From Nereocystis luetkeana (taxonomy: Eukaryota; Sar; Phaeophyceae; Laminariales; Laminariaceae): a stretch of DNA of 64,000 bases. The notes under the pieces were generated by a model that did not search any database, was not told the origin of the DNA, and was given only the letters and a program-made list of their open reading frames with translations. Where the stretch lies: assembly GCA_031213475.1 (NCBI GenBank), contig JARUPZ010000024.1, positions 2,825,403 to 2,889,402 of the forward strand, written 5' to 3'. Made by a program: the position numbers and the translations under genes. The stretch's first letter is position 1. Every line of letters begins with the position of its first letter. Below, piece by piece: positions 1-64,000 of this stretch.

Positions 1-367
1 CAGTAGTTTTTTTTTTCCTAGTAGTATCCCGTTCCTGTTTCGTCGCCTGTGGCCACCGTTTATCTCCGATGGGGTGGGGGGCCCACTATCATGCATGGCC
101 GTAGTCGTACGAGGGCGGGGGGGGGGTATAACGGGGGTGGTTCGTTGCAAAGCTCAAGAGTAGTACACTTTTCACGCTTCTTTCCGCGCATCGGTAGTAA
201 CTCTCTTTTTAGATGCCGCTATCTTACTCTCTCTTCATCTCCCTCACCTACATCTGTCTCCCTCTCACCTTCCTCTCCCCCTATAGCCCTAACACACACC
301 CCGACTCTCCGAACAAAAAACGAAGAGCATGGCAAAAAAGAAACAACTCCGAAAAACGGCTTCTCAC
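1..367. other. Intron 14 of the Hsp110 gene; no exon recognised
   Basis: This stretch lies downstream of exon 14 in transcription order (donor GTGAGA). Positions 62-115 match, in reverse, the end of the dispersed poly-C repeat described at 40093. The rest is pyrimidine-rich on the plus strand. No Hsp110 C-terminal exon was seen, so the next exon must lie beyond position 1. Confidence 0.5.
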
Positions 368-3300
368 CTGCACGACCTCCTTCATCATCTCGGCTGACTG
401 CACGTGGAACATGCCGTGGATGTCGTGCTTCACGTTCACCCGTACCTTCGACACCCCCTCTCCTTGAGGCACATCCACCTTCAACGAACAAACGTAACAA
501 TCCCAGCAACAACAGCGAATCACGAATGTTTGAAGTCAGAACCGGGTCTCACAAAACAGCAAACAGACGCGAGGCATTGTACAGTTGTTCGAGGTCAATA
601 TTACTTCCAAAGTTACCGTCAACGTTACCGCCGAAGGTACCATCAACGTTACCACCAAAGGCACCATCAACGTTGTCGCCGAAGTTACCGGAAATTTTAC
701 CGCAAAAGTACCGTCAATGCTATACTACCGTCAAAGTCATCATCGAAAGTTACCGTCAACAACACCGTCAACATTACTGTTAACTGTACCGTTGCCCTCA
801 AGGTCACCGCCAACACGACTAATAGCGCTACCACGTAACGGTACCGCGAACATTACCGCTACCGCAAACATTACCGTTGCCGGTAACACTGCCTACAGTT
901 ACCTCATAGAAAATCGATATGATGACATTGATATTTCCGCTTTATAACGGAACCATTTCGGCGGTATCGTCGAGGCTGTTGTACCTTGAACGTGCCGATC
1001 TCCGAGGAGCAGCCGGAGGGGAGGTCCGCCTCGCCGTCGTAAGCAGCCGTCAGCGTGAACGGTTCGCCCATGTTGAAGATTACACGTCGGACCTGCGCAC
1101 GCATCCCCAGCATAATCGTCACGGATAACAAAATATCGTCGTTTCATTTCATGACAAGATAAACAGCAGCAACAACGAGCAAATAATTCGCTGCAAGCAG
1201 CAACGTCATGTTCTACGTAGTCCCGAGTATAACGGGGGACCACATACATTGAACAGTCCCAAATATTGTTGGTAAAAACAGGGAAATGTGTTGGGTTTTT
1301 GTGTGTACCTTAGGTCATATTAGCTATTATGGTCACCCCGCAAGAGCAGCAACCGACACACGACAGAGGAGTGGTTGGCACGACCGTGCGGTGAGCTCAA
1401 CAGCTCAATCGCCAATCAAAGGCCATGGACCAATCGAGTGCAACATCACGGACCAATCAACCGGCGTGCGTGGAGCGATAAAAAGTCGTGGGCTTACCAC
1501 AGGGTCATGAACCAATCACGGGCAACGTCATGAAACAGAAAAATGTTGCGGACGAAAATTTACAGTTTGCGGACCGATCAACTGCAACGCCATCGACCAA
1601 TCACGCTTCACGAGTCAATCACGCCGCATTTTAATGCAATGCCTTATCACCTTCGGGGTCTCGTCGCCCTTGGCAAAAATTCTGAGAGAGTTACCCGCCG
1701 CCTCGGCCTCCGCCGCGTCTTCTTCGCCCTCTTCTGCAGGAGATACACAAAAAACCAGAAACGCGAGGCGTCTCGTTTTCGTTTTCATTTTCGTTTCGCA
1801 CAGCAAGCAAGACACGGTCAAACAAAAAAAACGAAAACGCCCTTGTTTCGTTTCTCACAGCGAACAAGATATACAATGCCGAAATGAAAAATCGAACATG
1901 TTTTTCGTTTCGCACAGCAAGCAAACAAGACACACCGCACGAAATAAAAAAGAAAGAACGGAGACGAAAAGCGCCGGGGGAAAAAACAAAAAAAACGTGA
2001 CAAGAGGCGTTTTCGTTTCATTTTCGTTTCGCGCAGCATACGAGAATTTTGGAGAACACTGAAAAAAACGAAACCGTCGGAAAAGAGAAAAATTACAAAA
2101 ACACAAAACGATCCGAGGCAGAGATAAATCAATAGGTAAATAAACTGAACGTACGTACGTAGGATTCTGCATCATCCGAGGAAAAGCACAACACACGTAT
2201 ATACGGGGGTTCCAACTTTCCTAAGGCGGGGTCGTATGGGGTGTGGAGGAAAGAGAGATCAGTCAGCGGCCTAAAGGCTCGCGGCCATTCGACAAAGGCT
2301 AGGCGCGTGCTCGCGAGTGGGTTCAAGTACCCGCGACAAACGCGCCGCCTAGGCTATCTAGGTGCCGATATTGCATCAAGTCTCTCTCGCTGCTATTCCC
2401 CAAGCTTTGATTTACGGCGGTTGATAGCACTACATTACACGAAGCAAAATCACAAGCTGCACTATGATGGTGAATGGGGAGGGGCAGCGTAGAGATCAGA
2501 CAGCGGCCCACAGGCTCGCGGCGTTTCGGCAAAGGCTAGGCGCGTGCTCGCGAGTGGGTTCAAGTACCCGCGACAAACGCGCCGCCTAGGCTATCTAGGT
2601 GCCGATATTGCATCAAGTCTCTCGCTGCTTCTCCAAACCTTTGAACTACCTGTAACAGTTGATAGTAGTACACTTACACTACGTGAAAAACAAGATTCAA
2701 TGATCACGTTCTTGAAAAAAAAGAGGGACAAAAGAAAGATCAGACAGCGGCCTAGAGGCGCGCGGCATTTCGGCAAAGGCTAGGCGCGTGCTCGCGAGTG
2801 GGTTCAAGTACACGCGACAAACGCGCCGCCTAGGCTATCTAGCTACCGATATTGCATCATGTCTCTCGCTTCATCCTCAAAAACCTTCAACTGATGACGG
2901 TGTGGATACCAAGCACTTACTTTTACACAACGTAAACAACAGGTTGCACAATAATGTTTGTGTTTTAAAATGGGGAAGGGCAATAGAGAGATCAGACAGC
3001 GGCTTACAGGCCCGCGGCGTTTCGGCATAGGCTAGGCGCGTGCTCGCGAGTGGGTTCAATTACCCGCGACAAACGCGCCGCCTAGGCTATCTACGTGCCG
3101 GTATTTCATCAAGTCTCTTCCTGCCGCCCCGAAACCATCACGGGATGACAGTTGGTAGCATCACGAGTAGACCAAATCTAAAAACTTAACGCGAAGCATG
3201 ATAGAGCTTCATCGCTTATGCTTGCTTGGGGCTGGGGGGGGGGGGGCTGGGCGAGGCGCGCAGCGTTTCGGCAAGGCTACGAGGCACGTGCTCGCGAGTG

Positions 3301-6300
3301 GTAACCCCCGCGATATGCGCGCCGCCTAGGCTATCTAGGTGCCGGAATTGGAATAAGTCTCTCCCTGGTTCCCAAAAACTCTGTCATGACCGGTGTTACC
3401 AACACGAGCACGCAAAAAAAAATAATCTGATACGTGCCGTAAAAGCCTCATCGGCGTTATACATGGGATTGGGGCGGAAGAGGAGCAACAGAGAGATCAG
3501 ACAGCGGCCTAGAGGCGCGCGGCATTTCGGCAAAGGCTAGGCGCGTGCTCGCGAGTGGGTTCAAGTACCCGCGACAAACGCGCCGCCTAGGCTATCTAGG
3601 TGCCGGAATTTCATCACGTCTCATCTACACTTTCCAGTTTCCCCCGCTCTCCTTCAAGGCAACTCTTACTTACCCTGATCACCGATGCCCGAACGAATCG
3701 AACCCCCCTCCCCCCCATGCCGCGTATATGGACGACTAGGCCAATGATCTCAACGCCCACCAGTAGGACACAGTTCGACGACAAGCTTCGAGTGCGACGA
3801 AGGTGGTAGACAAACGATGACAGCGACGACGGCTACTGCCACTGCTGCAGCCATGGCCATTGCTACAACCACCTCCACTCGTACTCCCGCTGCTCACACA
3901 AACACGACTTACTACACACTGCAACAGATACAACCACGACGACTACTATCGCGACACCAGCCGTCAACACCACACTCATTCGTCACGCGCTGCCAGACAC
4001 AAAAACGGCAGCGGGCAACAACGCTATATCTCTCACCCCCCGTGGCCATGCTCTGAGCACCGTCCGCCCCCGCGTTATCCTCCCAGCTCAGCCTGATCGG
4101 GTAGGGAGTCGCCTCCACCACCGTGAACTCCTTTACCTTGAACCTAAAGGAGAGAAAGAAGAAGAAACAAGTTAAAACGCGCAGTACGGGGTAGAGCAGT
4201 ACGTGGCCCCTCTATAGTGCTGGTTTTCATCATACGGTGCCTGTGAAATCGCTTGGCACAGATGGAACTAACCGGTGTATCAGTGCGTCGAGTAGTGCCG
4301 GTCGCCGCCATATATAGTGCCGGCATTGTCGGCTAAATAGCGCATGCCGGCACTATGGAGGGACCACCACTGCAGTACCTGGTACAAATTTAGCGGGTAC
4401 TGGCAATACTAGTCACAAAATACCAAACCCTTTTAGTTTGTGTGTATGCGTGCCCCCCCCCCTCCCTTGACATGGAGAAAAACAACCTGGAATTTCATCC
4501 TAGGGGATGTGACATTTGCGTGCAATACGGTAAGCTTTACACGGGTGCATATTCAGCACGTACCGGAGGACAAGGCGCACACTGGAGGGCCGCACAAAGC
4601 TCCCCGCGATGCAGGGTGACACGCGTCGGACCACCCCGAACAAAGGCAAAAGAAAAAATAAATTACTGACACCAAACTATTAACCCCGAGATATATGACC
4701 ACAAAAAAAAAAGAAGCGGACTTTTCTTTGGGATCAACAGCACCCATTTAATGCACGAGCAGCGTGAGCACGCGCCGCAGGGTCGGTAGGAACACGTTCC
4801 GCCCGTGCCGTTACGGCTCTCCCTGCTTTCAACCATTGCGACTCGGACACCAACCATTGCATCATCCCTCGATCTCGCAGTGGGGGGTGCACGATGCTGT
4901 AATCTTCGCTTTTTATCGTGTCATGTGTGTTTCCCGCTCTGACGACCTGAGATGGTCAGAACAGGAACGCGTAGGCTATATACCGCCCGAGGTACAATAC
5001 GATACCATAGTTTTGCTGCAGCCTGTAGTTTTTTTTTTTTTGCCACGACAGGCAGGGTTTCAGGGAAGCGAGCTAATGTGAGATCATCATCATCAACATC
5101 AACACCATCACCATTAGCGCAAGAAAAACTCTATTAATAGTGTAGTTGCCAAGTACATTATTACGGGGGACCCTAGTTAACAGGACCTATGGTGTACATA
5201 AAAACCTATATATGTAACCATTTTTACTGACAATATTTGGTCCTGTTAACTATGGCCCCCCGTAATAGTACAGCAGCCGTGGTCCCTCCCTCCATCGTGA
5301 CGGCATGTATGCGCCAGCCAGCAATACCGGCAATATGAAGCTACAACCAGCGCTGCTCCCGCGCACTGCCACACTAGCGAGTCCCATCCGTTCAAAGCGA
5401 TCCCACAGCCACTCTACAGCGGGCAACCAACACTATTACTCAGCCGGCACTACATAGGGACCCCTGCTGTACGGCATTAAAAAAGCACAACCAAAACCCC
5501 TGCATCGTACACTACACGCCCACACACACACGCACAATTTCACGATGTGCGTGCATCAAAACCGATTTCGGCGACAGCAAAAAGGACGCCCTTAGGACCA
5601 CCCCCCCCCCCCACTAGCGCGAAACACCCTGGACCGTTATTTACCGGCTAGAAAGCATGGCGCACTGGAGCGCGCAGCCCCTGGCGATGCTCTCGTCGGC
5701 GTTCATCGTGCAGCTAAGCCCAAAGTTGAGGGCCGCCTTGTCCCGGCCCAGCAGATCCGACAGGTGGGACTTCACCAGGGGCACCCTGCAGCACCAGGCC
5801 GTCGGTAGAGACCGTGCCGTGACGCCGTAGAAAGGAAAGGAGGACGGGCATGAGGGCGGCGGAGGGGGGGGGTATGGGTAACACGTTTGAGAGAAGGGAG
5901 GGGAGGGGCGGGGGGGATAACAAAAGAATAGATTTGGGTGGGGGGCGGGGTTGGATTTGAAGAAAACTGATTGGGAGGGGAGGGGTACTCATGCCATGCA
6001 CGACCGCAAGCGTATGATCATAGAACCTTGCGTTTCGACAAAGCCGGGACGGACACCGTACAGACAGCCAATGCTTGCACCGAGCGCGAACCGTCGTGAG
6101 GTGTTGAGCGGGTCGCATGCAGGACGTGAAGGGCCAACTGCATCCCTTCACAGTAAGAATCAGCGATGCAAATTTCCCGACAGCGGTAATTACCCGAAAT
6201 CAACAAAGCTCTCCAGTAAGTCATTTTGTTTTGTTCAGAGCAAATTATTCACGTCCCCCGTCAACGGGCAAACAACGCCTCCATTGGGAATGGGAAACCC

Positions 6301-9300
6301 CCGTTCATACGGGGTGAGCTGAATCTGACCTTCACAGCAAAAAAACGCTCGTGACGCGGACTCTCTTTGCGTTGGGGTGACACGGTCGAATGTTGGGACA
6401 ATTAAGTTCTGTGTCCGAACCACAGCGCAAGGAAAATCGTACAATATAAAGGCGCAGCAGCACGCTCCTACTTCGTGCTACCTGCCGCGGGGTCCTACAG
6501 CTCCAAGACGGTTTACATAATACCAAACGTTTATTTTGTTTGGTTGCAAAATCTGGGTCGCAAAAAGGTTACATATTCAAGACTAACCCCGCACGAACAC
6601 GGCGTACGCGAACAATTCGGCTGGAACCATCTCAGTTGCTTATAACCTGGTACCCGGCGTATTATAATAGCTCCAACCCATGAGACCTTCCCAAGATGTA
6701 ACATAACCCCACAGAAAATAGATTAAAAGTGACATTTCGGGCACTTTTTGCCACGACCTCAGGAAGGTCCCCAAGTTCGTGGGCTGAGGCCATTTTTTTA
6801 TACACAGGAAACAGACCTGAAAGGAACTCAAGACCGAATTGGTTTCAGCAGAATTCTTGGCTTAGCACCCTATATAACGGTAGTGTTACGGGGGACCATA
6901 GTAAATAGGACCAAATATTGTTAGTAAAAATAGTGAAATATAGAGGTTTTTGTGTCCACCGTAGGTCCTACCTGGTATTTACTATGCCCCCCCGTAATAG
7001 CTCAACGTTTCATACCACAGGTATAATATACCTCTCTGCACGAAAATGTATGGATCGCTTAGTTCTTGCTAACGCTTGAATGTTTCTCCTATTTTCCAGG
7101 TACACATTTCGTTTTTGTTCCAATCACCTAGTGGAGCCGCCAACGATCTCCACGGAGCCGAGCTGCTCCTTCGTGACACCAGCCTCTTTCAAGGCCTTCA
7201 GGACGGGGACATCCATGCGCTTCACCAGGGGTCCAGCGAGGGCCTGGAACTGCTTCAGGCTCAATCTCCCGTTGTAGTCAAGCTTTTTGGGGGAGGGAGG
7301 GAGGGAGGAAGGGAGGGGGGAAGAGCGATGGCGGGGAGACGGGGAAAGGCAGAAGCCATTAATATGAGTGCTATCTTGAAAAATCAAGGAAGGCGTGACT
7401 GCTGCGATGTAAATTACATATTTGCCAGGTTCGCCTATTGAGCAGGCATTCGTTGTTGCTTACGTGTGTTACTTGCTTAGACAAAATAGTAGCAGCCTAA
7501 TCTTGCCGTAAAACCCCTGGTTTCTTCACCCAAGACACGCCTCCCAGGTACCTCAAAACACGATCCCAATACCTGTAACCCGTTACTTGCAGGACGTTCC
7601 GCAAACATTCAAGCAGTATATACCCTTGACACACTCACGTCTTCCCAGAGGCACTCGATGTTAATGGGCGCATCGTTCACTCCCACGGGGGACAGCTGCT
7701 TCTTCGCTCGCTCCGCCGCGTCGAGGAGCTTCAGCAGGGCCTTGGGCTTCGTTCGCGGGTCCTTTTATTTTTGCGACCATGGTTTTGAGGGCAATTTATG
7801 GAGGCGGCGGGAGGGGGGCAAGAGAGAGTGGAGCATGGGCCGGGGTCAAGAAAACACAATGGTAGCTACGTAGGTATAGAGGGTCGAGAAAAAAGCAAGG
7901 TATTTACGGAGGACCATAGTTAGTAGGACCTGTGGTTTACATAAAAACCTACATATTTAACCATTTCTACCAACAATATTTGGTCCTATTAACTATGGCC
8001 CCCCGTAATAGCTACTGTATGTATACACAAGGCGCACTTTTGGGTATGACAGGAGCGACAACAGCAAAAGCTCACCACGCTCTACAGACCCACAATAAGA
8101 CAAGTAGCAGCAGCAGCAGCAGCAGCTAGCAACATGAAAAGAAGGGCGGACTGGAACACAAAACCAGACAATAATATAACCTTCCGTAACTCACCATAGC
8201 GAGGTAAAGTCAAGCCGAGCCACACAGGTACAAAAATCAAGAAGCAAACCCACACCCGAGCAAAATTCCTCCAACCAAAATCAAGCCAAGAACAACCACC
8301 AAGAGCACAATACAAAAACCCGTCGCCGTCTTGTTGGCCTACAACTCGTCGGCACAGCGTCACCCACCAAGCAAGCCCTAGAGAAAAGTCACCGCCAATG
8401 CAAAACCTCCACGCAAAATCACCAAGCCAACCCACCGAGGAACACGCTTCAAAACGAAGGAAAACCCACACCTTCCACATCTTGGCCTGGAAATTGTCGG
8501 CGCAGCGTCACTACGTAGCCAAAATCATCCGTCGAAACCATCACCAGGCAGTTGGAAGGCAAAATCTCCAGCCGAAAACCCCTATTCGGAAAGCAAAACC
8601 ACCAACCTAAAACGGGGCACCATAGTAAATAGGACCTACGGTACACACAAAAACCTACCTATATATTAGCCTATTTTTACTGACAACATTTGGTCCTATT
8701 TACTGTGGCCCCCCGTAATAAGCACAGCCCAAGAAACCCAAGACACATTTTCTCCGTGTTCGATTAGGACTCGTCGTGGGAGTTGTCACAAAGTGTCACG
8801 AAACAAAACCACCGGTCAAAATCACCAGGCAGAATCGCCGAGCAAAATCGCTATAACTAAGCTACTTGGGATGATTCCCAGGAACACAAACGAAAGACGC
8901 ACCTTCCCCGTCTTCGCTTGGAACTCGTCGGCGCAGTGCTGCGCGATGGCCCAGTCGATGTCCCTCCCGCCCAGCCTGCTATCGAACGCCGCGCTCTTCA
9001 CCGTCAAAGACCCCTGGAACACCGTATAAAAAACGTTACGGTTGGTTGTGGTTACAGCTTCACGCTACGGTCACAGGTACACTTCCAGCAGAAACGACTA
9101 TTGCGGACACAGTAACAGTAGCAGAAACGGTTACATTTGCAGTTTTAGGTACAGATATACAGCAGCTACGGTAAAAAAAAAATGGTTACGTTTACGAGTA
9201 CGATCTTTTGGTTACGGTTACAGTTACGTGCCACAACGACCGGCTACATTTGCGGTTACAGCAACAGCAGCAGAAACGGTGCACAGTTGCAGTGACGGTT

Positions 9301-9506
9301 CACGAAAACATTACAGAAACGATCGCGTTTTACGGAACCAGTTTCCGTCTCATTTTCATCTTCGTTTTCAGTTACGTTCACCGTTACGCCAGTTACGAAT
9401 AAAGTGTTGACGCAAGCTACAGATAACGATATATCAAGTTAGAAAGCAAAAGAAGCAATGCAACCCCCACCCACCCCCCCCCCCCTCCCCCCCCCCCCCC
9501 CCCCCC

Positions 9507-9538
<32 letters not shown>

Positions 9539-12500
9539 TTCACCCCGCCTTTAGATACCACGTACACGCATACCCTAGGAACATAACAATACCCGAAATA
9601 TTACAAGCCGTACAAGACGCTAGTTTACCAGATGTACGTGACAATACAGCAGTGTGTCGGTCTCTCTGAAGTGCCGATATACGCCGGCCAACAATACCCG
9701 CACTGTAGCGGCCACCGGCACTAATCGGGACACTGCCACACTGGTTAACCCCACATGTGCCAAGCGATTTCACCGGCAATATATAGGTCAGCCGGCACTA
9801 TTATACCCAACCGGTACAATAGAGGGACCGCTACTGCACCTGAACGAAGGTGACGACAGCGGCGCTGAAGCTGGAGTGCCCGATGTCCAAGAAAAGGACA
9901 TTTTGCGGCTCCTGGGAGGAAAAGCAACACGGCGCCAGGAGGCCAGGAGGCAGCAATTAGCAGACGAAAAAAGCGGGCGGGTCAACGTCAGCATTTGACC
10001 AGATGCAAAAAAAAAGATGAAGCAGCAAACAGCAGCACCACCAGCAGATGGGTACGTACAAGCGCGAACAGCAGCCGCATCGACACACCCGAAGCAGGCG
10101 CATCAACAAATATCCATCAGCACTATCTATAGCACCAAATGCACATACCAGGTACATGCGTGCAAAAAAAATCCCAGGCGATAAATCAATGCTCGTACGA
10201 GTGGACACGATACGCGACAGAAGAAACCATTCCACCCGGGAAGGTCACAACAACACCGCTCAAGTGAACGCCTCCTGTATACTGTAGTTATACCGAAAAC
10301 GCTCAACCCATCGTAGAACAGTCCGAAAAAACTCCTACCAAGGTACGTATTCACCAACACAAGCGCGGCAAATTAAAAAAGATGAACATGATGAAAACGC
10401 CTTCCTATACTCGTAGCTCTTTCTGGTGGAACTCTCCCGCGATGGACTTGTAGGTGTCGTAGGCCAGCACGGTTGCCGCATGATAGTAAGGAGGCATTTA
10501 TCATTTGTTGGGTCACTTCAAGTTAGCCACGTAACGGTTCAAAGCACCGAAAAGGGCAAACAACAGTTGTGCTACATACACGTACTACATATAGTCAGTA
10601 CTGTAATATCGAAGCAGTATCACGTGTACCTGGTATTAATAGCTCCAATCCCAAGCAATTCGTCACACAGTAGTAAAGTGCGCAAGCAGCTGTTTTTTTT
10701 TACAACACGAAAAACGCCTGCGTACAAGCACCTTCTCGTGGAACTCCCCCTTGGCGGACTTGTAAATGCCGTACGCCAGCGCGGTGGCCGTGTGCTCGTG
10801 GATCAACCGCAGGCAGTTTACGCCGCCGATCGCGCAAGCGCTCTGCGCGCGCAGCCGACAGTACCACATCGAACACCGACGACAGTACAGCATTGAAAAA
10901 AAGGAAGCAGCAGACAAACAGCAGCAAGTAGCGGAATCATGGTCAGCAGCAAGAGCAGCAGGAGGGGCAGCAGGAGGAGCAGCAGCAGCAGCAGAGTAAA
11001 TTAGGTAGTAGAAGACACGACAGACAAAAACAGATATACAAGGAGGAGCAACTTTGCGCTGGAATTTTGAGGCATCAGCCCGTCGAAAAGAGGAGCGTAC
11101 ATGAGTATGCACACCCTGTTCCCCTCCCGCCGTCCTCCAACTGGCATCCCCCCCCACCCGCCGTCCCCCTACTGGCATTATCATAGTAACCCCGGACACC
11201 CCCACGATCGAATCCAGCACCCCTACCATCACCATGGCACCGTATGATTGCGATAGGTGGGACGTTTGCACAGCGACCGTGAATCTACGGGCGGCGATTT
11301 TGGCCGGAAGGTATGCAAAGCGAGCGTTATCAAGCCCCGTGACGACGTTCCTTGGCCGAAAGGTGTGCAAAGCGAGCGCTATTTAGCCCTGTGACGGACG
11401 TCGATTGGCTGGAGGTTGTACTCAGGTCAGGGCACCAACGAGGGGGGGGAGGGGGTTCGAGTCGGATGGTGTCAGCCACACCAGCGAACCCCTCACCAAC
11501 GTCACTACAGTAGTAGACCGCCCTGTTCCGATAGCAGTCGTCGCTGTTCGGCCAAACTATCTAAGGAGCGACGGGGGCTTGTTACTCTTCCAGGACTGCA
11601 TTCCCGTTATGGGGACAACCTACCATTACGGGGGACCATAGTTAAAGGGACCAAATACTGTTGGTAAAAATGGCTAAACATAAAGGTTTTTATATATACC
11701 ATAGGTCCTATTAACTATGGCCTCAAGATGGGACGGCACTCCTGAAAGGGTTGGTGGCCGGGGAGCTACCCAGTGTCGTCGGAACGTCACTTTTTTTTCT
11801 TCTACAAAGAGTATTCGTCGCATACGAAAGACACGGGGGGTATTCTGATTTTTGTTGTTGCCAGTTTTTGGGTGGAGATGTATAAGAGACTGCCTCCGGC
11901 GAGGATAGGAGCCTCAGGAAAAATAGCGGTTCCCGTTACCGTGCCAAGCACATGGCCTTATTAAAGTACTACTATTCTCGTTTTTTTTACGCCACTTTTT
12001 CGATCGATAAAGAGAAATTCCTCAAGTAGGGGTAGGAGCCTTAACTATAACGGGGGGGCGTAGTATATAGGACCTACGATACACACAACAAACCTATGTA
12101 TTCCCAATTTTTATGAACAATGTTGGGTCCTATTTACTATGGTCTTCCGTAATAGGAGTTACCGCCATACATGGCAAAAACACGCCACCGCCACCACCAT
12201 CACCACTACCACCACCACCACCACCACCACCACCGCCATTCGCTGCCCCACTCACCATCATCGCGTTCCTCATGGAGTCTGTGTACCAGCCGGGGATGGC
12301 CATGACCGTGTCAGCGACGTCGATGCCGTTGTTCGCGGCCTTTGCGATCGCGACCAGCTGCAGCAAGAAGGACAGATGGGAGGCGGAAGCGAGGAGGGGG
12401 GGGGGGGGGGGGGTCGTAACACCGTAACAAAACAGCAACAAGCAAAACGCGTGCTGGAGCCGAACGGGCGAAAGGGATATACCCCCATAAGAGACCTTCT

Positions 12501-15500
12501 CAGATTGATGGGCAATAGGGTCGGGGGGTCGAATCCACCACCCCCGTCATGGTGACAAGACATAAAAAAACAGTGAAATTGAAGGCGAACTTTGAAAGAC
12601 AAAACCGCAAGTATAATACCAGGTAGCTGGCAAGGTCACGGGATAGTCTGCCAACAATCGCAACCGTCACGTTGACGACGAAACAAGAAAAGGCGTGTGT
12701 GGGGGGTGGGCGGGGGAGGGGCCGTCCTCATTTGTGGCTCGTCTTTATTCGAACATCCATTTCGAGACGGAGCACCATTCCTGCTCCTACAAGAGACACC
12801 TCCAACATTTGGGCAGTCACTGCTTGTTTTCCACATACTACGTGTGTTTTTTGGCAGGTGGGGGGGGGGGGGGGGGGTGTACTCGATAGGAGAGATGTGG
12901 GGGGGGGGGGAAGGAACCCATGTCATGAATAGCCGTACTCGTGCGTATGACAATAGACCCCTCGCATCGCTACAATGCCGGGACGGGGCACGTCGGGTTT
13001 TCACCGATCCGGCAGACATGGCTTGTTGCACCGCAAGGTGAAGAGCCCGGGAGGTGTTGGCGAGTCGCATAGAGAGTGGGCTGCGTCCTACTGAGAACCG
13101 CGTGTGAGGCGATCTCGGCACGTTGTGCGTACTTTCTTGCATATGGATAACAGCGTCGAAATATTTGATGGGAGGGGTTTCGAACAACAAAACATGAGGG
13201 GGGGGAAGGGGGGGGGGGGGTCCCGAAAAACGGACGAAGACGGAGAGGGGCCTCGAAACAAAGAAAAGGAGGGGGGGGGGGGGGGAACAAAACATATTTC
13301 CCCTCCATTCGCGTCAACTGGTACCAGGTAGTGTGTAATATTCACCTTGGTTAGCATACATGCCACGATCTGTTCGGGTGTGAAAATCTGTGTGCTGTCC
13401 TCGTAGTCCAGCTCGATCCCCACGCCCCCGGTTTTCGGGTGCTTGCTGAGGCATTCGGACGGAGGAGGGAGGGGGGGGGTGAAGAGGTGAACTGTCAGCG
13501 GGGGGGAAAAGGGCTTGCTACAATATATACAATAAACATTACCAGGTACCTGCGTAGCTCGATTCCTACATACGTTCCCTCTTACTGACAACCACCTGCC
13601 CTGCTTCCCTATATTCCACCACTCCCTGGCCCTACCCGCTCCGTCTCGAAAGGGATGGGTCAATGGACAAATGAACAATAAGGCAAGCAAGCAATCAGTA
13701 CGCCTCCGCCTCCGCCTCCGCCCCCTCTTCCCTTCCCTTTTTTCATAGCAACTCCGTCGCTCTCCCCACCCCTTTCCCTTTCTCAACAACCGCCGGCCAA
13801 CGGGAGGGCTTCCTCGATGGGAGATAACAGTACGCGATACGATTCGTTGAGAATTTAGTCCGTCGGTGTTTTTGGCCAACCGAATTTACCGCTGGAAAGT
13901 CCATTCTCATATTCAAGTTTCCGTGCCGAGCCAAAAAAACGTTTTCACCTCTTTGAAATCCGTTTTTCTAAATTCGAGTTTCCGTGCCAAAACGCTGCAT
14001 ATACCGCTCTTCACCTTTTTAGCACCGCAGTCCCGTTTGGGGACAAATTACTTAAAAATTGACCGGTTTATCCCCAAACAGGACTGTAGTCCTACAAAAG
14101 GTTCATGAAGTCCATTCTCTCTCACAACCATGGACGTCCTTAACCATTCCAGTACTGCACTTTACAGAAATACGTACTCACCACTCTGGACGGAAATTTA
14201 AGGATCGTTTAGTATTCGTTCAAGTGTAAAAACAATCCTTATACTTCCGACCACAGTGCTATCAGTCCTAAATAGGTTTCACCTCTACACTAAAAGCCAA
14301 TAAAAAGTGCCCCGCACTAATTTACCCTCAAACTCAAGGTTCCCAAAAAAAATGTGCCCCAAACTGATTACCCTTACATTTGACGTCAAAAAGGCCTCTC
14401 CCACTAATTCCAAGTCGCATGTTCCAAGAAACTTTAGGTTAACCCTTTTAGAACCGCAGTCTCGTTTTGGGGACATACCAGTCAAATTTCAAGTAGTTTG
14501 TCCCCAAAACGGAACTGCGGTTCTATAGGGGTTAAAAACCAATGTCTCACGGCAGTAATTACCCATATATATATTGATAAAGAAGTGTCCAACACTAATT
14601 CCGAGTATATGCCCCAAATAAAATGGTTGCAGTTCTCGAGAGGGTTGAGAAGGACCCCCCACAGTTGCCTGTGCTGTATTTCAGGCAGAACCTCACATGC
14701 CCTCGAAGGCAAGCGGCTTAAGGTCCACCTGTAGAGGAAACGTCTCAAATCGGAAAAACCCTACTCGTACGTACCGCTGTCCTGCAGTTCCAGGCCCGTT
14801 TCGCGTGCACTTGGAGGACAGCAGTCGCTTGAGATCCTTCCTACATAATCAACCTCTTCAAGCGGATACTCCGACTACCGTGCTCAAAGTTCAGGCCCAC
14901 GCCAAAACGCACTTTAAGGGGGAACCGCTTGAAGTCTCCCGCCTAGGAGCCCGTCTCAAAAGAAGGTATCCCACAATAACTGTCCTGTACGAGTAATCAA
15001 CGCCAGCCGCTCGCCTCACATGCATCTGAAGGCGCCACTTGAGACCCATCTACGAAACCTCTTCATCCGATGCGATACCCCACCACGTACTACTGTCCTG
15101 TGATTCCAGGCCCCGCCTCACATGCACTTGAAGGGAAGCCGTTTGAGGTCCGCCTCGAGGTCGGGAGAGCCCCAGGAGCGCCCGACCAGGCGCTTCACCT
15201 CCCTGACCGTGTTCTTGAAGTTGCTCTTCGCGATGCTGGCCGCCCCCTCCCCCATCAGCCGCTGCTTCCCCTGGAAGGAAACCTGGTTTGGTTGGGATTC
15301 CCGAGATCGGAACGGGATTCCCGAGCAAGGAACGGGACGGGCGAGAGACCGACCGCGTGTGGAGAGAGAGCGAGCGAGCGAAAGGGTGAATAAGGAAAAT
15401 AAAAAACGCTTTTCGTGGCCCCCAAAAGCCCCAATCATTGCAGGCGATGAGAGAAGCGAGCGAGAGGTCGAAAGAGTGAAGAAAGAAGAAAGAAAAGAAG

Positions 15501-17960
15501 AAAAAAAAACTCACACTTTTTGCCCCCCCGTCCCGCTATTATAGGGATGAGACGGTCTATGGTTATACATACGACTACGGCAATGCATGAGATCGAGTAC
15601 ATATCACCTATCGAGTACCCCCCACACACACGCATTCCCCACACCCCCTCTCCAGAACCACAACCATCACACACGACGAAAGAACAAGAGTTCCAATAAC
15701 AATGTCTACATTCCGTACGTAGGCAATGTGTTGTGTCTCGTGTGTCTCCCTCTCTCAAAACACCCAGACGGTCATCTTCTTCAGGGGTGTTTACTACCGG
15801 TTCAGACCGCGAGGTTCAGGTCCGATCAGAAGACCCCGGGTCTGAGCGACCGCACCATGCGAGAGTCATGTGCACCATATCTGTTATATGCCTCGGATGT
15901 AACAGTGTGCAGGTAATGTGTCCGATACCGGCGGTAGCATCATCCACTGCCACTGTACCTGAAGCAGTGCGTACATCTCCCCATACAGACGATGCATGGA
16001 GGACCATTAGCGGCTCCGCGGACATGTCCCCCCTGACAGTCTTTGAAGGCAGCTTGTCGACTGGCAGGACTACCGAGTCCGCGGCGGAGTCGGAGGCTCC
16101 GGTAGGCCGAGTGTGTCCTCACCCATACAGCAGTATACCACTGCCATGTCCGCTGTTACCCAACGGAGTGGGTATACCGTAGGTGTGGGAGCTCATGGCA
16201 AGTCCTCCCTACCCTCGGTACCGGTGGCCGGTAAGTGGTATACTGCTGTATGGGTGAGGACACACTCGGCCTACCGGAGCCTCCGACTCCGCGACTCACC
16301 GTATTACCCCCACCACCATCCTTCATCACTCGGGCCATGGCAGCCACGCACCGTACCAGTGAACAAGCCGGCCGCCCCGGTGGTTCAAGTGGTTAACCTC
16401 GAATTCTACTTGTTTGAGTCCTGGGTTCGAGCCCCAGGTGGGTCGGACTTTGACTTTATTTGCAAAAATAAAAAAGGATTCAATTGTTGAGAGCGCCTTG
16501 CAGCGTGGGTATATAGGCACAATTCGATGCGAGTCGACGAGGGAAGAAAAGGCTGAAATATTCTCGCGATAAAAAGGAAGGCACGTACCGTAGCGGGAAG
16601 GGGGTAGAAGAGCCTGCTATGTGACCCCGGATCTGAGTCACGAGTTGGAAGGAGAGAGAGAAGAAGATGTGCGAAGATGATGAATGGGATGAGGAAAAAA
16701 AAAAAAAAAAAAAAGAAGAAGGGGATACCCGACCCGATCCGTGAGAGTTAAGAAAAATCTCCCCACCCGACCTAATCTCACCCGACCAGTGAGAGTTGAA
16801 AAAAAAGCCGACCCGACCCGGCCCGCGTCGGCCGGGTCATGACCCTTGGCGACTCTTTTTTTTTCCTGGCTGACGCTCTTACCAAAGAATGACAGGAGTC
16901 CACACCACGAGCAAACATATATATTTTCAAAAGGGTACGGACGTACGTTGCTGGCAAGCATTCCCGTGTCTTTCGTATGTTCTCTCTCTACCAGGGTCGG
17001 GTTCTTCGGCTGGAGGTCTCGTCAACCCTTTTTAGAGTACCGCGCTGCTCGGCTGGAGGTCTCGTCAACCCTTTTCATCACCGCGCTGCACCAGAAACAT
17101 GTATCTGCAGAACCTCTAGTTCCAACTATTCCCTCCGCTTGCCTCAAAATGGGAGTGCAGTCCGGAAGGGGTTACGACAGCAGCCCCGTTTTGGGGACGA
17201 ACCGGTCAATTTTCATATGGTTTGACCCCACAACGGGACTGCAGTCCTACAAGGGTTCAGGAAGAACAGTAATAGGCCACACTCCTGCTGAAAAGTCATA
17301 CTGGTTCGTGTGGAAGAAAACACAGGAGACATCCAGCATGAATTTCAGCGACACTTCCAAGAGTACAAGACATCGGGTAATTGGTGGATGAAGACCCAAG
17401 GTTTTTCCCTGCGGAGGCATTCGGAGGTGGGGTGGCGCAAGGTAAAAAGCCCGACAACATTTCGTGTATAGCAAAAAAAACCCCGAATATATAGAGGCCC
17501 AATACCACCAGTTGAAGTTTTGAAAGTATATACAACCCAAGAAGCAAACGGCATAATGACCAGGGAGAGAAAAATCGACACCACTCATCGGCACCACTCT
17601 GACCAAGCAAATAAGCTCCGTTTCATATTCATTTCACACTCCAAATGTTGCCTATTTCCCCTGTCAGAATGATACGTACCAGGCATACGTGTAAACTGTA
17701 CCAGGTAAATATTTGTGAAAACTACAAACGTCACCTGTGAGTGAGATCGAGGATTTCGTCGAAGCTCATGTTTGCAAGCTGTGCGTGATACTACTGCTGT
17801 CGTGATGCTTCGATCGTACATATCTATCTATCACGCTCTCTCTCACCAGAGTAGGGTTCTTTCGGTTGGAGCTCTCGTTGAGGATTATGTCAATCCCGCC
17901 CCTGGCCGCCATTCCGATTTTGCAGCACTCATTGCCGAAGTCGATACCGATCACCGACAT
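368..17960 (-). CDS. HSP110: Hsp110-type chaperone (Hsp70 superfamily), 14 exons, 3' end outside window
   Basis: Known role of the family: ATP-dependent cytosolic chaperone and nucleotide-exchange factor for Hsp70. Exons read on the minus strand: 17960-17847, 15282-15122, 13445-13346, 12357-12256, 10842-10732, 9911-9840, 9013-8903, 7761-7639, 7282-7128, 5785-5645, 4143-4037, 1733-1651, 1092-985, 478-368. They total 1599 bp, 533 codons, and the phase agrees at every junction. All introns are GT-AG and 12 of 14 donors are GTG. The start is the ATG of MSVIGIDFGNECCKIG, the phosphate-1 loop. FLDIGHSS (about 203-210) is the Hsp110 form of phosphate-2, and VEIVGGSTR (about 341-349) is the adenosine motif. 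Residues 1 to about 390 form the ATPase domain and residues from about 397 the beta substrate-binding domain, with an acidic EEGEEDAAEAEA insert near 433-444. Family members are usually 780-860 residues, so the C-terminal lid is missing here. Exon 5 has an unusual GTGCTT donor. I am sure of the family; exact boundaries are hand-called. Confidence 0.93.
570..895. repeat. Degenerate 12-18 bp tandem repeat rich in ACCGTCAACGTTACC
   Basis: Variants of 'accgtcaacgttaccgcc' run through most of intron 13, between exons 13 and 14. They produce spurious Thr/Val-rich and Arg/Gln-rich open frames on the plus strand. A similar 6-bp-period sequence fills the intron side of exon 7 at 9030-9400. Confidence 0.7.
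1229..1342. mobile_element. MITE family B, copy 1 (diverged)
   Basis: The left end is AACGGGGGACC and the right end GGTCACCCCGCAA. The internal 'aaatattgttggtaaaaa' is shared with the other B copies. This is the most eroded copy and sits in intron 12. Confidence 0.7.
1375..1628. repeat. Repeated CCAATCA motifs in intron 12
   Basis: CCAATCA or CCGATCA/CCAATCG recurs about every 25-50 bp (near 1410, 1430, 1451, 1513, 1576, 1597), commonly as 'ggaccaatca'. It looks like a decayed tandem repeat next to the 3' end of exon 12. CCAAT-box function is possible but unsupported. Confidence 0.5.
1770..2050. repeat. Degenerate tandem repeat with TTTTCGTTTCGCACAGCAAG core
   Basis: Four imperfect units (near 1785, 1845, 1905, 2020) share 'ttcgtttcgcacagcaagcaa'. 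They lie just upstream of exon 12 in transcription order. Confidence 0.6.
2245..3622. repeat. Six-unit tandem array, period about 247 bp, each unit with a hairpin core
   Basis: The core 'gctaggcgcgtgctcgcgag' followed by 'gggttcaagtacccgcgaca' recurs near 2299, 2537, 2780, 3030, 3277 (diverged) and 3535. The cores are nearly identical (130-140 bp), while the roughly 110 bp between them differ. Each core folds on itself: GCTAGGCGCG pairs with CGCGCCGCCTAGGC. The array occupies intron 11. Dispersed-core amplification is one explanation. Confidence 0.85.
3623..4030. other. Intron 11 remainder; no feature recognised
   Basis: Simple 'acgacgacg' and 'actgctgca' stretches give short spurious open frames. 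No exon or repeat family was identified between the hairpin array and exon 11. Confidence 0.4.
4190..4376. mobile_element. MITE family D, copy 1
   Basis: Ends are inverted: 'cagtacgtggcccctctatagtgc' on the left, and 'gcactatggagggaccaccactgcag' on the right. The interior repeats 'tagtgccgg'. It lies in intron 10. A TACCTGGTA footprint (4376-4384) abuts the right end. Confidence 0.75.
4385..5160. other. Intron 10 segment; no feature recognised
   Basis: A minus-strand frame around 4745-4830 faintly resembles an Hsp110 segment but has no matching splice sites or phase. A (CATCAA/CATCAC)n patch is at 5083-5115. Confidence 0.4.
5161..5265. mobile_element. MITE family B, copy 2
   Basis: Ends are TTACGGGGGACC and GGCCCCCCGTAA, flanked by TA on both sides. 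The copy is about 105 bp and lies in intron 10. It has no coding capacity, as expected for a non-autonomous TA-targeting element. Confidence 0.85.
5267..5474. mobile_element. MITE family D, copy 2
   Basis: The ends 'acagcagccgtggtccctcc' and 'catagggacccctgctgta' are inverted. It sits immediately beside MITE B copy 2 in intron 10. Confidence 0.7.
5860..6150 (-). repeat. Dispersed poly-C repeat (family C), partial, minus orientation
   Basis: Positions 5985-6145 match the reverse complement of the element at 40400-40620 (ATGCATGA..GCCGTAGTCGTATG, cggcattgtagg-like and gcgactcgcccaacacctc motifs). It is preceded by a G-rich tract at 5865-5950. It lies in intron 9, upstream of exon 10. Confidence 0.7.
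6151..6885. other. Intron 9 segment; no feature recognised
   Basis: No exon, repeat family or RNA gene was identified. Short open frames on both strands lack recognisable domains. Confidence 0.4.
6886..6997. mobile_element. MITE family B, copy 3, carrying a 7-bp TA-duplicating insertion
   Basis: The left arm reads GGACCATAGTAAATAGGACC. The right arm should be its mirror but is broken by CCTGGTA after GGTCCTA, giving TACCTGGTA at 6969-6977. The left arm of the same element thus shows what the right arm looked like before the insertion. Confidence 0.9.
7904..8008. mobile_element. MITE family B, copy 4
   Basis: Ends are TTACGGAGGACC and GGCCCCCCGTAA with TA flanks. It is close to full length and lies in intron 7. 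Confidence 0.85.
8095..8127. repeat. (CAG)n microsatellite
   Basis: A short run of AGCAGCAGC repeats lies in intron 7. Confidence 0.7.
8319..8795 (-). repeat. Echoes of the exon 7 3' end, period about 150 bp, in intron 7
   Basis: Exon 7 ends near 8899-8950. Decayed copies of its last 45 bp and donor lie at 8746-8790, 8467-8520 and 8319-8368, with a possible fourth near 8178. The copy at 8467-8520 still reads ADNFQAKMWK followed by GTGTGG, against ADEFQAKTGK followed by GTGCGT in the exon. Spacing is about 150 bp once the MITE B at 8609-8718 is removed. The exon boundary thus appears to be the first unit of a tandem array. Confidence 0.75.
8609..8718. mobile_element. MITE family B, copy 5
   Basis: Left end AACGGGGCACC, right end GGCCCCCCGTAA, with the conserved B interior. 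It is inserted inside the exon 7 echo array, so it is younger than that array. Confidence 0.85.
9030..9405. repeat. Degenerate CGGTTACAGTTACG repeat
   Basis: A six-base periodic 'ggttac/agttac' sequence covers most of the intron 6 flank of exon 7. On the minus strand it reads as GTAACC/GTAACTG repeats, like those at 570-895. Confidence 0.65.
9463..9540. repeat. Long poly-C tract
   Basis: The run is nearly pure C with a few A and T interruptions. It is the longest homopolymer in the window and lies in intron 6. Sequencing or assembly length errors are likely here. Confidence 0.85.
9645..9838. mobile_element. MITE family D, copy 3, ending at the exon 6 donor
   Basis: Ends are 'acagcagtgtgtcggtctct' and 'agagggaccgctactgca', with internal 'gccggcacta' motifs. 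The right end runs into the 5' splice site of intron 6: on the minus strand CAG|GTGCAGTAGCGGTCCCTC, where the donor bases correspond to the outer end of the element. Confidence 0.75.
10402..10490 (-). repeat. Echo of the exon 5 3' end in intron 5
   Basis: On the minus strand this reads ATVLAYDTYKSIAGEFHQKE, against ATALAYGIYKSAKGEFHEK in exon 5 (10732-10842). It lies 313 bp further into the intron. The frame stays open to a stop shortly after, but the first half of the exon and an acceptor are absent. A decayed duplicate is therefore more likely than an alternative exon. Confidence 0.8.
10845..11625. other. Intron 4 segment; no exon recognised
   Basis: AGCAGC simple repeats occur at 10905-10995. 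A plus-strand B-box-like GGGTTCGAGTC at 11451-11462 lacks a tRNA fold. The minus-strand open frame covering 10663-11370 is only the exon 5 frame running on into intron. Confidence 0.45.
11626..11722. mobile_element. MITE family B, copy 6 (right tip lost)
   Basis: It begins TTACGGGGGACCATAGTTAA. The right arm stops at TTAACTATGGCC without the CCCCGTAA tip. It lies in intron 4. Confidence 0.8.
11723..12047. other. Intron 4 segment; nothing recognised
   Basis: This AT-richer sequence between two MITE B copies shows no exon, repeat family or RNA gene. Confidence 0.4.
12048..12152. mobile_element. MITE family B, copy 7
   Basis: Left TAACGGGGGGGCGTAGTATATAGGACC, with matching inverted right end GGTCCTATTTACTATGGTC. 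It lies in intron 4, about 100 bp from the exon 4 donor. A (CAC)n patch follows at 12185-12237. Confidence 0.8.
12850..13170 (-). repeat. Dispersed poly-C repeat (family C), minus orientation
   Basis: It starts with G-runs and 'gtgtactcgataggagagatg', followed by the reverse complement of the body at 40400-40620. It ends near 'catatggataacagcgtcga'. Further G-runs flank it at 13200-13285. It lies in intron 3. Confidence 0.8.
14013..14104. mobile_element. MITE family A, copy 1
   Basis: It is a near-palindrome: 'agcaccgcagtcccgtttgg' on one side and 'ccaaacaggactgtagtcct' on the other. The spacer is short and AT-rich. It lies in intron 2. Confidence 0.8.
14280..14640. repeat. Degenerate GTGCCCC..ACTAATT repeat around MITE A copy 2
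   Basis: Variants of 'cactaattccaagt' and 'gtgccccaaactgatta' recur near 14307, 14352, 14401, 14594 and 14612. The unit is too eroded to define a period. Confidence 0.4.
14439..14535. mobile_element. MITE family A, copy 2
   Basis: The TTAACCCTTTTAGAACCGCAG arm is mirrored by CTGCGGTTCTATAGGGGTTAA. Both ends contain TTAA. It lies in intron 2. Confidence 0.85.
14688..15065 (-). repeat. Echoes of the exon 2 3' end, period about 106 bp, in intron 2
   Basis: The exon 2 end with its donor spans 15111-15167. Four decayed copies begin near 15010, 14896, 14795 and 14688. Each keeps a CCTCACATGCACTTGAAGG-like start (the donor and FKCM codons) and a 'cgcttgagatc' block (the DLKRLP codons). Spacers share 'actgtcctg..ttccagg'. 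This is a tandem array whose outermost unit is the functional exon end. Confidence 0.8.
15545..15640 (+). repeat. Family C fragment
   Basis: 'Gagacggtctatggttatac..' to 'tatcgagtacccccc' matches the 3' end of the family C body. It lies in intron 1. Confidence 0.65.
15641..16078. other. Intron 1 segment; nothing recognised
   Basis: Several open frames on both strands are present, but none with a recognisable domain. Confidence 0.4.
16084..16293. repeat. Inverted repeat, arms about 60 bp, spacer about 90 bp
   Basis: The left arm (16084-16143) 'cggagtcggaggctccggta' and onward is the nearly perfect reverse complement of 16233-16293. The arms would form a stable hairpin. No related copy was seen in the window. 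Confidence 0.85.
16370..16445 (+). other. tRNA-like sequence (pseudo-tRNA or SINE head)
   Basis: It is 76 nt with a perfect T arm (CTGGG-TTCGAGC-CCCAG), a 3-bp D stem (GGT/ACC) around TTCAAGTGG, and a 5-bp anticodon stem (CGAAT/GTTTG). The acceptor stem pairs at only five of seven positions. The anticodon loop (TCTACTT) lacks U33. It is probably a decayed tRNA or tRNA-derived SINE and not a working gene. Confidence 0.45.
16979..17085 (-). repeat. Echoes of the exon 1 3' end in intron 1
   Basis: Exon 1 ends at 17836-17880 (plus strand 'tctcaccagagtagggttct' then 'ttcggttggagctctcgtt'). Positions 16979-17025 repeat this as 'tctaccagggtcgggttctt' and 'cggctggaggtctcgtc'. A second partial copy lies at 17045-17083. 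Confidence 0.7.
17166..17259. mobile_element. MITE family A, copy 3
   Basis: 'Cagccccgttttggggacga' is mirrored by 'gaccccacaacgggactgca'. The outer tips are eroded. It lies in intron 1. Confidence 0.75.
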
Positions 17961-18899
17961 GGTGCTCGCTCCCTTATTTACTGCTGCTTCCTATAAACTC
18001 CCTCTCGCTTTTCTCCAGTTCCGGGTTCTGCTTTCGCGCCAACCCGCCGTTCACGTTCCAAAGGAGTTCCCAAAAAGGTTGCCTGCGAAACCACCGCGGA
18101 TCGGGACGGGACCCCATAGGGCGACGCCGCACACGACAGGACAGGGCAGGGAGGCAGTGCAGGAGACGACACAAAGCGGGCGGGAAAGCGCCGTAAAAAT
18201 AACGCCTCCAACGAAGCCCAAGCACACTGGAGGCAGTTTCACTTATACTTGCAACAGGCTAACCCGGGGGGTATGGGGGCGGAGGAGGGGTTCATGTCAT
18301 GTATGGCCGTAGTCGTATAGCGATAGACCCCCGCATCCCCACAATGCCAGGACGGAGCACGTCGGGTTTTTCCATCCAGGCAGGGGGGAGGGCCATCACA
18401 GAACTGTAGGCACACGGCTAACACTTCCCGCGGTTTGTATACATCCATGGTCGAAAAACAAATTCTGACCACGAGAAAAACACACGGCAAGTCATTTTAG
18501 CGGCCCTTTGCTATCGCCAACCTTTTCTGGAATGAGACGCATGGGTGGTCGAGCGTTCAAACAAACGATATAGGTGGCGTTCGCTCGCTCTCACGCGCGC
18601 GCGCTGGAAAAAAACAGCACGCACAAATCGAGCAATGGAATCCGAAAAAAAACGAGGTCCAACAAATGACGTTACGCGGTGACGATCCAGGTGCGGAAAC
18701 TATGAGTCTGGGGTCGGTCGAGGCACGCCAAGGTAAATCTCGCTGGATGTCAAGGGGTGGAAGTGCTGTCTCCTGGCATCTTTGATTACAACTGTTGGAG
18801 TTCATTCGGCAGCACCGTTCCGCTTTTACCTTGGTTTTGGTCAACTTGCCTACAGCAAAGAATACGGCAGTAGGTGTAACGTAGCCCGAACGGGGTTGG
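17961..18899. other. 5' flank of the Hsp110 gene
   Basis: This segment is upstream of the Hsp110 ATG on the minus strand. It includes the probable promoter and 5' UTR, but I see no convincing heat-shock element or initiator. A family C fragment (minus orientation) occupies about 18292-18375. Confidence 0.45.
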
Positions 18900-19217
18900 T
18901 ACGATGGTCGCCCCTCTATAGTGCCGGTTGCCCGCTATAGTGCCTGTGGGACCGCACGGCACAGATGAGTTTCACCAATGCGGTAGTTAGTGTGCGGGGT
19001 AGTGCCGGTTGCCGCTATCATAGTGCCGGTATGAGGGTCGATCATAACGAGGGCTGTATTACCGAAAATTCGGGAAAAAAACGAAAAAAAAAACTGAAAA
19101 ACAGTACCGAAATTTCGGGAAAAAAACGAAAAAAAAAACTGAAAAACAGCCCTCATTAAGATCGACCTTTAGAGACTGACACATACCGGCACTAGAGAGG
19201 GACCACTACCGTACTAC
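18900..19217. mobile_element. MITE family D, copy 4, with nested insertion
   Basis: The outer ends are 'ggtcgcccctctatagtgcc' and 'ggcactagagagggaccac'. A second element lies inside at about 19036-19165. It is bounded by 'cgagggctgt' and its inverse 'acagccctc', and contains two tandem 47-48 bp units starting 'taccgaaaattcgggaaaa'. Confidence 0.75.
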
Positions 19218-19224
19218 AGAGTTG

Positions 19225-19480
19225 GATTGACACGACACATCCTACTGTAAATGGAAGCCTGCACACGTCGGATAGATCATCTACAGAGATATCATCAACA
19301 GATAGGTCGTTTACAGATAGATCACCTACCGACAGATCATCTACAGATAGGTCGTCCACAGATAGATCATGTACCATGGATCATACACATACCAGGTACA
19401 TATTATTTACAGATAGATCATCTACAGATAGATCATATACACATATATCGTCTAGATTATCCAGATACTAGCCTGCCGTT
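19225..19480. repeat. GATC-rich tandem repeat 'acagatagatcatct'
   Basis: A 12-15 bp unit built on AGATAGATCATCTAC is repeated about a dozen times. It produces an artificial Asp/Leu/Ser peptide repeat on the minus strand. Confidence 0.8.
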
Positions 19481-21960
19481 TCCGATATGCTGTACAGGGG
19501 CTGTGTACAAACAGTACATATCCAACCCCGGAAACATGTCCACGACCATATGCAGCCTCACCCGGCAATAGGAGTTATGGATCACAGATCAGAAACACAG
19601 GTCAGGTACATCTTCCCTAAAAGATCTAGATCATGCCGTAGGGACCGATCATCTGTCGGACGGATGGAAGTGTGGTGAGTTTAACTCGCTCAGGACTACA
19701 CGGGCGTTCCGGGGACACTCTCCTTCGAATTAGAGTCATACCAGGTATACCACTCTTGTCTCCGAACATAAGGAAATACTTAATTGAATATTGATGTAAA
19801 AACATTCCTTATATTTCGGGACAGAGTCGTAATATGTTTCTGTACATCAGCGGAGTGCTCTTCATGGAAGGGTTAAAAGCTTTCTTGTCTTTCACCCATC
19901 CACCGGAAGACACACAAAAACAAACAAAAAAAGAGCTCAATATTCCTCGCAAAACTCCTTCACAAAGGGGACCGCGACGGGCCTCGCCGTGCCTCGGTCG
20001 ACGACTTGACACACCCCATAAAGGACGAATTTACACGCTGGTTTAATCTCGACGACAGCATGGAGAGTGTAAATGCCCAGCGGCGCGTCTCCGAAAAGAC
20101 ACCGACCACGTAGATATTTCCAACGCCATTATTTTCGTTGTGTGTGCCCCCCTCAAGGCATGTTTACGAAAACTTCGGCTCCGAAGTTGGTAGCAGGGGG
20201 TGTGCCATCTTAATGCCCGAGTGATATGGAAGTGGTGCGATTCGAGGTTCTTTGTGCGCACGCGCGGCCTGCTGGGTGTAAATCATTGTGGAAGGGTGGA
20301 AACCCATGTGGCTGTAAAGTAGAGCTTTACCGTATGGCACACTGCCGTTCTGTCCCATACCAAGTATACACCGGTATGAACATAGATGTAAGGACGTCGG
20401 CCGGGTGTCAACGGTATCACGGGATGGGATCGATCGGGATGTCAACTGCACTATATTACCACGGAATGGGAGGATCATCCCGACTCCCGCGTTATCCCGT
20501 TATTGCTTCCAAGCACTATAGAAAACGAGTGCTACATGAATGCAAGCTGACAGTACAGGAACACACGAAAGCATATAGGAGGCTTTGAAGACAGCTTGCA
20601 ATGCGCCCCTTCAAAAATGAGAAGCCCAGTCTGGGTCAGCATCTCGATTTCTTATCAATAAAAGGCGTCCTGTACCTATCGATACGCGTCCCGCACCTAT
20701 TGACTGGAGTCCATACCTATGCATAGGCGTCCTGTGCTACTGCTTTATGTGCAGCAGTACTACCGTAGTAGGATCAGCAGTAGTGCGACGGTGTAGCTTG
20801 CACTGCTGCTGTAACCTATGGGTATCGAATTCGGGGAGATTGCTGGGAGCCACTACTGCTCATCTTGCGGCAAAGCCGTAACCCTGCAACACAACTCCTG
20901 CAGAACCACAGCTGCTTCGTTCGCCCACACCAACCGTTCGTGTTTTTGAAAAACGAACAAACAAGCAGAGCGGCGAAGCCTTTGCGAAGGTCCTGCCGAC
21001 CTCGGGTCGGGTCGGGGCTAGGGCTAAGGTTACCGCATCACACAGATCACAAGAAAACACACCCCCTCGGACAAAATTCGAAGCTGGTTTTCTCGACAAT
21101 GGGGAAGGCGTAAACGCCTAGCGATGCAGTCTATGGAAATATCTCGTTCGAGATTTTTCTAAAGCCGCCATTTATGTTGTGTGTGCCACCCCCTGGGTTT
21201 CGAGAAACTCGGCTCGGAAATTCGTCCCAGGGTGTGTGATATCTTTTATCACCCGTGTGATACGGTATCGGGGTTGGGTCGGGCGGCGGCAACGCTCACA
21301 GACAAAACGTTGATTCCAGAAGGCTATGCCAAAAAGAGGGGTTGGTCGTCCCACAGCAGGGTTAGGGAAACGCTAATTACGCACCGGGTCTGGGGATAAA
21401 ACTCTGCACGCCCTCTTACTCTATGCTGGTTTAAAAGGTATGTTGCCTCCCGCTATATGCCTGTTGGTGGAAACCCTCGATTTTGGCGGATTGGGTCGGA
21501 GAACTGAGATCAAGATGCTTCTCGGGCCCTGCCGGCGGCCACCTACCATAGTGTATATACACAGGGTCAGGTTTGGAGGGCCATGACCGGGTGGGACCAG
21601 GGAGCCAAGCCGGAACAGGGTGGGGGCTTGCAAAGCGTTAGTTGCACACTCAGGTCATAAAATAGGCGTCGTTGGAAAGTGATGGCGGAACGCTCAGTGC
21701 ACACCTCTTCGTAGTTTGCTGGGGGTTCTTTCTATTTTCCTCCGGTGGTAGTGCTGAAGTACGTGAGCGGAAGGGCGACGAGGAAGTGGCGAAGGACAGG
21801 AGGACACCACACCATCCGATAGTGGCGCAAGGCTAAACGACAGAGGGCGGGAGAGAGGGGGGACATCAAGAGAGGAAACGAAACACCCGTACGCACAGGG
21901 GTGCACGACTACTGCGAGACAAAACGACACCACACGCCTACGTATTATTAACAGGAGCCT
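19481..21960. other. Intergenic; diverged repeat pair, no gene recognised
   Basis: Segments 20050-20230 and 21095-21270 are distant copies of each other: 'aatgcccagc' against 'aacgcctagc', then 'ttgtgtgtgcc', 'ctcggctc' and 'gtgtgatat'. The rest shows only short open frames without domains. Confidence 0.4.
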
Positions 21961-22660
21961 TTCTAACGACACATATTTGGCACGTTTCTTGCCAAAATAG
22001 CAAGTTTATGGAAAATTGGACTTGCCAAAACAGCAAAAAAAAATCGCCAAAACTTTTGTTTTTGGATATTTCCGTTCTGCCTTCTTGGCAATTGAGATTT
22101 TATTATTTTTCGCCATTTTAGCCCAATAACGCCAACGCGAGGTTGTACAAACCAGACCACCCCACGATGCCCCACGCTAGACTCGCTCTAACTAGTGTAA
22201 TAGAGAGGGAGATTCGGAGGATACACGGTGGCATTGATAACAGCCATGATAGGGCTGGCGAGACTGGCCGTGAGCCCCGTGCGGATGGGACATAGGTGTC
22301 GTTTCGTGCGGGTGCTAAAAAAGAAGCACATACAGCGCGCGCAGCTCCCCAGGGGATGTTGGCCGGGCTGAAAGGACCGCCGATCTCTGAGCTACATGGG
22401 CTGTGCCTGGAGTCCCTTCTGCCGCAGCGTTCATTCCACAGAGAGCGTCGGCGTGTTGCCGGCTTCCTGCTGCTGCTTCTGTAAGTGGTTCGAATAAAAT
22501 CTGAAGGCGTTAAGATGCGAATATTTGCCAAGTATTGCCAAATATGAAATGCTTCACGGTATAGAATGTTTTGACAAACTTTGGCAACTTCTGGAAATTA
22601 GACTTTGCCAAAATAGCAAGTTTTTTGCTCTTTCATTCCGCCGTTAGAAACGACCCTTGA
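21960..22660. repeat. Segment flanked by GCCAAAATAGCAAG motifs
   Basis: 'Cttgccaaaatagcaagttt' occurs near 21989, and again as 'tttgccaaaatagcaagttt' near 22603. Many TTGCCAA/TTGGCAA words lie between them and near both edges. It may be a decayed inverted-repeat element of about 0.7 kb. Confidence 0.5.
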
Positions 22661-23340
22661 GGCTGTTTCCTATGCGGGTCATACTTTGAGCTTCAGAAAT
22701 CGCCTCGATCGCATTTTCCGCTGAGCAGTTCGAAAAAAACGAAACAGTCTTCCCGTGCGGAAAAACTTGGGTTTATTTTGTGCGCAGAGATTCGAGCAAA
22801 CGCCGAGACCAACTGCTGCTGTTGTGGTTCGGCGCCACAAAGAGACGCGCCGAGTGCGCTGCACTGCGAGTAGGACCCAAGCGACCGAGCCACGCTGACT
22901 GCCTCAGGTCTGGGCCTTTCACATTGTGACTTGACTGCTGCTGCGTAGTCTACGAGTGCGTGCCCACGGAGAAGTGCGCGTCTAGTGCACTTCTCTCAAT
23001 CTCTAACCCCGAGCCCGCACCAGCCTCCAGTCCAGCCACGGAGAGACGCGCAGCCCGTCGGCTGCGCGTCGGGTGCCAAGCAACGTAGCTATCCAACTGT
23101 CACCATCCAACTCACCGATCGTTCTGCTGCTGCTTGCTGTCGTGGACAACTACTACCTGTACATAAAGAAATAGCACTTTTCACTCCTTGGACATAGAGC
23201 AACTTTGCCGTGACATACCTTGGATGACCCCAAACGACTAGGCTTTAGTGTGGAACACTCGGTCCTACACCCTTGACAGCGCACGTTTTGAGTTGTGTGA
23301 CTGACATCTTTGGTCGTGGATAACATTTTGAATTTAGAGA
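22661..23340. other. Intergenic; nothing recognised
   Basis: Only short open frames without recognisable domains. Confidence 0.4.
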
Positions 23341-23344
23341 CCAT

Positions 23345-23442
23345 GCCATTTTTCGATTTGAAAATCTGATCACTCAGGTTGTGGGATTTTGGGCCAAAAT
23401 CTGATGACTTGGGCCATAGGATTCCCAAATCGAAAAAATTCC
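23345..23442. repeat. Imperfect hairpin TTTTTCGATTTG ... CAAATCGAAAAA
   Basis: The arms lie at about 23349-23361 and 23427-23439. Their interior contains a repeated 'ttgggccaaaatctgat/cttgggccatagg' motif. Confidence 0.6.
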
Positions 23443-26400
23443 AGTCGGATTTTGCATACCAGGGTTTAGTCTATCCGGGGAAGGAGATGCTTTCTTCTGG
23501 GGATCGAAAAATACAAACATGCAGCTCGAAATCGCACCGCACACCGGTAGGAAACAGCCTGATAGAAAAGTTTCCAATAAAATCATACCTGGTGGCAGTT
23601 TTCTGAGAGAATCGCACGAAAAAGAGTTTTGCCGTTTTTTTTGTTCTACTCGTACGTGGTTTTACTGTAGCTATATAGCAGCTGCTATATAGCCCCGTGG
23701 CCGGGTCTCGACAAAAGGATGCGTGGTGGGGTGTCCGATTTATTGTACTTGCACCCCTGGTATATAAACCTACAGTAGGTCCTGGGACATATCACATGTG
23801 CAGCAATAAAACCAGGAATTACGTCACAAACCAACTTTCGAGTGTCTTCTGTACTCCGACCTTCGCGTGTCGATCTGCTGTTTCAGTGCACGAAATGGTA
23901 CAAGTATTATCGTCTCGTCGACCCTGGGAGCATTCAGGGGAGTTACCGGCCAGTAGTCAGTTAATCGCTCGGGAAATAATGGAAAACGCGCGATCGGTTC
24001 ACGCAGCTTGCAAAGTTGAGTATCGATCGATCTGCCGATCGGTTGAACTCACAGCTGACGTACTCTTTTAGTTTTTAAATAAAAATAAATAAGAAAACGA
24101 CAGAAAAATAAGTACCACGCTGTCCGGCAAGGCAAGGAGCGTTTGGATATGAATATGAAACGATATCATAGGTACGACTTTGACTACCTTAACGGCTGCT
24201 TGCATTGTTTCGGAGAGCGGTACGGTTGAAAATACGAAAACGAGCGAAAATAACCATGCTCGTGTGCAAATTGATGATGCTCATTCGATCCTCTCTTCTT
24301 TTTCGGAACTCTCGTGTACGCTTGCTTGTTGTTGTTGTTGTTGTTCTCACATTAACTCTCTGACGAAGGAGTCCGTGGTCACACAAAGGTGCTGGAGCCC
24401 TAGGAAGATCCGAAAAACAAAAAATTTTTCGAAAATTCGGCTGCCTCAAAATACACGAGACGGAAAAAGCGCACACAAGATAAAACCAATGTGCAAAACT
24501 GAACTAACATGGCCGCGGGTATATCCTCTCAACTATAATATAGAAGAGTACCCCCGTTCCCACCACTAACCAACTCGTGGCTGCTGACTACAGCGGATGC
24601 TGTCTGAAGTGCTGCCTGCACCGTACGAAACGCACGGTAGTCGTGAAAACGAAAGAGGAACACACCTCCTGCCTGCTATCTGGAGTGCTGTCAGAGTGAA
24701 GACTCGCGGATATGCAGTGAAAAAAGGAGCAATCGAACCTTACTACCACACGAATATCAACGATCGCCATCTCTTCCTGGACTGTCTGACACAAAAAGGT
24801 GCAGCACAGTTTTGATACCACGTCCCTGATAATTGCGTAGGTTATTCCCCATGAAGGGTATACAACTCGTTAAACTACTAAGACCAGTGACGAGTACCGG
24901 TAGATACTATTCTGCCTCGTGAAAAACAATACCAGGGAAAAAACAAACTATGACTGCTTCTCTCGTGATGATAGTGTGCGCGCAAATCATGGGTCTCCAT
25001 GCACCGTCTTCCTGCCGCTCTTCATGGCCGCATCATCGCCTTGGCCCAATCCACCCGCTCCTTTGCGCGTGCACTCGTTGCCATTCCCTTCCAGTCGTTT
25101 CCCTTTCTCCGTCATCCTGAAAAACAAAATGCTCCTCGCACTTGCGGTTCTGATCTGGGGTGAAAAATACTGGCCGCGCGCAGAGCAGGAGCGAATTTCC
25201 GCTTTTTTCGCAGCAGCGCCTGTTGACCGTTGACCCCGTCGCAAACGTGGCCAACTTGGGGGTCCGGCGCTCCCCAGGAAATCGGTGCAAGGTGCGGCAG
25301 GTCTTGGGCGAGGCAGGACCTAGATGCCCTTCATCGATCATCCTGCTGACACCTCAAAAGATGAAAGGGCAGCTCTTGGCGGACACCTACTATACGGAGT
25401 TTTCCTTGTTCCATGTACCCGGTACACGAGCAAGCGGAGTACATACCTGGTAACAGAAGGCTCTGTGCGGCCTGTAATTCGGCCGTCAAGAGAGCAAGAA
25501 TAATCTCGAAACCATGGGCGAGCAGCAACTCGCACTGCCAGCAACACCTCGCCACGGATGACCGCGTGAGACGCACGAGGAGACAGGAAGCTCTCGTCTC
25601 CCGGCCACCCGACGAGCACCTCCTGTTTCGAGGCAATCGAAAGATCGTCTCGACCCTTCCAAGGGCTGATGGATGCACCACTGGTCAAGGTCCATCGTTG
25701 GTGTGGAGTGACTCGGCGTACGTTTTTACTTGTCGTTGCGGTCGCCCAAGACGCCGCTAAAGGGGAGGCGAGCCACCGCCAACAGGCGTGCCTGTTTCTA
25801 CAGTCCGATTTCTACGTGAACTCTCACCTTGGGAAGAGGAGGTGCACAGCGGATAGAACAAGACGGATGGGCTTGGCTGCTGGTCACTCTTCTTGCACAC
25901 GAACGCCAGGAGTGTTCTCGAAGAAGAGAAAGCCTTACCATGTTCATCGAAACCCACATTTCGAAAATTCGAACCTTTTCATTCCCGCTGGGTGAGGTCA
26001 TCAGGTATCACCAGCATACCCACGCAGGACGACCACACGTCGTACGAGCACTCTACAAATCGTGGCTAATCAATGCCATGGTGATTGCATCATTGCACAA
26101 CTATTGCGTCGGTGATGTTTTATGTCTGTCTTTATTTATTGTTCCTTTTGCAAAATGCACGCGCGGTTTGGCCTTCCGCACGTACGTACGTGGCGTTGTG
26201 TGCGACCCTTTCTTTATTTTCTCGACACCAGTCGGAAACACGAGCAACAGGAACGAATCAACACTATGTACTACTATTTACACTATGTGCTCGTGACTTG
26301 CACTGCCCTGCTGTACCTGCGGTACAAATTCCTTGCGGTATTACAGCAGCAGTATACCGCCCAAAGACGAAAAGGAGCCTCTTAAGAAACTGACTATTAG

Positions 26401-26640
26401 TACGACACGGCCGGAAAAAATCGAGGAGATCGTACACGATAGGAAACTCGGGAGCGATTGTACTGAAGTTAGTGGGGAACGTAAAAGGACGCACCTTTGC
26501 CAATAACACAAGAAAAAACTGCCTGCTGCTGTGGTCTTACGGAGGCTTCGCCGGCGGCGTGCCGCCAACGAAGCTAAGACCCGCACAGGCAACGATAAAT
26601 TCACAATCCCAAAGGCAGTTTACCATGCCAAGGGCCCTTT
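23443..26640. other. Intergenic; no gene supported
   Basis: Overlapping open frames of up to 155 codons occur on both strands (for example 25331-25688 minus, 25413-25760 plus and 25829-26296 plus). None shows a domain or consistent splice sites. A decayed transposon is possible. Confidence 0.4.
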
Positions 26641-26644
26641 CAAA

Positions 26645-28375
26645 ATATTAATATTCACACCTAGGACAGATCACGATCTACAATATATTATCTAGATCCT
26701 TTTTCCCGGACACTTAAAAGTTGTGCACAAGATCTAGATCACACAGATCCCGCACCCGGCGAAACATGATATGTGCAGATCATGCAGATCACACAGATTT
26801 AGATCCAATCCGGCAAACATATGCACTTCAGGCAAATCATACAGATCCCACCCTCCGAAACATGTGTGTAAGATATAGATCATACAGATCCCTCCGGGCA
26901 TATATGATCTAGATCTCGCAGATCATATATATCCCACCAGGGAAACATGCGCAGATCAGGCAGTTCATACAGATCATACCCGGGCAAACATGTACCTGGT
27001 ATGCAAGATCTAGATCATACATAACCCATCTGGTGAAACATGTGCAGATCACGCAGATCATACAGATCCCACCTGGCGAACATGTGTAGATCGCGCAGAT
27101 CATGCAGATTCCACCTGGCGAAACATGTATGTAAGATCTAGATCATACAGATCCCACCCGGGTAAACGTGTGAGTAAGATCTCGATTCTTTAGACTCCGG
27201 GATCCGCCGAGGGACCCACTTTCGGCCCGCTGCCGACATCATCTGCTGCCCCAGTGCCACTATCAGAGCTGTCGCCCCCGACAGATGTCTGCCGTACGTG
27301 GTTTGTAAGCGACGGCGTGCTTGTACAACTGTGGCTGTGTGGTTGATGGGGGGAGTTTGATTTGAGCTGCTAGCCGCCACCACCACCGTGGGCTGCGATG
27401 CCGTCAATATATGTCAGATCTCGTATACAACGGTTCCGATATACATGAGCCAACGCAAATACTCACCTGCGAGCACACATAATTATGTACATCTTCATCT
27501 GCGAGTACAATGTGGTCAACACTTCATGCAGATCATACAGATCCCACCTAGCAAACAAGTGCAGATCCCCCAGATCATACCGATCCCACTTGGCGAAACA
27601 TGTACAGATCATGTAGATGATACAGATCCTACCCGGCGAAACATGTAAGAAATATCTAGATCATGCAGATCCCACCTGGCGAAACATGTAAGTAATATCT
27701 AGATCAGATTCCACTATATAATATGAAGCATGTGCAGACCCCCCAGGTCTGCAGATCCCACCTAACATGTATGTTTAATCTAGATCAGAGGCGTTCTACA
27801 ATAATAGAGGTTCCGCCTAATTTTTATGAGGCTCTTCAGGTAAGGAGCTCCACACCTCACCCGAAAACTGACTTCAGCAAAAATCGAATCGCATCTTGAT
27901 GAATAATCCCATGGCCCAAGTTAATAATTACGTTATTTTTCGAAACAAAATTGTCACTCCGGCGATTTTAGGTCAAGGAACCCCTTCATGCAGAAAATGT
28001 TTTAGCGGAGATGTGCTTCCTTTATTGCAGAATGCGTCATCATGCAGATCCCACCCACCGAAACATGTATGTAGGATCCATAGATCATGCAGATCCCTCC
28101 AGGCATATATGATCTAGATCTCGCAGATCATATATATATCTCACTAATTAAACATGTGTTGAGATCAGGCAGATCACACTGATCATGCCCGGGCAAACGT
28201 GTGTGTAAGATCTAGATCATATAGATCCCACACACTGATCCCACCCAGGCAAACGTCTACATAGGTCTAGATCGCACCGATCCTATACAGCAAACATGAT
28301 CTAAATCCCGCAGATCCTTGTAGATCAGGATCTATCTGCCTCCAAAGATCTAGATCCCGAAAATGGGATCTGGTC
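26645..28375. repeat. GATC-rich degenerate satellite (AGATCATACAGATCCCACC..GAAACATGT)
   Basis: Degenerate 35-60 bp units combine 'agatctagatcatacagatc', 'cccacccggc' and 'gaaacatgt'. It is interrupted at about 27180-27530 and 27780-28040 by unrelated sequence. GATC density is far above chance. Related words recur at 42825-43020 and 45440-45770. Confidence 0.8.
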
Positions 28376-28382
28376 TGTCCTA

Positions 28383-28494
28383 TTATGGGGGACCATTGTT
28401 AATAGGACCAAATATTGTTAGTAAAAATGGTTAAATATACCCCAGGTAGTTTTTTATGTATGCCATAGGTCCTATTAACTATGGTCCCCCGCAA
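28383..28494. mobile_element. MITE family B, copy 8, with a CCCCAGGTA insertion
   Basis: Ends are TTATGGGGGACC and GGTCCCCCGCAA, with TA flanks. The interior carries an extra CCCCAGGTA after AAATATA relative to other B copies, a longer variant of the TACCWGGTA footprint. Confidence 0.88.
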
Positions 28495-31420
28495 TATTAT
28501 AGGTGCGAAAATATTTTATCAGTCCCTCACGCCATGATGGGTCGGAAATTGATACCTGCTGGTTGGTGTTCGTGAGTGCGTCGTAGGCGAGAATAACATC
28601 AGGACTGACTCTTATTAGGAACCACCCTTAAATATTTCAGGCATTTCGTTTTAGGTTGCAATGGAGTAGTGAGGGTTATTGATATAGTTGCCGGTCTTTA
28701 GGGTTCCGAGAGAGCTACAGCGTCGGGATTTGACGTGGTTTACACCTCTGACCTGGGGTGAGGGTTTATCCATGACGAGAGAGACGATAATGGCAGGGCC
28801 TCGGAGCCGATTCACGCTGGTCTGGGCTGGGGAATCGACACTTTCTTATTATTTACCAGCAATGCTACAATTGCGAAATCCGTAGACTTCGTACATGAAA
28901 AAAACGTCAATGGCCCGAAACCCAAAACCGAATCCTGGCAAAATACAATGCACCGAACCATCGAAAGGGAAGGAATCGCACGGCCACAAGGAGCTTCTCA
29001 ATGGCCAGACTGAAAGCCCCGAACGCCTCCTTAGCGGCCCAATGACATGGAAGGCAATGCAACCCTATGAGAGACGGACTACAAGTAGCTCCGAAGAAAA
29101 GGAAGAAAACGCACCGACAATTATTATTACACGAGTTGTGGTCATACGTTATGCAGCTGCGTATAAACTGCATCTCGCCTCAACACCGAGAGTGATGTCA
29201 AGCTCGTGAGCCGCTCGGCGACAGTATTGTACAATTTCCCGCGACGAGAGAGTATCTGAAGTAGACTCCGCACGCTAAAAGTGTCCAAGACGCTATTATT
29301 AGAGTGTACCCCTTTTTTGTAGCGCCAAGCCTCGGACGCAAAAGCTTGTTGGCCGTGGACGGAAGAAGCCCGCGGGGTTGCTTTTGGCAGTAAAAGCCAG
29401 CGCAAGGCGTCCAAAATAACGACAAGGGACGCCGTTTGTTTTTGGTGTCGTACAGGCGGTATTAAAAACCGAAAACCAAAAAAACGTTTTTCGGTCAGTT
29501 TTTGCCGATCGAACCCCACGTTTTTATTGGGTCGTTTTTTTCGGTTAATAAAGACCGACTGGAACCAGAAACCGGCTTGTTTTATATCGGTCGTTTTCCA
29601 TGTTCCCTACGCCGACAACTTCTACACACTACATATCTGGCAACCCCTGACATCGACTGAAACCGACCGACGAGTTCGGCCCAAATCGAGAAACAACGGA
29701 GCCATGTTCGTTTTCGGTTCACAACAACACTGCCGTCTGCTTGAAGCTACTGCTTGCTGTGGGTTAGAAAAAATGTTCCCACCTCTAACGTCTGGCGCAG
29801 CAGCCGCATGTACTGCAAGAAGTCCACGTGACACCATAATACGATCATGCTGCCAGCATCAGCTTATGCACGCCGAACCTTTCACGGAGTTGACCCTGAT
29901 TGGTACCGCTGGGAAACCGACCGAGGAAAAAACTGTTTGGTTTCGATTCGTTTTCGGTTTTGTTTTTCAACCGAGAGTTCGACAAAAACCCTAAAAACGA
30001 CCGAGCCATTTCCTTTCCGGTTCACAGTATTGCGTTCAGGTGCAGGGTAGGGGGGGGGTTGTGGCAGCCTCTTCGTGGGCGGTCCGGCGAGGGGTGATTT
30101 GGTGGCAAGCCACATTACTTTCGTGGCGGTTTGGTTGCACGCTCAGGTTTCGGCCCCAAGAAGTTAATCGGGTGGAAATAAATAAATCCTCATGAACACG
30201 CACTGTAACCGAGACTAAGAGCGACACTGTTGAGGGCAGACTTTTGGTTTACGTTACTTAAAAATGCTTCAATTTTACTTTGTCGGCGAGCAGACAGCCA
30301 GCGGCGTGAGAAAGAAGTATGCTAGAAGCGAGACCTGGCCACCAAGAATCTATTATTCTCGAAGGCAGGAGAGTTGTGTGTGCATCCTAATCGCGCGACT
30401 TTGATCCGAACCACAGGGGCAAATAAGGGGGCGCCACGAGAAGAAGAATGACGGTAACAACTTCGAATGCGTGCTTTGTAGGTGGTTACGGGGATCAGTG
30501 CTGTCGCTTTCCGCAAACGCCGGTGCTGGTGGCAATAGAGCAGTGGCGAATAAAACGGAACGAGGGGAGGAAAAAAGGGCGAAAGAAAGAGAGATTGACA
30601 CCCAAGTCGCGGTGCTTCCCGGCGTGGATTATTATCACGGCGTTTCAGGGGGTACGTGCACACAGGACTTCAAGAAATGCGTGTGGACCAGGAAAGTTTT
30701 GAGCCTATGTTGTTGTTTTCCGGGGCGATTCGCCACGCACGCATGGCGATGTGATGAGGGTCGTTGTGACAGAATAATAGTTGGAAGTTCTCGGACGAAC
30801 GTTAGGGTTTGGTTAAACCTTTTCAATACAAAAGACGATACCTCTCGTTCAAGCGAGCCACCAAAAGACTTACCAGGTATTAAATTGTGACACCAAACTG
30901 AGCACCTTGCCATTCTCGGTCAATGTATTGTTTACAGTCTAGACGACGCTTTCTGCCTCGATGATGTGAGTATCTAGGAGGGGCTTTGGTCGGGGTTTCC
31001 TGGCTCAGACGCTGGGTGGGTACACAGAACCGCCCCCATCGCTTTCTATTGCTTGAGGGTGAAGCTGAAACCGACGTGCGGCTTCCTTTTGCGTCACCTC
31101 GTATATAACAATGGCGAGAAAGGGGTGGGATTTTCGAGGTATGAGTATAATGCTGATGGTGATGGTGACGACAACAACAGTGTTCTAATAGCAGTAGTAG
31201 TTGCAGGTTGATAGTGAATCTTCCTAAGGTAGCTATATACGCACTCTGATTGCCTAAGAGTGTTTCGTAAGCGGCCCAACCAACCGGGAGTTTTTCTAAG
31301 CCACAGCATCCCGCGGCGGCCAAGTTCGCCTATAGAGCCTTCCAAGCACAGCACCCAAGCCGGCCGAATCAACCTAGAGATTTCACAAGCCACAGCATGC
31401 AAGCACTGGACACCCCATAG
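28495..31420. other. Intergenic; no gene supported
   Basis: Positions 29455-29600 and 29920-30010 are rich in AACCGAAAA and its inverse. Open frames at 28895-29209, 29527-29994 and 30471-30890 (plus) have no recognisable domain. Confidence 0.4.
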
Positions 31421-31422
31421 CG

Positions 31423-31462
31423 TTCGGGTTCGGGTTCGGATTAGGGTTCGGGTCGGTAGGTC
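31423..31462 (+). repeat. Telomere-like (TTCGGG)n with one TTAGGG
   Basis: The run is 'gttcgggttcgggttcggat' then 'tagggttcgggtcgg', a short interstitial array of TTAGGG variants. Confidence 0.55.
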
Positions 31463-33580
31463 AATTTTAGGCACCGCGCCCAAAACCCCCGGAAAGAATG
31501 AATCACTATCAAGGTGCAACCACGTATCTCTAAGGGTCGTTATTAACAGGATAAAAAAAACGCGTATCGCGGAAAATGCACGGAAACGCGAAATAAATGC
31601 GATGGATCCTATTATCGCCTGGTATCATGTTTCGTGAGGTTGCAACGCTCGTCCATCTGATCGAATCGTCGAAACCAGCGGCGCGCAAGCAGGCCGTCCA
31701 CTGGATCGTGCCGCTAAAGGTGCCCCGACCCCTAGCTAGCCTAGAGAGGCGGCCGTTCCTCGCCGTACTTCGTGAGTTCAAGTTCTGGCGCGTCAAAGCC
31801 CTTCACGACATGAAAACAGCTAGCGATTTCGTGTTGATTCCAGCTATGACAGTGAGTCGGCTCTGTCGACTGGAGAAATAGCGCTCTCGTTGTGCACGGC
31901 GCTTTCTGCGACCAGCCACGGCCTGGGAATGACCCTGGGGATAGCCCAGAGCTATCCTGTACAGTGCCGAGTGGTGGCATGGCGCACACGGCTCACACGG
32001 TGCACCTGCCCGATGCCCTGCGTCGATGCGGGGCTTTTCCGCGATACGGGAATATAATTTGTAGGTATTTTGCCGGGGCTGAAAAAATCCGCGAAAAGCG
32101 AAAAAAAACGGCCAAAAACCCCGGAAATCCGGGAAATTTCCTCTAAACGCGAAAACAACCGCCCGGTTAATAACGACCCTAACAGTGGGAGGAAGACCAA
32201 AAATAGACGGGTTTAGAGATTGCGCAGGGAGTTGGTGGACGCTGGGGACAGAAACACGAGGTTGTAGTTTTTTTTAGAAGAGGGTGACGGGAGCGGACGC
32301 CATTTTCCTGACAAAAACTGAAAATTACGAGAAGCCCCTCAGGAGAAAGCGTAGCTGCTTGGTACCGTAGCCGTAAAAAAGCGTGCCTGTGCATGCGGAC
32401 CACGGTTGCTCTGCTTTGAATGTTTGCCTGCTTTGTGTTGGGTTCGGGGCCTGTGAGATTCAGAGCGTTCGGGTCGGCCTCCCCCCCGCTCGCTGACTTA
32501 CCGCAGCCCAGCGGAAATTAATGTCAGGTCGTGCCGTTCTTTGCTTGACGCCTGTTGTGCCCTTTACTCTCACTGCTGCGTAGGGTGTGGGCGATGGAGA
32601 TGGCGGACTCTGCGTTGGATGAATCAATGAGCAGAGATTCTTGAAATTCATACGTTCAATGTGCTTGCACGTATATACCGGTACATTACTTTGCACCTTT
32701 GTATACTACCAGTTGTTGTTGTTGTTGTTGTTGTTATTGTTGTTGTTGTTGTCTTCCCATTAAATCGTCCTTTCTACCCAGCTTCATCAGTACACCCAGT
32801 GTCCGTCCTGATTCCCTATCCTGGAGAGATACAGATTCTGTGGTCACAGACTGTGAGACAGAGGAAGACCAAAACTAAAACTAAATCGCAAATTCAAGTG
32901 TCAAGCAAGTGAAGTGTCAGCATACCGGGTACGAGAACACAACATATGTTACAACACAAGCAAGACCGGAAAAATAAAAGCAAAATACAATAAAACCAAA
33001 AAACCAAAAATCTGAAATGAAAAAAAAAAGAAAAAGAAAAAAACAGAATGCAAACGACGCAAGGACTTCAGAAAGGCTGCTATTAATGGACGGACAGGAT
33101 ACGCACTCAGGAAGGGCAGGTATCTGCTGCACGGACGAAGCAACACGAAAGAGAGGGAGATACAGGCAAAAGTCTGCAAGAGCTATTAATATTCGAACCG
33201 ATATACCTAGCCACCCGATCTATCATTTCGTTTCTGCATTCATTCGTCGACAGCAGCTATTAGCTGTATCAGAACAGCTGCCCCTCCCCCCCCCCCCCCC
33301 CTCCCCTTGTCGCCGTTCTTGGCGTCCTCTGCTGCGTGGCGCAGCCGGCTCTTCTGTGCTTCGTCCATGTGCCACCTCGCCATGAAGCAGTCCGCCGCTT
33401 CGACGATATTAAACTGAACACAACAAGCAGTACACAACAGCACACACATGGTACACACCGTGCATATATTCTTATAAGCTATAATGGTGTACAGCAGTCA
33501 GAATTCTGCCTGAATGACGCAACACGAACGAGATCCTAGCATGGAATTTTCAATTTTTCTACTATTAATATTATAGTCGA
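31463..33580. other. Intergenic; simple repeats only
   Basis: A (GTT)n run lies at 32709-32752 and a C-run at 33286-33303. A 94-codon open frame at 31597-31881 (plus) has an apparently normal composition but no domain I recognise. Confidence 0.4.
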
Positions 33581-33582
33581 AT

Positions 33583-34306
<724 letters not shown>

Positions 34307-35235
34307 CTGTATACGTACGTACACCAACCCCTCTCCCCACTACGCGAGTACAGTACCGTACGCACACATCAGCCCCTCCCCACCACATGATTTCCGCGTC
34401 GGGTCGCAGTTTGAGATGTTAAGAGGCACCCGTCGTCGTACTACAGGCTGTGGATATATACTGCCCTGTCATGTAATTATTTCGTACAGCGACACCTCTG
34501 CCCGGGTATATACACGCGCAGGGTACACCAGTATTATACCAGGTATAGGTGTACACATGTGATGGTATAAAGGCAGCCACAGTACAAGGTGGTATCGTTC
34601 GACCGCGCGCGACGGTAAAGCAAAACGTGAGTCCATCGACACTTTGCAACGAATGGAGAATAACCCGACGGGGCACTATAGAACACGACGAGCGACGTTT
34701 CTCGTGTTATTTTACATAATCAACGGCGCTGCTTCGTAGATTTGACCCGCCGACTCGCCCGTATAGAGTACATCGTGCCAGAGCAGCTGCAGTGAAAAGG
34801 AATAACGGTGTGCATACCTACCTCTCAGCATAGCCCAACTGAGAGAACAAGCACTACAGTAAGACGAAGAAGCTGATGGGTCTTGGCTAATGGGTGGTGG
34901 CTGTTCATCGTTATTTACTTCTATTCTTATCGTAAGCGAGCGCTCGACGAGCGACGAGCGACGAGCGATCAAGTAAGAAAAATAAATAACGCGAAACTGT
35001 CAAGCGCAAAATACTGATTACTGATTGGGTAATGAAAATGCGGCGGAATACGAAATAAAATACCAGAGGTACTCCAAAACGGAGTTGGTATAGTATTTGC
35101 GCGTTATGGATTGTTTTTAAATCTCTTGCATCGCGAGTACAAGCAGCAGCCAAAGCAGTAGGTCCGGAGAGAGACCCATCACCGCATCACCTGAGGTGCT
35201 GCCTTGCCTCTCATCCCCGCGTTTGAATCCTACCC
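34307..35235. other. 5' flank of the plus-strand unknown gene
   Basis: It includes a short (GACGAGC)n run at 34944-34970 and a TACCAGGTA footprint at 34537-34545. No promoter motif could be assigned. Confidence 0.4.
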
Positions 35236-35883
35236 ATGGCCCCGCACCAGACCGAGACCGATCCGCGGGCGAGATCGGCGGTAGCGCCCAGCCCCAAGCG
35301 CCCAGGAGAGGCGAAAAAGGGCGCCGGAAAAAAGGTCTCGCCGGAGGAGGACCGAAAAAAGTTGAAGCCATCCTCTTCGAAGAACAAGCGGGGTCGCAAA
35401 GGAAACAGCGAGGGTCCCGCAAAGGTGGCGTCCGCGCGCACCCTCGATGCGTGGGTTGTGCGAGACCAACCCGCGCCAGCGCCGGAGAGACCCCCCCTTC
35501 GCTCCTTGTCCCCTGATGTCCCAATTGGAACGGGGGTGCCCTCTTCTCCAGGCGGCAAGGAGCGACCTCCCAGCGGGGAGCAGCGACCGAAGGCGCAGGT
35601 GGTGGAGGTGGCGGAGGAGGTGACAGGAAGTCCGACTCCCTCGCCTGGCCGAGCTACCGCTAAAGCCGGCGCTGCCGCAGGCGCCGTCTCCACCGTTGTC
35701 GATAGCAGGGGCTCCGCACGTGCGGCCATGGTAACGCCGCCCGGGCAGGGGAGCCCAAGGGGAAGGCGGCCGCCGCCGGGGAAGGTCCCCAAGCTTCCTC
35801 CTGCAGAGGCGGACACTCACTCAAACCGCGATGATGGCAAGGGTAAAGTTTCGGAGGTAGCCACCACTACTACTACTGCCGTC

Positions 35884-35926
<43 letters not shown>

Positions 35927-38900
35927 GTGGTGGTGGTGGTGGTGGTGGTGGTGGTAGCACCAACTCGCCCAACAAGGAGCAGACGAAGGAGAAGGCCGAT
36001 GGGGAGAGTGGACGCGAATCTCCGGCATTGGCGGGGACGGCGGCGGTATTTACGGCAGCGGCGGTAAGGGCGGCCGGGGCCGTGGCCATGCCTTGCGAGA
36101 AAAGGGCTGCGAAGGGGATGGACACGTTCACGAGGAAGGGCGCAAAGCGAGCAACCCCGCCGAAGAAGCGAGCCACCCCGCCGAAGGCGACGAAAAAGAG
36201 GGCCGCCACCGCTGCTGCTGCTATCGCTGCTGCTCCTGCTGCCTCCGCTGGTGCTGTTGTGGGTGGTGGTGGTGGTGGTGGTGGTGGTGGTGGTGCTGCT
36301 GCCTCTGCTGCTACTGCTGCTCCTGCTGTTGCCCCCGCTGCTCCTGCTGCTCCTGCTGAGGTTGATACTACTGCCGGAGCTGCTGCTGCCTCTGCTGCTG
36401 CTTCTGCTGCTTCTGCTGCTTCTGTTGCTATCAAACTAGCGATGGCGGACACGATCGCTACCACCACCACCACCATCACCACCACCGCCGCCGCCTCACC
36501 CAACCGGTCCCGCGCCAAGCGAACGCGCGACGAACAACAAAAAACGGCTTCCCCGAGACGCAGTACCGCAGCAGCCGGCACATCCGCCCCCGTCGCCGCT
36601 CCTGCCGAAGCGGCGAAAGCCTCCCCGAAAAGTCGACCCCGCGCTCCCCGCCGCCCCACCCCCCGAGCCGTAGCCGTCAAACCACCCCCCGCTGCCGCCC
36701 TGTCCTCAGCGGCAACAGCGGCTTCGCCAAACGCAGCGACGGAGACTACTATTAATACTACTACGAGTACTTCTGTCGGAGGGAAATCCAGCAAGGCATC
36801 CACCACCGCCACCGGTGCCTCTGGTGGCGTTGCCGCCACCACTACCGCCACCGGCTCCGCCTCTACCACTGCTGCCTCCGCCGCCACCCCGTCGGAATCG
36901 AGGTTGGCCGCGCCCAGAAAGCGGGTGAAGAGGGGAGCGAAAACGCCTCCTTCGAAGAAGAAGCCAGGCCCGGTGCGCCGCGCAGCCCCCCTCGTTACGG
37001 GCGCCGGCGGAGGCAGCGGCTGGGCGAAGAAGAATCAGGAAGGGGAAGACGGGGGAGGGATCGACGCAGGCTCGAAGAAGGAGAGCAAGGCGACGGCGGC
37101 GAGCGAAGGCTCGCTTGGGAAGAAGGTCGCAGCCGCCGCGAGCGGCGGATCGGGTTGCGGCGGTATCACCAGCAGCAACAGCAGCATCAACTCGAAGGGG
37201 GAAAGCGGTGCGGCGGCGGCGGCGGCGGCTGTGCCGGTGTTCGGAGAGGCTGTGTCGGCGGCAGGAACGGGAGCGGAACCAACGGAAAGGAAAGAGGGCG
37301 GCGCCTCGTCCCACGCATCTGGTGCGATGGACGCGAACCAGAAAGGGGGAGGTGGTGGCGCCGTTGCCGTGGTGAAGGCAGAGCCTGCCGCGGCCGCCGC
37401 CGCCGCTGCTTTAGTGTTCCCGGGACGGAAGGCCGAAGAAGAAACGGGCGATGCACCGACGATGGTTGCAGGGAACAAAAACGGCAACAGCGGTAACAAT
37501 GGCGGCAGCAGCAGCAACAGCAGTGGCACCTGCAACAACCAAAACAAGAACAAGCGGAAGAGCGCCATGCTTGGAGAGGAAGAGGCGAGCCACCGCGTCG
37601 GCGTCGGCGGCGGCGGCGGCGGCAGTGGCGGCGGACTTCTCGAAACGCCTCCCGAGAGCAAACACGACCCGCTTTCCCCTGCCGCCACCACTATCACCAC
37701 CACCACCACCCCCATCATCGCCACCAACACCACCGCCACTGCCACCGCCTCCAACAAGAAAGTAAAGCCAGACCCTTGCGCTACTGTTGTTGTCTGTTCC
37801 GATAAAAAAACGCCTGCGGCGGCGACGGCGGCGACGGCGGCCGTTGCCGCGGCAACCCCGGCACAGGCAACGTCGCCAGCCTCCGAGACGACGGAGAGCC
37901 AGAAATCCCGGGAGTGGGAGGCGGCGGTGGCTGCCGCCCTCGCTGCTGTTGCCTCTGCCTCTGCTGCCGCCACCGCTGCTTCCGAGATGGGGAACGGTGC
38001 CGGGGGGAGAGCGGGTGCGCCTGGGAGCGCGGCAGCAGCGGGGGAGGGGGAGGGTGGGGGTGTGGAGACCCCGATACAGCGACTGGCAACGGAGATGGAC
38101 ACCCCCCGTGTCATGGTTGGAGACGGTAAGTTCTTTGTCCTGGGGTGGCGTTTTTTTTTCGGGTGCGGGGGGGGGGGGCTTGGGGACGATGCGATGCACC
38201 CCTGATTTTGTTGTGTCCTTTTTTTGTACTTCTGTTTCTCCCCCCGCACACCCCTGTCCCTCGTTTCGTTTCTCCCTCCCTCTTCTCTCTCCTCTCCCCC
38301 TTCCCCCCTTTCGGAATCTCACGCGCTGTCTCCTGTCTCTATATGATACACTTGTTTCTGGTGAGCACGTTGGAAACCCTCGAGGCGTATCGAGATTGGG
38401 GGAAGCGCGATAGTCGTTGATGTGTTCGTCCATGCTTGCATGGCTGAAGAATGAGGGTGTGCTATGCGAAGCGTACGTAGTATCCTGCATATGTACATAC
38501 ATATATTTACCAGGTATATACGTACAATATAGCACCTGGTATCATCTAGACGTTTTTTTTTTTTTTTTTCAGTAGGATTAGGGGTTTCCATGCAAGCGAC
38601 CGAAGTTTCCCGGTGTCACTGACGGCTCTTTTCTGCGAGGACAAGGGCGTGGTCTTTTCCCTGTTCGTTCTGTTTCGGACCCCCCCCCCCCCGCAGCTTG
38701 TGCCGTGCTTGCTTTTGATCAATTCCTGGGGGTTGGGGGGGGGGGGGGGGGGGGGGGTGGGAGCAAGGGCGTTTTTTTTTTCCAGACCTCGTTCGTGACT
38801 CGCTGCGGCATTTTTTGCCCATTTCATGAATTACTCTCGCGGCTCCCAGTCCCCCCCCCCCTCCTTCACCTCGTCTGACCTCAACGTTCTGCCCCTCTTG

Positions 38901-41063
38901 CCTACCCGCCCCCCCCTTGCCTCATCCCTCACCCCCTCCTCTACCCCCCCCCCCGCCATTCCCTACACACCAGGAATTAAATGAATTAATTGACGCTGTC
39001 ATCCATATGCAAGAAAACCCGCCTCTAAAGCGGTTCTTGTAGGATGCTGCTCACCCTTCATGCGACTCGCCCAACACCTCACGTTTCGCTTCGCGCTTGG
39101 TGCACCAAGCAATGGCTGCCTTGTCGGCCGAAACCCGATGGGCTCCGTCCCGGCATTGTACTCCTAGGGATGCGAGGGTCTATGGTCATACGACTACGGC
39201 CGTGCATGATGATGAGTACACCCCCCCCCCCCCCTCTAGGGTCTATGGTCATACGACTACGGCATGCATGAGATCGAGTACATATCTCCTATCGAGTACC
39301 CCCCCCCCCCCCCCCCCCTATTTATGGTCATAGGGCTACGGGCATGCCTGGTAATGAGTACCCCCCCCCCCCCATCCACCCCCCCCTCCCTCCTCTCTGA
39401 CGCCCACTGTACGTGTTGTATGTGCTGCATTCATTTTTTTACAGTGATGCACGCGAAATGCCGGCTCTGCAAGACACGCTTGGGGAAAGATGGTGAGTGT
39501 TCTGTCCGCAGGGCTAGCTTAACTCTGTTGAAGGGGGGTTTACGGTCTTGCACGTGCTTGGGAAGGGGGGGAAGGGGGGAAGGGTGGGGGGGGTAGGGTC
39601 GCAAGACTCGGGGTGTTTTTGTAGTGTTGGTGTTGTTGTTGATGGTTGCAGATATGTTGATTATGTTAGTGGTGGCGGTTGTCACGTTGTTGGCGGTTGT
39701 GACGCTGGTTGTGGTCTGGTGGTGGTGGTCGTTGTTGTCGTAGTTTCGGCGAGCGGGGGGAGGGCGTGTCGATGGGTCTGGTAGCATTGCTCGTGTTCCC
39801 TCGGTACAGGGGCAAGTCCGAGCTCTCTGTAACTACCCCCCCCCCCCCCCCCCCCGACCCTCTGCCTGATCCGTGGAAACCTGACGTACTCCATCCCGGC
39901 TATGTACGAGTAGCGATGCGAGGGTCTTTGGTCGTACGACTTCGACCATGCATGATATCGAGTACTTCTCCCCCCCCTCCCTCCCTATGGTCACACGACT
40001 ACGGCCATGCAAGAGATCGAGTGCATCTCTCCTATCGAGTACCCCCCCCCCCCCCCCCCCCCCCCCCCCCGCCCCCCCCTCCCTCCCTGCCCCCCTATTT
40101 TATATAGGTTGGGTTGGTGTCGGTTGGCAACAACACAGTAAAACATGCCGCTCACTACGTGAGCTAGACAACCAGGGTACCATTTTTTTTTTTTTTTTGG
40201 CGGTCACCCACAGCTGGTTGTCGAGTTATATATCATTTGTGCGAGGTAAATAACCTTTCCTCCGCGCAAGTGGGAATGATCGTATCACGTAGTGTTCAAG
40301 GAAAGGCACCCAAGAGGCAGTCACATGGTACTCCCATTGCTGTCTCTGGAATTGCCTACACCGGAAATTAAATTAACTCATTGAAGCTGTCATCCATATG
40401 CAAGTCCGCCTCACAAGCGGTTCTTAGTAGGATGCAGCTCACCCTTCATGCGACTCGCCGGACACCTCACGGCGCTTCGCGCTTGGTGCAAGCAATGTCT
40501 GCCTGGTCGGTGAATACCCGACATGCTCCGTCCCGGCATTGTAGGGATGCGAGGGTCTATGGCCATACGACTACGGCCATGCATGAGATCGAGTACATCT
40601 CTCCTATCGAGTACACCCCCCCCTCCCTCCTCCGATTATTTTCGAAGTCTGGAGCAGTACCCCCAGTCCCCCGGTCTCTGTCCCGGGTCCACTCTTTTGT
40701 GTAAGAATTTTCTTTGGATTCTGGTACGAACGGTGCATGGTTGGTGGCGTGTGTTCAAGCAACCGCCGCATAAAAACAGATTACTCGTAGGGGAGGCTGT
40801 TGATTGTCGCGCGGTCGTGTGTAGTTGTTGATTGGTGTGTGTTGCTGTTTTTTTTTTTCTCTGGTTTTTGATCGTAGCCCACAACTTATGGTTGTTTTTT
40901 TTTTGCTATTTTTTTTTCTTGGGGGGGGGGGGCGTTTAGTCCGTGGAGCGTTTGTTGGGCATTTTTTTTTCCGCCGCAAAATCTCAGAACAATAGCGGCG
41001 GCGGCAGCAGTAGGGCAAGCGACGGTGACAGCGGCAGCAGAGGGGGTATGCGACGGCGGCGGC

Positions 41064-41100
<37 letters not shown>

Positions 41101-44100
41101 GCGGCGGTAGTAGCGGAAGCGACCGAATCAAGTTCATGCCGCTACCGTAATATAGGCGAACCGTGATGCGTGTCGCGTAAAAACGTATGTCCTATACTAT
41201 TGATAGGCAGAACAGGAGGCGTTTTTTGGTTGGCCTTTTTGCTTGTTGCGCTTGCACTCCCCCCCCTCCCCCTTCCTATTTGGCCGTGTGCCTGCATCGA
41301 CCACTTGCCCGTTGCCCCCACCCCTCCCCCACCCCCCCCGTCCCCCATCTCCCCATCTTCTGTTTTCTTTCGTTTCCTTCTCTTTGCTTTCCTTTCCACA
41401 TTCCACTCGTACAACGCGTGCACAAAATGCCCCCATACATCTCATGCAATACGTACAACAACATACACCTCATACACTTCATACACCTCATACAACGCAC
41501 ATACAACGCACACACAACAATATACAGGATGCTCCACGGGGTCTTGCGTCGACTGTTGCTTCAAGGCCGGAGTTCCCTGCTCCGCCCACGCCAAGCAACT
41601 GGAGAGAAAAAAACTGGAGGCCGAGCTGCTGGCCGCTGGGCCCAGCACGAGCCAGCTCGCGGAGGAGCGGCGTCCCCTCGCGAAGGGTGTTTTCAAAGAA
41701 GAGGCCATTCATGGTGAGAATCACGGGGGGAGGAGGAAAGGAGGAGGGGGGTGGGGGGGAGAAGGGGGGGTGTACTCGATAGGAGAGATGTGCTCGATCT
41801 CATGCATGGCCGTAGTCGTATGACCATAGACCCTCGCATCCCTACAATGTCGGGACGGAGCATGTCGGGTTTTCACCGACCAGGCAGACATTGCTTACTT
41901 GCACCAAGCGCGAAGCGCCGTGAGGTGCCCGGCGAGTCGCACGAAGGGTGAGCTGCATCCTACTAAGAACTGCTTGTGAGGCGGACTTGCATATGGATGG
42001 CAGCTTCAAGGAGTCAATTTAATTTCCGGTGTGGCCACTTCCAGGGACAGCAATGGGAGTACTATGTATCTGCCTCTTGGGTGCCTTACCATGAACACTG
42101 CGTGAGCACTACGTGATACGATCAATTCCCTCCTGCGGAGTAAAGGTTCTTTACCTCGCACAAATGGTCTAACTCGACAACCAGCTGTGGGCGACCGCCA
42201 AGAAAGAAAAAAAAAAAAATGGTACCCCGGTTGTCTAGCCCACGTAGTGAGCGGCATGTTTTACAGTGTCGTTACCAACCGACGCCAACCCAACCTATAT
42301 ATAATAGGGGGGAACAAAGGGGGGGGGGGGGTCGGGGGGGCATTAGGGGGGGGAAGCGGGGGATTGGGGGGGGGAGGGCGGGGGAGGGGCGGGGTAGGGA
42401 GGTTGGAGGGAAGGAGGGAGGGCTGGGAGGTTGCGAGGGGAGAGGGGGGGTGAGGGCGAGGTTGAAATTTGCAGCAGACATTGACGTCTGTGTGATCTGT
42501 GTATTATTGCGAGCGACCGCGAGTTTCTAATTTTGAAGGTGCTTAATAGAATGTGGTGTAACCCTGCCGAGATTGCCGATGCCAAAACGCGGTATATTAT
42601 CTGGAATTTGTCGAAATCAAGACACGACATATATATTTTCCCCCCGTCCTTGACAACGCCTCCCAACTCCCACCAAGTTAAGTTGACGACAATCACAATT
42701 TTCTTACTGCATGCGTGCCCCTAGTACATCACGAGAGCTCATACTACTTCCGACGTCGGCGAGTCGAAGACGACGGTCGGTAGCGTGTGCACAGAGAGGG
42801 CAGCTCATCGATCCCCGCTTAGTGATCTAGATCTCGCCGGGCACAGTATGTTTCTGATTTGGGATGATCTTCAGTAGCCCATCTTGCCTGGTGAGACCCG
42901 CATAACCTGCGTAATCTAGCACATGTTTCCTGGGTTGCATCTGTGCTACATACAGATCCTGCAAAGCGTATGATGACGGCAGGTGGCTTGAATCTAAATG
43001 ATCTGTGGATGATTTATCTGTAGGTAGTGATTTTGTTAGAGGTGTGTCAGCATGACTCGCAGTTACGGGTCATCACTGCAATCCATTGGAGGGGGAGAGG
43101 GCGGGGGGGGTGGGGGGGGGGGGGGGGGGGTACTCTTTCGTTGCTTGCCTTGCGTCATTCGACGACTGACCACGAATCGCGTTGGAGACGGATCGGGGGG
43201 AGAGGAGGGGACGGGGGGAAGAGAGGTGGGGGGGATCGTGAGAATGAGAGGGGGGGGTGGGTCGTGAGTACGCGAGGTGGGAGGCAGGGGATGGGGGGGG
43301 AGGAGGTGTGCTGATGTCGTGCATGGCCGTAGTCGTATGGCCGGAACACGTGGGGTTTCCACCGACCAGGCAAGCATTGCTTGCACAAAGCGTGAGGCGC
43401 CGTGAGGTGGGGTGGTGATAGTGAGAGAGAGAGGGGAGGCGAGGGGAGGGAGGTCGTGATGTGGGGGAGGCTGGGGGGGGGTGGGGTTGGAGGAGAGTGA
43501 TAAAGAGAGGGGCCAGGGAGAGAGACAGGGAGAGGGGTGTGATGATCGGGGCGAGAGATAGCAGAGGGATGGGCGAGGGGGGGGGGGGGGGGGGGGGCGA
43601 GAAAGAGGGAGAGTTTTTTTTTTTTTTCCCCCGCGCGAAGTAAGTAGTTGCACCCTTCGAGCGTTTTCTCCAGGGCTCTTCATGGGTAATGACCCAACCC
43701 GGTCGGACGAAGAAGTTTTTGAAATCTCACGGGTCGGGTCAGGTCGGGTCAGGTCAGGAGGGTTTCAATCTCCTACGGGTCTCAGCGTGATCCGACCCGA
43801 CCTGACCCGCGAGAGGTTTCAACCGACCCGTAAACAGCCCTGTTTTTTTGGCCTCGCGTCTCAAGTGTTGTACCTCTCACCACTGCCTCTGTTGTGTCTT
43901 ACGGGTGCGCTGCGTTACGGCACGTTTTTTTTTTTTTTTTTTTTTTTTCCCCTGCAGCCATCGGTGACACTGCGACGGTCTGGTGCTTCATGGACTTCTT
44001 GTGCGCGAAATCGAACCAGGCCGCCTTTAAGGCTCTCTCCAGGACTCAGGTGACTTTTTTTTTTGTGCTGATGCTGCGTGTGGTGGTGGCTATGTGGTGG

Positions 44101-46698
44101 TGGTTGAGGACGGTGTTTGTACTCGGTGGTGGTGTTGGTGTGTGGTGGTATATAGTGAGAGAATCTTGTGGTGTTTCATGTTGAAGCTGTTGTGCAGGAT
44201 TCAGGTGAACGTTTGGCAGTAGAGGTTGGCGGGGGGGGGGGGGGGGGAGGTGGAGGTGGGGGGGGGGAGGGGGGCGTGGAGGTGGTGTTGGTGATGCGAG
44301 GGTACATAGCGTGGGGGCGTGTCAAGTGAGCTGTGGCAGCGGTGGTTGTGGATATTGTTGTGGTGGTGGTTGTGCTGGTGTCGGTGGTGTTGGTGTCGGT
44401 GGCGTTGGTGTCGGTGGTGTTGGTGTTGGTGGTGTTGGTGTTGGTGGTGTTGGTGTTGATGGTGATGGTGGAGGAGGTTGAAGGTGGTGCAGGGGGAGGG
44501 AGGGTGGTGGCGATGGTATTGTTTTTTGTGTTTGGAGGTGATAGTGTCGATAAGTCAGGATTGGGGCGGCTTTGTAAAACATACCTGGTATCTGGTATTT
44601 TGTTTTTTCGAAAACTGCGCCAGGAGTCCGCACCTCTTGCTTGCCCCTCGTTTATCCGCCGGCTGCCGGGTTTTTCTGAGCTTTTTTTGTTAACGCGTCC
44701 AGACGGACAAAGGCTACGACGGCAGAGGAATCTCCTTTAGGGCCATTTATTTTTTGTGTGAGCGGCTCAGGGACCACGGCTGCGAGTTGCAGGCCACCTT
44801 TCATGTATTTATTTTGTTTCGCGATGGGTGTCATGTGGTGTGCACCGACCGAGCCGACACTGGCATGTCTTTTTGGTTATGCTGCTGCGCTGCGCCAACA
44901 AAATATTGGGGGGTGCGGCGATAGGAGGACGCGTAGCACTTTTTGTCCCGAAATATTATACCGGTACCATGTACGACCGATGGAGGCGTCTTTAATAGTG
45001 GAGAAACTGCCCAATTGCCGCCCCCCCCCCCCCCCCCCCCCCCCCCTCGATTTTTTTCGCGACATGTGTCCATCTAGACCATGGGCTCATCGGGGGAAGC
45101 GAAACCTACGTAATCTTTTCCCCTAACCCTTTTAGGACTGCAGTGCCGTTTTGGGGAACAGCTACTTGGAATTTGAGTGGTTTGTCCCCGAAACGTGACT
45201 GCTCTTTGCCATCGAAGGGTTTAGGCCGTTATTGGGCGGTACGTACAGTAGAGCCCCTCCTCAAGCTAGGAGGAAGGAGCCTTAGGAAAATCGCAGCGCT
45301 ACGCTAGCATATGTGTGTGTTTTCCGTTTTTTTCGTGGCTTGGTTTTGGGTCAGATACAGGGCCGGTCGCGATACACGTAGGCAGGAGTTAGCCTGATCC
45401 CGGTACGTGGGTGAAATTGGTGCGAGCGCCGGACAGACTCATCATGATCTATCTGTCTACTGTAGATCATCTAGATCCTAACCTGCCTTTACGGGGATGC
45501 TGAGCAAGGATCTGTGTAGTCACAGATCCACCCCAGGAAGCATCCTCTGTGGATCATGCGGGTTATTACGGCTCCTACCCGTTTGCATGAGCTGGGGTCA
45601 TACAGACCATTCAGATCAGGAAAATGTAGATACATCAGTGGATAGATCATACAGATCAGGAAAATGTCTTCCCTGATAGATTTAGATCGTGAAGCGGGAA
45701 TCAATGATCTGTCTGTCCGATGTGTGAAATGGTGACACCTCTCCCCTATATACCGTAGATCATGGGTCTCCACCCGACAAGACTCTTGACTGACGCCTGC
45801 ACTGGGTTTAACGACGGTCGCACGAGCCCGCCCCCCCCCCCTACATTTTTGAGCGAGTTGAAGAAACTTTACTCCGCACAAGGGGGATGATCGTATCACG
45901 TATTGTGTACCGGGGTATATGGTAAGGCACCCACGAGGCAGTTACATACGGTAGTACTTCCATTGCTGCCTTTGAAGTGGCCGCGCCAGGAATTAAATCA
46001 ATTCATTGACGCCGTAATCCATATGCAAGAAAATCCGCCGCTAAAGCGGTTCTTAGTAGGATGCGCCCTTCACGCGACTCGCCCAACACCTCTCGGCGCT
46101 TCGGGGCTTGATGCAACAAGCGTTGTCCGCCTGGGCGTTGAAAACCTGACGTGCTCTGTCCCGGCATTGTAGGGATGCGACGGTCTATGGTCATACGACT
46201 ACGGCCGTGCATAATCATGAGTCCACCCCCCCCCCCCCCCCCGTCCCCCCTCCCGCCCTGAACAACCGGCCTCCACCCAAACTGCAGCGGGCAACCGCGG
46301 GTCGCAGGCCATCTCGAGCTTCCAGGATGTCGTCTTCGAGGGGGAGGAGGGCGTCGGCAGCAACGGCAGCGGCAGCGCCGGCTGTAGCGGCGGCTCCTAA
46401 GAATAAGAAGGCGGGGGCTGCGTCGGGGGCGGGGGGTAAGCGGGGTATGTCGAGCGCGACAGCGCGGTGGCGCCGAAAGAACATGCAGCTGCTCGCCGCT
46501 CTGAATGGTGGCGGTGGTGGTGGCGGTGGTGGTGGTGGTGTTGGTGCTAGTGTTGGTGCTGGTGTTGGTGCTACTGCTAGTGTTGTTGGAGTTGATGGTG
46601 GTGGTGGTGGGATTGGTGTCGATGGGGGTGTTGATACTGCTAGTGGTGGTGCTGCTGGTGTTGGTGTTGGTGGTGGTGCTAGCTCGCCCGCCGTATAG
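35236..46698 (+). CDS. Unknown protein, 1242 aa, six exons, low-complexity N-terminus and Cys-rich segment
   Basis: Exons: 35236-38125, 39445-39492, 41528-41713, 43958-44049, 44703-44804, 46288-46698 (TAG stop). They total 3729 bp with consistent phases and GT-AG introns. The start ATG has a CCCATGG context. Residues 1-963 are rich in Ala, Lys, Pro, Gly and Thr, with runs encoded by (GCT)n and (GGT)n at 35888-35953 and 36208-36430. Basic stretches (KKGAGKK, KKRAATA) suggest a nuclear or nucleic-acid role, which is inference. Exons 2-3 encode a compact cluster, CRLC ... CSTGSCVDCCFKAGVPCSAH, possibly a zinc-binding module of C-x2-C and CC-x6-C-x2-H type. It is followed by a charged helix (QLERKKLEAELLAA). 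Exons 4-5 encode a globular-looking stretch (VWCFMDFLCAK, FRAIYFLCERLRDHG). Exon 6 returns to Ala/Gly runs. I do not recognise the family. Confidence 0.75.
38126..39444. other. Intron 1 of the unknown gene
   Basis: It contains C/G homopolymers (38680-38693, 38735-38758, 39301-39318, 39361-39373) and a family C copy at 38975-39310. The donor is GTAAGT and the acceptor TTTTTTTACAG. Long minus-strand frames over exon 1 and this intron are low-complexity shadows. Confidence 0.7.
38975..39345 (+). repeat. Family C copy
   Basis: It runs from 'aattaattgacgctgtcatc' to two successive 'ggtctatggtcatacgactacgg' tails, each ending in a long C-run. The doubled tail shows a local duplication of the 3' end. 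Confidence 0.8.
39493..40092. repeat. Intron 2 segment with GTTG repeats and family C tails
   Basis: A GGTTGT/GTGGTG-rich stretch at 39615-39740 is followed by two family C tails ('ggtcttt/catgcatgatatcgagtac') at 39925-40070. Each ends in a C-run. Confidence 0.65.
40093..40620 (+). mobile_element. Family C, full-length copy, left arm of a large inverted pair
   Basis: It starts at 'tattttatataggttgggtt' after a C-run. It passes through 'gctcactacgtgagctagac', 'tggttgtcgagtt' and 'gacactgtcatccatatgcaag'-like blocks, and ends 'cctatcgagtacacccccc'. No open reading frame of note. It is a non-autonomous element with C-tracts at both ends, and the reference copy for the family. Confidence 0.85.
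40621..41527. other. Intron 2 segment between the inverted family C copies
   Basis: (GCA/GGC)n repeats occur at 41000-41110, a 'cacctcataca' microrepeat at 41455-41520, and T-rich tracts. Several low-complexity frames on both strands are not credible genes. Confidence 0.5.
41765..42312 (-). mobile_element. Family C, full-length copy, right arm of the inverted pair
   Basis: It is the reverse complement of 40093-40620 over its whole length, beginning 'gtgtactcgataggagagatg' and ending 'cctatatataataggggg'. Exon 3 of the unknown gene lies between the arms, 51 bp before this copy. Confidence 0.85.
42313..43957. other. Intron 3 of the unknown gene (distal part)
   Basis: It contains G-tracts (42320-42450, 43100-43300, 43575-43600), a GATC-rich patch at 42825-43020, and a partial minus-strand family C copy at 43308-43408. 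A 'gggtcgggtcaggtcgggtc' stretch at 43731-43760 has its inverse at 43790-43810. The acceptor is a long T-tract plus CCCCTGCAG. Confidence 0.6.
44050..44702. repeat. Intron 4 with a GGTGTTGGTGTC minisatellite
   Basis: A 9-18 bp unit (GGTGTTGGTGTCGGT) spans 44380-44470, after G-tracts at 44228-44275. The intron also holds a TACCTGGTA footprint at 44582-44590. Confidence 0.7.
45125..45222. mobile_element. MITE family A, copy 4
   Basis: 'Aacccttttaggactgcagt' with 'gccgttttgggga' is mirrored by 'tccccgaaacgtgactgc'. The right tip is eroded. Confidence 0.75.
45870..46240 (+). repeat. Family C copy lacking its first part
   Basis: It begins near 'ctttactccgcacaaggggg' and continues through 'atccatatgcaagaaaatcc' to the C-run at 46226-46242. 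Confidence 0.75.
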
Positions 46699-47225
46699 AT
46701 GGCGCGGGGGTGGGCGTGGAGGGGCAGGTGGAGGAGGTGTTGGTGCTGTTGGTGGTGGTGGTGCTGCACGTGGAGGGAGAGACGGAGAGATCGCCTTTTG
46801 GGTCGGCGCTGAGCGCTGTAGTGATTCGATGCATCGGCAAGGCGGGAGTGGAGGGGGAGGAGGGAGAGGACACGCTCCGAATGGCGCACATGTCGGGAGG
46901 TTTTGCGGGGCAGGGAGGAGGGACGGGGGGGTGCAAGGGGGGGGGGGAGGGGGACGCTGGCAGGGGTGAGAGCGCGAAGGGGGGTGTACTGATGTCATGC
47001 ATGGCCGTAGTCGTATTACGGGTTGCGGGGGCGGGGGGAGAGGGAGGGGCAGGGAGGGGGGCTGGAGGGTGGAGATTGGCACGCTTTCGTTAACGTTCAG
47101 AAGAAACTGGAGTTGCAGTGATGTTGTGGGCGTTTTTTGTTCTGTTTTTCTTTCGTCCGTCCCGTTTGTAGCGCTGCCGATCGAGGGGAGATTATGCGAC
47201 AGGTTTGCCATCTGCTTGCGCTACG
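46699..47225. other. 3' flank of the unknown gene
   Basis: G-rich sequence with TGGTGGTGG runs, and a family C tail (minus) at 46985-47022. Low-complexity frames here are artefacts. Confidence 0.5.
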
Positions 47226-47239
47226 GTAGTTTTACCATA

Positions 47240-47425
47240 TAGAAGTTAGAATTTGGAATCTGGAATTTGAAATTTGAAACTTGAAATGTGGAGTAGGAAT
47301 TTGGAATTTGGAATTTGGAATTTGGAATTGGTAATTTTACCATTTGGAATTTGCAATTTGGGATTGTAGGTGGGATTTGGAAATGGAATTTGGAATCTGG
47401 AATTTTGGAATTTGATTTTAACGAG
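47240..47425. repeat. (GGAATTT)n degenerate tandem repeat
   Basis: About 20 units of GGAATTT, with variants GGAAATG and GGAATCT. Confidence 0.85.
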
Positions 47426-47890
47426 GCGGAGGCGGGGGTTGCTGTTACATGTAACCACTGCTGGAGGCAAGCGGCGTTTTTTTACCCGCGCTCGAGGGCA
47501 AATATGGGAGAGGGGACCGCAGTTTAACACTTTCGGCTGACCGGTCTCTATTTTACACCAAAAAAATAGCGAACTACTGGCAAAAGTGGCGTTGATGCGT
47601 CTTTTACTATACCTGGTAGCATTTTCGCCCGTGACTCCTGGACTGACCGCGCCCTTCACTAAAGGTAGCACCGAAATATACGCCATTGACGCGTCCGGAA
47701 AGACCGGTCTCGCGTATCAGTCTGGGCAGGAATGTGAGGACCGTTCGTGTATAAATATTATTATTGCACGGCCAAGGAACGGTTTGGCGTGCGTATTCCA
47801 CAAGGTGTGTACTCGTAACCATTTATTTGTTGTTCGTGGTTGGTCGGGTTTGTTGTATGAGGAGTTGAACGCATATCTTTAGGCCTCCGT
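47426..47890. other. Intergenic; nothing recognised
   Basis: A 98-codon open frame at 47586-47882 (plus) begins with a hydrophobic stretch (LLYLVAFSPVTPGL), but I see no family or splice context. It includes a TACCTGGTA footprint at 47610-47618. Confidence 0.35.
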
Positions 47891-47987
47891 TTAACCCCTT
47901 TAGAACCGTAGTCCCGTTTTGGGGACAAACTACTTGAAATTTGACTAGTTTGTCCCCAAAACGGGACTGCGGTTCTAAAGGGATTAA
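47891..47987. mobile_element. MITE family A, copy 5 (best preserved)
   Basis: TTAACCCCTTTAGAACCGTAG is mirrored by CTGCGGTTCTAAAGGGATTAA. The two 40-bp arms match at nearly every base around a 'cttgaaatttgacta' centre. Confidence 0.92.
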
Positions 47988-48414
47988 CACCCGCTCGCGC
48001 TGAAATCCGTCAAATTCTGCGTATTCGTGTGTTTTCTTTCCTGATTACATTGCTTGTTTGTTCTCTTTTCCCTGTTGGTATTCTATATTTCGATTTTGAA
48101 TTTTTGGCGTCGAATTGTTTTCATCCTGTCAACCGCATATCCTTCGTGTTTCTCGGGGTGAATTTCTGCCCACTGCTGTGTGAAATAAATCCTCCCGTGC
48201 TTTGCTGATCAAGAAAATCAACTATTGATAGTCTAATTAAGACCGCACTTTGGAGGTCAGAGTATCTGGATGGGGCGTCGACTTCCGCTTGCACAGCCGC
48301 TGCTGCAGCATGAGCATTTACCCCCGCTTGTGCTTGCGCAACAATCTCTGCCGCACAACGGATTGGGGGAGACTTAATCGCCGGGTGTCGGTCTGATCGT
48401 AAACATAAGGTATA
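47988..48414. other. Intergenic; nothing firmly recognised
   Basis: A minus-strand frame (48121-48696) contains an Ala-rich stretch (GVNAHAAAAAVQAEVDA) but runs into the dispersed repeat below. It is not accepted as a gene. Confidence 0.35.
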
Positions 48415-49803
48415 CAAGGCGCATCGCGCCGCGGGCGGCCTACACCGCCCGCTACGCTCGCTCAGAAAGGAAAAGTACATCAACTTACTACTTGTTCGCG
48501 AAGCCGACAGAGGTCCATGAGTGAATATAATTTTATGATCGTAGTTGCAAACAGGCGACTTGATAATGCCAAGAGTCCCGCCGCCATGCTTCAGGAGAAA
48601 ACAGCTCGGACGCCACAGGCGCTTCGCGTAGCGGACGGAACCGCCCACGCTCGCTAAAATGCCGTACGTACGTACGTGTACGTACGTACGTACCACAGGT
48701 AGGGTACTTATTTTCTTCTTTTAATACCAGGGTAAGCTGTATGTACGGAAAAGAGAAAGCATAACATGGCACAGCAGCACCGCAAAAACAATGTAAATGA
48801 TACCGAAAATTTCGGGAAGAAGAGAAAATCCCCGTCCCTCTCATGTAATGAGTAAAGCTGTATGCACGGAAAAGAAAAAGCATGGCACGGCGCAGCAGCA
48901 CCGCAAAAACAATGTAAATGAAACCGAAAATTTCGGGAAGAAGAGAAAATCCCCGTCCCTCTCATGTACCAGGTAATGAGTAAATAAAGCTGTGTGCACG
49001 GAAAAGAGAAAGCATAGCACGGCACAGCAGCACCGCAAAAACAATGTAAATGAAACCGAAAATTTCGGGAAGAAGAGAAAATCCCCGTCCCTCTCATGTA
49101 ATGAGTTTCTGCCTGATTGGAACACCTTACACGGGTCAGAAAAAACCCCGCACAACAGTGGAGCTTCTCTCTCAGCCTCGTACGCCGCCCGCCCCTTTCG
49201 CGACCACCTCGCCACCGATTCGGTCCGGGTAAAGCTTCCCTTGCTCTCTGCCACAGTGAGCCCCGTCGCCCGCCTCGCGATAAGCCGGGTGTTCACCTTG
49301 GCCGTCGTTCGCCAGCTCGACAATGTTGTTGCTCAGACTGGGTAGTTCTCTCTGTGTTTTTTAGCCCAGTCGCAAAAATAAGCACCGCTTGAATCTTACC
49401 TTGCAATCCCGAAATACCCTTCTATACTCGTAAATACTCAATCGAATTATTATGCAGATGGAGGCCAGACAGAGCCCATTCGTGCTTCCCTCTTCTCTGG
49501 AGGCACACGTGACGCCTAGGCACGAAATCGACGACCGCGCTCCTTTCGACCCCTCCTCTACCCGCCAGCACCCGCTGACACCTGCGACGGCGCTGGGCTC
49601 GCCCGCGGTGCCGTGCTCCGAGTACACGCACGCACACGAAAAACAAAATAAGAAAAAAGGAAAAACAGGACAGAAAGTGCCAAGAGAAATGGAGAAAACA
49701 AAGAACTGCTGGAAAGGTCCGGCAAGTTATAAAAGGAGGCGATTTCCAAGTGGGAGCTCTGAGAGGCCAGGGATGTACGAACCGAGCACGCTCAGAGAGT
49801 GAG
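48415..49803. repeat. Dispersed repeat R1, copy 1 (about 1.4 kb)
   Basis: It matches 53452-54563 block by block: 'gcgggcggcctacaccgc', 'gacttgataatgccaagagt', 'gcacagcagcaccgcaaaaa', 'cagctcgacaatgttgttgc', 'tccaagtgggagctctgaga'. Unlike copy 2, it contains three tandem units of about 125 bp at 48727-49110. The second unit carries a TACCAGGTA insertion. Coding capacity is unclear. The minus-strand peptide NIVELANDG is shared by both copies. Confidence 0.8.
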
Positions 49804-50860
49804 ATATCTGTAAGTAAGTAGTTCTATGCTACAGCAAGCAGTAGTTTTGGACATTTTGTGACCATCTCTTATGTACGTACGTACTTCGTACGTAAATAAC
49901 TGTCCCCGATATTTTTTCGGTAAGAAAGACCGGTGCAGAAGTATTATCCTGGTATATAATGTACTAGGGAATAAAAGGCCCTCCCGCCCCCACGGCGGTC
50001 GGGCCAGATTCCTGTAGATAATATAGGTCCTGGAGCTATAAAAGGTGAGCCAATACATAGGATGGACATCGATTGTGGCCCCGTGCTTTAAATATATGAA
50101 AACCACATTATAAGTCATTTTATCTTGGACCTAACCTCAATAAGCGTTAAAATTATGAATGGTGCAATATTTATTTGGTGTGCTTGCTCCCTCTCTGAAA
50201 TCTTGCACTGCAAGTTTATTAGCCGTTGGTTGCAGCAGCAGTACGATGCAATACCATCTGCGGGTAATACGATACACGCACAGCAGAGGGCCCACACTCG
50301 GAATATCGACAGTTTCCGTATCGAGCAAATTTCGTGCTCTGAATGCTGAGGCTATTAGGGGGATTGCGGCCTCAACATTGCGAGTGAATGGGAGTGAGTG
50401 TGAGCAGTACTAAACTTCAAACCTCGAAATACTGCCTGAATGCTGCGAGTAAGTGCGAGTGTGAGTAGTACTAAATATCCTAATGCCGCGGGTGCAAGGA
50501 GTGCCCGCAGGATCGGGCGCCGAAAAATCCGAATGAACGGTCGCCAATATTATCACTTTAATCGCGAGGATGAGGTGTGTTGAATCGAGGTGTCAGAGCA
50601 GAGGTCAGACGACCGTGCTGGTAGGATAATTAAATGAAAACGATGTCGAACTTACTTCATCACAAACACGAGGATGATGGAAACGGCAGCAGCAGTGGTA
50701 ACGCAAAATATAAATGCCGTACAAGACGTATCTGCACGAAGAACGGCTGTTATTATATTAATAGTGGTCATCGACAGAAGAAGAGTGTGCCGGATTGGGT
50801 CGTCCTGAGCAAAGGCCAGACGATGCTCGTAATATATCATTATGGGAAGGTACAGATAGA
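49804..50860. other. Intergenic; nothing recognised
   Basis: Short open frames on both strands without domains. Confidence 0.4.
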
Positions 50861-50869
50861 TGCTCCGAG

Positions 50870-51520
50870 TACCTTGGAGTAAAGTAACGAGTATCGGAGA
50901 TACATTACTTCAGGTACTTCGTGTACTCGGAGTATTTCAGGGCTCGATACTCCGGGATACTGCTCGTGCTCGGAGTATTTCGGATATGATCACTCTCAAT
51001 GCTGCTTGTACTCGGAGTATTTTGGGGTTCGATACTCTGAAACACTGCTGTACTCCGATTATTTCGGGGTTTATTCCTCTGGAATACTCGTTGTACTTGA
51101 AGTATTTGGGGATCTTGTACTGCTCCTACTTTAAGTACTCGGAGTACTTGGGCATTCTACTGCGAAAACTTCAATACTCGGAGTATTTTAGGGTTTCATA
51201 TTCCGAGGCACGAGTAATACTCGGAGTATTTCAGAGTTTTATGCTCCAAGGTACTCCGGGTTAGAGTATTACTCGGAGTATTTAACTCGGATGATGAAGT
51301 ATTCCTGGGTTCAATACTCGCGATACTCGGAGTACTCCGAGTAATTTAGATCTTTGTACTCCGGGTATTGCTTATGTTCGACTTTAAGTACAGCTCACAC
51401 TCCCAGTACTCGGAGTATATAGGCCTTCAGTACTGCTAATACTGCAAGTACTCCGAGTATTTTGGCCACCAGTGCTCTAATACTCGGAGTAGTACTCGAA
51501 GTACGAAAATTGCTCGGAGT
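50870..51520. repeat. Tandem array of the near-palindrome TACTCGGAGTA
   Basis: At least a dozen copies of TACTCGGAGTA or its complement TACTCCGAGTA are spaced 30-65 bp apart. They are separated by 'tttcggggttcgatactc'-like sequence. Confidence 0.88.
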
Positions 51521-53283
51521 GCGTGTTCTCGTCTCTCGCGGTCGGGTCGATAGTTGCGAGGCAGACACACAGACGGGGCCAACCCATTGGTCGACTTCGC
51601 GACCTGTTGGAGGTATAGTCAGGTTTCGTATGCCTTCGGTCAACTTCTTTTACCGGTAACTCATCCGGCCAGTTCGTTCGTGAGTCTCCGCGTTGCGGCG
51701 ATAGGCGGTTTGTGTGGTCTCATCACAGGTGCTGCAGGCAGGCTTCTTCCTTCCGCTGTTGTAGTATGCAGTTGAGTTGTGATTGCTCGGGGCAAGGTCT
51801 TCGCGCCGAAACTCATCGTCATCGCCACGGATCACCAACAACGCGGTATAGCGAGCGTGGCTCATCCTCTCTATTTATACGAGAGGTGAAGTCGGTTGGT
51901 TAAATTTTTTCAAATTGCGGCGGGTTTTCGATATGTAACGGCAAAGTACGATCTCGACCAACAACGCGGCGGGACAAACACGGGAGATATACCTTCTCGT
52001 GTCAAGCGTGCATGATTGTGTGTGTGTACAGTGTACAGCAGTGTGCTGCGGTAGAAGGAGATAGGGGGGATGATTTGGAAATTGGGCATTGTTGAAGAGC
52101 TATAGAGGCAGGTACTGCTTTGTTGTCTGCAATAATAGTCCACAGCGCTGCGTTTATAGTGTACAAAAGACGACAGAGAGGTTGGCGTGAACCCCTCGGT
52201 AGCTCGAAAGACTGTTGGTTCGATGGACTTCGGGTGAAGCGGTGGTAGATGACGAGAAACGGATGTTCAAAGCGCAGGAGGGCTGGAACACATACATGCG
52301 TGTTTCGAAGATGACAACGCAAAGGACATTATCTTGGAACGTTGGACGAAGGCAGCTTGCAAAAGGAGATTTCAGAGTATGTGAGAGATACATTGTTGCA
52401 CGAAGGGAGCTTACAAAAGTTGATTGAAGTACGTGAGGTATACATTTTATAAACAAGTTTGTATTAGTGGCAATACTATGATGAAGTTATAAATTGGGCA
52501 TCACACTGTCTATATATAATTAATAGATGTATGTGCTCGAAGAATTTTTGCTCTTTACGGGAGGGATGCAGAATCTGATGGCGATTTATTGTGTTCTCTC
52601 TTATCTACAGTTTATAGTGTTGCGCATTTGTTTGGTCCAAAAACGCACAACAAGGAAACCGAGCGAAACGACGCGAACAAACGAGATGGATGAGCACGAA
52701 CAAGGTTTCAACAGATCGGACGTATCATCATCGTCACACCGACCCCCGGCGGCTTCATGATCCAGACACTTGAGGGCAGTATAGATCACATAGTTTCCCG
52801 ACCTACACGGTACATAATATATATATGATCTCGTACATACAGTGGTTGTAGCGTATATATATATACTGCTGATTTACGGAAGGATACTTGATTTATGGGA
52901 ACGGCATCTACGCTATATTGTCGGAAGGCAAGCATAATACTAACATATAGCTCATCATCTATCCCTTTGTAGCAGGGTGAAGGCCGTATGATCTGACGCT
53001 TTGTTTACGCCCGGTAAGAGACGTGTGGCGAGCTTAAGCTTTATTTTGACCAGTCCACCGGAGGATTAAAAAACAACAACAGAAAAGAAGACGTCAATTT
53101 GGTGTCCAGGCTCAATGCCTTATTTTTTTCGGACCTTGATCTAACTCTACTGTATAGGATTTAGAGTTGGCCCCACTGTTGAGCGGCGTGCCTTAACCCT
53201 ATTTCTTGTTCTTCATGCCGATCTGGGCCTATTTTAATCTTTCAACACAAATCGGACGCCCACTGCTGTTGTATTTATAGTTC
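51521..53283. other. Intergenic; nothing recognised
   Basis: Moderate-GC sequence with open frames of up to 106 codons on both strands. None is recognisable. (TA)n patches lie at 52808-52865. Confidence 0.4.
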
Positions 53284-53391
53284 TCACGGGGGACAATAAT
53301 AGTAAATAGGATCTATGGCGAAGACCAAAAGCTAAATATTTCCCTATTTTTACCTACCACATTTGGTCCTGTTTACTTTGGTCCTCCGTAA
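53284..53391. mobile_element. MITE family B, copy 10
   Basis: 'Cacgggggacaataatagta' to 'tttactttggtcctccgtaa'. It is diverged but has both arms. Confidence 0.75.
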
Positions 53392-53451
53392 TAGTAGTAT
53401 TATGTATTTCCTTTGTTGCGAATTTGTGCTGTTGTTGTTGGTATAATGCTA

Positions 53452-54563
53452 CAAGGCGCTTCGCTCCGCGGGCGGCCTACGCCGCACGCTACGCTCGCTC
53501 AGGACGGAAACGTTTATCAATTTATGCGAAGCGGACAGAAGGTCCATGATAAAATCTAGTTTTTTTTAAATTAATGATTGTAGTTGCAAACTGGCGACTT
53601 GATAATGTCAAGAGTCCCGCCGCCATGCTTTAGGAAAACACAGCTCGGACGCCACATACGCTTCGCGTCGAGAGCGGTTCCGCCCGCTACGCTCGCTCAC
53701 ATGCCGTACGTACATACTCCAGGTAGGGTACTTTTTTTTTTTTCTTTGCTTGCTGTATGTACGAAAGGAAAGAGAAAACACAGCACGGCACAGCAGCACC
53801 GCAAAAACAATGAAAATGAAACCGAAATATTGGAAAGAAAGAACAAAATCTCCGTTCCCTCATGCAATAATTTGTTGCCTGATTGGAACACCTTGCACCG
53901 GTCAAGAAAGAAAGAAAAAAAGAACAGCACAGTTTCTCTCTCCGCCTTGCACGCCGCCCGCCCTTCTGGCGACTACCCCGCCACCGATTCGGTCCGGGTA
54001 AAGCTTTCCTCACTCTGTGCCACAGTGAGTCACGTCGCCCGCCTTGCGTGAAGCCCGGCGCTCACCATGGCCGTCGTTCGCCAGCTCGACAATGTTGTTG
54101 CTCAGACTGCGTGGGTCTCTCTTCGATCTTCAGATTGGCCGCAAAAATAAGCACCGCTTGAATCTCATCTTGTTATCCCGAGCGACCCTTATAACTCGTA
54201 CATACTCTATGAAAGCCAGACAGAGCCCATTCATGCATCCCTCGTGTCTCGAGGCGAACGCAACGCCTAGCAACGAAAACGGTTACCGCCCTCCTTACAA
54301 CCCCCCCTCTACCCGCCAGCACTCGCTGACACTCGCGACGGCGCCGGGCTCCCCCGCGTTGCCGTGCTCCGAGTATACCCACGCACACGAAACTAAAGGA
54401 GAAAAGAAGAAAACATAACGGAGAGTGTCATGAGAAATGGAGAAAACAAAGAACCGCTGGAAAGGTCCGCAAGTAATAAAGGCAGGCGGTTTCCAAGTGG
54501 GAGCTCTGAGAGGCCAGGGATGTACCTACCGAGCACCCTCAAGAGAGTGATATATCTGTAAGT
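53452..54563. repeat. Dispersed repeat R1, copy 2 (about 1.1 kb)
   Basis: See copy 1 at 48415. This copy has a single unit of the internal 125-bp repeat and shares the same left and right ends. The two lie in the same orientation about 5 kb apart. Confidence 0.8.
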
Positions 54564-54565
54564 AG

Positions 54566-54806
54566 TTCTATGGTGCTCTAAATGAGGCTGAAAGCCCGGG
54601 AATCACCCTAGGTTTCAGGTATTGGGATCGTACATTTGTAGTACTGCGGAGGAGTATCTTAGATGTAAAATCAGGCGTTTTCCCAGCGAGGCACTAGCCT
54701 TGCCCTCAGTCTCCACGTACGTGCACGAAAGGAATAAAACTGCTCGTCAATCTCTAAGCAAACAGCGCACGTGAGTACCAACGAGTACCGGCTACACTAA
54801 CTACTA
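54566..54806. repeat. Dispersed repeat R2, copy 1
   Basis: 'Atgaggctgaaagcccggga' to 'gtaccaacgagtaccggcta' is homologous to 62565-62785. It abuts R1 copy 2. At the position of the TACCTGGTA in the other copy, this one has only 'gagtaccaacgag'. Confidence 0.8.
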
Positions 54807-54811
54807 GTAGT

Positions 54812-55466
54812 TCATAAATCTGCTACCACTTCTGTATGTAGATACATTACTCTATGGGCGTGGCAGGCGCAGTTAATTAACCTGTATATTAGAATAACGC
54901 GAGTACACACAATATGTCTAGGTTCGTTCGTTCTGTATACGTACGGATACCTTATACTGTAGTGCCCTGGATCACTCGATGTAAGTTCGGGATTTTTTGG
55001 ATGAGGCCTCCTGCGTCGACCCGTGGTCTCGCCCATACTTCGTTGCGTCGTTGGATAGTATTTTGTTGTGTGTGCCCTTAATAGACCACTGGTCGGATAC
55101 GTAGTTGTCTCACCCAAACTTCGTGACGCTTGTCTCAACCCTGTCTCAACCACATGCTGCGAAATCTTTCTCGAACTCGGGCGACAGAGGAAGGCGGCTA
55201 GCGTCTCCGCGTAGTGCTGGTCGCGTTTTCTCTTGCCACCCTGGACCCGGCCACTATTAATAGAAGTAGCGCCAATGTAGTGCTTTGCTATTGCCTCCGT
55301 CTTGCAACCACCGATTTTCATGATCTCGTCCACCGCCGTCCCGGCCAGGGATCTGGTGAGGGAGCCTCCCATTCGAAAGGAGTGCATCGTGAAATGGTTC
55401 GGCAGGCCTGCCTCTCGCAAATGGGCCTGCAGGGAAGAGGCCATTCGGGCTGCGGAGAGGGGCCGA
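54812..55466 (-). pseudogene. Tyrosine recombinase C-terminal fragment (retroelement)
   Basis: The minus-strand frame contains a typical tyrosine-recombinase C-terminal block: MHSFRMGGSLTRSLAG with the HxxR motif, then GGCKTEAIAKHYIGATS with the likely nucleophile Tyr. The N-terminal catalytic Arg region is missing. A C/G homopolymer at 55474-55487 marks the break. Such recombinases integrate DIRS-like retroelements and Crypton-type transposons. The gag-like gene upstream on the same strand suggests the former. After about 55100 the frame becomes low-confidence tail. Confidence 0.75.
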
Positions 55467-55724
55467 GAACCCCGCCCCCCCCCCCGTCGTAACCACGGGG
55501 AAAATATGCCCCACGGTTAAATCTCACCCAATCCGCTGCGCGGCGGATATTTACGCCGTTTCCGCCCGGCTCGCGCACGTCTCCGGGCAGCCCCGGTCTG
55601 CCAACACTACTACCGCCTCGCTAGAAGCATGAAGCGTCTTACCAAACTGAAAAAAAAAAATCAAGCCTCTAGACTCTGGGAGCCTCAGAATTTGCGAGCC
55701 CAGAGAAAAGGAGAGGTCGTTTCC

Positions 55725-56130
55725 CCCGGGGACGGGGGGGGGCATGATGGGCGAGAGCGGGAAAGGATGCCGTAAAGGGGGTCGCGGCGGCGGCGGTGGG
55801 GGTAGTGGAGGGGGTGACAGCCTCCCGCCGCCACCGCCGTCGAACCGCGCGCTATCGGCTCCCGGTTCGGATGGAATGATGCAAGAAGAGGAGAAGCAGC
55901 CTTTTCAGCCGGTTCCGGAAAATTCTCGCAAGTAGGATTTCCCGGAACCGGATGAAAATGCTGCTGTCCCTCTTGCATCATTCCATTGAAGCAGGAGCCG
56001 ATAGCGTGCGGTTCGACGGCGGTGGCGGCGGGAGGCTGCTACCCCCTTCACTACCCCCGCCGCCGCCGCGGCCCCCTTTGCGGAATCCCTTCCCGCTCTC
56101 GCCCATCATACCTCCCCCCGTCCCCTGGGG
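55725..56130. repeat. Palindrome, arms about 195 bp, spacer about 17 bp
   Basis: 55725-55921 is nearly the exact reverse complement of 55939-56130. Each arm, read outward-in, encodes the same MMGESGKG / KGGRGGGGG / SLPPPPPSNR peptide. It therefore looks like an inverted duplication of one coding segment. It lies between the gag-like exon and the recombinase fragment. Confidence 0.9.
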
Positions 56131-56929
56131 AGACTGGAGCATGGCCGGCTGCGTAGCGGTGCCGGTCGAGCGCTACGCCCCCGCCGGCAGCGGAGCAAAG
56201 CCGACGGGCGGCGCCCGCTGCCAAGAGCCCCCAGAGGACGCTGCGTGGCCGCGAAACACGGGGCCGCCATGGGACCTCGCCCCCTGGGTGCCGCCCGCAG
56301 GGGTCGCCGTCCCAACCTTAGTCCCCGGGCGCTGGGCCTTCTGGATGGCGCGGGCATCCTTCAGGTCCCGCTCAAAATAGTCTTTTGACAGACCGCGGGT
56401 GTTGGGGAGTTTAAAGGTGAACACCGACAGGGTCACTGCCGCGCAGTCGAACCGCCGGAGGATGAATTCCCCGCCGGTAGGGGCGCGTTCTAAGATGCTC
56501 TTGGCGTGGAAGAGCCCCAAATCGTTGGCCAGATCGGCCGCCCTGCGCATGGGGTGCTCGAAATGGAACCAATTGTGGGTCCCGTCCGAATTGCACCATT
56601 TGTTCGTCATGTCGACGATGCACTGCTGGAACTGTCGCCGAACAAAAACAAAGTTGCGAGGGAAGAGAGATAGGTAAGAAGGTGGGCAACGCCGTACCAG
56701 ATCCAGACTCACACAGCGACATCGCACGCAGAGCATGCGAAGACGTCCCCGAAGGACCGTACACGTCAACGGCGAGCACACGGGTATACAGAGGAAGCAA
56801 GCGGGCACCGGCACCAGACACCTCTGCTTCCATTACTCAGAGATACACAACGGTGTGTGCACCAAATTAGTCGTCAGAAACGTAGTCGAGAAACTAGCGG
56901 GTACCCCGGTACCAGCTACCTCAGCATCA

Positions 56930-58190
56930 GCACCCACGTACCCGCGGCGTGTGTACGATACCTCATGAAGTACTTCACCACACAATTCTAGCGAGATTGG
57001 TCGAAAACGAGTATCTCTCCGTACAATTTAGCGACCTTCCAATTCTCGAGTACACAACGGCGTGAGAGCGGGTACCCCGGTACCAGAAACCTCAGCATCA
57101 GAAAATAAGGGGAGAAGCGAGCGGGCACCCCGGTTCCAGAAACCTCAGAATCAGACCCTGACGTACCCACGGCGTGTGTACGAGATCTCATGAAGTCATT
57201 TTTGCGACATTTAGGCGAGAAACAAGCGCGTACCTCGGTTCCAAGACACTTCAGCCTGAGATACTCACATACCCTCGGCGTGTGTACGATCGCGTGAGGT
57301 GCGCTCAATACGCCTCTAGCGACACTCACGTACCCACGGCGTGTATACGAGATCTCATGAAGTACTTCTCCATAAACTTCTAGTGAAGATTAGACGAGAA
57401 ACGAGGGGATCCCCCGGAACCAGCTACCCTAGCCTCAGACGCTCACGTACCCGCGGCGTGCGCACGAGATCTCATGAAGTACTTCTCATAGCATTAGCTT
57501 TTAGACGAGAAACGAGCGGTCGCCCCAGTACTAGACACCGCAGCCTCACACACTCACGTACCCATGGCGTGTGTACGATATCTCATGAAGTGTTTCTCAG
57601 TACGCTCTATTAATAGCGACACTCACGTACCCACGGCGTGAGTACGAAATATCATGAAGTACTTCTCCATAAAATTATAGTGAAGATTAGACGAGAAACG
57701 AGCGGGTCCCCCGGAACCAGATACCTCAGCATCAGACCCTCACGTACCCACGGCGTGCGTACGAGATCTCAAGAAGTACTGCCCATAATATGTTTAGCGA
57801 AAATTGGACGAGTAACAAGCGGGTACCCCAGTACCCGACACCTCAGACACTCACGTACACACGGCGTGCGTACGAAATCTCATGAAGTACTTCTCCATAA
57901 GATTCTAGCGGAAATTAGACGTGCAGATGACTCAGCGTCCGATACTCACGCACACACGGCTCAAGCATCCGACCCTCACGTACCCACGGCGTGCGTCCGA
58001 GAGCTCATGCAGTACTTGTACATAAATATTAGCGAGAAATCAGACGAGAAACGAGCGGGTATCCGGTACCAGATACCTCAGCATCAGACACTCATGTGCC
58101 TACGGCGTTAGTACGATATCTCATGACGTACTTTTCCATAAATTCTGGCGACACTCACGTACCCACGGCGTGAGGTACGTCTCAATAAAG
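56930..58190. repeat. Minisatellite, about 110-bp units (ACTCACGTACCCACGGCGTG)
   Basis: About ten units share 'actcacgtacccacggcgtg', 'tacgagatctcatgaagtac', 'gacgagaaacgagcgggt' and 'accagacacctcagcatcag'. Several units have internal deletions. It lies inside the proposed gag-like intron. Confidence 0.9.
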
Positions 58191-58204
58191 TTCGAGCGGA
58201 AATC

Positions 58205-58870
58205 AGACGAGAGTCGAGTACACACCGGCGTGTGGAAACTAGCCGAGGACGAGCGGGCCAGGTTCGAGTACATCGTACCCTCCAAACAGCAGTACGGACA
58301 AATGAGCGGTAACGCATACGAAACACGTGACATGACGAGCACGCCGCGGGTCAGATTCAAGAGCCTCGTATACCGCAAGTGCCCCGTATACAGCAAACAG
58401 CAGCACGAACGCGGGGACAGCCGCAAAGGACAAAGCCCCTGAGCACGACACCAGCCGAGAAGCTACAGGTACCCCGGTACCCGACACCTCCGCATCTGCC
58501 ACTCGAGTACACACCGGCGGGTGGAATTTTGTAGAGGACGAGCGGGCCAGATTCGAGTCCCTTGTATCCTCTAAGCAGCCGCACGCACAAATCACCCAGT
58601 GACGTACATGAAAACACGTGACATGGAGAGCACACGGCGGGCCAGATGCAAGTGTCTCGTATACATCAAACAGCAGCATGTACGAGGAAGCGACCGCAAC
58701 GGGCAAACCCACAGCTGTTCACACGTACCCGGCTATGGGGGTCGTATATCCCCAAGTGGGCCAGCGACAGCACCGACGGACAAAGTCCCTCTGCGCCTCG
58801 TATACTCCGAACAGCAGCACGCACGAGGAAGCAGCCGCCACGGACGAAGTCACTCCTTGACTCAGAGCGA
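58205..58870. repeat. Tandem duplication, about 300-bp unit
   Basis: 'Gagtacacaccggcgtgtgg' recurs at about 58508, and 'gaggacgagcgggccaggtt', 'acacgtgacatg' and 'aaacagcagcacg' recur in order. A partial third unit follows 58780. Confidence 0.8.
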
Positions 58871-59929
58871 GAGAGTTCTCGTATGAAAGCAAGGTCAGCG
58901 CGTTAAATCAATACCCGTACAGCAGTACAAGAACAATGCTAATGTTCGTACAAAAAGGAATATAACAAAGCAGATGAAATGTAAACACGCAATGATACCG
59001 CAGAGCAGTACTCGTACATTGTGCGTACCTCGGGGGAGTGTGTCTCGGTGATCAGCCCGAGCAGGTCTTTGTCGGCCTGGATCTGGTCGTCAGGCTGCCT
59101 CGACTCCGCCGAGTCCAAGCCGCCCCACCAGCGCTCGCTCCTGCCGAGCCCAGGCTCCCCGAGGCCCCCGCGGCACTCCCCCCACCTGTCGCCGCTCCAG
59201 CTGGGGTCGATTCAGCTGCAGTGCTCGCCCCACCAGGCTCCGCTCCGGCTGAGGTCATCCCAGCTGGGGTGACCTCTACCTCTGCCATTTGGGCCGCGAG
59301 TGCTCCCGCGCCTGCAGCCCCCGCCCCCGCCCCCTCCCCCGGCCTACCCGTCGAGCCGCCCACATCCCCCGCTTCGGAGACCCCGTGAAGAAGGGCGCAC
59401 TGTTCGGACTGCAACAGCAGGCCATGGAACTGCAGGAGGTCCAAGATGTGGCGCACCGTCAGGCGCGTCGCCTCCATCTCCCGGTATGCGCGGGATGCCC
59501 CCCCCCCGAGAGGGCGTAGCCCTCTTCTCCGCTGCTTCCAGCACCTGGGGCCAGGTGTCCGCGCCTGGGTGAGGGGGAACCCGCATCGCCACCCAGCCTA
59601 GGGCGCACGAGACTTGAAAACGAGAACCAGCGGCACAACAGCTGTTGCCCGTCGCCGAAAAGACGCTCTCGAGGTCCAGTACCATACCCGCCCCAAGGCA
59701 CCCTGGATGAAACAAGGGAGGTCTTCCTGCAGGGTCGCCGAGTCCACCAACGTAGCAGACGCCCGATCGGGGTTGGGGTTGGGCAAACACATCGCGGGCG
59801 CCGGCGGGACCGGAGTCGTCGCGTCCTCCGGAGGCGGTGGGGTCGGTGTCGACCGCGTGGCCCGAGGCATCTCGTTCTACATCTCAATAATTATTTCGTA
59901 CCCACCTTTGCTCACGAGGTTTTGGGAAC

Positions 59930-60830
59930 GAACATGACGAGTGATCGTAAGCGACCACTCCACAATACAAATTCAAGACATTATTGATGGTACACTTAGT
60001 TCCATGATTTGTGCCAAATCATTTCCTCTGTTGTCATCGCCAATTTTACAAGGGTAGCCCTCGTAGGCCCTATTCCTGAACAAATGCCTGAACCACTCTT
60101 TCTGAAACAGGCGTGCCTGATGAACTACTGTTTTCGTACCTATCTTGTCTATTTTTTTCCAGGCACGCTTCAGACACGCCTTCAGGCATTTGGAGGCGCC
60201 TTTACCACCCCAACCCACAAAGTATATAGGATAACGCTGCCTCCACTTTGCTGCGCTCGTCCACCCGTACTACTGCTGCTTGTGATCCTTGACGGCGGAG
60301 GAATAATCACCATCTTTCACCTTGCTGCTCTCGTCCATCTGTACTACTGTTCGCGGTCCTCGCGACAGCTACCCTCGCCGGGCCCGCCGGTTGTGCACTC
60401 CCCTCCCCTCTTCCCTCGACGGTGTTGCTCTAGGACCAGTAGTCAGGGACCCGATCGAGGTGTTGTCCAATACAGGTAAAGCGATAATGCTTGACGCATC
60501 AACCTCTCTCGTGCTGCGTGCTTCTGGTGCAGTAGTACCAGATGGCTTGCTACCTTCAGTGCCTGAGTTATTGCGGTTTTCGAGTTTGAGGCAAAAAAAC
60601 GCCGTTAGCCTGGAAATCCCAAATCAGGGAAAAGGGGATACATTTTTTTAAGGGTTCCCGCAGCCCGTAGCCTTTTTTATATATATAGCCACCACACAGC
60701 GCTTGTTCGCAAATACGTCAGGAGAAACATTAAACAAGGCAAAACTTGCGCTGTCAAGGGTGTAGGGCCAAGTGTTATGAGGCCTATATTGGGTAGGCGA
60801 TTGGTTAACCTTTTACCTTTAGCCCAACGG
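59930..60830. other. Region between the two retroelements; hairpin at 60076-60193
   Basis: AAATGCCTGAA and AGGCGTGCCTG at 60078-60120 are inverted as CAGGCACGC and TTCAGGCATTT at 60162-60192, forming a two-part stem. No gene was recognised. Confidence 0.45.
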
Positions 60831-60839
60831 ACTAAGCCC

Positions 60840-62171
60840 TTCACAAATGGCGTCGTCGGCAGGACCGAACACCACGCCCTCACTGTTGCCCGCGCGAACC
60901 GCCGCAACTCTGCCCTCGCCGACGATCTGCACCCGGTCCCCAGATTATACGTTGGCGGCTGGGCGTGGGTGTACAATACGGCGGCCACCATCCGCCAGGG
61001 GGCAAAACCCGACACGGACGCCAAGGTCCTCAAGGCCAAACTCTCACTCAACTGGACAGGCCCCTACAAAGTTCTCCCAGTTGGCCCCTGCTCCGCAGCG
61101 GACACCCCGGACGGATCTCCTCTATTGGCAAAGCTGCTGTATTTGGACCTCCCCTCCGATATGCCCGGCGCGGATGCTCGTCGGCGCGTTTTAGTTCAAC
61201 GCTGCAAGCCCTGTGCCAACCCCCACGACCGTGACGACATGCCGAAGTATTTGCCATCGGGGTTGGCGCAGTACGTGCTCAACAACTTCTCCAAGAAATC
61301 TCCCCCGTACCACGTCACTCAGGACGACGTCTCGACACCTCTTCACCGACTCGAAGTGGAACAAATTGCCGGACACCAATCGGTTCGAGGTCGAGGTGGC
61401 GTCATCGCGGTGATGTACGAGACGCACTGGACAGGACTATCCCGTCCGTCCTGGGAACGGGAAATGGGCCTCCAGCTCTCTCGCCACGCAACTTTGTGCT
61501 AGTGGGTCGGCACCCCGAACCAGCACCGCCAAACCAACCGCCTGTACCGCCGAATGAGAATCGGCGCGGCACAACGGGAGCTCTCTCGGAGTAAGGGCGA
61601 GCGGTTTCTGGCACCCGGCTATGGCTGCGTCTCGCACGCTGACTGGCTCCGCCGATACTGCAACACAGTGCTTCCCAACGGGACTCATATTAGGTACAAG
61701 GGAGACGACGGGCTGTGGTGGTTCGGGAAAATCAGCGCGACTACGCCCACGGATGGAGCACATTTGGTTCGATTTTTGGACGACCCGGGACCGATCAAGC
61801 TTCCTCTTTCTCCGGCGCGCTCTACGACTTCGACGAGAGCTGTACGAGGCTCTTGGTGTCTGCAAATTCACTTGGCTAGCGCGTTTGCACGAGGGGTCCA
61901 GCGTAATGTAGACGAATCTCGAGGTGCCGCCGTGGATAGCCGATTTTCGCTTCTCGGCTGCGCTCGATTTGTTTTTTTTCTTGACGTTTTCCTGGATTTT
62001 GGGCGGTGGTCTTTCTACTTGTTGACGTTTTCCGAGTTTTCGGGTCGATTTTTTTTCTGGCAGGTGTGTTCCTGGGTTGTTTGTTTGTTTTTCTTGGGCT
62101 TGGTTGGGGATGTTTTGCGCGTATTATGTCCTGCCTACCCCCCCGCTCAGTGTCGGGACTGGTTTGGGTAA
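60840..62171 (+). pseudogene. Ty3/gypsy-like pol 3' end: integrase GPY/F and chromodomain-like region, one in-frame stop
   Basis: The frame from about 60840 reads VVGRTEHHALTVARANRR, then LKAKLSLNWTGPYKVLPVG (the GPY/F motif after the integrase core), YVLNNFSKKSPPYHVTQDDV, and a chromodomain-like YETHWTGLSRPSWEREM. A TAG at 61500-61502 interrupts it. The same frame continues WVGTPNQHRQTNRLYRRMRI to RFLDDPGPIKLPLSPAR and on to 62171. Integrase core, RNase H, reverse transcriptase and protease are absent, so this is a 5'-truncated copy. The last 110 codons overlap the direct repeat at 61842. Assignment of the last part to real protein is uncertain. Confidence 0.8.
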
Positions 62172-62556
62172 TCGTGCCACTCATTTGTGGCACAGGACAC
62201 GTTTCCCGAGTAGTAGGCTGGGTTTTCGATGTCTCTTGACATCTTCCGTGATATTTTTCTTCTCGTCTTTTTTTATATTCCCTTTTCACTTTCCCTGCAT
62301 CTTCCTCGCCCCCCCCCGTCGCGGGTGACATGTCGATGGTTTTTCGTTGACGATTTCTTCCTGCCCCTTAAGGCTACGCCTTCCTTTCATTTTTTTTTCG
62401 TAGTTTGCCGGCTTCGTTGCCTTGCCGTTCAGAGGTGTGGGAGTGGGTTTTGAGGAGCCGCATCTTCGACTCATGTTCCAGTTTGTGGAATCGGGGTTTC
62501 CATGAATTTCTCATAATTCTGCATATACGGCTCATCAGAGTGGGCTAGTGTTATGA
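61842..62556 (+). repeat. Direct repeat R3, copy 1
   Basis: It begins GTACGAGGCTCTTGGTGTCT and is nearly identical to 63285-64000. I saw two substitutions and a one-base change in a T-run. It begins within the pol reading frame, so it is not an obvious LTR. Confidence 0.92.
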
Positions 62557-62559
62557 TAC

Positions 62560-62790
62560 TGCTTTGTATGAGGTTGAAAGCCCGGTAATTACCTGGGTTC
62601 TGGCACTGGGATCGTATTTGTAGTACTTGGAAGGCGTATCTTAGGTGGAAAAACAGGGGGTTTCCAGAGAGGCACGAGCGTGGTCTCAGTCTCCGTGGTG
62701 CACGAAAGGAATGCAGTGGCTCTTCCATCTCTAAGCGAACATCAACGTGACTACCTGGTACCAATGAGTACCGGCTTAATAGGCAGACCT
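62560..62790. repeat. Dispersed repeat R2, copy 2, with TACCTGGTA insertion
   Basis: It is homologous to 54566-54806. At 62752-62760 it carries TACCTGGTA, where copy 1 has a single TA. Confidence 0.8.
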
Positions 62791-63284
62791 GCCCAGGGAT
62801 ACAAAGAAGTGTCCCGCTGTCCATGATCTTAACACAAGTGCTTCACACTTAAACCTAGTAGTTGGGTGTTAGTCAAGCTTGTCAAGTCAAAAGTTCCTGC
62901 GTGTCAAGGGGTGAAAATGCCGTCTCCCGACATCTTTCCTTGTTGTTCTTGTGCTCACAGCCCCCCCTTGAGCAACGTAGATTTCTTCATGGCGTTAGCT
63001 GTATGCTGCAAGTTGTGTCTTCATAAAATACATACCTGGTAGTGTAAAGGCGTACAGCGACGCATTATGTCATCTACGCTATGACAACACAGCCAAGTAC
63101 CCTCGCACGTACGTTCACAAGCAAGCATTCTTTCAGGCATTTTACCTCTTGAAAAAAAACTACTCGATTTCAGTATATCAGGTATATAGTAGTAGGATTT
63201 CTCCTTACGGCGGTGAACAGGTATTATTACCAGGCATTTTTTCACGCATTTTACCACCTGAAACCAAACTACTTGAAATTAGTC
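62791..63284. other. Spacer between the R3 copies; nothing recognised
   Basis: It includes two related 'caggcattttaccwcttgaaa' words near 63135 and 63233, and a footprint at 63033-63041. No gene seen. Confidence 0.4.
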
Positions 63285-64000
63285 GTACGAGGCTCTTGGT
63301 GTCTGCAAATTCACTTGGCTAGCGCGTTTGCACGAGGGGTCCAGCGTAATGTAGACGAATCTCGAGGTGCCGCCGTGGATAGCCGATTTTCGCTTCTCGG
63401 CTGCGCTCGATTTGTTTTTTTTCTTGACGTTTTCCTGGATTTTGGGCGGTGGTCTTTCTACTTGTTGACGTTTTCCGAGTTTTCGGGTCGATTTTTTTTC
63501 TGGCAGGTGTGTTCCTGGGTTGTTTGTTTGTTTTTCTTGGGCTTGGTTGGGGATGTTTTGCGCGTATTATGTCCTGCCTACCCCCCCGCTCAGTGTCGGG
63601 ACTGGTTTGGGTAATCGTGCCACTCATTTGTGGCACAGGACACGTTTCCCGAGTAGTAGGCTGGGTTTTCGATGTCTCTTGACATCTTCCGTGATATTTT
63701 TCTTCTCGTCTTTTTTTATATTCCCTTTTCACTTTCCCTGCATCTTCCTCGCCCCCCCCCGTCGCGGGTGACATGTCGATGGGTTTTCGTTGACGATTTC
63801 TTCCTGCCCCTTAAGGCTACGCCTTCCTTTCATTTTTTTTTTCGTAGTTTGCCGGCTTCGTTGCCTTGCCGTTCAGAGGTGTGGGAGTGGGTTTTGAGGA
63901 GCCGCATCTTCGACTCATGTTCCAGTTTGTGGAATCGGGGTTTCCACGAATTTCTCATAATTCTGCATATACGGCTCATCAGAGTGGGCTAGTGTTATGA
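63285..64000 (+). repeat. Direct repeat R3, copy 2, running off the window
   Basis: It matches copy 1 through the last base of the window, so the true end is unknown. It has lost all pol sequence upstream of RGSWCLQIHLASA. Near identity implies a very recent duplication, or gene conversion. Confidence 0.92.

Follow-up and report, generated by a model that had tools for sequence, protein, structure and literature searches.

The question raised by this locus is why a nine-letter palindrome, TACCWGGTA, should recur again and again in unrelated places. The window -- the whole stretch of 64,000 nucleotides analysed here, C24:2825403-2889402 -- belongs to an assembly of 465,085,209 bp in 1,987 contigs, all of which was scanned; a smaller sample of 264 kb, in which the window is joined by 20 further stretches of 10 kb each (with 2,500 letters of L012 given as N), was used for the sample statistics. 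Judged from the sequence, each TACCWGGTA very probably marks a single past event in which a cut-and-paste DNA transposon was excised. The first-pass annotation had counted 20 exact sites in the window, and every coordinate proved exact; dinucleotide shuffles give an expectation of 0.40, and in 100 of them the count never came to 20. The sites are listed below, together with variant forms and MITE copies (a full stop in place of a strand marks features given without one).

4376..4384, strand. : probable TACCTGGTA footprint, exact word match
5132..5139, strand. : TATTAATA, putative footprint of the TTACGGGGG MITE
5159..5270, strand + : MITE with TIR TTACGGGGGACC and TA duplications on both sides, proposed source of TATTAATA
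6881..7000, strand + : MITE copy bearing the 6969 footprint
6969..6977, strand. : probable TACCTGGTA footprint within a MITE copy; the mirror arm and aligned sister MITEs are without it
10146..10154, strand. : probable TACCAGGTA footprint, exact word match
10627..10641, strand. : probable compound scar, TACCTGG-TA-TTAA-TA, CCWGG and TTAA footprints with one TA in common
12617..12625, strand. : probable TACCAGGTA footprint, exact word match
13322..13330, strand. : probable TACCAGGTA footprint, exact word match
13540..13548, strand. : probable TACCAGGTA footprint, exact word match
17699..17707, strand. : probable TACCAGGTA footprint, exact word match
19390..19398, strand. : probable TACCAGGTA footprint, exact word match
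19739..19747, strand. : probable TACCAGGTA footprint, exact word match
25444..25452, strand. : probable TACCTGGTA footprint, exact word match
26993..27001, strand. : probable TACCTGGTA footprint in a tandem repeat; 7 bases missing in two paralogues
28380..28499, strand - : MITE copy bearing the 28438-28448 footprint at the hot TA
28438..28448, strand - : TACCTGGGGTA, probable 7-nt variant footprint in a MITE copy, minus-strand reading
30871..30879, strand. : probable TACCAGGTA footprint, exact word match
33743..33857, strand - : MITE copy without a CCWGG footprint
34537..34545, strand. : probable TACCAGGTA footprint, exact word match
38508..38516, strand. : probable TACCAGGTA footprint, exact word match
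44582..44590, strand. : probable TACCTGGTA footprint, exact word match
47610..47618, strand. : probable TACCTGGTA footprint, exact word match
48725..48734, strand + : TACCAGGGTA, probable 6-nt variant footprint
48967..48975, strand. : probable TACCAGGTA footprint; sister tandem units are without it
62752..62760, strand. : probable TACCTGGTA footprint; the paralogue at 54566-54806 is without it
63033..63041, strand. : probable TACCTGGTA footprint, exact word match
Further TATTAATA starts in the window: 10634, 26646, 33184, 33563, 36750, 50756, 55255, 57608

The excess, put at about 40-fold from the window, is 39-fold above an order-2 Markov expectation in the 264-kb sample (97 sites), and the frequency is abnormal genome-wide as well, with 182,395 exact copies, one per ~2.5 kb, against 1,744 for a reversed-pattern control. 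Ten 9-mers outnumber it in the sample, all of them homopolymers, short-unit repeats or N, while among other words of the TA-N5-TA form the runner-up stands at 17-fold with 9 counts and belongs to MITE sequence. A nested form, TACCWGGTACCWGGTA, is found four times in the same sample.

Copies with and without the word can be compared directly at 6969, 48967 and 62752, where the first-pass annotation had read CCWGG plus one extra TA; all three comparisons hold, each site having gained seven bases (CCWGGTA) at a single TA relative to the copies without it. Thirteen further sites could be displayed, and four of them (window 26993, L012 3808, L018 4563 and L026 7056) have a gap of 7-8 nt at a TA; the remaining nine are too diverged, uncovered or show other gaps. 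The gain of 7 bp at a single TA in sister copies, 5 plus TA, agrees with the TA target duplication of the IS630-Tc1-mariner-pogo superfamily. The richest material comes from a MITE of ~107 bp with TIR TTACGGGGGACC, present at 23 distinct places in 317 kb once the two strand readings are merged. Exact MITE anchors placed 0 to 9 bases apart around its hot TA, an arrangement to which inserts of more than 9 bases are invisible, give 5,494 matches in the whole genome; of the first 100 listed, which all lie on contig C1, 86 are empty, whereas 14 are filled, having an insert at this point. The inserts in these 14 are CCAGG in nine, CCGGG, CCGG, CCA and CCCTGG in one each, and, in the last copy, CCTGG at a neighbouring TA; no insert of up to 9 bases outside this CC-tip series occurs among those 100 matches. 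The short allele is thus the family consensus in MITE copies, which speaks against a point that the first-pass annotation had named as fatal, namely that the 9-mer is ancestral and the shorter alleles are deletions. When the 14 filled copies and 6 empty ones were aligned, no substitutions private to the filled ones were seen by eye, so the footprints in them look like independent events, and some MITE copies (L108, L110, L118) carry two or three.

The minor forms carry more information than the symmetrical main one. In the 264-kb sample, TACCAGGGTA occurs nine times and TACCTGGGTA not at all; TACCAGTA is 2.5-fold above expectation (22 sites), TACCGGTA 3.2-fold (14 sites, both strands counted) and TACCATGGTA 7.6-fold (2 sites). 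At the MITE site there are 373 AAAACCTACCWGGV places, of which the 100 listed comprise 73 with CAGGG, 8 with CTGGG and 19 others; when 20 stretches were fetched, 14 of the 18 CAGGG ones proved to be TACCAGGGTA, 10 of them in MITE copies, and in another set of 20 stretches TACCAGTA was found in 14 that bear the MITE. TACCAGTA could equally be obtained from TACCAGGTA by loss of one base. From their sequences, the asymmetric forms TACCAGTA, TACCAGGGTA and TACCATA point to element tips of 5'-CCA(G), which would make CCWGG the junction of two tips and not necessarily a tip itself. If k bases of a CCAG tip are joined to m bases of its reverse complement, 3+2 or 2+3 would yield CCAGG or CCTGG, 3+0 CCA, 4+0 CCAG, 2+2 CCGG and 4+2 CCAGGG. 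The 9-bp variant noticed earlier near 28436 is indeed there, as TACCCCAGGTA, and lies inside a MITE copy. TACCTGGGGTA, which falls outside the CCAG-tip scheme, occurs twice in the 264-kb sample and at least five times in a separate list of matches, in which one TACCTGGGTA and three TACCAGGGTA also stand.

A plausible course of events would begin with an element inserting at a TA in a WANNATR-TA-YATNNTW-like context and duplicating the TA. Transposase would then cut the two strands at staggered positions, a few bases in from the ends of the element, so that both flanks kept a 3' overhang starting CCA(G). Host end joining would seal the break and retain roughly three bases from one tip and two from the opposite one. 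The product would be TA-CCA-GG-TA or TA-CC-TGG-TA, symmetric and with A or T in the middle. Because a cut-and-paste element that does not multiply leaves one scar per move, scars could come to far outnumber copies.

It is conceivable that there was never an element at all, and that breaks made by a TA-specific nuclease or transposase were simply filled with CCWGG. Such an ultra-short mobile insertion or filler would account both for the failure to find a parent element and for the near constancy of the insert, but the graded series CCA, CCAG, CCGG, CCAGG and CCAGGG is that of variable joining of two CCAG tips, and a parallel scar in the same genome, TATTAATA, has a visible candidate parent MITE. 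We consider this reading very improbable; the first-pass annotation had offered it beside excision, and it gained no support, the copies with and without the word being DNA insertions in dispersed MITE copies.

The parallel scar deserves description, as an internal analogue of what is proposed for TACCWGGTA. TATTAATA is present at 61 sites in the 264-kb sample, 40-fold above expectation; the pattern YTATTAATAR occurs 40,259 times genome-wide against 3,513 for its control; and in L012 comparison with a paralogue gives the change from TA to TATTAATA. Its flanks at -1 to -3 are C (.51), A (.59) and T (.60) over the 61 sites, and those of 64 TTACGG MITE ends are C (.58), A (.55) and T (.59). The TTACGGGGG MITE thus agrees with TATTAATA in both features of a source, a scar core made of the tips TT+AA and T-A-C at -3 to -1, so that this extant element, to go by its ends and flanks, seems to produce scars like TACCWGGTA in kind, in another target context. 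The two systems have in common TA targeting and an abundant scar word; they differ in context (TAC-TA against WANNATR-TA), in the four-base core of TATTAATA, and in that its candidate parent is still common.

Target context can also be read around TACCWGGTA. Relative to all TA dinucleotides, its flanks prefer R at -1 (p = 6e-10), T at -2, A at -3, A at -6 (2e-18) and A/T at -7 (5e-17), and left and right flanks are alike when the sites are oriented by the centre letter. This weak palindromic preference outside the 9-mer is what a target-site preference looks like, and palindromic preference around TA is a feature of the IS630-Tc1-mariner-pogo superfamily. The earlier statement that the flanks are unrelated stands for the sequences as compared by eye, but they are not random.

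That the word is the binding site of a regulatory or chromatin protein, maintained or spread by selection, would suit a perfect palindrome that is dispersed, and at word positions 4 and 6 its one-mismatch relatives show just a slight excess. This is most improbable in view of the presence of the word as 7 inserted bp in both MITE copies and tandem units, the preference at -6 and -7, outside the word, and the clear overall excess of one-mismatch words in the 264-kb sample (234 against 108 expected, with 194 exact against 5, both strands), in which transitions are the commonest change at positions 2, 3, 7 and 8 and, in the pooled counts, also at 1 and 9. The excess is largest in relative terms at position 5, with C or G in the centre, which may hold other joining products; its unevenness across positions means that decay is not plainly uniform. 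If there had been a single burst, simple arithmetic would give about 8% change per site, though longer steady activity fits equally.

The same decay bears on a third reading, programmed elimination, in which TA-bounded elements would be cut from the somatic genome while being kept in a germline form outside the sequenced DNA. Very many scars without parents would be expected from it; yet decayed scars are common, and 15 of 20 TACCAGGTG stretches are MITE copies whose scar is altered at its last base, so that the scars, by their mutations, look old and inherited, behaving as standing alleles. We know of no programmed-elimination system in brown algae, and this explanation seems very unlikely. 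Hardly any likelihood attaches, finally, to hitch-hiking, the carriage and spread of the 9-mer by one repeat family: some sites do lie within MITE copies (6969, L026 7056), but the 97 sampled sites have flanks that, compared by eye, are unrelated, for only 16 of the 97 does any paralogue in the 264-kb sample span or abut the site, and the filled MITE copies, again by eye, lack common private changes.

Under the preferred reading, excision, the centre letter would reflect which tip contributed the extra base. Over the 97 sites of the sample it is A in 43 and T in 54, and with letters so nearly equal in a palindromic word, the likeness to a splice junction remarked on in the first-pass annotation finds no support. 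At the MITE site the 5-nt form, sought with slightly different anchors, has 1,016 matches, and among the first 100 listed the hot-TA centre is A in 74 and T in 26 (binomial p 2e-6). Random mismatch repair would not predict this A excess, a strand bias specific to the site, and the two ratios taken together indicate that the choice of end seems dependent on local sequence. At the MITE site, 9:0 in a smaller list of matches had suggested a strict rule by strand, which the 74:26 among those listed in the larger one weakened. A rule setting the centre letter by flank asymmetry was discarded, R being stronger in 13 of 26 strongly asymmetric sites.

The parent was sought in several ways. A search of the 264 kb for TA-flanked inverted repeats returned MITEs and no CCAG element, and a looser one seeded with TACCAG, over the window, the sample and loci L001-L038, gave TA-CCAG...CTGG-TA pairs that were only weak or made of footprints; in all, no TA-CCAG...CTGG-TA element was recognised in ~0.3 Mb of the 465-Mb genome. 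For the hot TA, patterns with next bases unlike a footprint were used to look for element ends, with 26 of 373, 36 of 430 and 20 of 119 places fetched. The MITE-site stretches fetched (5 x 20 = 100, six picked as empty) contained footprints, intact or mutated, as well as empty sites and unrelated sequence, and nothing recognisable as the end of an element. The parent is therefore rarer than one recognisable copy per 264 kb scanned, or extinct. Among transposase domains, Pfam DDE_3 (PF13358) has 0 matches in the genome and Transposase_1 (PF01359) also 0, with its controls silent too, while DDE_1 (PF03184, pogo-like) has 28, none linked to CCAG tips. Among these 28, the one family in which an end could be placed has TA followed by CAGTGGGG, not CCAG; in the L029/L031 pair one end was placed, TA followed by CAGTGGGGGGCCC, and no convincing terminal repeats emerged at five pogo-like loci when 2 kb was added to one or both sides. 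Of the earlier proposal of a TA-targeting transposon with CCWGG ends, excision footprints remain the best fit, whereas the tips appear to be 5'-CCA(G), and no element with such tips was found in these searches. We conclude that the parent would work like a TA-targeting cut-and-paste transposon; with no CCAG-tipped element and no linked transposase it is filed in no family, and the claim stops short of such an assignment.

Excision footprints are a textbook phenomenon. In the portions of the literature consulted, the footprint of Sleeping Beauty is TAC(A/T)GTA (PMC3432063), and the transposases of Sleeping Beauty and mariner make their first nick three nucleotides inside the element, leaving 3' overhangs sealed by end joining (PMC7827188); as here, the result is a TA-flanked palindrome with an A/T centre and one duplicated TA kept. 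The core here is of five bases, CCWGG, against the three of CAG/CTG, and there are 182,395 exact copies in one genome. Tc1/mariner footprints are given as 2-4 bp (PMC7913693), and the main form of 5 nt, with 3-, 4- and 6-nt forms minor, departs from this. The pogo-like (DDE_1) elements of this genome resemble the presumed parent in having TA at the end (one end is TA followed by CAGTGGGGGG), and two loci match each other over 395 bp (99.7%) and over 288 bp (100%), near-identity that speaks for recent activity; their tip CAGTG, however, predicts TACWGTA, 2.3-fold in the 264-kb sample, and not TACCWGGTA. Mos1 mariner has the tip CCAGG... and 3-nt footprints. Its tip letters CCA would fit, and TACCATA, one of the minor forms, is just what a CCA footprint of 3 nt gives, but the main product here is 5 nt, and the Transposase_1 search that gave no match was one without a positive control.

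Both the density of scars and the mainly 5-nt form are unusual. Excision is normally hard to see in one genome, since short footprints drown in background and precise repair is traceless. In two aligned rice species, 94 putative excision events were reported, only eight of them perfect (PMC4423477). A search made mostly outside subscription journals turned up no earlier report of TACCWGGTA as a scar, of brown-algal excision or of genome-wide footprint words, and papers containing TACCAGGTA were, among the matches listed and in the parts of them seen, on unrelated topics; an archive of 182,395 near-uniform scars within one genome is, as far as checked, new. With a scar in the form of a rare 9-letter word, met about once per 2.5 kb, past excisions become countable, placeable and roughly datable in one assembly, which opens to study the number of jumps per surviving copy, where insertions survive, and how the alga joins broken ends. 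One possibility, which we advance tentatively and would rate at a little less than an even chance, is that a lineage with an unusual stagger or end joining, giving the 5-nt footprint, moved more than 180,000 times without build-up of copies and is recorded almost only by scars that can be counted, dated and mapped like a transposition odometer. The scars predict an undescribed element whose tips are CCA(G). The exact ones, at 7 bp apiece, would have added ~1.3 Mb, and any that fell in a coding exon would cause a frameshift.

Neither a tRNA nor, at the gathering threshold, an Rfam match turned up in scans of the whole window, and Pfam, run on 10 of its 39 ORFs of at least 150 aa, gave no domain. 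The genome is probably that of a brown alga, since a large EsV_1_7_cys family is a mark of this group; for this domain there are 1,710 candidates, all 150 of the 150 scored lie above the cut-off, and 0 of 14 control genomes match.

Among the first 100 genome-wide matches listed, the five-nucleotide scar (CCWGG) at the MITE hot TA, the one TA within a MITE family of about 107 bp where such scars recur, has A as its centre letter in 74 of 100, unlike the scars away from that site, where the centre letter is near parity. In L094, another stretch of this assembly, CCCTAA repeats, telomeric by appearance, break up a MITE copy close to the hot TA.

The core and flanks of a second word agree, at nine window sites, with the excision scar expected from the TA-flanked TTACGGGGG MITE:

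Window 5132, 10634, 26646, 33184, 33563, 36750, 50756, 55255, 57608: TATTAATA word, dispersed

Further elements lie in the window and in other stretches (L-numbers) of the assembly:

L029 38; L031 about 1221: element of the pogo-like (DDE_1) type, with TA followed by CAGTGGGGGGCCC at one end
L016 8695-8906: 210-bp element, inverted ends CAGTGGGC(A/G)CCCG at TA
Window 14439-14535; window 47891-47987; L013 378-472: 97-bp near-palindromic MITE

Since the L029 and L031 copies are 99.7-100% identical, the pogo-like element has been active recently; the 210-bp element is possibly a pogo-like MITE. The 97-bp MITE, with ends resembling ACCC(C/T)TTTAGAACCGCAGTC (TTAACCC in one copy), may, by its looks, be piggyBac-like.

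The window also contains:

61842-62556 and 63285-64000: direct duplication, about 715 bp, 99.6% identity
33584-34305: (TAC)n microsatellite, a long one with roughly 239 repeat units

The EsV-1-7 domain family is very large in the whole assembly, with 1,710 candidates over many contigs; all 150 of the 150 scored lie above the cut-off.
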